This document shows, piece by piece, positions 1 to 64,000 of a stretch of 64,000 bases of DNA (position 1 is its first letter; every line of letters starts with the position of its first letter). This DNA is from Chloranthus sessilifolius (Eukaryota; Streptophyta; Magnoliopsida; Chloranthales; Chloranthaceae), in NCBI GenBank assembly GCA_021018995.1, contig CM037588.1, forward strand, positions 36,267,000 through 36,330,999, read 5' to 3'. The notes under the pieces are model-generated. The model saw only the letters and a program-made list of their open reading frames with translations, did no database searches and was not told the origin of the DNA. Made by a program: the position numbers and the translations under genes.

Positions 1-801
1 ATGCTTGATTCCATAATCAAGTGCAACCTATACCCGTTGCGTCACGACACCGAGCGGGTGGAAAAAGTACAGCAGGCACTCTACGCGGCCTTCTGTGGCC
101 GTTGGTTTGATGCCACTATGGTCATCCTCGAGGGGATGAGATACATCAAGGGCAAGTTGATGAAGGGCAACTTGAGGCCCAAAGAAAAGATGCCCTATGC
201 TCGCCTCATTTCGAGCATGCTGGAGTGTTACTCAAACGCTCTAGAATACGCCATATTTCCCTATGAGGAGAGGGCTACGGACCGCGTGAAGACCTTCTAA
301 AATTCTTCATGGAGCCATAGCTACAATTTACTTAAGCGGACCCTACCGGCTCCGGCTCCAGCACCAGCACCAGAACCACCAGTAGCAGCAAGACCAGTAG
401 CACCACCACCACCCCCACCACCACATCAGGACCCACTCGTGGGGGGGGCACACCCAGTTGATCCACCAGCGGAGGGGGCACCCTCCCATACCACCGCCTC
501 GCCTACACCGCCAGCACAATCTGTGGCAGCTACACCGACTTCTTCATATCGCCGGCGAGCGACTCGTCAGGCGCCTACGATAGAGGACGTGTTGGCCAGG
601 ATGGAGGCCAACAACGAGATGATGAACCGGTGAATGGAATTTTTGATGTACCACACTATGCGGTACATCTACCCATTGGATTACCAGCAGCGCCTCGCAC
701 AGGAGGAGGTGTGGACTGCGGGTCCGACAGCTTTCCACTCGGGTGCCGTCTTCCATGCGGGTACCTCTATAGCCAATGCATCTGGCTCGGCACCCCAATG
801 A
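1..801 (+). pseudogene. Putative plant transposon protein (PF20167-like), proline-rich tail, two in-frame stops
   Basis: One reading frame runs from the window edge to TGA 799-801 and is broken by TAA 298-300 and TGA 631-633. Residues 1-99 (IIKCNLYPLRHDTE, then LYAAFCGRWFDATMVI, then ARLISSML) resemble the domain called putative plant transposon protein, common in unannotated plant retroelement ORFs. A Pro/Ala-rich linker follows (about 321-450). After it comes a short helical stretch around TIEDVLARMEANNEMM and a tail with MYHTMRYIYPLDYQQRL. The N-terminus lies upstream of the window. The function of the family is not known. The assignment rests on remembered family character, not on a search. 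Confidence 0.5.
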
Positions 802-1156
802 CTGACCGGTGAGACGAGTCACCCACGACCCTCTGAGGGGCTGACCACCCGCTTGAGCCACCGGTCCATTAGAGCAGAACGATGGTTTCATTTTGTGATC
901 ACTTTTTGGACCATTTTATACTGTTGTATTTAAATCCTCACGTGTAATTATCGAGAAATGAAAAAGAAACTTGTAATTGTTCAAAATTTTGACAATGAAA
1001 TACAGAACAACTTTTTGTGGATGTACTTGAATTATTTTTGTTTACTTGCACTGCGTAATGTATCCATCATCTTTTGCGTGTGTGGGTACGTGCCACCCCA
1101 GTGTGTGGGGTACCCAAGTGAGCACCTTTGAGTTATTTTCGAGGATGAAAATTCCC
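802..1156. other. Non-coding tail between ORF and polypurine tract
   Basis: An AT-rich stretch without a convincing reading frame. It is probably the 3' untranslated part of the internal region of the Tekay-type element. The last 30 bases become purine-rich. Confidence 0.6.
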
Positions 1157-1169
1157 AAGGTGGGGAGAA
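1157..1169 (+). other. Polypurine tract of the Tekay-type element
   Basis: AAGGTGGGGAGAA lies directly before the LTR start TG at 1170. This is the position and composition expected of the plus-strand primer. Confidence 0.85.
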
Positions 1170-3739
1170 TGTAATATCCTAAAAAATTTAACGTTTAACT
1201 TTGACCTCGAGATCCATGCCCGATTAGCCATAGGGTTGAGCAAGTGATGGTCAAACAGTGCACTCATGGAGTGATGAAATGAAGTGGTGCGAATGTGACC
1301 TAAGTGTAGACTATAGTGTTAAGTTATAGTCACATACACCTATCTCTTGTGTGTGCGCTTAACACCGAAACCAAAGAAGGATATAAGGGTTTAATAACCC
1401 TAGAATCCTTTTATTTTGTTTGGTGAAGGAATTAAGAAGAGAGAGAGAGGGAGAAAGCAAGAGGAGTTATTGAGGTAGGAGTGAATGCAAATCAAAGGGT
1501 TGATTAGAGCATTTATTGTCAGATTCAAAGCGATTTGGGATCGTTGAAGCAAAGGCTGGAACCCTAGCCATCAAACCCAACAAAGCAATCCTTTAAAGGG
1601 ATTTATTGAGGTGAGTTTTAATTGAAGTTAATGCATAGATTGTAAATGATTAAATTCGGTCAAGTAGGGTTTAAAGGATAGATTAAAGGCTTAGAAAAGA
1701 AGGGGAAAAGATTTAGAAGAACAGCCCGAAAGGGAGCTGAATCTAGCCAAATCGATTAATCGAAATTGGGATTCGATTAATCGATTTTGGCCCAGAAGTT
1801 GAAAAGTCATGGATGCCCGATTTTGATTAATCAAATTAGATTTTGATTGATCGATTTGGAAGGTCGATTAATCGATTTGGAAACCGACTATTCGACTGGG
1901 TACCTCCAGTGGCTGGAGAAACAAGACTTGGGGAAATCGACTAATCGAGTTGGGAAATCGATTAATTGACTTTGGATTTTGATTAATCGATTTGGGATCG
2001 ACTAATCGATTTCAGACTTTTGACCACCCGATTTGAGAATCTACCTTACTATGTTGGAGATTTTGATTAATCGATTTGGGATCGATTAATTGAATTTCAA
2101 TCTCGATTAATCGATTTTGGGAATCGATTAATCGATTTGGACTTCGATTAATCGATTTTGGGAACCGATTAATCGAATTGTGTTTCGATTAATCGATTTT
2201 GGGAATCGATTAATCGACTTTGGCAGTTTTACTTGACTTTATAGTTTTACTTTGAGATTCATGGAGGGTCTAGGACCTTCTTCATTACATCTTTAGTAAT
2301 GTATTGCATGTGTTATGATGTTCCATAGGTTGTACGTGTGAAAGCGAGGACAAGGAACTGCGTGGGACCTTGATGCTTGGACCTTCAGAGAATTGAGGTA
2401 GGGAACACCTTGAATATATACTTTAATTGCAAGAGCATGTATATAGTGATATATTTATCAAAATTGAAATTGGTTTAACTATAAAAAGCTTTGTGAAAAT
2501 GGGTGTGTGTAACACCAAGAATGTGATAAAGGCATCTGTGTGATGCGAGTAACTAAGATCAAGTAATCTAATAAGAATGAGACATCCCTAGGGGATGAGA
2601 AAGTAATAAAGGCATCAGTGGATGCAAGTAAGTTATACATCCCAGGGATATATATGTGATTGAATAATTACTGTTGAGGCCTAACTGATATAAGATAGCA
2701 CTTTACACGGCAAACAACTATATGTAAAGCACATGTTATTTTTATTATTTGAGGTTTGTTTAGGATACCCCATCGACGTGGCGGGATACCCACGACTGAC
2801 GTGGCAGGATATCCGTGACCGGTACGACGGCCAATCCGTACACCAGTGCGGAGGTCTATCCGTACACAGTAAGCACACCCCAGGGATGTTGAGATGAGTT
2901 TTAACCCTGCCGCCTATTGAGAAAGGGGCTTGGGTCGTATTCCCAGGGAATACATATTAACAACTGTCTATTTAGACGACGGTATCTCATCGGGGCTCGA
3001 TGCTATATTGCTTGGGGATTACTTAAGTTGAAGATATAAGTTTTGATTTAGGCCTGTTCAGTGTCATTCATGATAAATCAACAGTAAAGTATGACATACA
3101 AATTTCCAGTAAATCTTGAATGAAATTACTATCTTTTAAACTATTTTCTAGCTAATGCATAGACACATCATGCTTAGAATATCATGGAATATATGTGAAT
3201 TTTAATTTATATGTTCATTGTGTTGTTCCCTATTGAGCTAGGATGTAGCTCACCCCTTTAGACTATATGTCGCAGGTCCTTTGTTAGCAGCAGCTGAGGC
3301 TTCGGGAGGCGTAGATCCGGGTGATTCAGATTACGTGCCTGGAGACGAGTTGGAGCCTCCTCCCGAGGACTTCTTCTAGGAGACTCCGCTGAGTACTTTG
3401 AGAGAGTTTTTGTGAGCGGATTGTAGGGCTTGGTATGTCAAGCCTTTATTTTGTCAAACAATGTAATTAGATGGATAATTCTTTTGGGCGAACAATCTGG
3501 GGTGATCAGTTTATCACCGATGGTTCGGATCGGTTCTCTGTTCATGCGGTGGCATGAAAGTAGAACTGTCTTTTGTTGGTGCCAGATGGGCATGTTACTT
3601 TTTCTGTCTTATGCAATTATTTACTTTATTTATTTATCATTGCTTGTTATACCAATGTTCCGTGCATAGTTTTGGGGCACGGTCTAGAGGATCGTGCTGA
3701 TTGCATGGGTTTCGGGGTGCCGAAATCTAGGCTGTCACA
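1170..3739 (+). repeat. Tekay/Del-type 3' LTR (2570 bp)
   Basis: The LTR starts TGTAATATCC and ends TGTCACA, with TGT/ACA termini. CAAGT follows at 3740-3744 and is probably the right copy of a 5-bp target duplication; the left copy is outside the window. Inside are a palindrome array (1750-2220) and short tandem motifs around 2760-2870 with repeated GATAC and CGTGGC(A/G)GGATA. Short ORFs in it (for example 3430-3669) are not conserved and are not called. Confidence 0.85.
1750..2220. repeat. Array of the palindrome TCGATTAATCGA
   Basis: TCGATTAATCGA, which equals its own reverse complement, or one- to two-base variants of it, occurs about 17 times in 470 bp, usually followed by TTTTGGGA or TTTGGA. 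Clear copies start near 1752, 1773, 1863, 2103, 2123, 2144, 2184 and 2206. Variants include TCGACTAATCGA and TTGATTAATCGA. Spacing is irregular (about 20-40 bp), so this is a degenerate tandem array inside the LTR. Confidence 0.9.
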
Positions 3740-4357
3740 CAAGTAGAGGAAGCATGTCTGATATGCCAATCTCTCACACATTCTATTCATGATTGTCCAT
3801 CTGCCAACCAGTTTCCTGATTTTATTACGGAGCATGTCAGTGCTGCTAAAACTTATGGGCAACAGCCTGCTGGGTATTCTTAGAGGAACCACCTAAACCT
3901 ATGGTGGAGATAAGATTTATATCCTCAACCCCAGCAGCAGCGAGTGGTAGCTTCTTCCAGACCCCAGCACCTGTTTAACCAAGGGTACCCACCGAGGCAA
4001 AATTTTCTGCTACCTACTCCCCAGTCTAACCAGTTGGCCCTGCCCTCACAACAGTCTAGGTCCTCTTCATTTGAAGAGAAGATGCTAACTTCAATGCAAA
4101 ATTTGGAGAACCTGGTACAGACTATCAGTTCTCATGGATAGAGCATTAAGAAGATTGAGTACCAGTTTGATCAACTTTGTAATGCTTTGAATAGAAAGGA
4201 GGAAGAAAAATTACCTAGTCAACCCCTCACAAATTCGAAAGGGCAGTATATGATTCGAGATGCATCCTCCACTCATGAGAAAGCTAGTGCTTTGAAGCAA
4301 GCAAAGGGCAAAGGAATCCAGGAACCACCTACTGAAGCCAAAGACTCAGATGATTAA
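3740..4357 (+). pseudogene. gag: Athila-type gag, C-terminal fragment with CCHC knuckle
   Basis: The frame opens at the Tekay LTR junction and encodes CLICQSLTHSIHDC, a zinc knuckle C-x2-C-x4-H-x4-C that binds nucleic acid in retroviral-type Gag. After it come a Gln/Pro-rich region and the helical motif SFEEKMLTSMQNLENL. In-frame stops are TAG just after the GQQPAGYS motif, TAA in the following line, and TAG 4139-4141. The frame then runs on to TAA 4355-4357. It resembles the gag at 9177-10600 but with many substitutions. The N-terminal part was cut off by the Tekay-type insertion. Confidence 0.8.
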
Positions 4358-6279
4358 TTTTTGCACATGTATTTAGTTAGGAAGTAGTGTGCAATTTTGT
4401 AGTTTACTTTCCCTTACTTTGTACATACTTTTGCTGTTATACTGAAATTTCTTTTTGTTATGTGTTGATTAGTTCATTGTCTTTCTTCATCTCTATTGTT
4501 TGTCTATTTGTTGTGTGTTGTCAGTTTTTCTTTCCTGCAGTTTCTTTTCTTTTAATATCTCTGTTTTGACCCTGCTGGACATCCACATCTACCTTTGAAT
4601 CAGTGAGGATGCTGCTCCTCATAGGTTTGGGGGTGTGGTAGGGTTTGCCAATGAAATAGTTAACCTAAGTGCAGCAGAATCAAGTAAGTAAGATAGAAAT
4701 GGAGCCATGCTCACTTAAGAATCATAAAAAATGAGAAATTTAAAAATTTTGTTGACCTTTAGGCATTACAAGCTTTTAAATTTGAACTTTTCGATGATGT
4801 GAACACCAAGAAAACTTACTTGTGTCAGTACTTAGTGAATCATTAAAGAGAGAAAAAGGTAAGGACATGCCTAAGAGTTCAATGGAAGGCCATAACTTGT
4901 GAGATTTGGGCCTACAAAAATTTTCTCCTTTGAGGAGTGACGGAGGCAATTTGTTTTGCTCTAAGGACTGGCTGAGTCAATGCCCTCACTTGAAGTTAGG
5001 CACCTCCAAGTTGAAAAAACTGACAAAACTCATGACACCTAGGAAAGGATTAAGGCCTTCTCTTGGACAGTTTGAGCTTAAACATACTAAACCCTAATCA
5101 ACTGCCCTTGTGCACACACCTTTTGAGCCTTAATTTCTAATTTTATTCAAAATACACCTGAGTACTTGTACCTGAACCTATGGACCTGATTCAAACCTAC
5201 CCTCACTCTGAGAATTCAGAAGGTAAAGGAGAAGGAGCTGAAGATGGAAAAGATAGGGTCAACATTGGGTGAATGGAGAAGAGATACCTAAAGCTTTGCA
5301 GTGTAGCAGCTGAGGAAAGAGGTGGCAAGTCAGAAAAATAAAAATAAAAACAAAAAGAAAAATACATCTAAAAGAAAGAAAAACAATAATGAAGTGGAAT
5401 AAGAGAGGTGTCAAGAGGAAAAGTTCATTGGAAAAATCGAAAACAAGGGGAGAAGCTGGCCACTTCAAGTCTGAAGAATTTGAAAGAAAATGAACGGTGC
5501 TGAACTAAAGAAGGTGAGGTCATGAATCACCTCCTTCACCTACTGATTTTTTAATTTTGAATCCCTTTTCAACCTTCCATTCTTTATAACCTATCCCATA
5601 AGCCACATTACAACCCAGTCAAAAGGGGCTGTGATCCAAAGTTGAATGAGTTGTCATGCAGAGACAAAGAGTTGTCCAATCTATGGTGAGGATTAGCCAA
5701 TGATGCAGAAACTTAGGTGCTTTGCCTATGATCATGCTTACAGACCCATTTGGGGCCTGTAACTACTCTTGAGCTTGAGAGAAAATGAAAACCCTCAAAG
5801 TTCCTTAAGAGAGTCTGCCCTGGTGGGCATTGGGTCTGATGTTGAATGTATTGGGTGTGGCCTATAGCCTAATTTTTGAATTAATGATGAGCTCAGTACT
5901 GACTGACATGTGATGTTTTTCCTTGTTGTGAGCTAATTGGAAAGGATGTGCATCTATGTAAAAGTTTTGGTGATTAAATGTCTATCCATATCATATGTTC
6001 AAATTCCTCACATTTTTGTTGAATCAAAGGTGGACTGATGCTCTATTTCTTGACAGCTGACTTGATGATTTTACACTTTTGTTAACTAATTTATTCAGAA
6101 GTTCGTGGGTATCTTTACTGAAAACCCTCAGGAGACTTCACTCCTCCACTAGGGATCACCTAGGGGTTTAAAAGGCTTGATGCATAAGCTAAATGTATCT
6201 GTGTTCCCTACAAAAGTGGCATTTAAATTCTTAGAGTAGTTGTTTTAATTTTTCCTTTGCTCAGGGACTAGCAGATATT
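4358..6279 (+). other. Athila-type 3' internal region, no pol
   Basis: Gag is followed directly by about 1.9 kb without pol. Blocks such as TGAGATTTGGGCCT, AAGCCACATTACAACCCA and CCTCAGGAGACTTCACTCCT recur in the same order in element E (16260-17900), so this is a conserved 3' region of the family. With gag only and no pol, the left copy fits a TR-GAG-like non-autonomous layout. An A-rich stretch at 5330-5400 has no coding look. Confidence 0.7.
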
Positions 6280-6292
6280 AGGTTTGGAGGTG
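6280..6292 (+). other. Polypurine tract, Athila-type
   Basis: AGGTTTGGAGGTG directly precedes the LTR start TGTTATTCAC. The same tract (AGGTTTGGGGGTG) precedes the 3' LTR of element E. Confidence 0.8.
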
Positions 6293-8835
6293 TGTTATTC
6301 ACTAAAAAGTATAACTTTTCAACTCTTAACCTAGCCTTTGCTGGACCTTGAAGTTCACTAATAATCATTGGTTAAGTGTGTTTTGTAGTTAGTAATAAAC
6401 TATGCAGCTAAATACAAAATCCCTACTTATTGGTTCAAAGAAGAGAAAGAAAACATGCAAAGATGACAGCTGAGTCAAAGCTTAATGGAACACCCTAGTA
6501 TGCTTACCAAGGTGACTCATTTTCTGGTCACCATTGACCAAAAGTCAAGCAGATGAAAGAAGTTAGCTGAGAATGGAGGAATCTGTAATAGCAGCAAGTG
6601 CAATGCATCAGAGGATCAAAAGAATCATCTCGCAGAGTTGAGGAGCTCCCTCGCGGAGCTAAGAATATAATGGAAGCTTCCCTCGCATAGATAAGACGTG
6701 CAGTCAAGAGGAGAGCAGTAAAGAAATCGTGAAGATCTCGCGTCTTAAAACCCTCATAATTTGTGCTTATGAAGCTCTCACGGAGATCGAGCCTTAAAGC
6801 AGTCGCGCGTAGAACATAGCAAATCCATATGCATAAAGAACAATTTATCAACTCGCAGAGTTCTCGCAAAGCCCTGGAATAGGGAGACGCCCAAAATTTT
6901 CCTCGCGCAACTCTCGCGCACTCTGAAGCCTAACCAGTTACTATGCAAGCGTAAGAGCCTACCTACGCGAGTATCCAGCGAGGGAGAACTTTTGTAGCTC
7001 TACTGCGCAACAAATCCAGGCATTCCAAATGACCTTCACGACAGCATTGCTGTGCAAAGCAGTTGCGCGATCAATTGAGAATCTATGGCGTGAGTGAACA
7101 ATCCTCCTAAGCTAAATGCTCCTTTGCGAAGGCTCTACCACTGCATGAGTGAATTAATGCAAATGCCAACCCCGCGAAGCTCAGGCACTCCACTTCTCAA
7201 TTTTAATTCAAGGACGTTTTGAGAATTTCCCAAGGTTAGGGCACACTTCTTGAGGCACGGATTTTGAGGCACACATCTCAAGGCATTCAAGGGTTGTAAG
7301 AGTGCCATGTCTGCTCAAAAAAATTAGGGTTACTCTCCAATCTTGTCGACTAGTCAAGCTGAACATATCGAGAGCTACTCTAATCCTATCGACGAGTGCC
7401 ACTCCAAACCTCTCGAGAAGTCTACAAAGCTGTCAACAGCCACTGCAACTTGTTGATGTGAACACAATGCAAATTTAAAACTTGTCGGGAGGATCCCTGA
7501 ACCTCTTAACACTTGAATTGGCAACTTCTCAGTTTTCTTTCTTCAGCAACCGCTAATGCCAAAATTTTGTGCACAAGTTCCAAGGAACATTTTCAATTCT
7601 TGGGGTTATTTTTTGCATTCAACTATGTACGATTAGAAACCCTAACTACCTCACGTGTACTCTCCGATTGTGAACCAATGGGAGAAGAGTTTCAAGAAGA
7701 GAAATCAGCCACATCAATAGCCCAGAATAATAGAATTATTCTCTTGGACTCTGATTGGCTGAAACGGATCTGAGACAGAGGGAGAAGGTATAAATAGAAG
7801 AGAGCTTTTATAGAAGAACCATCCAGAAATTGAGAGAGCTAGAGCTTAGTTCGAGATCTATTTTCCCCTCCAAATTCTCCCTCCTTCTTCCTTCTTCTCC
7901 CATTCTCTCTTTAGCCAATCATGAGTGGCTAAAATCTTTTTAGTAGTTAGGGTGAGGTCTTGAGCTGTAAATTGAGAGATTCAGAAGCTTATAAGAGATT
8001 GTATATTACACAGATTACAAATCTTGGCACAATAGTATTGTAAGCTTATAATATAATTATAGTTTTTAAAGGTGATTCTAATCTAAATTTCACTTCTTCA
8101 TATTTGATTTCCCTGGATTGGATATTCCTGTGGATGCCAGCCAAAAATGGGGAGCTTGGTAGCCTGGCATCTGCAACATCTATAAGGGTTTTCCTGTTCC
8201 AATAAAGACCAATAGTTTAGAGCAACCTCTGGGATGAACTGTATCCAGTAGAAGGACTAATCATAACCTTAAGTCGGTATCCAGTAGAAGGCCAGATCTT
8301 AACCTCAGGATTGCTTTGATCCATTGGTGGAGATTGGATTCTTATACCTCACCTCTACCGAGGGAACCTAGGTAGCTTGGAGCCAGAATAGAGGATTATT
8401 GCAAATTAGTCCTCTACACTGCTTTTGATTTCTTTGATTTTCAGTAAGAGACCAAGACCCCTAGCTATTGTTCTCCATCTTTGAATTTTCATCTTTACTC
8501 TATTTTCCTCATCTCTGTGTTTGATCAGATCTGTATCACTTGCATTTATCATTTATAGTTTGTAGTAAAAGTGACAAAACCCTAAAACCTCTCCTCTTTC
8601 CTACTTTAGTTTAGTTTAAATTAGGATAGAGTGCCAGATCTACCATAGATTTAGTGATTTACTATAGTTGAACCACATCTCCCTGTGGACATACCCTTAC
8701 TTACCACTTAAAACTTGCTACAATAGCCCTGGTTCTTGCAGGACTGGTTGCTCACCTTGATCCCATACATTTGTAATTTGTGCCTTTTAGTTGGCTATTT
8801 TAATCATATAATAATTGCAAGGTGGTAGCCCAACA
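6293..8835 (+). repeat. Athila-type LTR (2543 bp)
   Basis: The LTR begins TGTTATTCAC and ends CCCAACA, with TGTT/AACA termini. A polypurine tract lies on its left and a PBS on its right. From 6620 to 7170 it is full of short motifs around CTCGCGCAG and CTCGCGGAG. The second half shares the block TTTGATTTCCCT...GATTGGA and repeats of CTGTATCCAGTAGAAGG with the LTR of element E, so the R/U5 part is more conserved than U3. Confidence 0.85.
7789..7796 (+). promoter_or_regulatory. TATA box of the Athila-type LTR
   Basis: TATAAATA, with a CCAAT-type box on the other strand about 35 bp upstream (CTGATTGGCTG). The same ATTGG-TATA order occurs in the LTRs of E and, less clearly, C. Confidence 0.65.
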
Positions 8836-8842
8836 AAGTTTT

Positions 8843-8860
8843 TGGCGCCGCTACCGGGGA
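8843..8860 (+). other. Primer-binding site, tRNA-Asp type
   Basis: TGGCGCCGCTACCGGGGA lies seven bases after the LTR end. It matches the complement of the plant tRNA-Asp 3' end used by Athila elements except at two positions. Element E has the unmutated version. Confidence 0.85.
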
Positions 8861-9176
8861 GCTGTGTTTTTAACTTGGTAGATCTAAGTTTTTCTCATTT
8901 TTAGAATTAGATTTTTAATTGCCTTATTAGTGTTTAACTAATTGTTGCTGTAGTTTTTTGTAGCTCAATTATTTATTTCAGATTTGGATCATTGGTGTTG
9001 AAAAGAGCATTGTACCAATTAAAGGACCAAGCTTTGGTTGAGTTTGCATCTCCTAACTCTATTTACATTTCTAGATCTGTAGCTTTGTAGATCTGCATCA
9101 TTAGTTGTGTATTTTTCAATTGTTTTACTATATTCTGTGTGTTACTTTCTGTGATTGTTTTGAGTCCTTGGTGTAT

Positions 9177-10620
9177 ATGCTTGGGAGGAGATCTCTTAAA
9201 CCTGAGATTGCTCCCTTAGATCTTGAAGTTGAAAGACTTCTCAGACCTAAGCAAACCATATACACACCTTTAGTAGATTCTAAAATTGCTACAATGGGTG
9301 AGCAACCTAGGACTTTAAAAGAATTCAATGCACCAAGGGTTTACAATTCTCCCATCTGCATTCAATTCCCTACCGTCCAAGGGAACAATGAGATCAAGTC
9401 TTCTATCATACAGATGTTAACCTCATACCATGACCTGAGTAAAGAAGACCCATACGACCATATTGATGAATTTCTAGGACTGTGCACTACCTTCAATATT
9501 GTAAGTTTGGGGGAGAAAGCAATCAAGTTGAGACTCTTTCCTTTTTCACTAAAGGATAGAGCCAGAACTTGGTTGTCAATGCTCCCAACCAATAGTATTC
9601 AGTCCTGGAATGACCTTCAATGTCAGTTTTTGGCCAAGTTTTTTCCTATATCCAAATCTAGTCAGCTGAGGAAGAGCATTATCTCATTTTCTCAAGCCCT
9701 AATTGAAGACTTTCACCAAGCCTGGGGGAGATTTAAAGAACTCTTGAAGTAATGTTCCCATCACCAAATTCTTGAATGGAAACTTGTCCAAAGTTTCTAT
9801 AGAGGAATTGATCCCAAAAGCAGGGATATGGTTGATGCCTCTTGTGGTGGTACATACCTCCACAAGACAGTTGATGAGGCTTGGGAGTTATTTGATATCA
9901 TCAGTGAAAACCCCACGCAAAGGGAAACCTGGGTAAGAGATTCTAAGACCCCTAGAGTGGTGAGAGAAAATACTACCAAAGGAAAAATGTATGAGGTGAG
10001 TGGACATAATGATTTGGAGAGTAAAGTGGACAGCCTGACCCAAAAGTTTGATAAGCTCATGGGAGCAATGCAGTCTCCAATGGCTACCAAAGTGGAGGAG
10101 GCATGTGTCATATGCCAGTCCCCCAGTCACTCCTTTGAGGAATGTCGCTCAACTGCCCAATTTTTAGATTTTATGATGGAAAATGTGAATGCTGCTCAGT
10201 CCTATGGACAACAACCTACTGCTGGCTATTATTAAAGAAACCACCCCAACTTGAGGTGGAGATAAGACAACTTTTAAAACCAGTAGCAACCACAGCAATC
10301 CATGCCTTATAGGAATGCCCAGTCATACCAGTAGAATTATTTTCCAAGGCCCCAATACCAACAGCCTATGACCCAGCCAATGGTTCAACTTGTGCATCAA
10401 AGTGTACCAGCCTCAGCACCCTCTAGGTCCCTCACATTTGAAGAGCAAGTTCTGGCTTTACGGTAGAATTTGGGCCCTTTATCTCAAACTGTTAACTCTC
10501 ATAGTCAAAGCATCAAGAAGATAGAGGACCACTTTGGTCAACTATCTAATTCTTTGGCTAGGAGAGAGGAGGGGAGACTGCCCAGTCACCACCTTGAGTA
10601 GTGGGAGGCTAGTTGATAAC
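9177..10620 (+). pseudogene. gag: Athila-type Gag polyprotein, several nonsense codons
   Basis: ATG 9177 (MLGRRSLKPEI) opens a frame with a Retrotrans_gag-type core: LTSYHDLSKEDPYDHIDEF, then KLRLFPFSLKDRARTWL, then FLAKFFP. A CCHC knuckle, CVICQSPSHSFEEC, lies near 10110. TAA 9750-9752 falls where a Gln codon is expected. Further in-frame TAA and TAG codons follow from 10233 on, mostly at positions where the left gag copy or context suggests CAG or CAA. The C-terminal helix region (SRSLTFEEQVLAL) matches the left copy. It would form the capsid and nucleocapsid shell. This copy cannot make a full protein. Confidence 0.85.
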
Positions 10621-10635
10621 CAAGTTGGTAATGAG

Positions 10636-11472
10636 CCTGATGAGTCAAGTGCAGAAAATGATGAAATAACCAATAAAAATATGCAGCAAGAGCAACATAT
10701 AACAAATAAGGGGGGTGATGTTCCCCAACAGAAAATTGAAAATAAAAATAAAGAAAAATCTTATGAACTTGCTAAGACTGCAAATGGGAGGACAGTTCCC
10801 CATTTGCCATTTCCTAATGCATTGAAAGCAGCTTCTCCTTTTGACAAGGGGAATGCTAAGGTTGAGGAGATAATGGAAACTTTCAAACAAGTAAAGATCA
10901 ACTTGCCTTTACTTGATGCCATCAAACAAGTTCCAGCCTATGCAAAATTTTTGAAAGAATTGTGCACCCACAGAAGACAGTCTAGGACGCACTTATCCAA
11001 GAAGGTCTTTTGTGCTGAGAAAGTGAATCAAGTGTTGTTTATAGCAACTCCAACCAAGTTTTAAGACCTTGGAGTTTCCACAATTCCCTGCATCATTAAG
11101 GATCATACTATTGAGAAGGCCTTATTAGATCGGGGAGCTAGTGTAAACCTACTTCCATATTCAATTTATGAGAAGTTAGGCTTGAGAGAATTGAAGCCCA
11201 CACATGTGGTGCTACAACTAGCAAGCAGATCTAAAAGGAAGCCTGTGGGAATGATAGAGGATATTTTAGTTGGAGTTGATAAATTTTTCTATCCAGCAAA
11301 TTTTCTAATTCTTGACATGGAGCCAAGCAAGTGCACCACCTTTATTCCTGTGATTTTGGGCAGACCATTCTTGGCCACTACCAAAGCTTGTATTCAGTAT
11401 AGATTAGGAGTAATGGAGGTGTCTTTTGACAACATGAAGGTTAAATTGAATGTACACAATGTAGCAAATTAG
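10636..11472 (+). pseudogene. Athila-type linker and aspartic protease
   Basis: In a different frame from gag, an acidic Asn/Gln/Lys-rich linker leads to the family-typical stretch LPFPNALKAASPFDKG and LLDAIKQVPAYAKFLKEL. After TAA 11062-11064 the same frame continues with a retropepsin fold: ALLDRGASVNLLP (the catalytic Asp codon is at 11128) and, near the end, VILGRPFLATTKA. The usual residue before Gly is not Arg, so the active site is probably altered. The frame ends at TAG 11470-11472, and element E interrupts the DNA at 11539 before any reverse transcriptase. Confidence 0.8.
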
Positions 11473-12289
11473 CCTCACATGAATGGTGGGGATTATTTTT
11501 CAATTGATATTTTGGATGAGCTTGTGGAAGCGACTTTTTGTTAAGCACTATTTTATACCATTTTATACCCCTTTAAACTTCGCTTTTGATAGGACCTAGA
11601 GTATTTAATACTTGTTTATAGCATTGTTTTATAGCAAGGAGTTAATTGTGTCCTTAGTACAATTTTCAATTAAAAAGCGCCAATAAGGAGAGTTTTAGAG
11701 TAATCCAATAGAGCTGAATTGAAGCATGCAGCTGGGCACTATAGGAAGCTACATCAAAGCTTCAGTAACAACAGCTATACCTTCACCTTTGTGCACAAAC
11801 CTGCACAATAGATGTTGCCATCAAATTGTGCAATGCTGAGAAAGAGCACCTGTCAAAGAAGCCATGCAATTAAAACTGCACATTCAATACCTCCTTCTGT
11901 AGCCATCTTCTTAAGCAGATCAAGCTAGCATGATGTACAATAGCTGCCCCTTGCGGATTGGTGCTGAAACATAAGCACACTTGACTTGTTTAGAAGCTGG
12001 GTCAGCACACCTAGTAAATGGAAGTGCACATGATTTCAGCATCAGAAGCTGCCTGTCAAGTTGCACCAGCAGTCCATCGACCTCTTGAGTGGATACTCTT
12101 CAGCTCCAGCAATCCCTTCAAGTCAGCAGCTCAACCTATCGGCTACAAAGAGCACCCAACCTCCCATTGAAGTTGTCAATAGCTTCAAGTTGCTGCTTCA
12201 GCAAACTGCAAACCAGCCGAAGCCATGCACTCCTCATTACCTTTAGAACCTATCTAGCTTTTTAATCCAGAAGCTCACATACCTGTTGA

Positions 12290-13100
12290 CTTGATAGGAA
12301 AAGCCCAAAGCTCAACCTCTCGACATGAAGTGCCTTGCAGCCTTGAACCCATCGAAATAGTTGCTAAAGCCTTGAGCTGTTGTTCAACCTGTCGAAGGCT
12401 TAAAGTGAGTGCAGCCTATACTCCATTCACCAATCCTCTCGAATGCAAACCCCCCAATCTTTTCGCCAAACCTGTCGAGCACTCCAAGCCTTGATCTTGT
12501 CGACAGCAAGAGATTTCAGCACTCTATTCAATCCTGTCGACAGCTTGAGGCTGCTGCAAACCAAACCTCTCGATAAGCTTCCTTTGAACCTGTCGACCAT
12601 CTAGTGCACAAACCTCTCAAGATCCCAGCTGGCATCTTCAGCCAACCTCAATCCTCAAGACCAGCAGCCAAGCTTCAAACCTCCCATGCCAACCTGTCGA
12701 CCATTTGAAGGCTTGAACCTCTCAACATCTTCCCTTAGCTGCAATCTAAACCACTCGACCAGCACCTTCCAATCCCGTCAAGAACTCCAGGTAGCAGCCC
12801 TTCTAACCTGTCGACAACCATGTTTACATGCAGCTCCATCCTCTCGAGAAGATGCTTCAGCTAACTTGTCAACAACTTGTGGCTCCACACAGTCCATCCT
12901 CTCGACATCTTCAGTTGCTCATTTAAGCTCCAATAAAACCTGTCGAACAGATTGAGCTTCAAGCTTCTTCTCCATCTTGTCGACCACTTAAAGATTTGAA
13001 TCTGTCGACACATTCTCAGGCATGCATCCTCTCGACATTTGAAGTGTAGCCAACCTCTCGAGAACAGAAACTTGCACCTGCAAACCTGCCGAGATGTGCT
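12290..13100. repeat. Degenerate array of CCTGTCGAC / CCTCTCGAC motifs
   Basis: The phrase AACCT(C/G)TCGA(C/G/A) recurs every 30-60 bp through about 800 bp, for example near 12312, 12392, 12475, 12533, 12592, 12708, 12810, 12841, 12901, 12978 and 13032. The palindromic core TCGA is preserved while the spacers vary. This is the E-family counterpart of the arrays in the other LTRs. Confidence 0.75.
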
Positions 13101-13558
13101 AGGCCACGTTCACCATCCTCATGACACCTTACTTGAAAGTGCGACACTTCATTTTCTCCACCTCAGTGCAAAAGCTGCAGAGTTTTAATGAAGCTGCCAA
13201 TGTGAACCTTCATCAGCCCACATTTTTATAATTAATTTAGCTCAGGTCCCATTTTCGGCTGTTTGGAAATAATGGCAACAGAGGTATTTTGGGGCAGCCA
13301 ATAGAATGTTTATTTGGGGCATTCTTATCTGGTTGGGTGCAATTATTTGAGGAGTGCAGCTACAAATATCAAGGGACAATAGGGATAGTTTTGGAAACAT
13401 CAAAATAAAGGTAACTGCACATGGGCAAGACTAACTGATTTTATGAAGGTGTCAACAAAAAATGTTAATGGTTGGCAAGGGCAGAGTTGGAAACTCCAGA
13501 GCATCAAATTCTCTCCTCTGATTGGCCGCAATCCAAAGCACACAGATCACTGCATTTG

Positions 13559-13566
13559 TATAAAAA
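13559..13566 (+). promoter_or_regulatory. TATA box of the element E LTR
   Basis: TATAAAAA lies about 40 bp downstream of CTGATTGGCCG. This is the same order as in the LTR at 6293-8835. Confidence 0.6.
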
Positions 13567-14717
13567 GAACTCCTTGCTGCTATAATTTCTTAGCAGGGAA
13601 TCCATGAAATAACTGTGTTTATCCTTAGCTCATTTAGGTTTTAGTTTTATTTTTCTTTTTTCTCTTCCCCCTTCTCTCCCTAATCCAGCATGTTGAATTA
13701 GACCTAAATAAGTAGTCCAGATTTGTTTTGATATTGTAAATTAAGAGTTTTGAAGCTTTGTGAATAGATTGATATTACACAAGATTGCAAATTTGGGCAC
13801 AATAGCTGTAAGATTATAGTGATTGTGGATTTTAAAGGTAATTCTAATCTATATTTCACATCCTCATATTTGATTTCCCTAGATTGGAGATTTCTATGGA
13901 TGCCAGCCAGAAATGTGGAGCTTGGTAGCCTGGCACCCACATCATCTGCAATAGTTTTCCTGTTCCAATCAAGATCAATAGATTGGAGTAATCTCGGGGA
14001 TGAACTATATCCAGTAGAAGGGCAGATCATAACCTTAGTACTATATCCAGTAGAAGGGCATATCCTAACCTTAGGATTGCTTTGATCCATTGGTGGAGAT
14101 TGGATTCTTATACCTCACCTCTGTCGGGGGAACCTGTGTAGATCAATAGGTTGGAGCAATCTCGGGGATGAACTGCATCCAGTAGTAGGGCAGATCACAA
14201 CCATAGGACTGTATCTAGTAGAAGGGCAGATCCTATCCTTAGGATTGCTTTGATCCATTGGTAGATTCGAGGGAACCTGGGTAGCTTGGAGCTAGAAAAG
14301 AGGATTGTAGCAAATCAGATCATTACAATGTCTTTGATTCAATTGATTTACAATGAGAACTGCCCTTGGCTGCCTATTTCTCACCATTTGATCTTTATTT
14401 TACCATCCATCTTCCTCCATCTTTTAGACTTAGTTTTATATTTCTATTTTATAAATTAATTAGATCTAGTGACTCCTGAAAAGCTCTCTTTCTTCTTAGA
14501 ATTATCAGATCTGTATCCAGATCTGGAGGTCTTCTATACACCCTTCTAGGTTTAGATCACTACTCCCTGTGGGACAAATTCTTACTTATCAAAACTTGCT
14601 ACAAATGGACCCTGTATCTTGCAGGTCTTGAATATTTTAGATGTGTTGAATCCATCCTTTATTTTACTTTTATCATTACATAATAATCAGCACACTAGAA
14701 ATTCCACAACAAGTTTT

Positions 14718-14735
14718 TGGCGCCGTTGCCGGGGA
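14718..14735 (+). other. Primer-binding site of element E, tRNA-Asp
   Basis: TGGCGCCGTTGCCGGGGA lies six bases after the LTR end. It equals the complement of the plant tRNA-Asp 3' end, as known for Athila. Confidence 0.92.
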
Positions 14736-17700
14736 GTTTTGATCTAGATAGTATATCTGAGTTTTTCATTTTTTGTAGATCTGATTTTTATTTTGTAGAT
14801 CTGATTTTTTTATTTTGTAGATCTGATTTCTTTTAGTGAGTTTTTATTGTTGTTCTGTTATAGATTTTAATATTGCATTCCAACTGTTTGATTTAAGGTT
14901 TGTTGCAGTTTTTGTATAGAAAACCAGTTTTAAACTGTAGCAATTCTGATTTTTTTGAGTTTTTATTCTTGGCTTCTAGTTATTTGAATAAATGTTGCTG
15001 TCACTTTTTTACCTTTTTGCAAAAATGATGGAGTGGCCTGAGTTTTTCTTTTTATTTTTAATATGCTTCAATAAGGTACTGCTGCAGTTTTTGAAATTTT
15101 GTAGATCTGGAGCAGTGGCCACAAGAGGAGTCAATGGCTTACAGCTGGAGCAGAACTGCCTGAGTTTGCATCTCCTTCCTCATTTGCATATATTTTTCAA
15201 GTTTTAAATTCTTTAAAACCAGCAGTTCTGTTGTGTTTAATGTTTTTAATTTCTGTTGTCATTCTGATTTTTGTAAATCAACAAAAACCAAATAAAAAAA
15301 TAAAAGAAAATGTAAACCCAAATAGAAATTTTTCTGATTGGTTCTTTATTATTTTTTCAGCAGTAGTAAATAAGGGCTCTTGTAGAGCCCCGACTGATCA
15401 AAAACCACATAAAAAGTAAAAAAAAATATAAAAACATAAAAAATTCTTCAGATGGCATATTTTTCTTTGCTTTCATTCGTGAATCCCCATCTAACCATGC
15501 TGAGATCATGGCCTTTCATTTTGAGGAATCATGTAGGATAATGCGAAGTGGATCATATATTGTTTTGCTAATTTAATGGAGCCATTGATTTCATTTTCCG
15601 TCACTATTTTCTACAATTAAATGGATCTCAGCTGTGTATGAATCCCGTTTCTTAACTGTGTACATCCATGCCTCAGCAATTTAAAATGCATATTGATTCA
15701 TACACTTCTACACTACTAAGCAGCATAGGGGTTCTTACAACACACATGGGGTTTCTTTTGGCACAGGTGGCTTGGAGTTTTCTTTTAGGATTTTCTGTTT
15801 AGGAATTTTAGTTTAAATTCTATTTTTAGATTACTGATTTTTCTTTCTGAGGTTAATATGTGTCCTAGTTTTACTGATTTTCTGCACTTTTGTATGATTA
15901 TATTCAGTTTTTAACTTTGTTTTCCTATTTTTTATCTGCAACTCTATTTTTATATCTGCATTTTTCTGTTTTATAGCTTTGAATTCAATTCCTTACTTTA
16001 TTTTGCTGTGTTTTTTATGTTATTAGCATTAGTTCCCTTTCATTTGCATAGCAGTTCTTTTATTTTTCTGTTCACATATGCAATTTTTAGCTTTTATTTT
16101 ATAGCAGTTCTAGCTTGGTTTTGCTATTTTTTTAGTTGTCACTATAATTTTTTTGATCATTTATTCATTTTCGCACTTTTATTTTCTACTGCATATAGTT
16201 TTTGCTGCTTATTTTTCTTTCTCATTTTTACCCTGCTGCCCTTGGTTACTCATTGTCTAGAACATTGAGGACAATGTTCATCTTAGGTTTGGCGGTATGG
16301 CAGGTGTGCCAATGAATAAGTTAATGCTAGTGTAGCTATGTTGAATTTTTTTTTGAAAATAAAGTGATTTCCCACCTAATTTTCGAAAAAGAGAAAATTA
16401 AAAACTTTTTTAAACGGAAATGAGTTGTAGTTTTAACATTTTTCATGAAGCAAATGTCAAATTTGTTTTAAAAAATTGATGTTTAGTAAACCTGAAATGA
16501 GAGAAAACTGTAAGGATACACCCGAGAAATTTGATGGAAGACCATACCTAGTGAGATTTGGGCCTGCAAAATTTTCTTGAAGAGTGTCTTGGCAATTTTT
16601 CTACTCTATGGGCTGATTAAACCTACTTTCAATCACAGGAAGTTAGGCAAATCCAAGATAAAATAGCTTGACAGCATTCATGACATTGAGGACATGAAGT
16701 AAGGCCATCCCTTGGACAGTTTGAGCTTAAAATTTTCCACCTTTGAACTGCCCTTGATACACACCATTTGAGCCCTGAAAATCCTAGTTTCTTTTTGATA
16801 AAAACCAGAAAATTTGAACCAAAACTCCCCTTGACCTGTTTTAGTTCACCCTCAATCTGAGAAATCAGGAAATAAGGGGAGAAGTGAGGTTAAAGGAGCA
16901 ACGTTTGACAGTGGTTGAAAGAGAAGGAAGCACATTTGGTGGCAGTGGTGGCATTTCAACCCATAAAAAGAAAAATAGAAGAAAAGTACAAAAAGCATAC
17001 AAAAAGAAAAGAAAAACAGCAAAGCAAAACAAAAGAATGAGAAAGAGAAGTCATTTCATTGAAAATTTGAAAAGAAGATTAGGAACTGATCACTTCAAAT
17101 ATGAAAATTCAAGAAGTAGATGGAACTATGCTGAAATGAAGGTTGTGAAGTTGCAAATCACCTCCTTACCTTACCGATTTCTCAATTTTGAATCCTATTC
17201 CACCCTCTTATTCTTTGTAAACTTCACCCATAAGCCACATTACAACCCAATGAGAAGTCCTTACTGATATGAAATTAATTGAGCTGTCATGTGGAGATGA
17301 GGATTTGTTTGATCTATGGTGAAAAAAGTTAGAAAATTTCAGAAGTTAGAGCAATGCCTATGCTCATACTTGCAGTCCTATTTGAGGGTTGCAACTACTC
17401 TTGAGCTGTGTGAATTGATGCACCCTTCTACTTTTGTTATGAGTGAACAACCATGGCAAGACATGGGTCTAAAATCCAATTTGTTTGGGGCATTATCAAA
17501 ATAGTATTCTTAAATTAAAGGTGTGCTCTGCATTAATTTTCAGGCACAATGCCTTGACATGGCTGATTGATAGTGAAGGAATTATAGCAGAATTTCAGTT
17601 TTAGAACGATATGTTTTGGCTGAGAATCCTCAAAAAAATGAATGAACATGGTGTGGAATTTATTTTTTTTATTTCAACTCTGTTTTAGCATGTTGCATTA

Positions 17701-17902
17701 GTATTAACTAATTTTATTGGAGAAGTTTGTGGGTACGTTCACTAAAAACCCTCAGGAGACTTCACTCCTCTACTAGGGAACACCTAGGGGTTTAAAAGGC
17801 TTTGTGCATGTGCCAAATGCACCCTTGTTCCCTACAAAAGTGGCATTTAATTTTATAGGTTAGTTATTTAAAATTTCACTTTGCACGAGGACTAGCAAAG
17901 GT
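14736..17902 (+). other. Element E internal region, non-coding
   Basis: T-rich sequence with a small tandem repeat of TTTTGTAGATCTGATTT at 14770-14830. Short open frames occur (14992-15207, 16008-16268, 16884-17267), but none shows a known domain. The Lys/Arg-rich frame at 16884-17267 corresponds to a merely A-rich stretch in the related copy at 5330-5400. From 16260 on, blocks are shared in order with 4600-6280. Confidence 0.7.
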
Positions 17903-17916
17903 TAGGTTTGGGGGTG
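17903..17916 (+). other. Polypurine tract of element E
   Basis: TAGGTTTGGGGGTG lies immediately before TGTTAAGCAC of the 3' LTR. Confidence 0.85.
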
Positions 17917-18152
17917 TGTTAAGCACTGTTCTATACCATTTGATATCCCTTTAAACTTTGCTTTTGATAGGACTTAGAGTAATTAATACTTGTTTATAGC
18001 ATTGCTTTGCATCAAGCAGTTAATTGCGTCCTTAGTGCAGTTTTCAGTTAAAAAGCGCCAATAAGGAGAGTTTTATAGTCATCCAATAGAGCTGAATTGA
18101 AGCATGCAGCTGGGTACTATAGGAAGCCACATCAGAGCCTCAGTTATAGCAG
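17917..18152 (+). repeat. Element E 3' LTR, truncated after ~236 bp
   Basis: It is collinear with 11539-11775, then breaks off at CAG 18150-18152. From there on the sequence matches the end of a Tat LTR. About 2.9 kb of LTR is missing. Confidence 0.85.
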
Positions 18153-18271
18153 TGCTTATATATCGATTTTGAGGTATCTCGGGACACCAAAAGCTTCGGG
18201 TGGGGTCTCCACCATCTTTTTAAAAGGAGAGCGCATCGTCGCGACGGACTCGAGAGAGCCACAATTAAATA
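18153..18271 (+). repeat. Element B 5' LTR, last ~120 bp only
   Basis: TGCTTATATATCGATTTTGA to the PBS matches B's 3' LTR around 59801-59915 (shared GAGGTATC(T/C)CGGG and AAAAGGAGAG(C/T)GCATC). The first ~1.3 kb of the LTR is missing. Confidence 0.8.
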
Positions 18272-18273
18272 GA

Positions 18274-18291
18274 TGGCGACTCTGCAGGGGA
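18274..18291 (+). other. Primer-binding site of element B, tRNA-Arg type
   Basis: TGGCGACTCTGCAGGGGA. The consensus from A, B and F (TGGCGACTC(C/T)(A/G)CTGGGGA) fits the complement of a plant tRNA-Arg 3' end, as reported for Ogre/Tat elements. B has at least one substitution. Confidence 0.75.
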
Positions 18292-19600
18292 TGTTGTTTT
18301 AGAGCTTCTACTTGAAGTTGGCCCCACTTGCATGTGTTTTTCCTTTTATTAATTTTCTTTATTTTTGCTCACTTACCCCTACAATTCGGCATTTTTATAC
18401 CTACCCCTACGATTATGTCAATTACTGCCTTAGCCGTTTGGCAGGCCTACTTGAGCATTTTTACTCACCCCTACGATTATGTCATTTACACATCTTAGCT
18501 GTTTGGCAGGGCTACTTGAGCATTTATGATTCCGTCTTTACTCACCTTAGTCGTTTGGCAGGTTACTTGCTAATCTAACTTCATATTTCATCAATGGACG
18601 TCGGCCCGTAGAGGCGGCACGAGATTCTCACTACCCATTTTTGGACTTAAAGAAAACTCCCTAACATTGAACTTAAAATTAAACAAACAAGGGACCTAAT
18701 TCAATTAGCTTTGCACGCGTAGATTTTACAAAAGGGTGGGAAAATAGGTTACGATACATCTGTCCCGATTCTTGATAGAGAAGCAGCCCTAGTGGTTATG
18801 ATCTCAAAAGGAACCACCCCTTCCAGTATCTGAAAGACGCTTGTGCAAAAGGTATATCGAGTGGGTCACCGAGCTTGTTACTTAGCCTAAAACCCTTGGT
18901 GAGTGAGTTATTGGAACCGCACCGGCCATGTATCCCTATGCACAGAAAGGAGGGACCCGTTAAAACAAAGAAAAATAGTCGCAGGAAGCATTGCTTCAAG
19001 AAAACCCTAAAAATAATTAGACCAACTCTGGTCTGCTGCTGTCAAAAAAAGATATACATATATAATTTTTAGCCTTGTGTATATAAAATATACGCTAAGC
19101 TAAAAAATCCATAATTTTTTACCTTGCATATATAATATATATGCAAAGCCAAAATTCTGAATTTTTAGCCTTGCATATATAATATATACGCTAGCCTATT
19201 TTGGCTGAGTAGCCCGAATTTGGGCCCTTCTTCACAGTTTCCTGAACCCCCCGCTTAGTGGTTGTAATACCCCCGATAAATCTCACACCATTGACTTCCA
19301 AATTGCCCTCACCGGTCAAGAGAGGTCGCCCTCTTATTGACTCTTTCGAGGGATCGGGCATCACGTGGATTTCTGTGCCTTTACATAGATCAAAGGGTTC
19401 CCTTTAATTCTTCCAAAGCGCATTGGGATCTTTCCGTGGGAGGCATTATGGGTGTGAACGCCACCCAAAAAGGGAGTTCCAAGTCCCCAAAGAACACCAC
19501 AAGAGTAGAAGATGCTAAATAGTTTTCATTTCCAAAAAATTCAAAATCACCAAACAATAAAAATTCATCCAAAAAATCTAAAAAACAAGGAAAACCTGTG
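18292..19600 (+). other. Element B 5' leader with tandem hairpin repeats
   Basis: Non-coding. At 18360-18565 about three repeats contain ACTCACCCCTACGATT followed by a small stem such as GCCTTAGCC-GTTT-GGCAGGC (18427-18446). A block at 18595-18623 (GGACGTCGGCCC, then GGCGGCACGAGA) and one at 18760-18880 are conserved in A and F. Three palindromes lie at 19071-19197. No ORF here is conserved among the three elements. Confidence 0.7.
19071..19197. repeat. Palindrome cluster of element B, leader copy (3 units)
   Basis: Units are at 19071-19101, 19121-19149 and 19167-19197. Each has arms of the type AGCCTTGCATATA and TATACGC(A/T)AGGCT around an AT centre. The same palindrome recurs in B's 3' LTR at 58743-58921. 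It is unrelated in sequence to A's palindrome but sits at the homologous place upstream of gag. Confidence 0.85.
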
Positions 19601-19699
19601 GTACCATAACCACGGCATCATGTTACCCTCGATCATCCCATAGGGGAAGGAGACAGAAAGTGTTCGGGCCTCACCCGAGGAATCCATACCTGACCAGCC

Positions 19700-21836
19700 A
19701 CCAAACCATATCTTGGGCGGTCAATCTGGCTTACGCCGATCCCGATTCATCCCCACCACTTTCCCCATAACATTCTCATATGGAGGAGATGCCCATCTCT
19801 GATTCCCTCACCCTATCCCGATTCAACATCACCGAACCCTTCGATGCACCCATTTTTTCTTCAACCACTACTCAAAATCCACCCCATTTTTCCTCCACTA
19901 CAACCCAAAATTCACCCCCTTTTCCTTCTACATCCACTCCAAATCTCCCCCATTCTTTCCCATCCACCCAAACCATGCCTAAATTTCCCCCATCCACACA
20001 AATCATGCCCCATTTCCCCACATCTACAAGGTTATGCCCAATTTTCCCATATCCACTCCACATCCACCTCACTTTCCCTCCACATCCAATCCAAATCCAA
20101 CACATTTCCCCCCATCTACCCAGGTCATGCCTAATTTTCCTCACCCATCTACCCTGGTCATTCCCAATTTTCCCCACACATCTACCTAAACCATGCCCAT
20201 TTTTTCCTCCACATCCAATCAAGTCACGCACACTTTTTCCCATACACCCCCCTCATTGGAAGGGTCATCCACATCCACCCCCTTATTTGATCATATGTCC
20301 ATGATGGAGGACATGATAAGGGCGCACACCACATGGAAGGCATCCCAAAGCCTTCCTAATCAACCACCAAACTCCCAACATCCTCTCCAAAATCTCCATA
20401 ACTCATTCCCCCAAAACACCAACCTCAATCAACCACCCATAATCCATACCACCCAAGGCTCATGGAACCATTTGAATGGGCCTCAAAGGCCCCATGTCCA
20501 ATCCCAAGCGCATGCCCACTCAACCCCGAGTGTGACATTTTCAAACCCTCCATCATTCCCCCAATTTCCCACATTCACCTACACCCACTAAGCCCCCATT
20601 GCCCCTCAAATGGAAAACCCCTCTCATCCAATCCCACAAACCTGCATGGACCCTATCCATCCACACTCATCACATCCAACCCAATATGGGAATCCCTCCC
20701 AAAACTTCGACCATCCCCAATTCACCCCTCATCTAAATTCTCTTCACCCACACCCTTCACAATATGGGAACCCATCTCAAACCATCCAAAATCTCCAATT
20801 TACACATCCTCTTACCCTAAACCAAATCATCCCAATCCTCATCAACTCCAATGGTCTCACCATGCACCCGCTCAACACCTCCAAAATCCACCATTCGCTC
20901 ATCCTCTTACCCCACAAACTAATCATTAAAGCTTCCCACACCTACAATGGTCCCACCAAACACCCGTCTAACCCATTCAAAATCAACCAAATAATCTCAC
21001 CCCTCCACCACCATTTATTGATGTGAGTCATCAATATGAAGAAGATGAGGCCCGAAATAGTGGAGCCTACATGGGGGCATTAACAAATTTTAACCCACCA
21101 CCAGCCACATTCACCAACCAACAGATAGCTTAGAACGAGGCAGGGCAGTCTACTGGGAGAGCAGCCCCGATACTACCATTCAGAGAGTCCAAATTGTTAA
21201 GAGACTAAATGGACAAAATTCAAAAATAATTGATGAAGTTGGGAAGGGCCGAAATCCATGGCACTAATTTTTCTGGCCTTTGCTTTTTTGCTGAGGTGCC
21301 ACTACCACCCAAATTCAAGGTGCCTACTTTTGATAAATTCAATGGCACGGATAATCTAATTACAAATCTGAAATCCTACTATGGGGATATGTGCCAATAT
21401 GGAGGAGATGAACGACTCCTCAACAAATTGTTCCAAAAGAGACTCACTGGCCCGACATTGAGGTTGTTCACTTCCGTTGCAGCAAGCTAGCTTTGCTGAT
21501 TTTGTAAGAAACACCAATCCCTGGGAAGACACGACAACAGATGGATGGGTAAACAAAAGTACGGTTAGTGGGGCCAGTGGGGTCCATAAATTTTCCAAAC
21601 AAATGACTAAGAGAAGAGCAGGGGTAGACGTCAAAGCCATAATAACCACACAGTACAGTATCAACATGGTACCATTTCAATTTGGGGCAACACAGAAAGC
21701 CTCAGCACCAGCAAATCCAGCTCCCAGTCACGGCAATGGCCCATGGGCATCAATGACCCCCGAACAGAGAAGGGCCCGATATAACAGAATGTTCACTCCC
21801 CTAGGGCAGTCCCTGAATGTCCTTTTGTCCTAGCTA
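19700..21836 (+). pseudogene. gag: Element B Gag, proline-rich N-terminus and capsid core
   Basis: The start is unclear. The first shared motif with A is YADPDSSPP near 19730. A long Pro/Ser/Thr/His-rich region follows with repeated phrases such as QYGNPSQ (near 20690 and 20770), broken by frameshifts near 20200-20300 and TAA 20589-20591. From 21230 the capsid core is visible: LPPKFKVPTFDKFNG, then KLFQKRLTGPTLRLFTS. TAG 21488-21490 is near its end. The C-terminal part (FVRNTNPWEDT, then MTPEQRRARYNRMFTPLGQS) ends at TAG 21831-21833. B retains the capsid core that A lacks, although no frame is intact. Confidence 0.75.
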
Positions 21837-24198
21837 GTTGAAAAGTTGGTCACCATACTCTAGCCGCAACCTCCACTGAATCCAATCCCAAGGAATTACA
21901 ATCCAATAACACATTGTAACTTCCATCAGGAACCAGGGCACCCAACTGATCGCTGCTTTCCACTAAAGCATGCGATCCAAGATCTAATAGAGGCAGGATA
22001 GCTCATTCCTTCGATAGCTCCCCAAGCAAATCTACACACCAACGGCCACCATTAACATGCTGGAGGAAGAAATGGAAGAGGTCAACCCCTTAGAATATAT
22101 CGATACGGGGGAAAGCTAGGAAACGCCAAGGCAGTGGAACCAAGAAAGTGAAACTAACGGGGTAGTCGAGCCTTTAAACATAGCTGGTTATATCCCAAGC
22201 CCAACACCCCAAGCAGTACCACTAGATCTGAGGTTGTATTCTCCCACACCTGCTCCCATTAATCAGGTCCAACCCAGTTGGGCCTCACCTCCAGTATACC
22301 ATCCCTTTTCAGCACCAAGCCCATCAATTATATGGTGCCCAGATTTACCTCACCCACTGAATAGCTCCCGTCAAACCACATTTGGCCCAATTTCGCCACA
22401 CCATCATCAGCCCATCTACCTTCACCTCCGGTACCAACCCAATACAGCAAGCCCAGTACTGTCGCACTGCCACCAGTATATTCACCTCCAATGCCAACCT
22501 AATATAGTTGGCCTAATTATGCCACATCATCATCAATTTAGTTGCCCCCTCTACCAGTCAACCACATTTGGCCCAACATTGCCACACCAGTCTCGTCAGT
22601 TCAATCATATCCGACATCTCCATCCATTTCGTTTCAAATTCTCAGACCAACATATGATCCCCATCAGGTCCCGTTTAACAACAAGCAAGCGGATGTCAAT
22701 ACAGGAGGCATGATGGAAGGGGTAGTTGAATTTATAACCCGATCAGGTAGAATCTCTTAACAGCCTGAGGTGCTAGTGTCAGCCCAACCAAAAGAAAGAA
22801 GAGAACCTACAGTGGTGCACCCTCCATCTGGGACCTATTAATGATGTCTCCACCACAACTCAAAGCTTTAATGGTGACACTAAAGGACACCCATGTATCA
22901 GACAAGGTCACCCCAGATGAAGTGGGGCAAATGATTGGACAAGTGTTGGCTCCTAATGCCATCTCATTTTCAGACGACAATCTTCTAGCAAGAGGGAACC
23001 ACTCCAGGTCCCTCAATATCACAGCAGAAATAAGGAACATGGTGATACCATTGATATTAATCGATAATGAATTAGCATTAAATGTATGCCTGTTGAGAAC
23101 CACGACCAAGATTGGGGTCGACCAGCCAGGACAGGGGCCCGAGGGTCTGATAATACCAGTAGAGAAGTAACAGGATAAGTTGATCTTGAGCTCACCATTA
23201 GGCCAATGACCTTCTCAATCCCATTCCAAGTCATGGACATTAAGTCCTCCTTCAACCTACTTCTAGGGTGCCCAGGGTTGCACGAAGTCAAGGCGGTGCC
23301 CTCCACCCTACATCAACAACTCAAGTTCAGCTCAGAGGAGAGAAATATATTTGTCATGGGGGAGGGGCAAGAAGAAAGAGAAAAAATGGCCCACAACATC
23401 AAAAATCTCAAGATATTGGATATATCACACATAGCTGAAGACACAGAGCTTCATAATTTTCAATATTATGTGTCAGTGGCAGTGGCGCCAAAATCCATCA
23501 AAAAGATTATCGAAAAAAATGAAGGAGGAATGATTGCGGTAGTGGCCATGCTCAAGAGGTGAGGCTACCAAAAAGAAAAGTGTTAGGTCCTTGCCTACAA
23601 GGCAAAAAAGATCTAGTCAAATCCAAGGGCGAACAGTGAGTCAAATTCGGCTTAGGCTACAAGCCTACCGAAGAAGAAGTCCAAGAGGCCAAGGAGAAGG
23701 CTCGAACCATTTTCGTGACCAAATCAAGGGGGATAGACCTAGAAGATGAACCCCGATCGCAGTCTGACATCCGAAGCACATTCATGAGCGCAGGGGTTAT
23801 CAAAATTGACCAAAATGGGGCAACACAGTTGACCCTGTATAAAAAGGCTGCCATCCACCAAATCAATCCCCAAATCATTCCCCCAGAATTTGAGATAAAC
23901 TTGACCTCCTTATCATTCTTCGAGGAGGAAGTACCCCCGCCCATACAGTAGCCAATCCTAAACTGCCCCAAACCTGTATTAACGTTCGAGGACCAGGTTC
24001 CGAACGAACCAATGGTGAATACGATGGAGGCAGACCCTCAAAAGCCACCTCAAACAGCCTCCTCCACTATAATAGGTAAAGGTGTGGTGACTCAGGTTAG
24101 GAATTGGGTGTCAATGCCCCTAACTCTGGAAGTACCAAATGGCCATAAATACTGCACCAACTTCCCAAAGAAAAAAACAAATAACTTATAAAAAGTGA
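21837..24198 (+). pseudogene. Element B Gag C-terminus, protease and G-patch region, degenerate
   Basis: It starts with a partial zinc knuckle (HCNFHQEPGHPTDRC), continues through a Pro-rich spacer, then the protease region (SLNITAEIRNMVIPLILIDN and FQVMDIKSSFNLLLG). Where A has a glycine in the active-site loop region, B reads DNELALN, so catalysis is lost. The G-patch equivalent near 23560 begins with TGA where A has Trp. The conserved tail (GYKPTEEEVQEAKEKAR as judged from the sequence near 23660) and VIKIDQNGATQLT follow in shifted frames. It ends near GTGAG 24195-24199, the same sequence that ends this ORF in A. Confidence 0.7.
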
Positions 24199-24927
24199 GG
24201 TTAGCCCTTGGCAGGCAATACCATGTGTATATAGAAACCCGCCTTGCTAAGGGCCCATCTCTGAAGAAAAGAAAATTCCGAAAAACATGGAAAAAACTAC
24301 AAAAGAGTCTAAAAATATTATCTTTTAAATTGAAAAGCCCGTCCGACGTGAAGTCGACCTCTTTCCAGTAGAAAAATAAGAAGAGGTAGGAGTCACGAAT
24401 CTAGATGGTGAGGACTTAATCGAGGAGCCTCCCAATGAGCTCCTTGAACAATATGCTAATTTTGAGCATGGCACTACCCGATTGTTGAAGAGACTGAAGA
24501 TGTCAATTGGGGCATCGATGAGGTTCCTAGAATCGCTAAGATCAGAATGTCATTGTCACCTGAGGAAACAAAAAAGCATGATTGATTTCCTTTGGTCATA
24601 CCAAGATGTGTTTGCATGGTCATACGAGGATATGCTTGGTTTGGATACCAATTTGGTCAAGCATGAGTTACCGCTGTATCCAGATGTTAAGCATAAATTA
24701 AGGCATCTCCGGCCCGAATGGATGTTAAAAGTGAAAGATGAAGTCATCAAGCAACACGACACGGGGTTTCTCATGGTCTCCTTATACCCTTTATGGCTAG
24801 CCAACATTATCCCAATACCAAAGAAAGATGGAAAGGTTCGCATGTGCATCGTTTTTAGAAATCTTAATAAAGCGAGTCCGAAGGACAACTTCCCTTTGCC
24901 ATACATTGACATCTTGGTCGATAATAC
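24199..24927 (+). pseudogene. pol: Element B reverse transcriptase, N-terminal half
   Basis: After a degenerate spacer, the RT fingers and palm are readable: DFLWSYQDVFAWSYEDM, then VIKQHDTGFL, then IIPIPKKDGKVRMC, then NFPLPYIDILVDN. Solo LTR C interrupts the frame at 24928. The continuation is at 53131, after the repeated AATAC. The catalytic YVDD is in the downstream half. Confidence 0.85.
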
Positions 24928-26331
24928 TGTTATTCTCTGAAAAGTACCACTTTTCACCCCTTAACCTGGCCCTTGATGGACCTCTGAGCATGTTAATAAT
25001 GGTTTTTAAGTGTGTTTGTGTAAATAATAGGAAAATTATAGCTTAAGATGCAATCCATCATTTGTCAAGCCAAGAAAAAAATTTTGACCTAAGTTGTGAA
25101 ACTGAGGGGTCTACATTGAAGGCATCATGGTGGTTCACACCATTATGGCAACATAGCATCCAGTGGTGTCTTAAGAGGCTTGTTGAAGGTGAGAAGTGGA
25201 GCCCAAGATGAGAGAAGATGCTATTGCTACATTCCACTTGTTGAGCACCTAGAAATAGGGATTCAATTTATTCATTCAAGCAAGCAAGCAGCTGCAACTG
25301 CTGTTGCACAAGTTGAGGAGGCCCTGTATTTATGGATCTCAGCAGCTAAATCAACCACTCAAGTAGGCATAGGAGCTGCTACACCATTCCTCTGAACCAC
25401 CTTGCTGCAACCAACCATCCAAACCCAAAGCTAATTTGAAGTTGTTGATGCTTAAGAATCAAGCACACTCAAAGACTGTGATAGTTGTAGTAGTTTCAAT
25501 CTCTAGTAGCATCTATAGCATTTCACCTTTATGAACTTCACAACAGTGCAACTCCTGTTGAGCTCACAGCTGCAACAAGCCTACCCAACTGCAAAATTCA
25601 AGCCAAGTTAAGATATGTATCTGCTGCAATGTTTAGAGCTGCACACCAGTTGCTGGAGCAACCAAATGTTACTAAGCACTTCATAATCATAGCAAAAGTT
25701 CATAAAGACCTAGGAATAGCAAGTTTCAAAAGCTGCTACACTATATATTCAAGTTGTGTGCTGATGCAATTCGCATACTCTCAAGCATTCCAACATGCTT
25801 TGCTGCCACAAAGAGCTCAAACAAGTTACACTTCAAAGCAAACTTCAAGAGTTGTTGCAGCACCCACTCCAGCATATCAGAGCCTGGTGCACTACTGTGT
25901 ATAATTCAAAGATCAGCACATGAAGCTCCTCGAGCAATTGAATGTATTTGTAGACACTCGAATTTGGCCCAAGGCCCGATTGAAACACATTTCGAGAGAG
26001 GCGCATTTTCGAGTTTTTGATGGCGTGTATGGAACCCTTAGGAATCACCCTAGATCCCCCAGGAACCTACCCCAAACCTTTAGAAACCAACCCCGACCCT
26101 TAGAACCCTTTTTAAACCCTAACCTAACCTTCCCAGGCAATAAGGAGGAGGGGTGCACCAAAATTGGCTACGACCCTCTACAGTGACCAACTCTTATACC
26201 ATCGAAGTGTAGAGGTTGTCAGCTTTCCAACGGTCTAAGAATTGCCCCAATCGGAGGTATATATCAGAAGATATGACAATCCGAACCCGGAGGGCAGGAA
26301 GGTAATTTCAAGGTGGCCCCCCCTAGGGATT

Positions 26332-26586
26332 TGGCCTGACTAATAGTCGCGTCAAGCTATTTCTCCCCTAGAAATGGCCTAGCGCAACTAATAGTTGCAC
26401 CAGGTATAATTTTTGTCTGGCGCAACTATTAGTTGCGCCAGGCCAATCCTCCCAGATATTAAGTCTGGCACAACTAATAGTTGCGCCAAATTTAAATGGT
26501 GGCCCCCACCCCGCAAACTAACTTCCAGCACTGTTCTTCACTGTTTTACTGTGCATTTGCCTGGCACAACTATTAGTTGTGCCAGG
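26332..26586. repeat. Palindrome cluster of element A, 5' LTR copy (5 units)
   Basis: Units are near 26332-26356 (degenerate), 26376-26404, 26417-26442, 26464-26490 and 26560-26586. The consensus arms are TGGCGCAACT and AGTTGCGCCA around AA/TA or TT/AT, giving a 23-base palindrome. The cluster lies 280-540 bp upstream of the TATA box. Confidence 0.92.
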
Positions 26587-26866
26587 CATATGAACAGTAA
26601 CTATGGGATTTTGCCCTGAATTTTGTGTTTAGGGTTTGACTTGTTGACCACCTCAACCTTTGGGGTATGTTTTGATAGTTCTGTTGCACCCATTCCTTAC
26701 CTATTTGCAACCCTCCAAGTGGCCTAAAGCCTCACCCCATCATCCACCATTAGAACCACCTTCACACCTTTTCAAGCTCTCAAAATCTTAGGAAACCTTA
26801 GATTTGAGATTACCTAATTGCTAACCCCAATTAGCATTTAATTAGCCTCCTAATCTACTCTTTTCC

Positions 26867-26874
26867 TATAAATA
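26867..26874 (+). promoter_or_regulatory. TATA box of the element A 5' LTR
   Basis: TATAAATA followed by GAGCCCCCC. It is conserved at 49900-49907 in the 3' LTR and as TATAAATAGAGAC in F. Confidence 0.75.
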
Positions 26875-27603
26875 GAGCCCCCCACCCCTTGGTTTAGGGG
26901 TTGAGAAATTTTCTGAAGAGAGAAAGAGCTCAAAGTGAGATGTTCTTCCTCCCTTTTGTGCATTATTTTCACCCAAATTTTAGAACCTCCCAAACTCATT
27001 TCAAGCTTGTTCTTGCATCCAAAACCCTTAGCCTAGGTGTGTGTGATCCCCTAGCCTCCCTTCCCTACCTCTTAGCTTCAAGTCCTAGGAGTTATAACTC
27101 CCATTTTTCACCATACAAGGCCTTCAAGAACTCATCAAAGCAAGCCACGCAAGGCTCCTCTACGGTGCTATAAGGGCCAGAGGGCTCCGGCTCTCCCCTT
27201 TCTTTTCCTATCTCTTTTTGGCTTTCCCTACTCTTTCATTTGTGCCGTTACGCCACCGAATTTTCAGTAGGAACGGAGGGGCACCAATAGGATTGGAGGC
27301 CCATTTGGGCAAGAGGGAATCATTTCCTTATCTTTTACATCATTTTATTTTTGGCCATTAGTAGAGACCGCGTTAAGCGGGTTGATCGGGTGTCTAACAC
27401 CTTCCCGATCGATAACCGAAGACCCTACCCAAGAGCCTTTGGTGTGGACCAGATTCAGAGTCATATTTTTAGCACTTAGGTGATCATAAAAAGAACTAGG
27501 TATCCTGGGACACCGAAAGCTCCTAGTGGCAACTCTATATTTTTTATTGTTAGAGTGTGCATCGTCGCGACGGGGATCGCATCAATTTCCACGGTTGCAC
27601 AGA

Positions 27604-27621
27604 TGGCGACTCTACTGGGGA
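27604..27621 (+). other. Primer-binding site of element A, tRNA-Arg type
   Basis: TGGCGACTCTACTGGGGA begins two bases after the LTR end. It differs by one base from the sequence expected for a plant tRNA-Arg primer. Confidence 0.85.
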
Positions 27622-27711
27622 CTAGCTAGTAGAGCTTCCCCTTGAACTAGGCCTATTTTTATTTTTCTAACATTTTATTGCTGTTTTTTCATTATTTTTG
27701 CTATTTTTTTT

Positions 27712-28080
27712 CACTCACCCCTCCGATTACGTCATTTTACTCACCCCTACGATTCCGCTTTAAATTTCAGCAATTTTTGCCTAGTCACTTGACTGGCATC
27801 TTTTTCACTCACCCCTACATTTCCGCTTTAAATTTTAGCAATTTTTGCCTAGTCACTTGATTGGCACCCTTTTTTTACTCACCCTTATGATTCCGTTTTA
27901 AAATTCAGCATTTTTCGCCTAGTCACTTGACTGGCACCTTCGTTACTCACCCCTACGTTTCCGCTTTAAATTTCAGCAATTTTCGCCTAGTCACTTGACT
28001 GGCACCTTTCTTACTTTCCTTTACAATTTGGCTATAATTTTCAGCACTTTATATTTCCCGCCTAGTCGCTTGACTAGCCC
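27712..28080 (+). repeat. Leader tandem repeat of element A with five small hairpins
   Basis: About five units of 68-75 bp each contain ACTCACCCCTACGATTCCG, then TTTAAATTTCAGCAATTTT, then GCCTAGTC-ACTT-GACTGGC. The stem-loops are at 27779-27797, 27847-27865, 27917-27935, 27985-28003 and 28060-28078. B and F have the same layout just after the PBS. Confidence 0.85.
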
Positions 28081-29059
28081 CGTCATTTTCATTTTACTTC
28101 TATATCCTAACAGTGGACACCGGCCGTAGTGGCGGCACGGGATAATCACCCCCGGTCTTTGAACTAAAGAAAACTTCCAAAAAAAAGAAAAAAAAACTTT
28201 GAAAAAATTAAATTGAACCAAGTTAGGGAGCTTAATTAATTTGTTTTGCGGGTTAGATTTTTCAAAGGGTGTTTAGGCACACATACAAACACCCGGGTCT
28301 TAGTATGGCGGCAGCCCCTAGTGATGATGATCCAGAAAAGTCCTAGCCCACCTAGTATCTGAGAAGGCACTTGCGTCGGAGGTATATCGGGTGGGTTCCC
28401 ATTTCGAAGCTTAAAACCCTTGGGGTGCGTGCTAGAGAGTTATACCGGACTCAATCCTTTAGGTGCGGTGAGGAGAGAATCGATCACCATAAAACAGCTC
28501 AATTCTCGGAAGCCTAGCTTCCACAAAAAACCAAAAAAAAGACTCATTTCGGGCATCAGCTCTTGTTCTCTGCATTACGAGAGGCAATTTTACTGGCGCA
28601 TGTATTAGTTGCGATTAAAACATCTTGGAATTATAATGGCGAACTAATAGTTGCGCCAGCTTTAAATTCTCAATTTTTACCTTGGCGCAACTAATAGTTG
28701 CGCCAGTGTAAAAGTCCTCCCCTGTAACCTGGGTGCAAGTATTAGTTGCGCCAGGTCTGTTTGGCAGCACCCAACCCGAATCCTTGGCCCTTTCCACCTC
28801 CTAAGCTCCCCGATCAGTGTGCATAGTGCCTTGTTTAGGTCCCGCCATCTCCAACACCCAATACTCCCCCGTCGGTCAAGAGAAGGCAACTTCTTTTTGG
28901 CTTATTTTGGGGGATCAGGTCATTTACCTCGATTTATGTGCCTTCAATAGATCGAAGGTTCTCCTTCGATTCTTCTGAAGTGCACCGAAACCGTTGCCGC
29001 CGGTCTTGAATTAAGGTACGAGAGCCACCCGAAAAGGGAATTCCAAGGCCTCGGAACCC
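28081..29059 (+). other. Element A leader between hairpin repeats and gag
   Basis: Non-coding. Blocks conserved with B and F include 28114-28142 (GGACACCGGCC, then GGCGGCACGGGA), GTATCTGAGAAGG near 28355, and GGTATATCGG near 28381. A palindrome cluster occupies 28591-28755, and CGGTCAAGAGA near 28872 marks the approach to gag in all three. Confidence 0.7.
28591..28755. repeat. Palindrome cluster of element A, leader copy (4 units)
   Basis: Units are at 28591-28614 (degenerate), 28636-28660, 28681-28707 and 28727-28755. They have the same TGGCGCAACT...AGTTGCGCCA consensus as in the LTR. Confidence 0.9.
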
Positions 29060-29119
29060 TTGTTTTTCAAAAAAGGTTTCATAAAATTCAAAAAAATATA
29101 TAATCAAAATCCAAAAAAA

Positions 29120-29957
29120 TATTTAGTTTGTGGTGCCGGCACAACGGCATCATCTTGCCCTCCGTCGTCCCGTAGGGGAAGAAGGAGGAGGATTTTTGGG
29201 CCTTATCCAAGGCACCCTTACCCGACCCGCTCCCAAAGAATGTCATGGGTAGTGGACCCAGTTTACGCCGATCCCGATTCATCCCCGCCACATTCTCCAA
29301 CCCACTCCCATTCGGGAGAAGTCTTTTCCACCATCCCCTCACCCAACCCCTTTTACCGTTACCGGCCCATTTGGCGCCCCCATTTTCCCAACCGATACCC
29401 CCCAAAATATCCAAAATCCAACCCCCCATTCTCCATCTTTTGCCCAAACCATACCCATGTCAAACCCATTTTCCCAATCCACATCCATGCCCCAATTCCC
29501 ATCATCCCCCTATAGACCCGATCCACCCACATTTACATACACCACTTTCACCCTATCCAACCCCCCACAAAATCTTCCATCCATCCGGGTCATGCCCATT
29601 TTTACCAGGGCCATGCCCAATTTTCCTCATCCTTCCTCATCATGCCACCCATCATCCCAAAACATACCCAATACATCCCCTCATCCACCCCATACACCCC
29701 CACCTACCGTGGCCATGCCCAATTATACCGGGGCCATGCCCAATTTTTCCACCACCTCCATCCCATCTATACCCCATCACCCCTTAAATCTACCATCCAC
29801 ATCCCACCCCCCTTCCATGGCTATGATGGAGAAGATGTTCCAAGCATACTCCTCATGGAGGGCTTCCCAAGATATCTCTCCTCCACACCCCACATCCATG
29901 AATCCATCCCATACCTTAGAAAACCTCCATGCTTCACTCCCTCATGACCCCCATCAA
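29120..29957 (+). pseudogene. gag: Element A Gag, proline-rich N-terminal part
   Basis: Readable from SCPPSSRRGRRRR through VVDPVYADPDSSPP. A frame change near 29450 follows, then MPQFPSSPYRPDPP and a His/Pro/Ser-rich region with repeats such as AMPN(F/Y), and MAMMEKMFQAYSSWRASQD at 29818-29874. This Pro-rich N-terminus also exists in B. The frame stops making sense at 29957, where an inverted duplication begins. The start codon is uncertain. Confidence 0.7.
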
Positions 29958-30628
29958 TGGGCCTTGTTGGGTCTGGCCTGATGGGCCTTGATGGGTCTGG
30001 CCTAATGGGCCATGTTGGATCTGGCCGATGGGCCTTGTTGGGTCTAGGCCATGGGCCCTGATGGGTTTGGGCCATGGCCATTGCTAGATTTGGGCCATGG
30101 ACCCCTGATGGGTTTGGATTTGATGGGTTTGGCCCAATGGGCCTTGAGGGATATGGGTAATGGAGTTTTGGGCCAATGGGCCTTAGGGATGATGGGTAGT
30201 GGGGTATTGGGCCATGGGGCCATGGGGCCCTGGAGATCATGGATGGTGAGGTATTGGGCCATGGGGCCCTGAGATGTGTGGGAAAAGGGGGTTTGGGCCA
30301 ATGGGCCTTGAGGTATGTGGGATTTTGGAGGTTGGGCCATTTGGCCTTGGGGTGTATGGATGGTGGGGGGTTGGGCCATGGGGCCTTGGGGTATGTGGGT
30401 GATGGGGATTTGGATGGTGTGGATTATGGGAGGTTGATGGGGGTCATGAGGGAGTGAAGCATGGAGGTTCGCTAAGGTATGGGATGGATTCATGGAAGTG
30501 GGGTGTGGAGGAGAGATATCTTGGGAAGCCCTCCATGAGGAGTATGCTTGGAACATCTCCTCCATCATAGCCATGGAAGGGGGGTGGGATGTGGATGGTA
30601 GATTTAAGGGGTGATGGGGTATAGATGG
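29763..30628. repeat. Fold-back inverted repeat inside gag (195-bp arms, 476-bp spacer)
   Basis: Arm 29763-29957 and arm 30434-30628 are reverse complements with about four mismatches (for example GAGAAG against GAGGAG). The spacer 29958-30433, read on the minus strand, continues the Pro-rich Gag sequence (QPPIIHTIQ, matching B's NQPPIIHTTQG). An inverted, partly duplicated piece of gag therefore sits here. The capsid core present in B (LPPKFKVPTF) is absent from A. Confidence 0.93.
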
Positions 30629-30639
30629 AACAAGAACAT

Positions 30640-32659
30640 AGCCAACACCAGGCCCAATAATAATACTACTCTGTTTCAATTTCAGGTGGCCCCACCAGCA
30701 CCTGTTAGGCCTGAGCAAAGAATGGGGAATGGGCAAGGAATGCAAATGACCCCAAAACAAAGGAGAGCCCACTACGACCGAGTCTTTACACCTCTGGGGC
30801 AATCTTTGAGTGTACTTTTGCCCCTGTTAGTAGAAAAGGGATTAGTGGCTATCAGCCAACCGCAACCTCCTCCTCACCCAATCCCAAAGAACTATGACCC
30901 AAATACCCACTGCAATTTTTATCAGGGTCCGGGTCACCCTACTAATCGCTGCTATCCATTGAATCACGCCATCCAGGATTTGATCGATGCTAGGAAAATC
31001 ATTCCCCCTGCACCTTCTCAGCATGCTAATATTCATCAAGTACCACTACCCCCACATCCTACCGGAGGAGCAGGTCCCAGACCCACCATCGGAATGATAG
31101 AAGATGAGGAGGAGTTCGAATTTGACCCATCCGATTACATCAATGATCGAGAGAGTTATGTAGCACCGCTATTAAGAAACGTTGAAGAGAGGAATATAGG
31201 GGTAGTTGAACCCCTAAATTTGTCAGATTATTTCCCCAACCCGACTCCACAAATTGAACCCTTGGATCTCAGGGCATACTTTCCATCACCCACACCCGTC
31301 AATTATGTGAATATCAATGCATACCAACCATACACCACAACCCCCATCAATTACCCTATAAATCCCCATGCCCCCAATCCTGCACCCGCACCCGCCAGTC
31401 ATCAATGGCCTACGCCTGCCCCATTTCAACTACAACCATACACCACAACCCCCATCGATTACCCTTTAAACCACCAGGCCCCCAATCCAACACCTGCACC
31501 CATCAGTTATTAATGGCCTGCGCCCACTCTATCACTCCCAGTTCAACCACCAACAGGTTCCACCACCCCGGTCAATTACCTAACAGCCCATCAGCTGCCA
31601 TCACTCACTAGCTATCAAGGGCCTACTTTTACCTCCTTCCCTTCAATGCCACCACCCTCAAACTTCACCACCCCCATTTGGCCCAATCTTTCCACCCAAC
31701 CCACTGCCACCGGGGTGAATCAAGTATTGCCCACACCTCCTGAGCCGACGATACAAGTATCTCAAGCATCGGCTGCCATACCACTCCAGCTCTCAGGACC
31801 AACCTATGATCCTCATCAGGCCTCGCTAAGCTACGAACAAATAGATGTCAATACTGGCGGTAGCAACAGAGATGGGGCAGTAGATTTTGTTACCAGGTCA
31901 GGGAGAATATCGAAGCAGCCCGAAGCACCAGCAGCAGTGCAGGCCCAACCCGAAGGAAAGAAAGACAGCGCGGTGAACCCCTTCGAGAAAATGAGTCGAG
32001 AACATATACTGGAGACTCAGCTGAGAAGAATGCCTGCCCATATCACTGTATGGGATCTGTTGATGACGTCCTCACTCCATTTCCAAGCATTAATGGGGGC
32101 CTTAAAAAATGCGCATGTATCACTCCAAGTTAGCCCAGATGAAGTCAAGCAGATAATTGGTCAAGTGATGGCTCCAAATGCCATTTCATTTTCTGATGCC
32201 GATTTACCTGAGGAAGGAGGTAGTCACTCAAAATCTTTAAATATAACTGTTGAGTTCAAAAATATGGTTATCCCCTTGGTACTAATCGATAGTAGGTCTG
32301 CATTGAATATATGCCCATTAAGAACTGCCACCAAGATCGGGGTTGATCCGTGCATGCTAAGGCCCACCAAAACCAGCGCTAGAGGGTTTGACAATACTAG
32401 GAGAGAAATAATGGGAGAAGTTGATCTTGAGCTATTGATAGGGCCAATGACTTTTTCCATCCTATTTCAAGTCATGGATATCAAATCCTCATTTAACCTG
32501 TTATTGGGGCACCCGTGCTACATGAAGTCGGAGCCATACCTTCCACGTTGCACCAGAAACTCAAATTTGCATCTGGGCATAAGATTATCACGATCGTTAG
32601 AGAAGGGCACAGTGAGAAAGAAAAGGCCGCCAATAGCATTGAAAAGCCCAATATGCTAG
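30640..32659 (+). pseudogene. gag: Element A Gag C-terminus and protease
   Basis: The frame resumes after the fold-back with FQFQVAPPAPVRPEQ and QMTPKQRRAHYDRVFTPLGQ. A zinc-knuckle-like HCNFYQGPGHPTNRC follows, then a Pro/Tyr/Asn-rich spacer with the phrase QPYTTTPI(N/D)YP twice. TAA 31511-31513 interrupts the same frame. The protease region then follows: VDFVTRSGRISKQP, EFKNMVIPLVLIDSRSALN and FQVMDIKSSFNLLLGHP. The expected Asp-x-Gly is Asp-Ser-Arg (Asp codon 32288-32290), so the enzyme is probably inactive. A frameshift near 32512 moves the end into the next feature's frame. Confidence 0.8.
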
Positions 32660-33432
32660 ATGTACCACACACCGCTGAGGACGTCGACGTCCACAATTTC
32701 GAGTATGAGGTGTCGGCAATACTCCCAAAACCCATCGAGGGCATCATATCTAAAACGGGAGGCGGTATGGTTGTGGCAGTGGCAATGCTCCAAAAGTGGG
32801 GCTATCAGAAAGGAAGGGGTCTGGGACCCAAATTACAAGGCAGAAGAGAGCCAGTTGTGGCTAAGGGACAGAAAGTAAGATTTAGGCTAGGATACAAGCC
32901 CACAGAGCAAGAGATCCGTAAGGCTAAAGAGAAAGCCAGGGTCGCTGCGGCTGCAAGAGCTCGAGGAATCAACATAGAGGAGAAACCTCACCCTAGACCG
33001 TACATTAGGGATTCCTTTGTTAACGCAGGGGTCGTAAAGATCGATCAAAATGGGGCAACCCATTTGACCCCACACAAAACCAAAGCCCCAGTCCATCCCA
33101 CCAATCCCCAGATCTCCCTTTCCAGCTTGGAGATAGATTTGGCCGCATTGTCCCTCTTCAAGGAACGATGGTCGGTACCTGAACAAACCCCCCCTGTGGT
33201 AAATCACCACGAAACTGAGTTATCATTTGAGGACCTGATCTTAGATGAAATGGGGATCAATATGATGGAGGCTGACTCCAATGAGCCATATCAATCAGCA
33301 CCCTCCATCCCAATAGGTAAAGAAGCGGCCCCTCAGGTACGCAACTGGGCATCTTTGCCCCAAACTCTGGAAGCAGGAAGTGGCCTAAAGTTTGGCACCT
33401 GTTTCCCAAAAAAAATAACCTATAAAAAGTGA
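32513..33432 (+). pseudogene. Element A post-protease region with G-patch motif
   Basis: After the frameshift the protein continues as LHEVGAIPSTLHQKLKF, an acidic stretch, then WGYQKGRGLGPKLQGRREP. The latter is a G-patch (Gly-rich motif with aromatic start) of the kind found after protease in Tat elements and betaretroviruses, thought to bind RNA. A basic coiled segment follows (PTEQEIRKAKEKARVAAAA), then VKIDQNGATHLTPH. The ORF ends at TGA 33430-33432, embedded in GTGAG. Both the end and the following overlap are conserved in B. Confidence 0.75.
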
Positions 33433-33433
33433 G

Positions 33434-35340
33434 ATAAGCCCTTGGCAGGCATTACCTTGTATATACACAAACCCGCCTGGCCAAGGGTCCATCTCCGAAG
33501 AAAACAAAAATCACAAAAACATGGGAAAAATACAAAATCTCAAAGGCATGGAAGAAAACAAAAATCTCAAAAACATGGAAAAAATACAAAATCCCAAAAA
33601 CATTGAAAAACTCCCAAGTCTAAAAATATTATCATTTAAAATTCCAGAAAATGCCCCACAAAAGGATGCCTTAATCAAAATACTTGTCCTGCGTGAAATC
33701 AACCCCTTCCTTATAGAAATACAAGAAGAGGTAGGGATCACGAGTCTGGACGAGGAGCTCCCCTTCGAGGAGCTCCCCGATGAGCTCCTTGACTGATTTG
33801 CCGACTTTGAGCACGGCCCTACCCCCATTGTCAAAGAGACCGAAGACGTCAATCTAGGAACTGAGGAGGTTCCCAGGATAACCAAAATCGAAACATCACT
33901 GTCTCCTGAGGAAAGAAAAAGCATGATCGACTTCCTTTGGTCATACCAAGATGTTTTTGCCTGGTTGTATGAGGACATGCCTGGTCTGGATACTGATTTG
34001 GTCGAGCATGAGTTGCCCCTCTACCCTGATATAAAGCCGCCAAGCGGTAGACGCTCTCGACACGAATGGATGTTGAAAGTCAAAGATGAGGTCATCAAGC
34101 AGTATGACGTGGGATTCCTCATGGTATCTAAATACCTGCAGTGGCTAGCCAATATTGTGCCTGTACCAAAAAAGGATGGAAAGGTTCGCATGTGTATCGA
34201 TTTCCGCAATTTGAACAGAGCGAGCCTGAAGGACGATTTCCCATTACCACACATCGACATCTTGGTTGATAACACAGCTAAGCACAAGATTCTTTCTTTT
34301 ATGGATGGATTCTCAGGATACAATTAGATCAAAATGGCAGAGGTTGATCGCGAGAAGACAGTGTTCATTAACCCCTGGGGAACCTTTTGCTATCGAGTCA
34401 TGCCATTCGGGCTGAAGAATGCCGGTGCAACATACCAAAGAGTTATGATTGCACTATTTCATGACATGATGCACCGAGAGATTGAAGTGTACGTCGATGA
34501 CATGATAGCCAAGTCACCAGAGCGAAGCAACCATCTGGTAAACCTTCAGAAGTTGTTTGAAAGGCTAAGGAAGTATCGACTACTCTGAATCCACAGAAGT
34601 GCGCATTTGGTGCTATGTCCGAGAAACTTCTAGGGTTTATCATCAGCAGAAGGGGGATCAAGGTCGACCCAATCAAAGTCAAAGCCATCACTAAAATGCC
34701 ATCGCCGTCTACCGAGAAAGAGGTTAGAGGGTTTCTGGGTAGAATATAGTATATTAGTCGATTCATTGCACAGCTAACTCTAATCTACAAGCCGATCTTC
34801 AAGTTACTAAGGAAGAATTCTCCCGTTGAATGGAACGACGATTGTCAGGCAGCGTTCAAAAAAATCAAAAGCTACCTCCTTAATCCACCTGTTTTGGTAC
34901 CACCTGAGCCAGGGAGACCACTCTTGATGTATCTCTCCACGACAGAAGTTTCGATAGGATGTGTTTTGGGGCAGCACGATGAAACAGGAAGAAGAGAGCA
35001 GGCCATCTACTATCTGAGCAAGAAGTTTACTGATTACGAGACGTGCTACTCTCATCTAGAGAAAGCATGCCTGGCTCTTGTATGGGCTACTCAAAGGCTC
35101 CGCCATTACTTACTATCCCAGGCCGTTCTACTCTTGGCCCGAATGGATCCATTGAAATACCTATTTGAAAAGACAACTCTCACTGGATGAACCACACGAT
35201 GGCAACTTTTATTATTAGAATTCGACATCACGTACGTCACTCAGAAATCGATCAAGGGGCAGGCGCTTGCTGATCATCTTGCTAATAATCCTTTACCTGA
35301 CTATGAGCCATTACGAACCGAATTCCCAGATAAAGATATC
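33434..35340 (+). pseudogene. pol: Element A reverse transcriptase and RNase H
   Basis: Open from the end of the preceding ORF. It has RT motifs DFLWSYQDVFAWLYEDM, PVPKKDGKVRMCIDF, FMDGFSGYN, FCYRVMPFGLKNAGATYQ and the catalytic VYVDDM near 34490. RNase H follows (PLLMYLSTTEVSIGCVLG, then LEKACLALVWATQRLRHYL). Breaks are TGA 33794-33796, TAG 34325-34327 (Gln in B), a one-base deletion near 34584 relative to B, TAG 34747-34749 (also TAG in B) and TGA 35188-35190. A short tandem repeat rich in AAAAACATGG at 33505-33605 has also shifted the frame before RT. Confidence 0.9.
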
Positions 35341-37122
35341 TTGTTCATGACGGAAGATGATACAGAAGAAGCAGAAGAATCATGGGTAATGCACTTTGAC
35401 AGGGCAGCAAATGTCGAGGGCCAAGGAGTTGGTGTCATCCTGATTTCACCAAAAGGATCTCATGTACCGATCTCTATCAAGCTCAACTTCCCTTGCACTA
35501 ACAATATGGCTGAGTACGAAGCTTATGTCGCTGGTCTGCAGGCAGCTCTCGATCTGAATGTAACTCACCTTCGAGTATTTGGCGATTCACAGTTAATCAT
35601 ATGCCAAACAAATGGTGACTGGAAGACGAAAGACAAGAAACTGATCCCCTATCATGAACACCTCGAGGATCTGATAGCTTGCTTCCAAGATGTGACTTTC
35701 TCATACGTCCCTCGGATAAGGAATCGCTTTGCCAACGCATTAGCAACTTTGGTGTCAATGATTGAAATCCCTTATGGTGTTGAGATGAAGCCGATCATGA
35801 TCGAGCAGAGGAATGAGCCGGCCTTCTACCTCCAGATTGAGGAACCTATAAAGCCTGATGATGAGCCACCTTGGTTCTCAGATATCAAGAATTTCCTCGA
35901 GACCTTGACTTTCCCAGAGGGTACATCCAAGACAGACCGACGAACCATTCAACGTTTAGTGGCAAGTTACGTCATTTGCGAGGAATGCCTCTACAAACGA
36001 TCATACGATAACATCTTACTCGGGTGCCTCACTGAAAGTGAAGCGGTCAATATTATGAAAGAAATCCATGAGGGAGTATGCAGAGCCCACGTCAGCGGTC
36101 ACATGCTAGCCAAGAAAATCCTACTGCAGGGATACTTTTGGACCACTATCGAATTGGATTGCTGCAAACATGTTCAAAAATACTACAAGTGCCAAGAACA
36201 CTCCAGTCTGATACACGCTCCTGCCATTGATCTTCACTTCATGACCACTCCTTGGCCATTTGCTACATGGGGCCTTGACGTTGTCGAAATGATTAATCCG
36301 AAAGCATCAAATGGACATCGATTCATCCTCGTCGCCATTGAATACTTCACCAAGTGGGTAAAAGCGGCGTCATATGCCAACATCACTGCCAGTCATGTCG
36401 AGAAGTTTCTCAAGAATAATATTGTGTGCCAATTTGGAGTACCCAAAGATATCATGATGGACAACGGCATAAACTTTGTGAATAAGCGCATCTGGGACTT
36501 CTGCGAGCAATACAAGATCAAGCACCATCGCTCATCCCCTTATTGGCCTCAAACTAATGGAGCCGTGGAAGCCGCGAACAAGACAGTCATCCGCATCCTT
36601 GAGAAAATGGTCGTCACTTATCGAGATTGGAGCAAAATGCTGCCATTTGCTTTGTGGGCCTTCCGAACGTCGATCCGTACCGCTACAAGGGCAACACCAT
36701 TCTCCCTTGTGTATGGAACCGAGGTCGTCCTCCCGGTAGAGGCTGAAGTACCCTCACTCTAAATCCTCATGGAATCAGGCTTACCCGAAGCAGAAAGAGA
36801 GAGATCACACTTTGACCAATTAAACTTATTGGACGAGGAGAGACTCCTAGCCTTGTGTCACACTCAAGTTTACCAAGGGCGAATCACATGCGCTTACAAT
36901 AAACATGTCCGTGATCGAGATCTAAAGGTAGGAGACACTGTGCTGAAGAAGATGTTCCCATCCCTCCATGCCGATCCAAGAGGAAAGTTTAAGCGGAACT
37001 GGGAAGGAACTTATGTCATCCGGGAAGTGCTGCTGGGATACGCCATCCGCCTCGCCACCATGGACGGAGATCATCTTCCTGAGTCCATCAACGTTGGATA
37101 CGTCCGACGGTTCTACTCTTAG
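35341..37122 (+). pseudogene. pol: Element A archaeal-type RNase H and integrase
   Basis: The long open stretch to TAA 36760-36762 begins with the second, archaeal-type RNase H that defines the Tat lineage: SWVMHFDRAAN, NNMAEYEAYVAGL, LRVFGDSQLI and RFANALATL. Gly in FDGA and the last Asp are replaced, so this RNase H looks inactive. Integrase follows with a zinc finger of which one Cys is Tyr (HVQKYYKCQEH), then the catalytic Asp 36277-36279 (WGLD), Asp 36460-36462 (MDNG) and Glu 36568-36570 (VEAAN): exactly D,D35E. After the TAA the same frame continues with the C-terminal domain (HTQVYQGRITCAYNKHV, then VGYVRRFYS) to TAG 37120-37122. No chromodomain is seen. Confidence 0.92.
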
Positions 37123-38420
37123 TCCATCACGACAAGGTAAGTGTTGGTGAAACAGATACGTGACTGCCTAAGAACCACCCGAAAGAGGCCATCATTCCAA
37201 GCAAAGTAGCCTAAAAACATCCCTAAAAATGATGATATCCTTTTCTACCCCATTTGAGCCTGGGCCTTTCTTTCAATAAACCCATTCCCCCCAAATATAT
37301 ATATATATATATATACATGTACATATACCAAAAAACAAAAGATAAAGTAGAGTTACTATCAAAATCCAAAAAAATTGAAAAAGCAAAACCTCAAAAAGAG
37401 ACTGCCTGAAATGAAGCAAAAGGAACAAAAAAATATAGAAGAATCACGGGGCATGTACAGTAAAACCCCCCAAGAAGAAAGTATGTTGAGAAAACTGAAG
37501 CCGTATCAAGGAAACCCTTTTAGCCCAGCATACCTTCAAATCCTAACCTAACCCATGGCCAAGCTATACCCTGAAGGAAGCCCTCTTTGTAGGTTCGCAA
37601 GCAGTCATAATATCTGTTAAGTCAACATGAGCCGAGTCGTGAGACGACACCAGAACCCCATCCAGCCGGCTATGATGGAATCGACGTCTATGTCATGGCT
37701 CTTGGAAAAAAATAATAAAGATAAAAAATAATAATAATAAAATAAAAATATAAGCTCAAAGCAAGATGGACGTGGTGAAAACCCAAAAGGGTGCTACGGG
37801 TAAAAACAGCGAGCTTGTGCGGACCAAGTGAAAACTCGAAAGGGCGCTTGGGGTAAGAGAGGTAAACCCATGGACGTGGTGAAAACCCGAAAGCGCGCCA
37901 CGGGTAAAAAAAGAGAGATAAAAAAAAAAGAGGAGAAAGAAATAGAAAAAGGAAATATTTGGACTGATTATTGAGGAGCCCCCTTGGTTACTACCCCTGC
38001 CCCCTTATTTTTCGGGGGCCGCTCATTCAAATCAGGTCCCGACCAGAATTGTCTTCGTGAAACCCGCACCGTCAAACGTATGACCCAAGGCAAGGAGAAA
38101 GGTTTTAACTCAATCTAAAGGGATCAATATTCTGGCCTTGGCAAAGTCTGGGAACCCACCCAGGTCCAAATCCAAAAAAGGGGGGGTCGACCACGCTCAA
38201 AGGTGGACCCAGGGAATCACCCAATGATTAAGGCACAACAAAAAAGAGAAAGAGGAGATAATACATAAACCAAAAAAAATAGATCTATATAGATGTATAT
38301 AACTGCCTTTTGTATCACTTGCACCACATCTCAAAAATAGTCAGTGTGATGACTAGCGTGTTTTCTTTTTTACAAGTATAAAAAACAATATATATATATA
38401 TATATATATGTATACCAAAA
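37123..38420 (+). other. Element A non-coding region after pol
   Basis: AT-rich, with (AT)n near 37295-37314 and 38389-38410. Long stretches align with B's 55861-57300, for example GGGCATGTACAGTAAA, CATCCAGCCGGCTATGA and GTCAAACGTATGACC. Three 28-base hairpins at 37771-37902 are the clearest conserved structure. Confidence 0.75.
37771..37902 (+). other. Triple 28-nt hairpin of element A
   Basis: Hairpins are at 37771-37798 (CGTGG / CTACG), 37824-37851 (CCAAG / CTTGG) and 37875-37902 (CGTGG / CCACG). Inside the first is ACCC-AAAA-GGGT, and GAAA occupies the loop position in the others. Start-to-start spacing is 53 and 51 bases. B has the same three, with compensatory changes in the outer stems. 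Confidence 0.8.
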
Positions 38421-38499
38421 TATGTGTGTATCTGTAAAGGGGTTGTCTACGCCCCTTTTTTCTGTGTATGTGATCTGTGCAAAAAGTTCTATGTGCAGG

Positions 38500-40041
38500 A
38501 AGGAGTTAACGGCCCAGCTCGCACTTCAAAGCACTAATCTCAGCATGAAGATCATCCTCTCAGACATTCCTCTCAGTCAACCAACGACCATGCAAGCTCT
38601 TGAACCTCTTTCGAGAAGAGTCGACGGCTCCAAAAGCAACGCTCAGTGATTCCTTCAAACGGAGAACCTCGCTCTCTGCTGTGTCTGCTCTAACCCTCTC
38701 GCATGCCAAGAGTTCTTGCAGGACCCTCTTCTCATCCACCAATAGCCCGATATGGGTCCGGAGCGCCGCCTCTTTCTTTGGCTAGGGGCCTCTAGTATCA
38801 ATGATCTCTGACAAATCTGGGTCATTAGTGGCAGGCCGCTCAGTCAACAGCCAGGCCTCGTACTCAGGAGAAGTCCTAACCGAGTCTCCCTGCTCAAAAT
38901 CACACATCAATGTCGACTGATGTGTCTCCCAAAGAGCAGCAATCCGGTCTATGTCCCCAGAGGATCCCCTAGAAAAAATCAAATCACATAAAGGGGGTTT
39001 GGCCTCACAAGGCACCTGCTAAGGGCAGCCGAATTGACGCAACACCCGGAATGGGAAGTAGAAGGTGCTGCCGGTTAGTCCTAGGAGGGTGATGCCCTCA
39101 TGGTCCCTAGAATGAATCACTGGGAAGGCCCGGTCCAACCAAGGAAGCCTCCAAGTCAGCTCAGCATCAACCAACCAAAGTTTTAGAGCTAACATATCAC
39201 CCTGGGGAAGCAAGTGGCATCTACCCAAAAAACATCGGGCCACCTCGCCTCGAGCAACATAAAAGCGGGGCACAGGCCTCAAAACGGCAAAATGCTCACC
39301 CAGCCAGACCTAGAGCAACAAGGGGCATCCCTGAAGGCCATCCGCCTTGCCCAAGGTAAAAGAATTAAGGCATTAGTACAGCTCGGCAAGCATCAACTGC
39401 ATCATGGACCAGCCCGCCTCTAGCTCCATCAAAATATCACAAACTGCCAATGAGAAACTTTCTCCCCCGGTATAGAAGAGGATTTTAGAGATGAGACCAA
39501 GTGCTAGAGCTTTCACATTAAAGACATTCCTAACCGAAAATTTTCGAAGGCTTTCATCACTGAAAAGTTCTTTGAGGAATTTTAGCGAACACCTTGTGGA
39601 CCCCCCGATGAGACTTTTCTCATACTCGGATTTCTCCAAACCGAGAGTAAGATGATTGGATCTGGAATACCCTGGCTTAGGCATAACTCTTACAAGGTCC
39701 CTGTGAAGCTTCAGGCTAGACAAATTGGATAGCTCCTCGAGGGTTGGGGTCAGCTCCCGCTTCCCAAAACATAATACATGGAGGTTCACATCCCAGCACG
39801 AAGCGGCAGCATGAAGGAGTTCCCACCGAAGAGGAATCTCTAGGAAGGAAGGAAGGCCAGATAGACCAAGGCGCTCCAAGTCAGCGAGCTCACTCTCGTT
39901 CAGACTCCCAAACCAAGCCGCCACAAACATGGGCCCCAGGCCCAACAAAGAGGATAAATTGGCTCTGAACCCTCCACGTAAGGGAGGGTTAGGAAGCGGG
40001 CCCATAAACATACAAGGATCTTTTGGGAAGACAAGAGTCAA
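38500..40041 (-). pseudogene. Antisense gene 2 of element A: DUF7745-like protein with coiled-coil tail
   Basis: One minus-strand frame runs from about 40041 to 38500. The first ATG in frame is near 40014 (MFMGPLPNPPLRGG). Its core, LGLGPMFVAAWFGSLNESEL, IPLRWELLHAAASCWD and KRELTPTLEELS, resembles the DUF7745 family that occurs in plant transposon-linked proteins. A Leu-rich segment (GLISKILFYTGGESFSLAV) follows. The C-terminus (VDEKRVLQELLACERVRADT, then SEVLRLKESLS) is a likely coiled coil. Stops near 39373, 39311, 39019 and 38782 lie in the same frame. The function is unknown. The family call is from memory of sequence character. Confidence 0.6.
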
Positions 40042-40169
40042 TGTAGGGTGACGGGCCCACCTTGGAAAAATAAGAGCAAAAGAGGCCAGTCAAAGGAGCC
40101 AAGTCAAACAAAAAAGAAATAATTTCTGGGCCAACTCGGGCATATAAGGCCCCACTCCCCCCAAGTCAA

Positions 40170-40340
40170 ACCTGGCACAACTAATAGTTGCGTCAGTGCA
40201 TTGCTATCCCCGATTTGGCCTGGCGCAACTAATAGTTATGCCAGTACATTGCTTCCCCATTTTGGCCTGGAGCAACTATTAGTTGCGCCAGTGAAATTTC
40301 CCTGGATTTTTAGCCTGGCGCAACTAATAGTTGCGCCAGA
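40170..40340. repeat. Palindrome cluster of element A upstream of antisense gene 2 (4 units)
   Basis: Units are at 40170-40197, 40219-40244, 40265-40291 and 40313-40340, with the same consensus as in the LTRs. On the minus strand they lie about 130-330 bp before the start of the DUF7745-like gene. A TATA-like TTATATG (plus strand 40142-40148) lies between. Confidence 0.9.
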
Positions 40341-40489
40341 CTAAAACCCCCTTCTACAGCCATCTCAACACCGAACTGAGGAGGGGACCTCTGCCCTTTT
40401 TACTAGTTTTACATATTTGTTGGTTTTACATATTTGCACTTCCGACCATTGATGGTTAGAGAGTTACTTTGCTATGTGCAGGATTGATC

Positions 40490-43400
40490 CTACGTTGAGG
40501 TGTGCGACCCAAAAGGCCACTTTCTAAAAAGGCATTGAGCAGGCACATCCTGCAGAGAAACAGATTTGATGCCAAGCAATTGGAGCATAAAATCAAAGCA
40601 TGACCATCTCCCAAATGATAATAAAAAACAAATTTGTTTCCAAAAGTACCACACCAACAATTCTCCAAATTGTTTAAAAAATAGCTCCAAAACAAAATCT
40701 AAAAAATGCTGAAGGAAACTAATAGCCAATTCCTTGCTCGCTCCCTTGGACTTCTTACGACAGCGAGAGGCGCTCTGATAGGTCCTCATGTCCCCCACTC
40801 TAGACCACGCCTGTAAAATCCTACTGAGCAGGGAACGCGACTCCTTAGCCCGAGCATGCTACAAGGCACAGTCAAGGACAAGATCAGTCAAGGGGCCAAT
40901 GAAAATGAAAAAAAGAGAGGAGTCGAGCAGCCAGGTACTCACCATCTCCACCTCTCGAAGCTCTGCCAGATGAAGATGGTACTCCGCATATTCCATAGCC
41001 GAGTTGAAGTCCTACGATACAGTATTCAATTGTTAGAACACCCCTGAAAGCATGTACCGAAGGAAACCAAAATAAAGGAGAAGTGGCTCATCTGAAAACT
41101 CACCCCAGGGACCACCTCAGGAGGAGGAACGCGGGCTGCCTCGGCAGAGAGCCGTGCCTATTGGTCTACGTTATCACAGAGGTCTGAGAGGAAGCCATCG
41201 TCAAGACGCCGAAAGGTCCCATAAGCTGCAGATGAAACCCCACCATGAACACCCGCCTGAGAGGTACCCGACGGACCAGCACCTGATGAACCCTCGCCCG
41301 AGGGACCCACACCAGAAGGACCAGCACTAGAGGGATCTACCCCTGACATGTCAGCAGCACTCGGCCCACCTTCACCGTCTGAACCATCTCCCGGAGTAAA
41401 CTGTGACCCAGACAAGAATCTTTTCAGATAAGACTAAGGCCGAGTAAAAGTGAAAGAGAAACTAATCCAAGCTGACAGGAAGTTACTTGACCAAGTGGGC
41501 CCCCGAACGTAAGGAAATTAGCGCTAGGGACAAAACGGGGCAGGATGAACTGGTAGGGCAGGCACTCGCACCAAGCATGATAATCCCCAGGCACATGGAG
41601 AGCATGAATGGGGAACCCATTGTTGAAAAAGGTTGCTGTCAACTCCTCAATACTGCCAGCAGGACTCAAAACGTCAGCCGGTGGGTCCACGGGTATGGCG
41701 TAGTAGCCCTGAAACTAACGCACCACCCGCTCCCCTAGATAGTAGCATTTGGCCCACGCTCCATAGAAGAAGACGGCGGGTCGATTGTTGAATAGGCGGG
41801 AGGCACCCACGGCTGCTCGGTCCCAGAAGGGGGATGTCAAGTACGGATCAGGGAGGATCTGCTCAAAATCAAAAAGCAAGAGAGACCAAGTAAGCAACAC
41901 CTCAATCAAAAGAAATGCCCAAGCTGAAAGTGAACAAGGGTTGAAAAGTTATCACCTGCTCAGGCACCATCAAATCAAGCTGAGACCTTAGGCCCATTTC
42001 CAGGTGCTTTAGGCCCATGTCACGACGTCGGGCCTGATGTCAGTTGCTGAGGAGGGGATAGGTGAGCACCTCCGAGAAAAGGAGCAGGCGCCCAGGGTGA
42101 AAGTGGTGATATTGTTAAGACCTGAAAAGTACCACTTTTCACCCCTTAACTTAGCCTTTGATTATACCCTTAGCCATCTAATAAAGGTTGGTTAAGTATT
42201 TTCTGTAGATAATAAACAGCAGTGCAATAAGGCCATAAATCATGTTAAGGAGCCTGTATTGGCACCAGAAGTCCCTCAGAAGAATGAGCCATGAATTCAG
42301 ACCTGAGGCAAGCCTCGCGCAGCTAACAAAGCTCCAGAGGATTTAGAAAATTTTGCTTCGCGCAGTCCTCGCAAAGTCCCAAGACTTCACTTCTCGTGCA
42401 GTTGAGTGACAGACTAGCTTCAGAATCTTACCTCGCGCAGCTATCGTGCAGTAGCCGCGGGATGCAAATGTCAAGAGAACCTGTCGCATAGTTTAGAAAA
42501 GCCTCAAAGCTATCGCGAGGATCCTCGCGAAGTTCCATTAAGAAGTGAACTTCTCGCGCAGTTCTCATGTTGTTCAGGAAGAAAGCAGCCTCGCGAAGCC
42601 AGAGTAAGCCTTGCGAAGATCTATTATGAAATGGAATGCTCTCGTAGTTCCCGTGCTATTCACAAGTAGCAATCCAACTGCGCGAAGCCCAATCCAGCGA
42701 GAGCTTAACTATCTACCTCGCAACTGCTCAAAGCATCAAGAAGCTGCAACCCCGCGAAGCTGTAACCCTGCGACGTCTGAAGTTTTAATGCAAACTCATC
42801 CTCGCAAAATCAGTGCTACCACGCGACAAGTCTGGGAATCGACTGCAACCTGGCGAAGCTCTGAACTCCAACTTCCATCATTCTATAGAGGACATTTTAA
42901 GGATTTCCAGTGATTAGGGCACGCACTCCCGTGCTCAAATCTCCATGCACGTATCTCGAGGCATCCAAGGATCATTAATAGGCCACGTGGCATCGCTAAA
43001 ATTAGGGTTTCCTAACCCTAATGCACCACCACACCCACTGCTATATAAACCTAAGCCTGGTTTAGGTTTAGGGACACACTTTTAGACTTAGACCCTCGGA
43101 AGAGCTCAGACCTTATCACTGATAAGAGATCTGAGATCGTTTTCTTTTCTGTTCTTCTGTAGTTGTAAGTAGTTTTCCTTTTTTTTTTCCTTCTCTCCAT
43201 GGACCAGCACTTGTTGCCCATGCCTATATATGTTTATTGAGATTAGATTAATGGAATTTGTGATTGGGTATTGTACTTTTATGGGATTCGTGTGTTTGTG
43301 AGCTGTTCTGTGCAAGGCTGCTGCCTTGTGATCCGCCATTGCTTTGGCTGTGATTCAAAGCAATGGAGGACTGATTCTAAGGATCCATTCAAATCCAAGT

Positions 43401-45615
43401 GACCTGTGTGTCTGGGCTATCATGGTCTAATATAGCCTTAGCCCCACCACAGGACCCACTAGATCTAAAATCCCCATGGAAGCCTGAGCTGGTAACCTTG
43501 TGACCATGGTGGTGGCAGCAATATTCTTGTTTTGTTTTGGGCTCCGTGAGGAGGATAGCCTCTGGGATAGTCTGTGACCATTCAAGTGGACAGGTTATAG
43601 CCTTAGGATGAATCCAATCCGCCGATCCAAAATGAATCCTTCTTCTCCGAGCCTGAGCTTGTAGCCTGGTAGGAGATTGTACAGAGGCAGACTCCCCTAT
43701 ATTAGCATAGACTCGCCATCAGATGGCAGATCTGATCTGGGTATGGAGATTGTAGGTTTGTGACTAGACCATTGTAGTCCCACTCAAGCAATGGATAGCT
43801 AGATCTAAGGTGGTACTCAATCTCTTACTGGTTCTATGTGTCTGGGCTATCATGGTCTTATACAGCCTTAGCCCCACACATAGAGCTTTAGAGGTTGAGG
43901 TTCCCTATGGATTCCTGAGCTTGTAGCCTGGATGAAGTAGTGCCTACAATGATTAACTTGTTTTGACCCATCTCTGGATTGTGGTTCCCTTATGAGATAG
44001 TCTGTGACCATTTAAGTGGACAGGTTATAACCTTAAGGGATTGGATCATGGCACAAGGATGAGTTGGATTCTTTCTCCTCTTTGGTGATAATGTAGCCAT
44101 TGGATGGGATTTCTATAACAGCAGACCTGGATCTGAGTCATAAATTCCAGCAGATCTGAACTCAATAGCATACTTCTCACCCTTTTATATTTATTTTCCC
44201 ACACTCCATCCATCTTCTCAACCATTTCTGTAGTTAATTCATTAGGCTACCTTAGGATACTTAGAATAAGTGACCCTAAACTCCCCTCCTTTTAGGACTA
44301 CCAGATCTGTAGTCAGATCTGGAGGGACTACTAGAGATGGCTCCCTTGGAGCTGTAGATCACCTTTTCCCTATGGGACAAACTCTTACTTATCAAAACTT
44401 GCTACAAATGGACCCTGTATCTTGCAGGTCTAGGATTTCTCAATTGTGCTGATTCCATCCCCTATTTTACTTTGATTTTAAATTGCTTTTACCACCAACA
44501 AATAAAGTAAGCACATCTGGGGTCGCAACAGATATCCCCATACCTAAAAAAAGGGGCATGACACGAGAGCAGGTCAGTAATATAAATGGATCAGTCAAAA
44601 AAGAAAAAATGATGAATAGATGATAGCGATAACAAAAGCAAAGGAGTGAGGAATTACCTCTAGGACGGCCCAAAATCCCACGGCAGACTTCGAGTCCCCA
44701 GTCGTGACCCGGGATAAGTTGTACATCAGCCAAGCGTATCCCGCCCCTCCCCAGTCATGCCTGGGAACATCGCCCCAATTATCCATCACACTCAATAGGG
44801 CCAGGCTGACCCATCCCCTGCTGGCATTTGTAAAAAGTGTCTTGCCCAGCAAGAGTAGGAGGGTGATTCGAGCTAAAACGATCGCCCGCTCTGGCACAAT
44901 GTAAAGCACCCGATCTGGCTGGCCCAAGTCTACCAACTCATCAGCAGAAAAGAGGGAGGTCAGCCAGGACATCTTGACCTCTGTGCCATGGGTCTTCCCA
45001 CGAGGAGGATAGGCCCCGATCAACCGAATGATGTCCTCTCGGGTCGGTACCGCCAAGGTAGATATCGGGACTCCGCCAATCCTAATGCCAGTAATCATGG
45101 CCCAATCAATGGGCGTCAGCGTCAGCTCGGCGTACGGCATGTGGAACGTCATGGTCTCGGGACAGAACCTCTCAATAAGGGCATTCAGATAGGCGGCATC
45201 AGCCCTCATGGCAGGGCAAGACAAGAACTCCCCAAAGCCCACCTGCTCCAACAAAACTTTCACCACGGGGGGGACATAAAGGTTGAACTCGTGGAAGTCA
45301 AGCCACCCCCCGCGGAACACAATGTTGGGCAGCTCCTGCACCCAAAGAAATACACATCAGATGGTAGAGGTAAAGAAAAAAAATGTGCAAAGGAAAGAAA
45401 CTGAACCTATCTTTTACCTTGCCCGCTATTCCAAAATTGGAGATATGGGTGTGCTGCTGATGGAGGAGGCCGACCTGGGCAGCCTCACCCTGCATCTCGA
45501 GCCATGGGCCCGCTCTCCGCTCCACCCAGAGGAACTGCTCTCCCCGCGGACCATACACTATCTCGGGCCCCTCCTCGTGGCCCTCCTCGGGAACATGCTC
45601 ATCACCGCCCGACAT
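40490..45615 (-). pseudogene. Antisense gene 1 of element A: plant mobile domain (PMD) gene, at least 7 exons
   Basis: Exon 1: 45615-45418 (ATGTCGGGCGG). Exon 2: 45335-44658. Exon 3: 44543-44536 plus 42112-41956, split by solo LTR D. Exon 4: 41858-41487. Exon 5: 41400-41104. Exon 6: 41011-40943. Exon 7 begins at 40858, with an open frame to 40490. Introns begin GT(A/G)A or GTGA and end CAG or TAG. Exon lengths 198, 678, 165, 372, 297 and 69 are all multiples of three. Exon 2 holds the PMD core (RFCPETMTFHMPYAEL, then PIDWAMITGIRIGGVPI). Exon 3 continues VWGYHHFHPGR. Exon 5 has a Gly/Ser/Pro repeat (SAGPSGVGPSGEGSSG). Exons 6-7 look like a coiled coil. TGA 42042-42040, TAG 41717-41715 and TAG 41160-41158 break it. 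PMD proteins (MAIN/MAIL1 relatives) are known to be captured by transposons. Confidence 0.8.
42113..44530 (+). mobile_element. Solo LTR D (Athila-type, 2418 bp)
   Basis: It starts TGTTAAGACC and ends GTCGCAACA, flanked by GATAT at 42108-42112 and 44531-44535. There is no internal sequence. It belongs with the LTRs at 6293 and C (shared AAAAGTACCACTTTTCACCCC-type start and CTCGCGCAG motifs at 42310-42860). TATATAAA lies at 43043-43050. It carries the U5 module GATAGTCTGTGACCA at 43566 and 43996. It inserted inside exon 3 of the antisense PMD gene. Confidence 0.93.
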
Positions 45616-45719
45616 GCTGGGGCAACAAAGCAATCACGTCAGAACAGATCAATGATAAAGAGCCATGATACCTTATCCTGCAAATGGGAGGTAAGTATGC
45701 TCACCTTTCCCCTTTCTTT

Positions 45720-46870
45720 CCACATATTTTTTTTTTTAAAATGATGATGAGAGATACATATGCCAAAAAAAAATCCCCTTTTTTAGGTTTAAAATGCAAA
45801 AAACCTTTTCTTCAGAAAATGATAATAAATAAAATTTTTCCTTCCTATCTTTGAAAATAAAGGAAGTTAGAAGCAAATAGAATTGTTCTTTTATCATTCT
45901 AAAAAGAGAAAAAAAGAGAGAAGAGGCCCTTCTTTTACACTTAGAAAAAGAAAGCCTCCCTTTATGTCTAGGGAAACAAAAAGCAAAAATAAAAAGTAAA
46001 AAAAAATATTTTTCCTTTGTGTTCTCAAAAATAAAAAATAAAAAAATATATGTGCTCCCTTCATAAAAACAAAAAAGAAAAAATGTGTGCTCCCTTCATA
46101 AAAAAAAAAAAAAAACAAATAAACAAAAAAAAATGTGTTTCCTTCAAAAAAATAAAACAAACAATATATATATATATATATCGTTTCCTTCATATTTACT
46201 TATAAATATATATATATATATATATAGGAATCCTTCATTTTACTCTGATAAAAACAAAAAAAATCCTTTACTTTACTAACAAAAAATAAAAAGAGTCCTT
46301 TGCTTTATTTTGATAAAAAAAAAACAAACAAACAACAAAAAACACAAATTCTTTACAAAAAAAATAATATAAACCCAACAAAAAATCCCTTTCTCTTATA
46401 TCCATAAAAACAAAAAGATCAACAACAAAAAGATATATAAAATAAATTCCTTAGTTAATTTTTGAAAATAAAAACCAAAAATAAAAAAATCCCGTTTTCT
46501 TAATTAGAGACGAAGAATCCTCTTTCATTAGTTAGTTTTCAAAAAAAAAAAAAAAAAACAAAGACCAAAAATATCCTTGCTTTACATTCAAAAAACAAAA
46601 ACAACAAACAAAAAAAAACAAACAAAAACCTAAAATAGAGCCCTTTCTATGTGCACAAATAAAAACAAAAAAAATATATATGTACATTAGGCACCCATAA
46701 AACCCATAAAAAACACCAAAATAAGGCATTAATCGATTCACACATCATCATTCAACATGCTTACAACAGAAAAAAACCATTTGTCATCTAGAAATACAAG
46801 ATCATGATCATATTTGCATAACAAAAAAGCAAGAAAAATCAAGAAAAAAAGAAGAGTTTAAATGATTACC
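45720..46870. other. A-rich low-complexity stretch of element A
   Basis: Runs such as AAAATAAAAAAT and (AT)n (46164-46181 and 46205-46226) fill about 1.1 kb. On the minus strand this is a T-rich region just upstream of the PMD gene start, so it could be its leader. No ORF here has domain character. Confidence 0.7.
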
Positions 46871-47040
46871 TTATGAAGAAAAAGGGGTTTTTGGTCTAAG
46901 CGTAGGCCCGCGATCGATCCACAAGCAAAACAACAACAATGGGCACGCTAGAGGCAACATAAAGGAACCCTAAGGGGAGGGGGAACAGTTTTCGATTTCA
47001 AAGAGGAAGAGAGGGGGAAAGAATTCGAATTGATGCCCCA

Positions 47041-47200
47041 CAGCCCGAGTTCGGGCTGTATTAACTACCCAGCCAAACCTGGCGCAACTAATGGTTGTGC
47101 CAGGCAAATGTTTGCCTCCCTTTAGCTTGGCGCAACTAATAGCCGCGCCAAGCTATTTTTGGCCCCATAATGGCCTAGCGCAACTAATAGTTGTGCCAGG
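47041..47200. repeat. Palindrome cluster of element A upstream of antisense gene 1 (3 units) plus a GC hairpin
   Basis: Units are at 47078-47104, 47126-47153 and 47172-47200, with the LTR consensus. In the second unit both arms changed while staying paired at their ends (GCTTGGCGC / GCGCCAAGC). A separate inverted repeat CAGCCCGA-GT-TCGGGCTG lies at 47041-47058. The next gene downstream on the minus strand is the PMD gene, 1.4 kb away. Confidence 0.88.
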
Positions 47201-47454
47201 CACTCTAGCCGGGTCTTAGGCCTAGTACGGGCCAGATGGAAAGACCGGTCCCCCCCCCCCCCCACTTCCTCTTGTTTGTTTGTTCTGTCACATCCGACAG
47301 ATGCACGCGCTCCCAAGATGGCATTTCAGTCATTCTTCGACTTGCCAAGAAAGTTGTGCTAAAATAAGGACGGGCCAAGGTCAACAAGCACCCCGGTCCT
47401 ACACACAAGGAAAATAAAAAAATATATATCCCCAAAGAGAAGCCGAAAATATTC

Positions 47455-47740
47455 ACGAGACAAATCCACATAAAATGATAAAATGCCAAAAACTTCACAT
47501 AAAATAATAACCCCAAAATGCCAAAAAAATCACATAAAATAATAACTCCAAAATTCCAAAAAAATTCACATAAAATAATAACTCCAAAATTCCAAAAAAT
47601 TCACATAAAATAATAACTCCAAAATTCCAAAAAATTCACATAAGATAATAGCTTCAAAATTCAAAAAAAATCCCATAAAATAACAGTTGAAAATTTCAAA
47701 AAATTGCATAAAATGATAGAAAAATCAAAAATAGATTTGC
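47455..47740. repeat. Tandem repeat, ~35-bp unit, about 7 copies
   Basis: A unit of CACATAAAATAATAACTCC followed by AAAATTCCAAAAAATT recurs with small changes from about 47455 to 47740. It belongs to element A, and nothing comparable is seen in B. Confidence 0.85.
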
Positions 47741-48979
47741 ACCCGCACAGCGCACAAGCATAAAGTGGTAAAACGTCAATGTTTTATCAGCAATGCAGCT
47801 GTGCCACATCGAAGTCCTGAGTCGGAGGTTCGCCTCGGATCTTTGGATCCTGCCTTGAGGCAGGAGCAACGGTGCGGTCTCGGTCAAACAGTCAATGTTT
47901 CGTTCAGGTCAACTCCACTGCTAAATCTTTGCGACGAGCACTTCGTTTTGGACTCATGCGAACTTAAGTGTCTTAAGCTGCAGATTCCCCATTAGAAAAG
48001 ATCAATCGTTGGTTGAAACCAACCTGTTGAGAATGAGATTATGTGTCAATCAAACTATGTGCAACCATGCATTCAGAAGGGTTCATTTCCCTTTTATTTT
48101 TTGCAAGCTTAAAACCTGTATGGGCAGCGGTATCCCTATAAAGTGTACGCCATGCGTCTGGGTATCCATATGATGGTCGTTTGTCCCTGTAAATTGTACC
48201 CGGGCGGGTCCGGGTTGGGGCTTCCATTGCCTTTGTTATTGCTTATTGCCCCTAATGGGTGCATGTTTATGCATAGTTAATTGATGCTTATGATCATTGT
48301 TGGCAAAAACCAGGGTTGGATGCCCCTTTTGGGTTAGCACCCGGTAACTGGTTGGATCTGTTTAGTGGTATTTGAAGTTGGACGCTCTGGGTCATGTGGA
48401 TCTGAGGCGCGTTTTGAAAAATGGCACGCACTCCTAAAAAGTGTTATGACATCTATTCACTTCGCTCAGGTGGTCATGCTAAATAAACTTTGGGATCGAT
48501 GGGTTTGCCCAAAGATCTTGAACCCTGCTTTTCACAGGGGCACCCGCGAATAATCCCATGAGGTCGTCAAATGCCTTGTAGGATTGGACGCAAACTGTAG
48601 AGCCTTGCGTATGTTTACTTCGCGCCTATCTTTGGATATGGGTCGATCACCCCTTTTACTTACGAAGTTGTTGCATTCAAAATGAATCTCGAACATCAAT
48701 CACCTTCAAAACATCTTGAGAGGCGAACATTTTTTCCAGCTATTAGGCTTTTGCAACTCATTCCACCTCGGTTATGCCCAATAATGTCGCTAAGCGCTTA
48801 GGAACCGATTACCTCGAGAAACGAATGATTAGCATGGCACTCCAGGGTTTTCATTTTCTCACCGTGTTACTCATCAGATGTTTAAAGTTCATTCTGAATA
48901 CAGCAGACCCGTCAATGATGCCTTGGGCCTCTTCGGATGTCTCTTTTCTTTAGCATTCGATCATTAGTGATCGGATACC
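47741..48979 (+). other. Element A pre-LTR non-coding region with conserved hairpins
   Basis: It aligns with B's 57470-58490. Hairpins: 47822-47839 (TCGGAGG-TTCG-CCTCGGA), 47849-47864 (CCTGCC-TTGA-GGCAGG) and 48198-48215 (ACCCGG...CCGGGT). Their stems are changed but still paired in B. Conserved linear blocks include CCCTATAAAGTGTACGCCATGC and ACGATGGGTT-type sequence near 48499. No ORF is conserved between A and B here. Confidence 0.75.
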
Positions 48980-48992
48980 AAAGAGGAGAATC
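48980..48992 (+). other. Polypurine tract of element A
   Basis: AAAGAGGAGAATC lies directly before TGTAGACACC. B has AAAGAGGGGCATC at the same place. Confidence 0.88.
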
Positions 48993-50635
48993 TGTAGACA
49001 CCCGAATTTGGCCCAAGGCCTGATCGAAACACATTTCGAGAGAGGCACATTTTTGAGTTTTTGATGGTGTGTATGGAACCCTTAGGAATCACCCTAGATC
49101 CCCCAGGAACCTACCCCGAACCTTTAAAAATCAACCCCGACCCTTTAAAAACCAACCCCAACCCTTAGAACCCTTTTTAAACTCTAACCTAACCTTCCCA
49201 GGCAATGAGGAGGGGTATACCAGAACTGGCTATGACCCTTTACAATGACCAACTCTTATACCATTGAAGAGTAGAGGTCATCAGCTTTCCAACAGTTCAA
49301 GAATTGCCCTAATCGGAGGTATATATCAGAAGATATGACAGTCCGAACCCTGAGGGCAGGAAGGTAATTTCAAGGTGGGCCCCCTAGGGATTTGGCGTGA
49401 CTATTAGTCGCGCCAGGCTATTTCTCCCCCAGAAATGGCCTGGCGTAACTAATAGTTGCGCCAGAAATGGCGTAACCAATCCTCCCAGATATTAAGCCTG
49501 GCGCAACTAATAGTTGCGCCAAGTTTAAATGGTGGCCCCCACCCCGCGAACTAACTTCCAGCACTGTTCTTCACTGTTTTACTGTGCATTTGTCTAGGAC
49601 AACTATTAGTTGCGCCAGGCATATGAACAGTAACTATGGGATTTTGCCCCGAATTTTGTGTTTAGGGTTTGACTTGTTGACCACCTCAACCTTTGGGGTG
49701 TGTTTTGATAGTTCTGTTGCACCCATTCCTTACCTATTTGCAACCCTCCAAGTGGCCTAAAGCCTCACCCCATCATCCACCATTAGAACCACCTTCACAC
49801 CTTTCCAAGCTCTCAAAATCCTAGGAAACCTTAGATTTGAGATTACCTAATTGCTAACCCCAATTAGCATCTAAGTAGCCTCCTAATCCACTCCTTTCCT
49901 ATAAATAGAGCCCCCCACCCCTTGGTTTAAGGGTTGAGAAATTCGCTTAAGAGAGAAAGAGCTCAAAGTGAGAAGTTCTTCCTCCCTTTTGTGCATTATT
50001 TTCACCCAAATTCCAGAACCTTCCAACCTTCTTTCAAGCTTGTTCTTGCATCCAAAACCCTTAGCCTAGGTGTGTGTGATCCCCTAGCCTCCCTTCCCTA
50101 CCTCTTAGCTTCAAGTCCTAGGAGTTAGAACCCCCATTTTCCACCATACAAGGCCTTCAAGAGCTCATCATAGCAAGCCACGCAAGGCTCCTCTATGGTG
50201 CTACAAGGGCCAGAGGGCTCCGGCTCTCCCCTTTCTTCTCCTATCTCTTTTTAGCTTTCCCTACTCTTTCATTTGTGCCATTACGCCGCCGAATTTTTGG
50301 TAGGAATGGAGGGGCACAAATAGGATTGGAGGCCCATTTGGGAAAGAGGGAACCATTTCCTTATCTTTTACATCATTTTATTTTTGGCCATTAGTAGAGA
50401 CCGCATTAAGCGGGTTGATCGGGTGCCTAACACCGTCCCGATCGATAACCGAAGCCCCTACCCAAGAGCCTTTGGTGTGGACCGGATTCAGAGTCATATT
50501 TTTAGCACTTAGGTGCTCATAAAAATGAACTAGGTATCCCGGGATACCGAAAGCTCCAGGTGGCGACTCTATATTTTTTATCGTTAGAGTGCGCATCGTC
50601 ACAACGGGGATTGCATCGATTCCCACGATTGCACA
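48993..50635 (+). repeat. Element A 3' LTR (1643 bp)
   Basis: Collinear with the 5' LTR, ending GATTGCACA and followed by the GTATT duplication. Palindrome units are at 49392-49418, 49437-49464, 49497-49522 and 49592-49619. The TATA box is at 49900-49907. A small duplication near 49130-49160 (AACCAACCCC repeated) is not in the 5' copy. Confidence 0.93.
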
Positions 50636-50879
50636 GTATTGATGTATAGAGATCGAGCAGCTACTATTTTCACACCCATGAGCTGAAGTCTGAGGTGTTG
50701 CAGCCTGTCATCAGAAGGAGCTGCTACACCATGTGGCACCTCCAAGCTATTACACTCGAGTAGCTCCTATGCCACTCTCTCAAGCTGCAGATCAACTACA
50801 ATATAGAGTTGACCATGGAGGTGGGCAGCCTGTCATAAGAGCAGAAGATAAACATCTTAAGCAGTGCTTTGGATGAAGA

Positions 50880-51375
50880 CCACCCTCGCGAGCAGCATGA
50901 AACCTAGGAATGTTTATCCTTGCGAGAGGTTGATCCTGAAGTACACTGAATTGATATCCTCGCAAGCTGGAGCAAGGAGCTGCATGCATGCCAACCTAGC
51001 GAGCTGAACCCTGCTGCAATGGTGATCCTGGCGAGATGGGCTAGAGCAGGGAGCTATTGAAGATGATCCTCGCGAGATGGAGGCTCTACTGCAATATTCA
51101 TCCTCGTGAGAAGCTGGTTCTGAGCCTGCACTATCCATCCTCGCGAGCAAGACTACAAGTTATACTTCTTTATCCTCGCAAGTTGTGAGTTGAACTCAGC
51201 GAGAGCCCAGCAAGTTGGGAGTTCTGAAGCTCCATGAAGAGCCAGCCTCGCAAGCAGCAAAGATGCTATGTTAATTCCATCCTCATGAACTGGCTTGGAG
51301 CAGCTTAAAATCTGCATATTTTATCCTCGCAAGTAGCAAGCCTGATGTATTTCTTTTCCATCTTCGCAAGCTATG
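50880..51375. repeat. Array of CCTCGCGAG motifs in solo LTR C
   Basis: ATCCTCGCGAG(C/A) and one-base variants (CCTCGCAAG, CCTCGTGAG, CCTGGCGAG) recur about every 35-60 bp, for example near 50883, 50958, 51027, 51069, 51104, 51139, 51172 and 51327. The palindromic core TCGCGA is the recurrent element. Confidence 0.8.
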
Positions 51376-53130
51376 CGGCCCTAAAGCTCCCAGCTGTGCG
51401 AAGCTCAAGTTCCAGCAGCAACGATTCAGAACTCAAGGGCTGTTTGGGGTTTCACACATGTCTTAGGGCACACTTACCAATGCCCACACAGATCGAGGCA
51501 TCCAAGGGCCATGATGAAGCCACAAAACTAGCTCTACAGATGCTTAGTTCTAATTGGTTGTTGCGGATTACAGCTGTTTTGGATTGTATATATTAAGCTA
51601 TTTTCTATTTTCTAAAGTATCCTGGGCTAGCTTGATATCCCCCTTTTATGGTTTTAGCTTTTTAGGGTTAGGGTTTGGTTTAGCTTCCCTTTCTTTTTCC
51701 ATTTTATTCTTTCCTCAGCACAGTAGCAATGCTAGGCTAAGATCTTTGTAAGCAATAGTGTATTCTTTCTCAAATTTGTAATAGATCTTGTATGAATGGA
51801 GTGAGTTGTTTTGGGTTGCACAGACTGCTGTCTTGGGGGCAGAGCATTGTAAGTATCTTTTGCAATGAATGCCATGTTTAAAGTTTAATTAAATCCATTT
51901 TTCTTCCTGTGTGCTGCGCATGGTGTTCTTTAACCTATGCCTTACACATGGGATTTCAAGATTTGATGCTCCCATGGAAACTTGAGCTTGTAGCCTTGTA
52001 ACCATGGTGGCAACAGTAGTTTTACTATTCCCTCTCATTGTCTATGACTAGGATAACCTCTGTGGATAGTCTGTGACCATTTAAGTGGACAGATTATAGC
52101 CCTAGGGCTGGTCTAGGTCACGGATCTAAGATGGATTCTTCTTCTCTGCACTTGAGCTTGTAGCTTTGTGAGGGATTGTTGCAGAGCCTGGTAGCCTTGT
52201 GAGGGATTGTTGTAAAACAAAACTCTACTATGTTTTACATTATTGCTATCAATGTTTAGATCTGGGAATCTATAGAGATTGCAGACTTGTGAGCTGATTC
52301 ATTGCAGGCTTTTTGTAACAATGACCAACTGAGTTTAAAGCCCCTTTCAGTCTGAGATTTCTTATGGTTTCCACTTGATTTTTGAGGACTGATTGCTCCT
52401 GTGGATGCAAGAGATTGTAGCCTTGCAAACATAGTGTCTGTAATGATTTTTCTGTTTTAAGTTAACCCATTGATTGGAGGAAATCTCTTGGATAGTCTGT
52501 GACCATTTAAGTGGACAGATTATAGCCTTAGGATCAATCCCTTCAAGTGATTGAACCTCCCCCCTTGGATAGTCTATGACCATTTCAGTGGACAGGTTAT
52601 AGCCTTAAGAGGAGTCTAGATTGTGGGGTTGATTTGGATTCGTCTACCTTGCTAATAAGCTTGTAGCCTTCAGAAGGATTGTTGTAGTCTCACCTCTTGC
52701 TATGAGTTGCAGATCTGATTTACTCACAGTTGTCTACTTCTCCATCTTTTATCTTTATGTGACCACACACATCATCACGCTTCTTTTCCCCCTTCCTTTA
52801 GTTGTAGATTTATTCCTATTTATAGATTAGTTTTATTTTTGTTTTTAGTTTAATATAGCTTAGTGACACTTAAACTCCTATCCTTTGGGTTGGCTAGATC
52901 TGTAGCCAGATCTAGAGATTACTTTACACCCTTAGAGGTTTCAGATCATCACTCCCTGTGGGACCAACTCTTACTTTTCAAAACTTACTACAATAAGCCC
53001 TGTATCTTACAGGTCTATGGTATTTTAGACTTACTGTGTTCATCCATTTCTGCATCTCTCCTCTCTTGATTATTTTCTCCACTATTTTTAAATAAGATAG
53101 CATCAAGCATTCGAAATATAGACTCCAACA

Positions 53131-53962
53131 AATACTACCAGACACGGGATGCTCTCATTCATGGTCGGCTTCTTCGGTTACAATCAGATTAAAATGACAG
53201 AGGCAGACTAAGAAAATATAGCATTCATCACTCCTTGGGGACCTTTCTACTATTGAGTCATGTCATTCGGATTAAAGAATGCTGGGGCAACATATCAAAG
53301 GGCGATGACATCATTATTCCATGACATAATGCACAGAGAAATCGGGGTGTACGTTGACGACATGACAGCGAAGTCTCATGAGAGAGGTGATCATCTGGTG
53401 AACCTCCAAAAGCTATTTGAAAGACTGAGGAAATACAGGCTACGTCTAAATTCACAAAAATGCACATTCAACACCTTGTCAAGAAAGCTACTGGGCTTCA
53501 TCGTCAGTAGGAGAGGCATCGAGGTTGACCCAATCAAAGTAAAAGCTATTATCGAAATGCCACCACCATCTACCGAGAAAGAGGTCAAAGGTTTCTTGGA
53601 CAGAATATAGTACATTAGTCGGTTCATTGCATAGTTAACTCCTATCTGCACGCCGATCTTCAAATTACTGAGAAAGATTCACCTGTTGAATGGAACAATG
53701 ACTGTCAAGTGGTATTCGATAAGATCAAGAGTTATCTCCTCAACCCTCTCGTTCTGGTACCACCAGTACCAGGGAGGCCACTCTTAATGATGAAATTCCC
53801 TCAGCAGCAAAATTCTCGATGGAATGTGTCTTAGGGCATCTCGATGAAAAATGAAGAAAAAAGCAAGTAATTTACTATTTGAGCAAGAAGTGCACTGACT
53901 ACGAGACACTATTCTCATCTAGAGAAAGCATACCTGGCTCTCGTATGGGCCACACATAGGCT
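53131..53962 (+). pseudogene. pol: Element B reverse transcriptase C-terminal half and RNase H
   Basis: The frame continues from 24927 after AATAC. Motifs: MSFGLKNAGATYQRAM, then VYVDDMTAKS with an intact YVDD near 53350, then LGFIVSRRGIEVDPIKV and TEKEVKGFLDRI. Stops include TAA near 53210, TGA before MSFG, and TAG 53608-53610, which is also TAG in A. The RNase H part (53640-53960) is frameshifted but readable as VLVPP and KAYLALVWAT-like sequence. Not functional. Confidence 0.85.
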
Positions 53963-54583
53963 TTGTCACTACTTGCTATCCCAGGCCGTTCTCCTCCTAG
54001 CACAAATGGATCCTCTAAAGTATATGTTTTAAAAACCACTCTAACTAATCGAACTGCATGCTGGGAGCTTCTCTTATCAGAGTTTGACATCACGTATGTC
54101 ACCCAAAAATCAATCAAAGGGCAAGCACTCACTGATCATCTTGTTGAGAATCCCTTACCTGACTACAAGCCTCTGAGAACCAAGTTTCTTGATGAGGACG
54201 TCTTATTAATGACAGAGGATGACACAGAGGAAACAGAGGAGTCCTGGGTAATGCACTTTGATGGGGCATTAAATGTTGAAGGTCAAGGAGTCAGTGTTGT
54301 TCTGATTTCACCAAAAGGGTCTCACATACCAGTCTCCATCAAACTCAATTTCCCTTATACCAATAATATGGCCGAGTATGAAGCTTACGCAGCTAGCCTA
54401 CAAGTAGCTCTCAACCTAAACATAACTCATCTCAGGGTGTTTGGCAACTCGCAGTTAATCATATGCCAGACCAATGGTGATTGGAAGACAAAAGATGAGA
54501 AGTTGATCCCATACCATGAACATCTTGAGGATTTGATCGCCAACTTCAACAACGTTACATTCTCCTATGTCCCGCGAGCATGA
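53963..54583 (+). pseudogene. pol: Element B archaeal-type RNase H
   Basis: Open over 206 codons. It has the end of RNase H (LLSEFDITYVTQKSIKGQ), an acidic linker, then the archaeal-type RNase H: SWVMHFDGALNVEGQG (FDGA kept, unlike A), NNMAEYEAYAASLQ and LRVFGNSQLI (Asp of the GDSQ motif replaced by Asn). TGA 54581-54583 ends it where A has Arg-Asn. Confidence 0.85.
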
Positions 54584-55858
54584 AATCGGTTTGCTGACAC
54601 ACTCGTAATCTTGGCATCAATGGTCGAAATTCCATATGACATCGACATGAAGCCTATCAAGATTGAGAAAATAAATGAGCAATCCTTTTGCCTCCAGATC
54701 GAGAGATCCATAGATACAAATGATGAGCCACCATGGTTCTCAGATATCAAGATTTTTCTTGAAACTTGAGCTTTCCCTAAAGGCGCATCCAAGATCGACA
54801 ACCACACCATTCTAGCAATGAATTACGTCATCTGTGGCGAGTGCCTTTACAAGCGATCATAAAACAACATTCTGCTCATATGCTTGATTGAAAGCGAGGC
54901 AGCCAACATCATGAAAGAGATCCATGAAGGGGCATGCGGGGCCCACGTCAATGGGCATATGCTCACTAATAAGATCCTATGACAAGGATATTTCAGAACA
55001 TAATGGAAACAGACTGTTGCAAGCACATTTAAAAGTGCTAAAAATGCCAAGAACACTCCAGTCTGATACATGCTCTTGCTATAGATCTCCACAGCATGAC
55101 CACTCTTTGGCCATTTTTCACATGGGGTCTTGATGTAGTCGAAAAGATCAATCCAAAAGCATCTAATAGGCATCAATTCATCCTCATCGCCATTGAGTAC
55201 TTCAATTGGTAGAGGCTGCATCCCATATAAACATCACAACCAGCCATGTTGAAAAGTTTATCAAGAACAACATCATTTGTCGATTCGACATGCCCAAGGA
55301 CATCATCACAAACAATGGCACCAACTTTACAAATAAGTGCATTAGAGTCTTATGCGAGCAGTACAAGATCAAACATCACCACTCGTCACCATATCGGCCG
55401 CAAACCAACAGAGCCATCGAAGTCGCCAATAAATAATTGTCTGCATCCTTGAGAAGATGGTCGGCACTTATCGAGATTGGAGTGAAAAGTTACCTTTTGC
55501 ACTATGGGCCTACCGAACGTCTATCCGTACCGCTACAAGGGCAACACAATTCTCCCTTGTGTATGGAACTGAGGTCGTGCTACCAGTTGAAGTTGAAGTA
55601 CCTTCACTCTGTATCCTCATCGAGTCTAATTTATTGAAAGATGAAAGAGAAATATTCTATTTCGAACAGCTGTACCTAATCGATGAGAAAAGGCTCCTAG
55701 CTTTATGTCACACCCAGGCCTATCAAAGGAGGATCGCATATGCTTACAACAAACGTGTTCACACTCGAGATTTAAAAGTGGGTGGCACGGTATTACTCCT
55801 CCTCGCCACCATGGACAGAGATCATTTTCTCGAGCCCATCAACACTGGATACATATAA
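54584..55858 (+). pseudogene. pol: Element B integrase, degenerate
   Basis: Collinear with A's integrase but with stops (for example TGA near 54767, TAA near 54858, TGA near 54979) and frameshifts. Recognisable pieces are HEGACGAHVNGHM-type sequence near 54940, HVEKFIKNNI, then DIITNNGTNF, in which the second catalytic Asp of A is Asn, and SSPYRPQTNRAIEVANK. The C-terminal piece (HTQAYQRRIAYAYNKRV) lies in another frame and lacks about 25 codons present in A. It ends at TAA 55856-55858. Confidence 0.85.
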
Positions 55859-55860
55859 CG

Positions 55861-58486
55861 ATTGTACTACTAGTCTCCCACGGCAAGGTAAGTATTGATA
55901 AAAATTGATATATGACTGCTTAAGGACCCCTTAAAAGTGGTCGTCACTTCAAACTCAAGTAACCAAAAAGTGTCCCTGAATGATCACACCCTTTGCTACC
56001 CCATTCGAGCCAATGGCATTTCCTTCATTAACCTCATAGAAAGATAAAAAAGGAGGAAAAAGTGTGTATATACCAACAAACAAAAAAAAAAAAAGAGAGA
56101 AAAGAGTTACCATCAAAATCCAAAAAAAAAATTAAAAATCAGAAAAACAAAATCCCAAAAAGAGGTCTAAAAAAAGCAAAAAGAACAAAAATATATATAT
56201 AGAAAAGAAAAGAGATAGAAAAAGAGGGGCATGTACAGTAAACATCCCCCAAGAAAGAAGTGTATTATGACAGCTAAAACCTAATCAAGAAAAACCTTTA
56301 AACCCCAGAATATCTTAAAAATTCTTAACCTATCCCTTCTAACTCATGGCCATGATACATCCCTAAAGAAAGCCCCTTTAAGGTTTACTAGGAGTCATGA
56401 TATTCGTTGAGTTAGTACGAGCCAAGCTGAGAGGCAACAAAAGAATTCCATCCAGCCGGCTATGACGGAATCAACGTCCATGTTGTGGCCTTTAAAAAAG
56501 GAAAAGAAGATAAAATATATAGGCTCAAAGCAAAAAGGACGTAGTGAAAATCCACAATGGCACTACGGGTAAAAAGAGTGAGCTTGTGCGGACCAGGTAA
56601 AAACCTGAAAAGGTGCCTGGGGTAAAAATGCAAAAACCCATGGACGTAGTGAAAACCCGAAAGGGTGCTACAGGTAAAAAAGAGGGCAATAAAGGGCACG
56701 ACAAAAACCAGTCTTGGGCGCTGTTAGAAAAAAAGCTGAAAAAGAAAAATAGAAAGTCATCAGTTACTCCCTTGGTTACAATTATGAATTATCTGGATGC
56801 CACCTGAGCCACTCATGTTTGCTCAAATCAGGTCCTGATCAGGTAGATCCTTAGACCACACCATCAAACGTATGACCCGGGGTAAAGAGAAAAGGTTAAT
56901 TCAATCCAAAGGGATGGACGTTCCGACCTTGGTAAAAATTCTAAACCTCAGGTCCGACCGCATGAATAAGGTTTGACTATGCTCAAAATTGGACCCGTTA
57001 CTTCTTCTCATTCTTAAGGCATCAAACAAAAACGAGAAGAAAAGAAAGAGAAAGAAAGAAAAAAACAATCTGAAAAAATACAAAAATATAAACTCCTTTT
57101 TTATGTACATGTACATATTTACACCATCGTACTTCCATCTCAAAATGAAGAAAAAGAATAAAAAATTCTAAAAATAAAAATCCAAAAATACATAAATCTT
57201 AAAAAATGATAAGTATAGGCAAAAGTTTGCTTCTCCTTCTATTATATAGGATGCATATTTGTTACTTATATAAATAAAAAATGGATTGACGTTATCTTGA
57301 GAATGTGCAGGAACATCAAAATGGCCCAAAGCCTCGAAGCAGGCAACCTCTCAGCGATGGACAAATCAGATGAAGCATCTCATCACTAACCTATGACGCT
57401 AGTCTATTCAAAAGAAAAAGAGAAAGAAAATCATTTGACAAAAGAAAAAAATTACTTTTTGCCACGCACAGCTATGCACATGCATGCTTCAATGTGATAT
57501 AATGTCAATATTTTATCGACAACGCAGCTATACTAAATTAATGTCCTAAAATCTAAGGTTCGCCTTAGATCTTTGGATCCTACTTCAAAGTAGTAGCGAC
57601 AATGTCAATCTCGATCAAACAATCAATGTATCGATCGATTTAATTCCACTGCTAAATAAGATTATATATCAAACAACTATGTTCATGCATGGATGCAGAT
57701 GGGATCTTTTCCCTTGATTATTCTTGGGCGTAGGGTTAAAACCTGCATGGTATCCCTGTAAAGTGTACGCCATGCATCTGTGTACCCGTTAGATGATCGT
57801 TGTTCCTGTAAATAGTACCCAGACGGGATCTGGGTCAGGACATCCATTAGCCTTTGTTATTTATCACCCCTAATGGGTCCATATTTCTGCATAGTTGATC
57901 TGTTTATAAGATCATTGTCAAGAGCATCACACATTCCCAAAAAGCGTTGCGACATCAATATTCACTCCGCTCGGGTAGTTGTGCTAAATTATCTTCGAGA
58001 ACGATGGGTTCGCCTAAAAAATCTTGAACCCTACCTCGTGTAGGGGCACCCATGGCCGGTCAAATGGGGCACTCAATGCCTTATGAGATTGGATAGAAAC
58101 CATTGGATCATCGCATCATTGCTTTACGCCAATCTTTAAATATGAGTTCATCACCCTCCCGCTCGCAGGGCTATTTTATTCAGAATAAAACTTGAACATC
58201 GAACATCATCAATCATTTCACCTTCTCGGTCATGCCTAGTAATGTCGCTATGTGATTGGGGATCGATAGTCTTGAGGAACGAATGTTATCCCAAGTGTTG
58301 GGCTTTCGCTACTCTTCATCTCGAGTGACGGACATTTTACCAATTGTCGGGCTTACATCACTCTCCATGTTTTTTACCTTTTTTGATATTTGAGTTTCAT
58401 TTTGAATACAACGGACCCGATAGCAGTGCCTTGGGACTCTTCGGATGTCTTTTTCTTTGGCATACGATCATTAGTGATCCGATATC
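55861..58486 (+). other. Element B non-coding region between pol and 3' LTR
   Basis: It lacks the two antisense genes of A but aligns with both flanks of them (37123-38400 and 47741-48979). Hairpins: 56540-56567 (CGTAG / CTACG), 56593-56620 (CCAGG / CCTGG), 56645-56672 (CGTAG / CTACA), 57552-57569 (TCTAAGG-TTCG-CCTTAGA), 57580-57593 (CTACTT-CA-AAGTAG) and 57817-57835 (ACCCAGA...TCTGGGT). An A-rich, non-coding stretch fills 57000-57470. Confidence 0.75.
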
Positions 58487-58499
58487 AAAGAGGGGCATC
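58487..58499 (+). other. Polypurine tract of element B
   Basis: AAAGAGGGGCATC lies directly before TGTAGACACC at 58500. Confidence 0.85.
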
Positions 58500-59919
58500 T
58501 GTAGACACCCAAATTTATTCCAAGGCCCAATCGACACATACTTCGAGAAAGGCATACACCCAATCATCCGAAAGCACCTCTCGAACCCTTAGAGCTTAAC
58601 CCTGAACCTTTAAAACCACCCTTCGAGAACACTTAGAAGGCCTAACCAGAGCCATAGAACCCATAACTGAATCCCATTAACCCTTAGTAGACCAGCCCCG
58701 AGCCTAATTTTTGAAGCATGTTGTGTCGTTACCCAGAATTGGACCTTGCATATATTTTATATACGCAAGGAAGATTTTTCTACAAATTGGCCTTTCGTAT
58801 ATATTATATACGCAAGGCATATTTATGTTTTCAGGCTTCAGCTGCGGGCTCTGAACTTCCCTTCTTCTCAGAGAGCACTCTTCCTAAGCCTAGCATATAT
58901 ATTATATATGCATGACTTAGGAATAGTGTGTTTTTTTTTAAATGGCCGAATTTCACTTTTGGGGTTTGACTTTTCGACCACCCCAAGGTTTGAGGTTGGT
59001 TTCTTTGGGACTGTTGCACCCCTCCTAGAGTTTAGTGCTACCCTTTAGCCATATAGAACCCCACCCTATCATCTACCATTAAACCCAAGTTCCCACCTAT
59101 CTAAGCCCTAGAAATCCTAGAAACCTTTAGATCCCCATTACCTAATTGCTAACCCAATTAGCACCTTAAATAGTGACTAATCTCCTCTCCTTCTATATAT
59201 AGAGAGACACACCCCTATGCTTCAAGGCTTGAAAAAATTTCCAAAAGAGAGAATCCTTTAGAGTTTTCCCCTCCTTGTTCAAGCTTCAAATCCACAAAAT
59301 TCCATAACTAAGGTTCCCCTTTTAGACCCCATCTTCCATCACCAATCCCTTAGCTTTAGGAAGAACAAGGCTTTAGCCTATCTCTCCTACTTCCTAACTC
59401 TTAAACCTTAGAGTTCAAGACCCATCCTTCATCCTATTTGCTATCGAAAGCTCATCGGAAGTGCATTCATATGAAGGTCCACAGCGGTGCTACAAGGGCC
59501 CGGAAGCTCCAGTGCTCCCCACTATTCCTCTACCTTCTTGTGCTTTCCCTCTATCTTAGAATTGAGCCGTTACGCCACCCAAATTTTATTGGGTACTAAG
59601 GGATTAATAGGATCAGAGTGCCTTCGGGCAAGGGGGAGTGGCGCTCATTTTTTTATTTCTTTTCATATTTGGCCATAAGTAGAGCTCGCTTATGAGCAGG
59701 TTGATCGGGTGCATAATACCTTCCCGATCGATAACTGAGGCCCCTACCGAAGATCCTTTGGCATTGACCGGTGAATCGGAGTCATATTTTGCACTTCAAT
59801 GCTTATATATCAATTTTGAGGTATCCCGGGTCACTAAAAGCTCCCGGTGGTGACTCCACCATCTTTTCAAAAGGAGAGTGCATCATTGCAACAGACTCGC
59901 GAGAGCCCACGGTTGCCCA
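58500..59919 (+). repeat. Element B 3' LTR (~1420 bp)
   Basis: It begins TGTAGACACCC. Palindromes are at 58743-58770, 58790-58818 and 58883-58921. TATATATAG lies at 59194-59202. The end, expected as GGTTGCACA, reads GGTTGCCCAGA and passes into a piece resembling the inside of F's LTR, so the exact boundary is uncertain. Confidence 0.8.
58743..58921. repeat. Palindrome cluster of element B, LTR copy (3 units)
   Basis: Arms are CCTTGCATATA and TATACGCAAGG (58743-58770), GCCTTTCGTATA and TATACGCAAGGC (58790-58818), and CCTAAGCCTAGCATA with a GACTTAGG end (58883-58921). The family is the same as at 19071-19197. The position relative to TATA is the same as A's palindromes. Confidence 0.88.
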
Positions 59920-60861
59920 GAACCCTTCCCGGACCCTTAGAATCCATATCGGACCAGTATAACCCATACCGGACCTTTAGAACCCGTTAGCCTAAAATGA
60001 CTTTAATCTAGAAATTATTTAATGTGCATTGTACCTGCGACTTGCTAACCTGGCTGTCCACAAGTGAATTGCATGTGCGACGTATTAGTGTGTGTAGACA
60101 ACGGACATTGCATTAGCATTGCAACATTCAATGCTGCACTCGATTCATTTGGGAGCCAAGTGGCAACTAATCCAAGGATTAGGCTCCATGAAAACATGCA
60201 CAATGTCCATCAGGTCCATCCTAAAATTGAAAATTAAAATACATGCATGTTATCCGCCATCCAAATGTTGGCCAAAGTTGAAAATTTTCAATGCATCAGG
60301 TTTGCAGAGCACCACATGATATTTGACAAGTGATTTGAAAGGTTAATCAAGTCCAAATTTTTTTACAATATTTTGAGAGGTGTAGATGAACCTTCCAAAA
60401 TGGGTTCTGATATGTCTCTGAATTATACTTAAATAATCCCCAAAACTACACTTTGTTATGCTTTTGGTAAATTTAATTCTATACTGTTAATTTGCTTTGA
60501 TATGTCTCTGACACACGGATGACACGTTCTAGGTGGGGACTTAAGCCCAGAACTAGTTAATATCTTCTTTTGTGTGCCCTGATATACAGATGACGCGTTT
60601 TGGGTGGGGATGGCGAAACGTAATACCCATGCCAAAAACAAAACTGGGGCGGGGACCTAAGCCCAGAACCAGACAATATTGTGGCATGTGGGTCTGGGTC
60701 ATCACAAATTTTCATTAATTGAACTTTAGACAAATGAAAAGTAGAGGAGTCAAGCTTTCCAACGAGCCAAGGAACGCTCAAGTCGGAGTTGTACATCAAA
60801 AGTTACGAAAGAATGAACTAAAAAGAATCAAAACAAGAATTGCACAAGCATTGGAGAATTG
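59920..60861. other. Unassigned sequence with LTR-like fragments
   Basis: 59920-59995 resembles F's LTR interior (CCCGGACCCTTAGAATCCAT-type phrases, compare 61396-61470). 60500-60700 has imperfect repeats around ACAGATGACGCGTTTTGGGT and AAGCCCAGAAC(T/C)AG. 60735-60810 (CAAGCTTTCCAACG, then GTCGGAGTTGTACATCA) resembles an LTR stretch of A at 26215-26270. I see no gene. Confidence 0.6.
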
Positions 60862-61300
60862 TGTAGACACCCCGTTTTTGACCACTCGAAGTATAAAAAA
60901 CTATTTAGTCAACCATTGACCTTGCCCTGAATTATGAAAAAACCTCTATTTTCGGAAATTATACGCTAGAATCCCAGCATATAATTGATTATATGCTAGA
61001 CTCCTAGCGCATAATTAGACCCGACCCAGTCCGAACTTATTCCCCAATTATACGCTGGAGTCACAGCATGTAATTGATGATACGTTGGACTCCCAACGCA
61101 TAATTAGTCCTCATGAACTAGGACTCCAAAACTTTGTGAACCGAATTCTCTCCCGGATTATAGGCCTAGATCCTATCATATAATTCATTATACGTTGGGA
61201 TCCCAACATATAATCAGTCTGCTTTTGACTGAGACACTCTCTATCTCACTCCCAACCCGGCTCAACGAGTTGTAGATTATCCAAATTCTTATTATACACC
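60862..61300 (+). repeat. Tat LTR remnant G, cut by element F
   Basis: It starts TGTAGACACCCCG like the other Tat LTRs but is otherwise distinct. Six palindrome units in three pairs fill 60957-61215: 60957-60986, 60987-61018, 61046-61075, 61076-61107, 61157-61185 and 61186-61215. The arms are of the type AATTATACGCT / AGCATATAATT. Element F begins at 61301 after ACACC. The rest of G is not in the window. Confidence 0.75.
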
Positions 61301-62877
61301 TGTAGACACCCAATTTTGGCCCAATCCTTTCGATATTGTATGGAGTCGATCACTATAGTTCATGTTGATCAGAGCTTCCGAAAGCACTTCTCATACCCTT
61401 AGAAGCCTTCCCGGACACTTAGAATCCATACCGGACCCCTAAAACCCATACTGGACCTTTAGAACCCATTAGAACCCTAGATACCCTTAGGAAGACTTAG
61501 AAAAATCTTAGAGAGAGACTCCCAATCCCCGAAAAGTTTCAAAGTCAGCCAATGGAGGCTCGAGGCCCCAAAAAAATTACATTTCATTGTTTCATGATGT
61601 TGTGCGGCCCTCGACCTTCCAATTAGCATTACTTTTGAGAGAAAAGTCTGATTGACTGTTATATTATATCATTTTGGGATAGCTCGAAATGATACATTCA
61701 ATGGGCATGAAAAAAAATTAACCCATAAATTTCCCATGCGTGCATTGTATGCATGCATGACCAAAAAAAGTCACCTTCTCTAGAAATGCTCCAACACGGG
61801 CCCTCAATTTCTGAGTTTCTTTTAGGATTTAAAGCATGCATGCATAGTTTGCACGCACGCCTTAAAACCTGGAAAATCCAAATTTTAGAGTTTTTCAAGA
61901 TGGGCTTTTGATTGTGGATCATCCAAAAGTTTGGGGTGTGTTTCTATAGAACTGTTCTACCCCTCCCAACCTTAGGTATCACCCCTTTGCCATTTAAGTC
62001 ATCACCCCATCATACACCATTAAATCAAATTCCCTCTTCTCCAAGCCCTAGAAAACTTAGAAAACCTTAGATTTCCCATTACCTAATTGCTAAACCAATT
62101 AGTAATTTAAATCCCCCCTAATCACCTTTCACTCTATAAATAGAGACCCCCCTCTTGTTTAAGGAGACCTTGAAATTTTTCTTAAAGAAGAAACTATACA
62201 AAAATCCCTCCTCATTCCAAGATTCAAACCATCCAAACCTTAGAACTTTATTACTTCCCTCACACCACCACACTTCTACCATCAATATCTTTAAGCCTTT
62301 AGCAAGTAAGAATCCATATCTCATCTCTCATACCATCATTCCCACGCTCATAGCTCCCAAGCCTTAGTAAGTTAGAACCCTTCTCTAACCCATCGTGCTA
62401 TCGGAAGCTCACCGGAGTTAGTATCAACGCGAAGATCCGATGATAGTGCTACAAAGGCCCGAGAGCTTTGATTCTCCCCTCTTTTCCACTACCTTCTTTT
62501 ACTTTTCCCTTATCCTATGATTTGAGTCGTTACGCTGCCAAAATTTTGATGATTGCGGAGAGCTTAATAGGATCCAAGTGCCTTCAGGCAAGGGAAAGTG
62601 CCACTCATTTTCCTCTTTATTTTTCCTTTTTATTTTATATTTTGTCATAGTAGAGGCCACTTATGAGTGGGCTAATTGGGTGCCTAACACCTTCCTGATT
62701 TGTAACCGAAGTCCCTACCTAGAGGCTTTAGCATAGACAGGCAATTCGGTGTCAAATCTAGCACTTCGGTGCATATGATATTGATTTGAGCGTATTTTGG
62801 CACACCAAAAGCTTCAGGTGGCGACTCCATATACGAGCGCATCATCGCAACAGGTCCACAAAACCCACAGTTGCACA
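61301..62877 (+). repeat. Element F 5' LTR (1577 bp)
   Basis: It begins TGTAGACACCCAATTTTGG and ends CAGTTGCACA. The palindrome pair is 61735-61759 and 61831-61864, with arms of the type ATGCGTGCAT / ATGCATGCAT. TATAAATA is at 62135-62142. The shared phrase AACTGTT(C/G)(T/C)ACCCC follows the palindromes, as in A and B. Confidence 0.88.
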
Positions 62878-62879
62878 GA

Positions 62880-62897
62880 TGGTGACTCCACTGTGGA
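62880..62897 (+). other. Primer-binding site of element F, tRNA-Arg type
   Basis: TGGTGACTCCACTGTGGA lies two bases after the LTR end. It differs at two positions from the expected TGGCGACTCCACTGGGGA. Confidence 0.8.
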
Positions 62898-64000
62898 TAA
62901 TTTTTAGAACCTTTTCTTGAAGTTTTGGTCCCATTGCATGTGTCATTTTCCTAGTATGTTTGTCCTTTTTGGCCTAGTCGGTTGACTGGCACTGTGTTTA
63001 TTTTTCTACTTACCCCTATGATTCTGCATATTTTTCCCTAGTCATTTGACTGGCCACGTTTATTATTCGCCTAAGCCATTTGGCGGGCCTACTTGATAAT
63101 TATATTTAAATTCTCGTCATTTATATTTCTGTAATTTTCGCCTAGTTGCTTGAGTGACGCCTTTGCTTTTACTCACCCTACGATTCGACACATTACATTT
63201 TAGCCTAGTTGCTTGACTAACATCATCATTTTTCTTACGATGTGATTGTCATATAACACCCTTGGACGCCGGCCCCTGGTGGTGGCATGGGACTCTCATA
63301 GCCCGAATAAAGGATGGTGGCGAAAGGCCCCAATTTTGAACTTAATCAAGCTCCCCTTTTATTGAATGATAAAATGAACCAAGAAAGGACATAATAATTT
63401 CATTTCGCGCGAGTAGCTTTTTCAAAAGGGGAGGGAAAATTAGGCACCGATAGACACCACCCAGTCCCAAGTAGAGCGGCAACCCCTGTGGTGATGATCT
63501 CGAAAAGGACCACCACATCCAGTATCTGAGAAGGTGTTTGCATCGAAGGTATATCGGTTGGGTGACCGAACTTGTTAAGAACCCTAAAACCTTGGGGAGA
63601 GTGCTAGTAGAATTGAATTAGCCTTGTATCCCTAGGTAAAGAAAAAAGTCCTAGGAGGCATTGCCTCAAAAACCCAAGTTAAAGGCCAACTTGAAATAAC
63701 AGCCTGGTATTTTTTATACAAAATATACCGTGTGTGCATAGTATGCACACATAGCTAAAAAATTTCAAAATTTTGTACATGCGTGCATAGTATGCATGCA
63801 TAGCTTATTTGTAGTGAGTTCAAATTTTGGGTCCTTTCTCAGTCCCCCTAACCCCCCCGCGCGTTGGTTTCAAGATTCTCGATACTTCCTACATTCTAAG
63901 GGCCCAATGCTCTCACCAGTCAAGAGAGGTCACCCTCTTATTGACTCTTTCGAGAGATCATGGAACCGCATGGAAATCTGTGCCCTTAAAGGTCGAGAGA
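62898..64000 (+). other. Element F leader with tandem hairpins and palindromes
   Basis: Small stems: 62972-62990 (GCCTAGTC-GGTT-GACTGGC), 63036-63055 and 63069-63088 (CTAAGCC-ATTT-GGCGGG), then two weaker ones to about 63215. Conserved block at 63263-63292 (GGACGCCGGCCC). Palindromes at 63730-63756 (GTGTGTGCATA / TATGCACACAT) and 63778-63805 (ATGCGTGCATA / TATGCATGCAT) match those of F's LTR. Confidence 0.8.

What the first reader, a model, noticed from the sequence alone, without database searches (positions are those of the whole stretch)
18153..64000. Each Tat element carries its own palindrome family at the same two homologous sites
A uses TGGCGCAACT...AGTTGCGCCA. B uses CCTTGCATATA...TATACGCAAGG. 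F uses ATGCGTGCATA...TATGCATGCAT. LTR remnant G uses AATTATACGCT...AGCATATAATT. In A, B and F the palindromes sit in the LTR just before the shared phrase around CTGTT(G/C)(C/T)ACCCC upstream of TATA. They also sit in the leader just before the conserved approach to gag (GGTCAAGAGA). Flanking sequence is homologous between elements; the palindromes are not. Within one element the LTR and leader copies match each other. This looks like an element-specific identity tag that is replaced as a set. Possible roles, all inference, are a dimeric self-recognition site, a hairpin for self-encoded packaging or priming, or a source of hairpin small RNA.
Basis: seen in the sequence. Interest (0 to 1): 0.9.

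Follow-up and report, generated by a model that had tools for sequence, protein, structure and literature searches.

The report
Matched palindromes at all retrotransposon promoters
Giant plant retrotransposons here carry a family-specific DNA palindrome in front of the forward and backward genes that could be checked, which looks like a private docking site for a regulatory protein that each family re-tunes at its sites together.

Summary
In the 2.17 Gb genome of the window the A palindrome pattern occurs 9033 times, a second class 8531 and a third 922; reversed controls 0. Two corrections. First, the palindromes are not unrelated: A, B, F and other families share a 19-bp dyad, GC-N5-TA-N-TA-N5'-GC, and mainly the half-site changes. 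Second, there are four sites, not two: the LTR (U3), the leader before gag, and, on the opposite strand, directly upstream of two antisense genes that encode plant mobile domain (PMD) proteins. Element A and one GTATA-class element (L054) carry their own class at all four sites; a second GTATA element (L036) at three, its leader showing none. Gene-1 products of the two classes are 60% identical. Copies are mostly 47-48 bp apart. Best explanation: arrays of a dimeric protein-binding site that co-regulate the element's promoters, probably read by an element-encoded factor, with PMD proteins as candidates. Binding was not shown. RNA-hairpin roles are disfavoured, not excluded. Nearest precedents: Sirevirus palindromic LTR boxes and the VANDAL/VANC motif system. 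New variant of a known kind.

The parts
25949..27601 (+). 5' LTR of element A (TG...CA; 5-bp direct repeat GTATT at 25944-25948 and 50636-50640)
   Evidence: read; LTR pair 90.8% identical
26332..26584 (.). A palindromes in 5' LTR, 5 copies, about 280-535 bp upstream of TATAAATAG at 26867
27604..27621 (+). primer-binding site of A, tRNA-Arg-like (tRNA match recalled)
   Evidence: a PBS pattern matches 1372 + 1363 times in the genome, control 0
28594..28753 (.). A palindromes in the leader, 4 copies, before gag
38480..40089 (-). antisense gene 1 (aORF1), limits approximate, interrupted by stops in this copy
   Evidence: the window piece 39376-40089 alone matches no Pfam family; the homologous frame L016:5067-6176 is PMD, PF10536 7.7e-14, and DUF7745 1.4e-8
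40173..40338 (.). A palindromes upstream of aORF1, 4 copies at 47-48 bp spacing
40700..45640 (-). antisense gene 2 (aORF2), limits approximate, PMD, interrupted by an insert at about 42115-44540
   Evidence: PF10536 2.8e-18 for 44598-45356 minus strand; insert and ends read by eye
47080..47198 (.). A palindromes upstream of aORF2, 3 copies at 48 bp spacing
48993..50635 (+). 3' LTR of element A, with 4 palindromes at 49393-49617
19074..19194 (.). B palindromes in the leader of element B, 3 copies (spacing 49 and 47)
58500..59903 (+). 3' LTR of element B (end approximate), palindromes at 58745-58914 (3 copies, spacing 47 and 98)
61301..62877 (+). LTR of element F, palindromes at 61736-61758 and 61836-61858 (spacing 100)
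63730..63801 (.). F palindromes in the leader, 2 copies (spacing 49)
60958..61214 (.). G palindromes, different architecture (about 28 bp), in an LTR remnant

Best explanation
The palindromes are promoter-proximal arrays of a dimeric DNA-binding site. Each site is a 19-bp dyad with a fixed frame (GC...TANTA...GC) and a half-site that differs between element subfamilies; sites mostly repeat at 47-48 bp. Arrays stand upstream of each transcription unit that could be checked: the LTR promoter, gag, and two antisense PMD genes. A trans-acting dimer that reads the half-site would switch on, or keep unsilenced, all these promoters together. The most likely reader is made by the element itself, with the PMD proteins of the antisense genes as candidates, which would make a self-amplifying loop private to a subfamily and usable by copies that have lost the genes. 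Shown: positions, frame, class agreement between sites, PMD identity, a TATA-like box next to the gene-1 arrays. Inferred: protein binding, activation or anti-silencing, and PMD as the binder.
For: Class A: arrays at 3 copies of the aORF1 promoter (window, L016, L023) and 4 of the aORF2 promoter (window, L014, L015, L020). Class GTATA: L055 and L057 (aORF1) and L056 and L058 (aORF2) of two elements hold 12 sites, all of class GTATA, two of them with one deviating base. Both GTATA aORF1 arrays are followed by CTCTTTATAACCC, and in L055 by a 319-aa frame, open at the end of the stretch, 60% identical to the class-A PMD protein. Third class GCATG at +15.0 and +18.9 kb from the PBS of L034, by position only. 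In 30 PBS-anchored loci: 49 sites in the LTR window, 42 in the leader window, 0 in the other 56 kb; reversed sequence 3. Spacing. Frame kept while the half-site changes on both arms. Class mostly follows LTR clade. Host PMD proteins MAIN/MAIL1 with PP7L are required for expression of genes that carry a promoter motif (passages of PMC7156037 and PMC9899485).
Against: No binding, expression or chromatin data. Element B lists no antisense frame of 110 aa or more in 55861-58499 (PMD not searched there) yet has palindromes, and L018 passes from pol to the 3' LTR without the antisense block and keeps LTR palindromes, so the factor must act in trans or be a host protein. Direct DNA binding by PMD is unproven in the passages I saw; no meaningful solved structure matched. 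7 of 22 elements differ between LTR and leader; the leader of L036 and 3 other LTR-bearing elements show no site. L042 and L050 lack the LTR palindrome at the homologous place. LTR arrays are about 280 bp or more from the TATA box, and the GTATA aORF2 promoters show no evident TATA box. The palindrome is only modestly more conserved than its flanks (0.84 against 0.77 and 0.79) and less than the stretch used as anchor (0.87).
Confidence: 0.6

Rival explanations
1. The palindromes bind a host transcription factor, as in stress-responsive LTR promoters; subfamilies differ because they adapted to different host factors.
For: Palindromic LTR boxes of Sireviruses are read this way in print (PMC2829016 passages; PMC10760457 passages). 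Copies without the antisense block keep sites (L018).
Against: One frame with a changed half-site, agreeing over several sites of an element, suggests one protein family with changing specificity rather than unrelated host factors.
Confidence: 0.25
2. The palindromes act as RNA hairpins, for dimerisation, packaging or priming of the element's RNA.
For: Strong inverted repeats; leader copies would be in the genomic RNA.
Against: Two of four sites lie upstream of antisense genes; mispaired positions are G-T/T-G 51 against A-C/C-A 53 in LTR plus leader, so no RNA-wobble bias (weak, since many copies are decaying); centre TANTA and 19-bp length are kept across classes although a loop need not be.
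Confidence: 0.05
3. The palindromes are targets or sources of small RNAs, and turn over as the element escapes silencing.
For: Sirevirus palindromes are small-RNA hotspots (as reported in PMC10760457 and PMC5311732, passages).
Against: Does not explain class agreement over sites, the fixed frame or the spacing. May be a consequence rather than the function.
Confidence: 0.06
4. No function: a repeat unit of about 48 bp that spread inside each element by tandem duplication and gene conversion.
For: 48-bp tandem array at 40171-40339; 85-bp units of the antisense-promoter sites are 64-74% identical to one in the 5' LTR.
Against: In the loci read, sites lie only by LTR, leader and antisense promoters, the half-site changes on both arms, and the three classes are kept in high copy number; a neutral repeat would not be expected to do so.
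Confidence: 0.04

Closest known systems
Sirevirus repeated motif (RM) boxes, Ty1/copia (PMC2829016)
   Same: High-copy palindromes with a conserved core, clustered in the LTR upstream of the TATA box and also 5' of an accessory gene (env); vary between families
   Different: Different superfamily and core (CGG-CCG there; GC...TANTA...GC here); antisense genes and agreement over four sites not described in the passages I saw
VANDAL/VANC sequence-specific anti-silencing (PMC5735166, PMC10398659)
   Same: Rapidly changing short motifs in noncoding DNA of one TE family, in repeats near its genes, changing together; idea of a private element-encoded reader
Grande gene23 / Retand antisense ORFs of Tat-type elements (PMC7264820, PMC11963269)
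   Same: Antisense accessory genes between pol and 3' LTR; gene23 has its own promoter and a nuclear product
   Different: Retand's antisense domain is TRP28, here PMD; no palindromic promoter arrays in the passages I saw
Host PMD proteins MAIN/MAIL1 with PP7L and the DOWN motif (PMC7156037, PMC9899485)
   Same: PMD proteins needed for expression of genes that share a promoter motif
   Different: The DOWN motif (CATGCAGTTT in MORC1) is not the dyad found here; direct binding unproven

Membership tests
Tat lineage of Ty3/gypsy | additional RNase H domain upstream of integrase | tested here: met
   RVT_3 (79-186) then rve (356-452) in one ORF 35191-36759; the first RNase H was not looked for
Tat lineage of Ty3/gypsy | tRNA-Arg primer-binding site (as stated for Ogre in PMC9289625, passage) | tested here: inconclusive
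   TGGCGACTC... directly after the LTR; the tRNA match is recalled, not computed
Retand | antisense ORF with TRP28 (PF04195) | tested here: not met
   of 6 antisense frames scanned (3 of the window, 2 of L016, 1 of L014) 3 give PMD and none gives PF04195
Ogre | intron between gag and pol | not tested
   no transcript data
Sirevirus RM boxes | Ty1/copia element with CGG-CCG palindrome core | tested here: not met
   RNase H before integrase in the Tat manner; core is GC...TANTA...GC
VANC-type anti-silencing | element-encoded protein binds the motif and removes methylation | not testable with these tools
   no binding or methylation data
VANC-type anti-silencing | motif in repeats in noncoding regions, differing between related families | tested here: met
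   resemblance of working only
Plant mobile domain proteins | PF10536 above gathering score | tested here: met
   aORF2 of the window 66.7 bits, aORF1 of L016 52.1, aORF2 of L014 60.8; cut-off 34.9

The most novel reading that the evidence does not exclude
Each Tat subfamily encodes its own PMD-based, dimeric, sequence-specific activator or anti-silencer that docks on the dyads at all the element's promoters; half-site and protein co-evolve, so subfamilies in one genome run as mutually insulated regulons, and host MAIN/MAIL1 are relatives of these factors that came to serve the host.
Probability: 0.3. Interest if true: 0.92.

Novelty: new variant of a known kind. Interest (0 to 1): 0.74.

Why it matters
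It gives the widespread but unexplained PMD genes of plant retrotransposons a concrete, testable target: a DNA dyad in front of the genes of the same element, in natural variants that differ by a few half-site bases. If true, it would show that private, co-evolving regulator-target systems, known from VANDAL DNA transposons, also arose in LTR retrotransposons, and it bears on how host PMD proteins came to control transcription.

Tried and rejected
A shared CCCGAATTTGG box downstream of the arrays looked promising by eye but is not enriched (136 against 119 in reversed loci). Protein database searches with aORF1 (L016) and aORF2 (window) found no homologue at E up to 1e-3. The PDB gave one match at E 0.56, a designed protein, not used. 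Structure prediction was not attempted. RNA-wobble test: no bias, taken as weak evidence only. Leader-anchor, protein and F-class searches of the genome did not complete (68, 71, 74, 76, 78, 80, 84, 88; 125, 129), so classes B and F have no genome counts. Palindromes as insertion targets (PMC6911290, seen only as a listing) were not tested.

Limits of the counts: windows were chosen. L005-L024 were picked by the A palindrome, and 4 of them (L009, L010, L017, L019) are the same elements as L025, L027, L029 and L032, so one search counts those twice. All loci fetched come from the first contig. labels a site by the nearest piece within 350 bp; its reversed control gave 9 in 270,740 bases. One weak A copy (L023:31-53) lies outside all labelled pieces. 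Apart from element A, no class-A element was read at all four sites. Majority classes include ties (L030, L048). In the tree, L035, L044 and L047 sit on long, unsure branches; L035 and L044, of class GTATA by their leaders, fall outside the GTATA clade. One search also lists a GTATA site 20.4 kb past the primer site of L054, not examined.
Full report
Setting. The window is C5:36267000-36330999 of a 2.17 Gb genome and holds nested giant Ty3-type elements. Element A runs from 25949 to 50635 with LTRs 90.8% identical and a GTATT target duplication. Its pol frame has RVT_3 before rve. Between pol and the 3' LTR it has two genes on the minus strand. The second is PMD (PF10536, 2.8e-18). The first is interrupted here and its window piece matches no family, but the homologous frame in L016 is PMD too (7.7e-14). 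Element B surrounds A; F and the remnant G follow.

The palindromes. A has 20 copies within 5 substitutions: 5 in the 5' LTR, 4 in the leader, 4 upstream of antisense gene 1, 3 upstream of antisense gene 2, and 4 in the 3' LTR; none elsewhere in the 64 kb and none in the reversed window.

One frame. Aligning LTRs and leaders of A, B and F puts the palindromes in register. Sites follow GC-N5-TA-N-TA-N5'-GC: GCAAC in A, ATATA in B, GTGCA or ATGCA in F. In 30 elements found by their primer-binding site alone (30 loci cut out of 1372 + 1363 exact matches), 91 sites fell in the LTR and leader windows (49 and 42) and 0 in the other 56 kb, against 3 in the reversed sequence; the windows were set after a first look. 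The half-site positions that vary most are the second (C/T), fourth (A/T) and fifth (C/A/G); the first is G or sometimes A. Over 50 loci, 197 sites lay by LTR (105), leader (78), antisense gene 1 (7) or gene 2 (7) pieces and 0 elsewhere, reversed control 9; 4 elements are in that set twice. Spacing is mostly 47-48 bp, with 37-38, 97-101 and some other values in LTRs; B and F keep it (47, 49, 98, 100).

Set-wise change. Of 32 elements 22 have sites at LTR and leader, 4 at the LTR only, 5 at the leader only, 1 at neither. Within-element half-site identity is 0.847 against 0.648 permuted (0 of 5000). The majority class is identical in 15 of 22, 13 of them class GCAAC; L026, L028, L030, L034, L037, L048 and L051 differ. 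Classes mostly follow clades of the LTR 3' part, with L035 and L044 as unsure exceptions. LTR and leader of A share no match of 100 bp or more. Genome counts on the forward strand: A 9033 (centre bases free), GTATA 8531, GCATG 922, reversed-pattern controls 0. For two GTATA elements the palindrome list showed clusters about 14 and 18 kb past the primer site. Small fetches showed them to be the antisense promoters: in L055 four GTATA dyads before TTTATAA and a PMD-like frame, in L056 two before a splice-donor-like GAAGGTAATCATT; L057 and L058 repeat both. L054 thus has class GTATA at all four sites; L036 has it at the LTR and both antisense promoters, while its leader showed no site. The L055 frame is 60% identical over 319 residues to the class-A protein of L016; it was not itself run against Pfam. 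GCATG sites lie at +15.0 and +18.9 kb in L034, by position only.

Promoter context. In class A the array of antisense gene 1 is followed by CCTTATATRCCC. That of gene 2 is followed by ATTTAAACAG in L014, L015 and L020 and by a changed form in the window, then by a donor-like AAGGTAAYCAT. The GTATA gene-2 promoters show no evident TATA box. In the LTR of A the dyads are about 280-535 bp upstream of TATAAATAG. Whether the leader array serves a second promoter or an enhancer is unknown.

Mechanism. A dyad with fixed frame and changeable half-site, at regular spacing, upstream of genes on both strands, is what a dimeric transcription factor site looks like. Agreement in class between sites requires a common trans factor or homogenisation; unit similarity of 64-74% between the 5' LTR and antisense-promoter arrays shows that copies may also have spread as units. 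Mispairs show no RNA-wobble preference (51 against 53, with 61 others), a weak point against hairpins. The element-encoded PMD genes sit under these same promoters. [quoted passage not shown] That makes PMD a good candidate; it remains inference.

Comparison. Sirevirus boxes are the nearest anatomy (PMC2829016, passages), VANC motifs the nearest logic (PMC5735166, passages; PMC10398659, outline and abstract). Antisense accessory genes are known from Grande, with its own promoter (PMC7264820, passages), and Retand (PMC11963269, abstract and passages). In maize, Ty3 elements were reported to lack an obvious peak of hairpin-like structure (PMC10760457, passages). Titles and abstract starts listed by searches (6 of 6; 2 of 2; 8 of 8; 12 of 24; 6 of 6; 15 of 1591; 8 of 576; 6 of 6) named no palindromic promoter arrays in Tat elements; these lists are partial, the library holds open papers only, and Bousios 2016 is not held.

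Noticed in passing
window 1749-2223: A separate cluster of ATCGATTAATCGAT palindromes with about 20/41-bp period, outside the stretch given.
   Followed up: no
window 60958-61214: G remnant carries a palindrome of a different design (about 28 bp, ATTATRCGYT...), in units of about 30 bp.
   Followed up: partly
window 42115-44540 and 50641-52600: Two insertions that share a piece (43552-43686 and 52050-52186, 79%) and CTCGCGA-like words; one interrupts antisense gene 2 of A.
   Followed up: no
window 27735-28050: 68-bp tandem repeat in the leader of A; similar words by eye in the B and F leaders.
   Followed up: no
L042, L050: Lack the LTR palindrome at the homologous position; L042 is nearest to F in the tree, yet F has LTR palindromes.
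   Followed up: partly
L014, L015, L020, L056, L058 and window 45640-47080: Antisense gene 2 may have a 5'-UTR intron: a conserved AAGGTAAYCAT after the promoter, then a long low-complexity stretch before the likely start codon.
   Followed up: partly
window 32497-33429: G-patch domain in the gag-pol stretch of A (5.2e-9).
   Followed up: no
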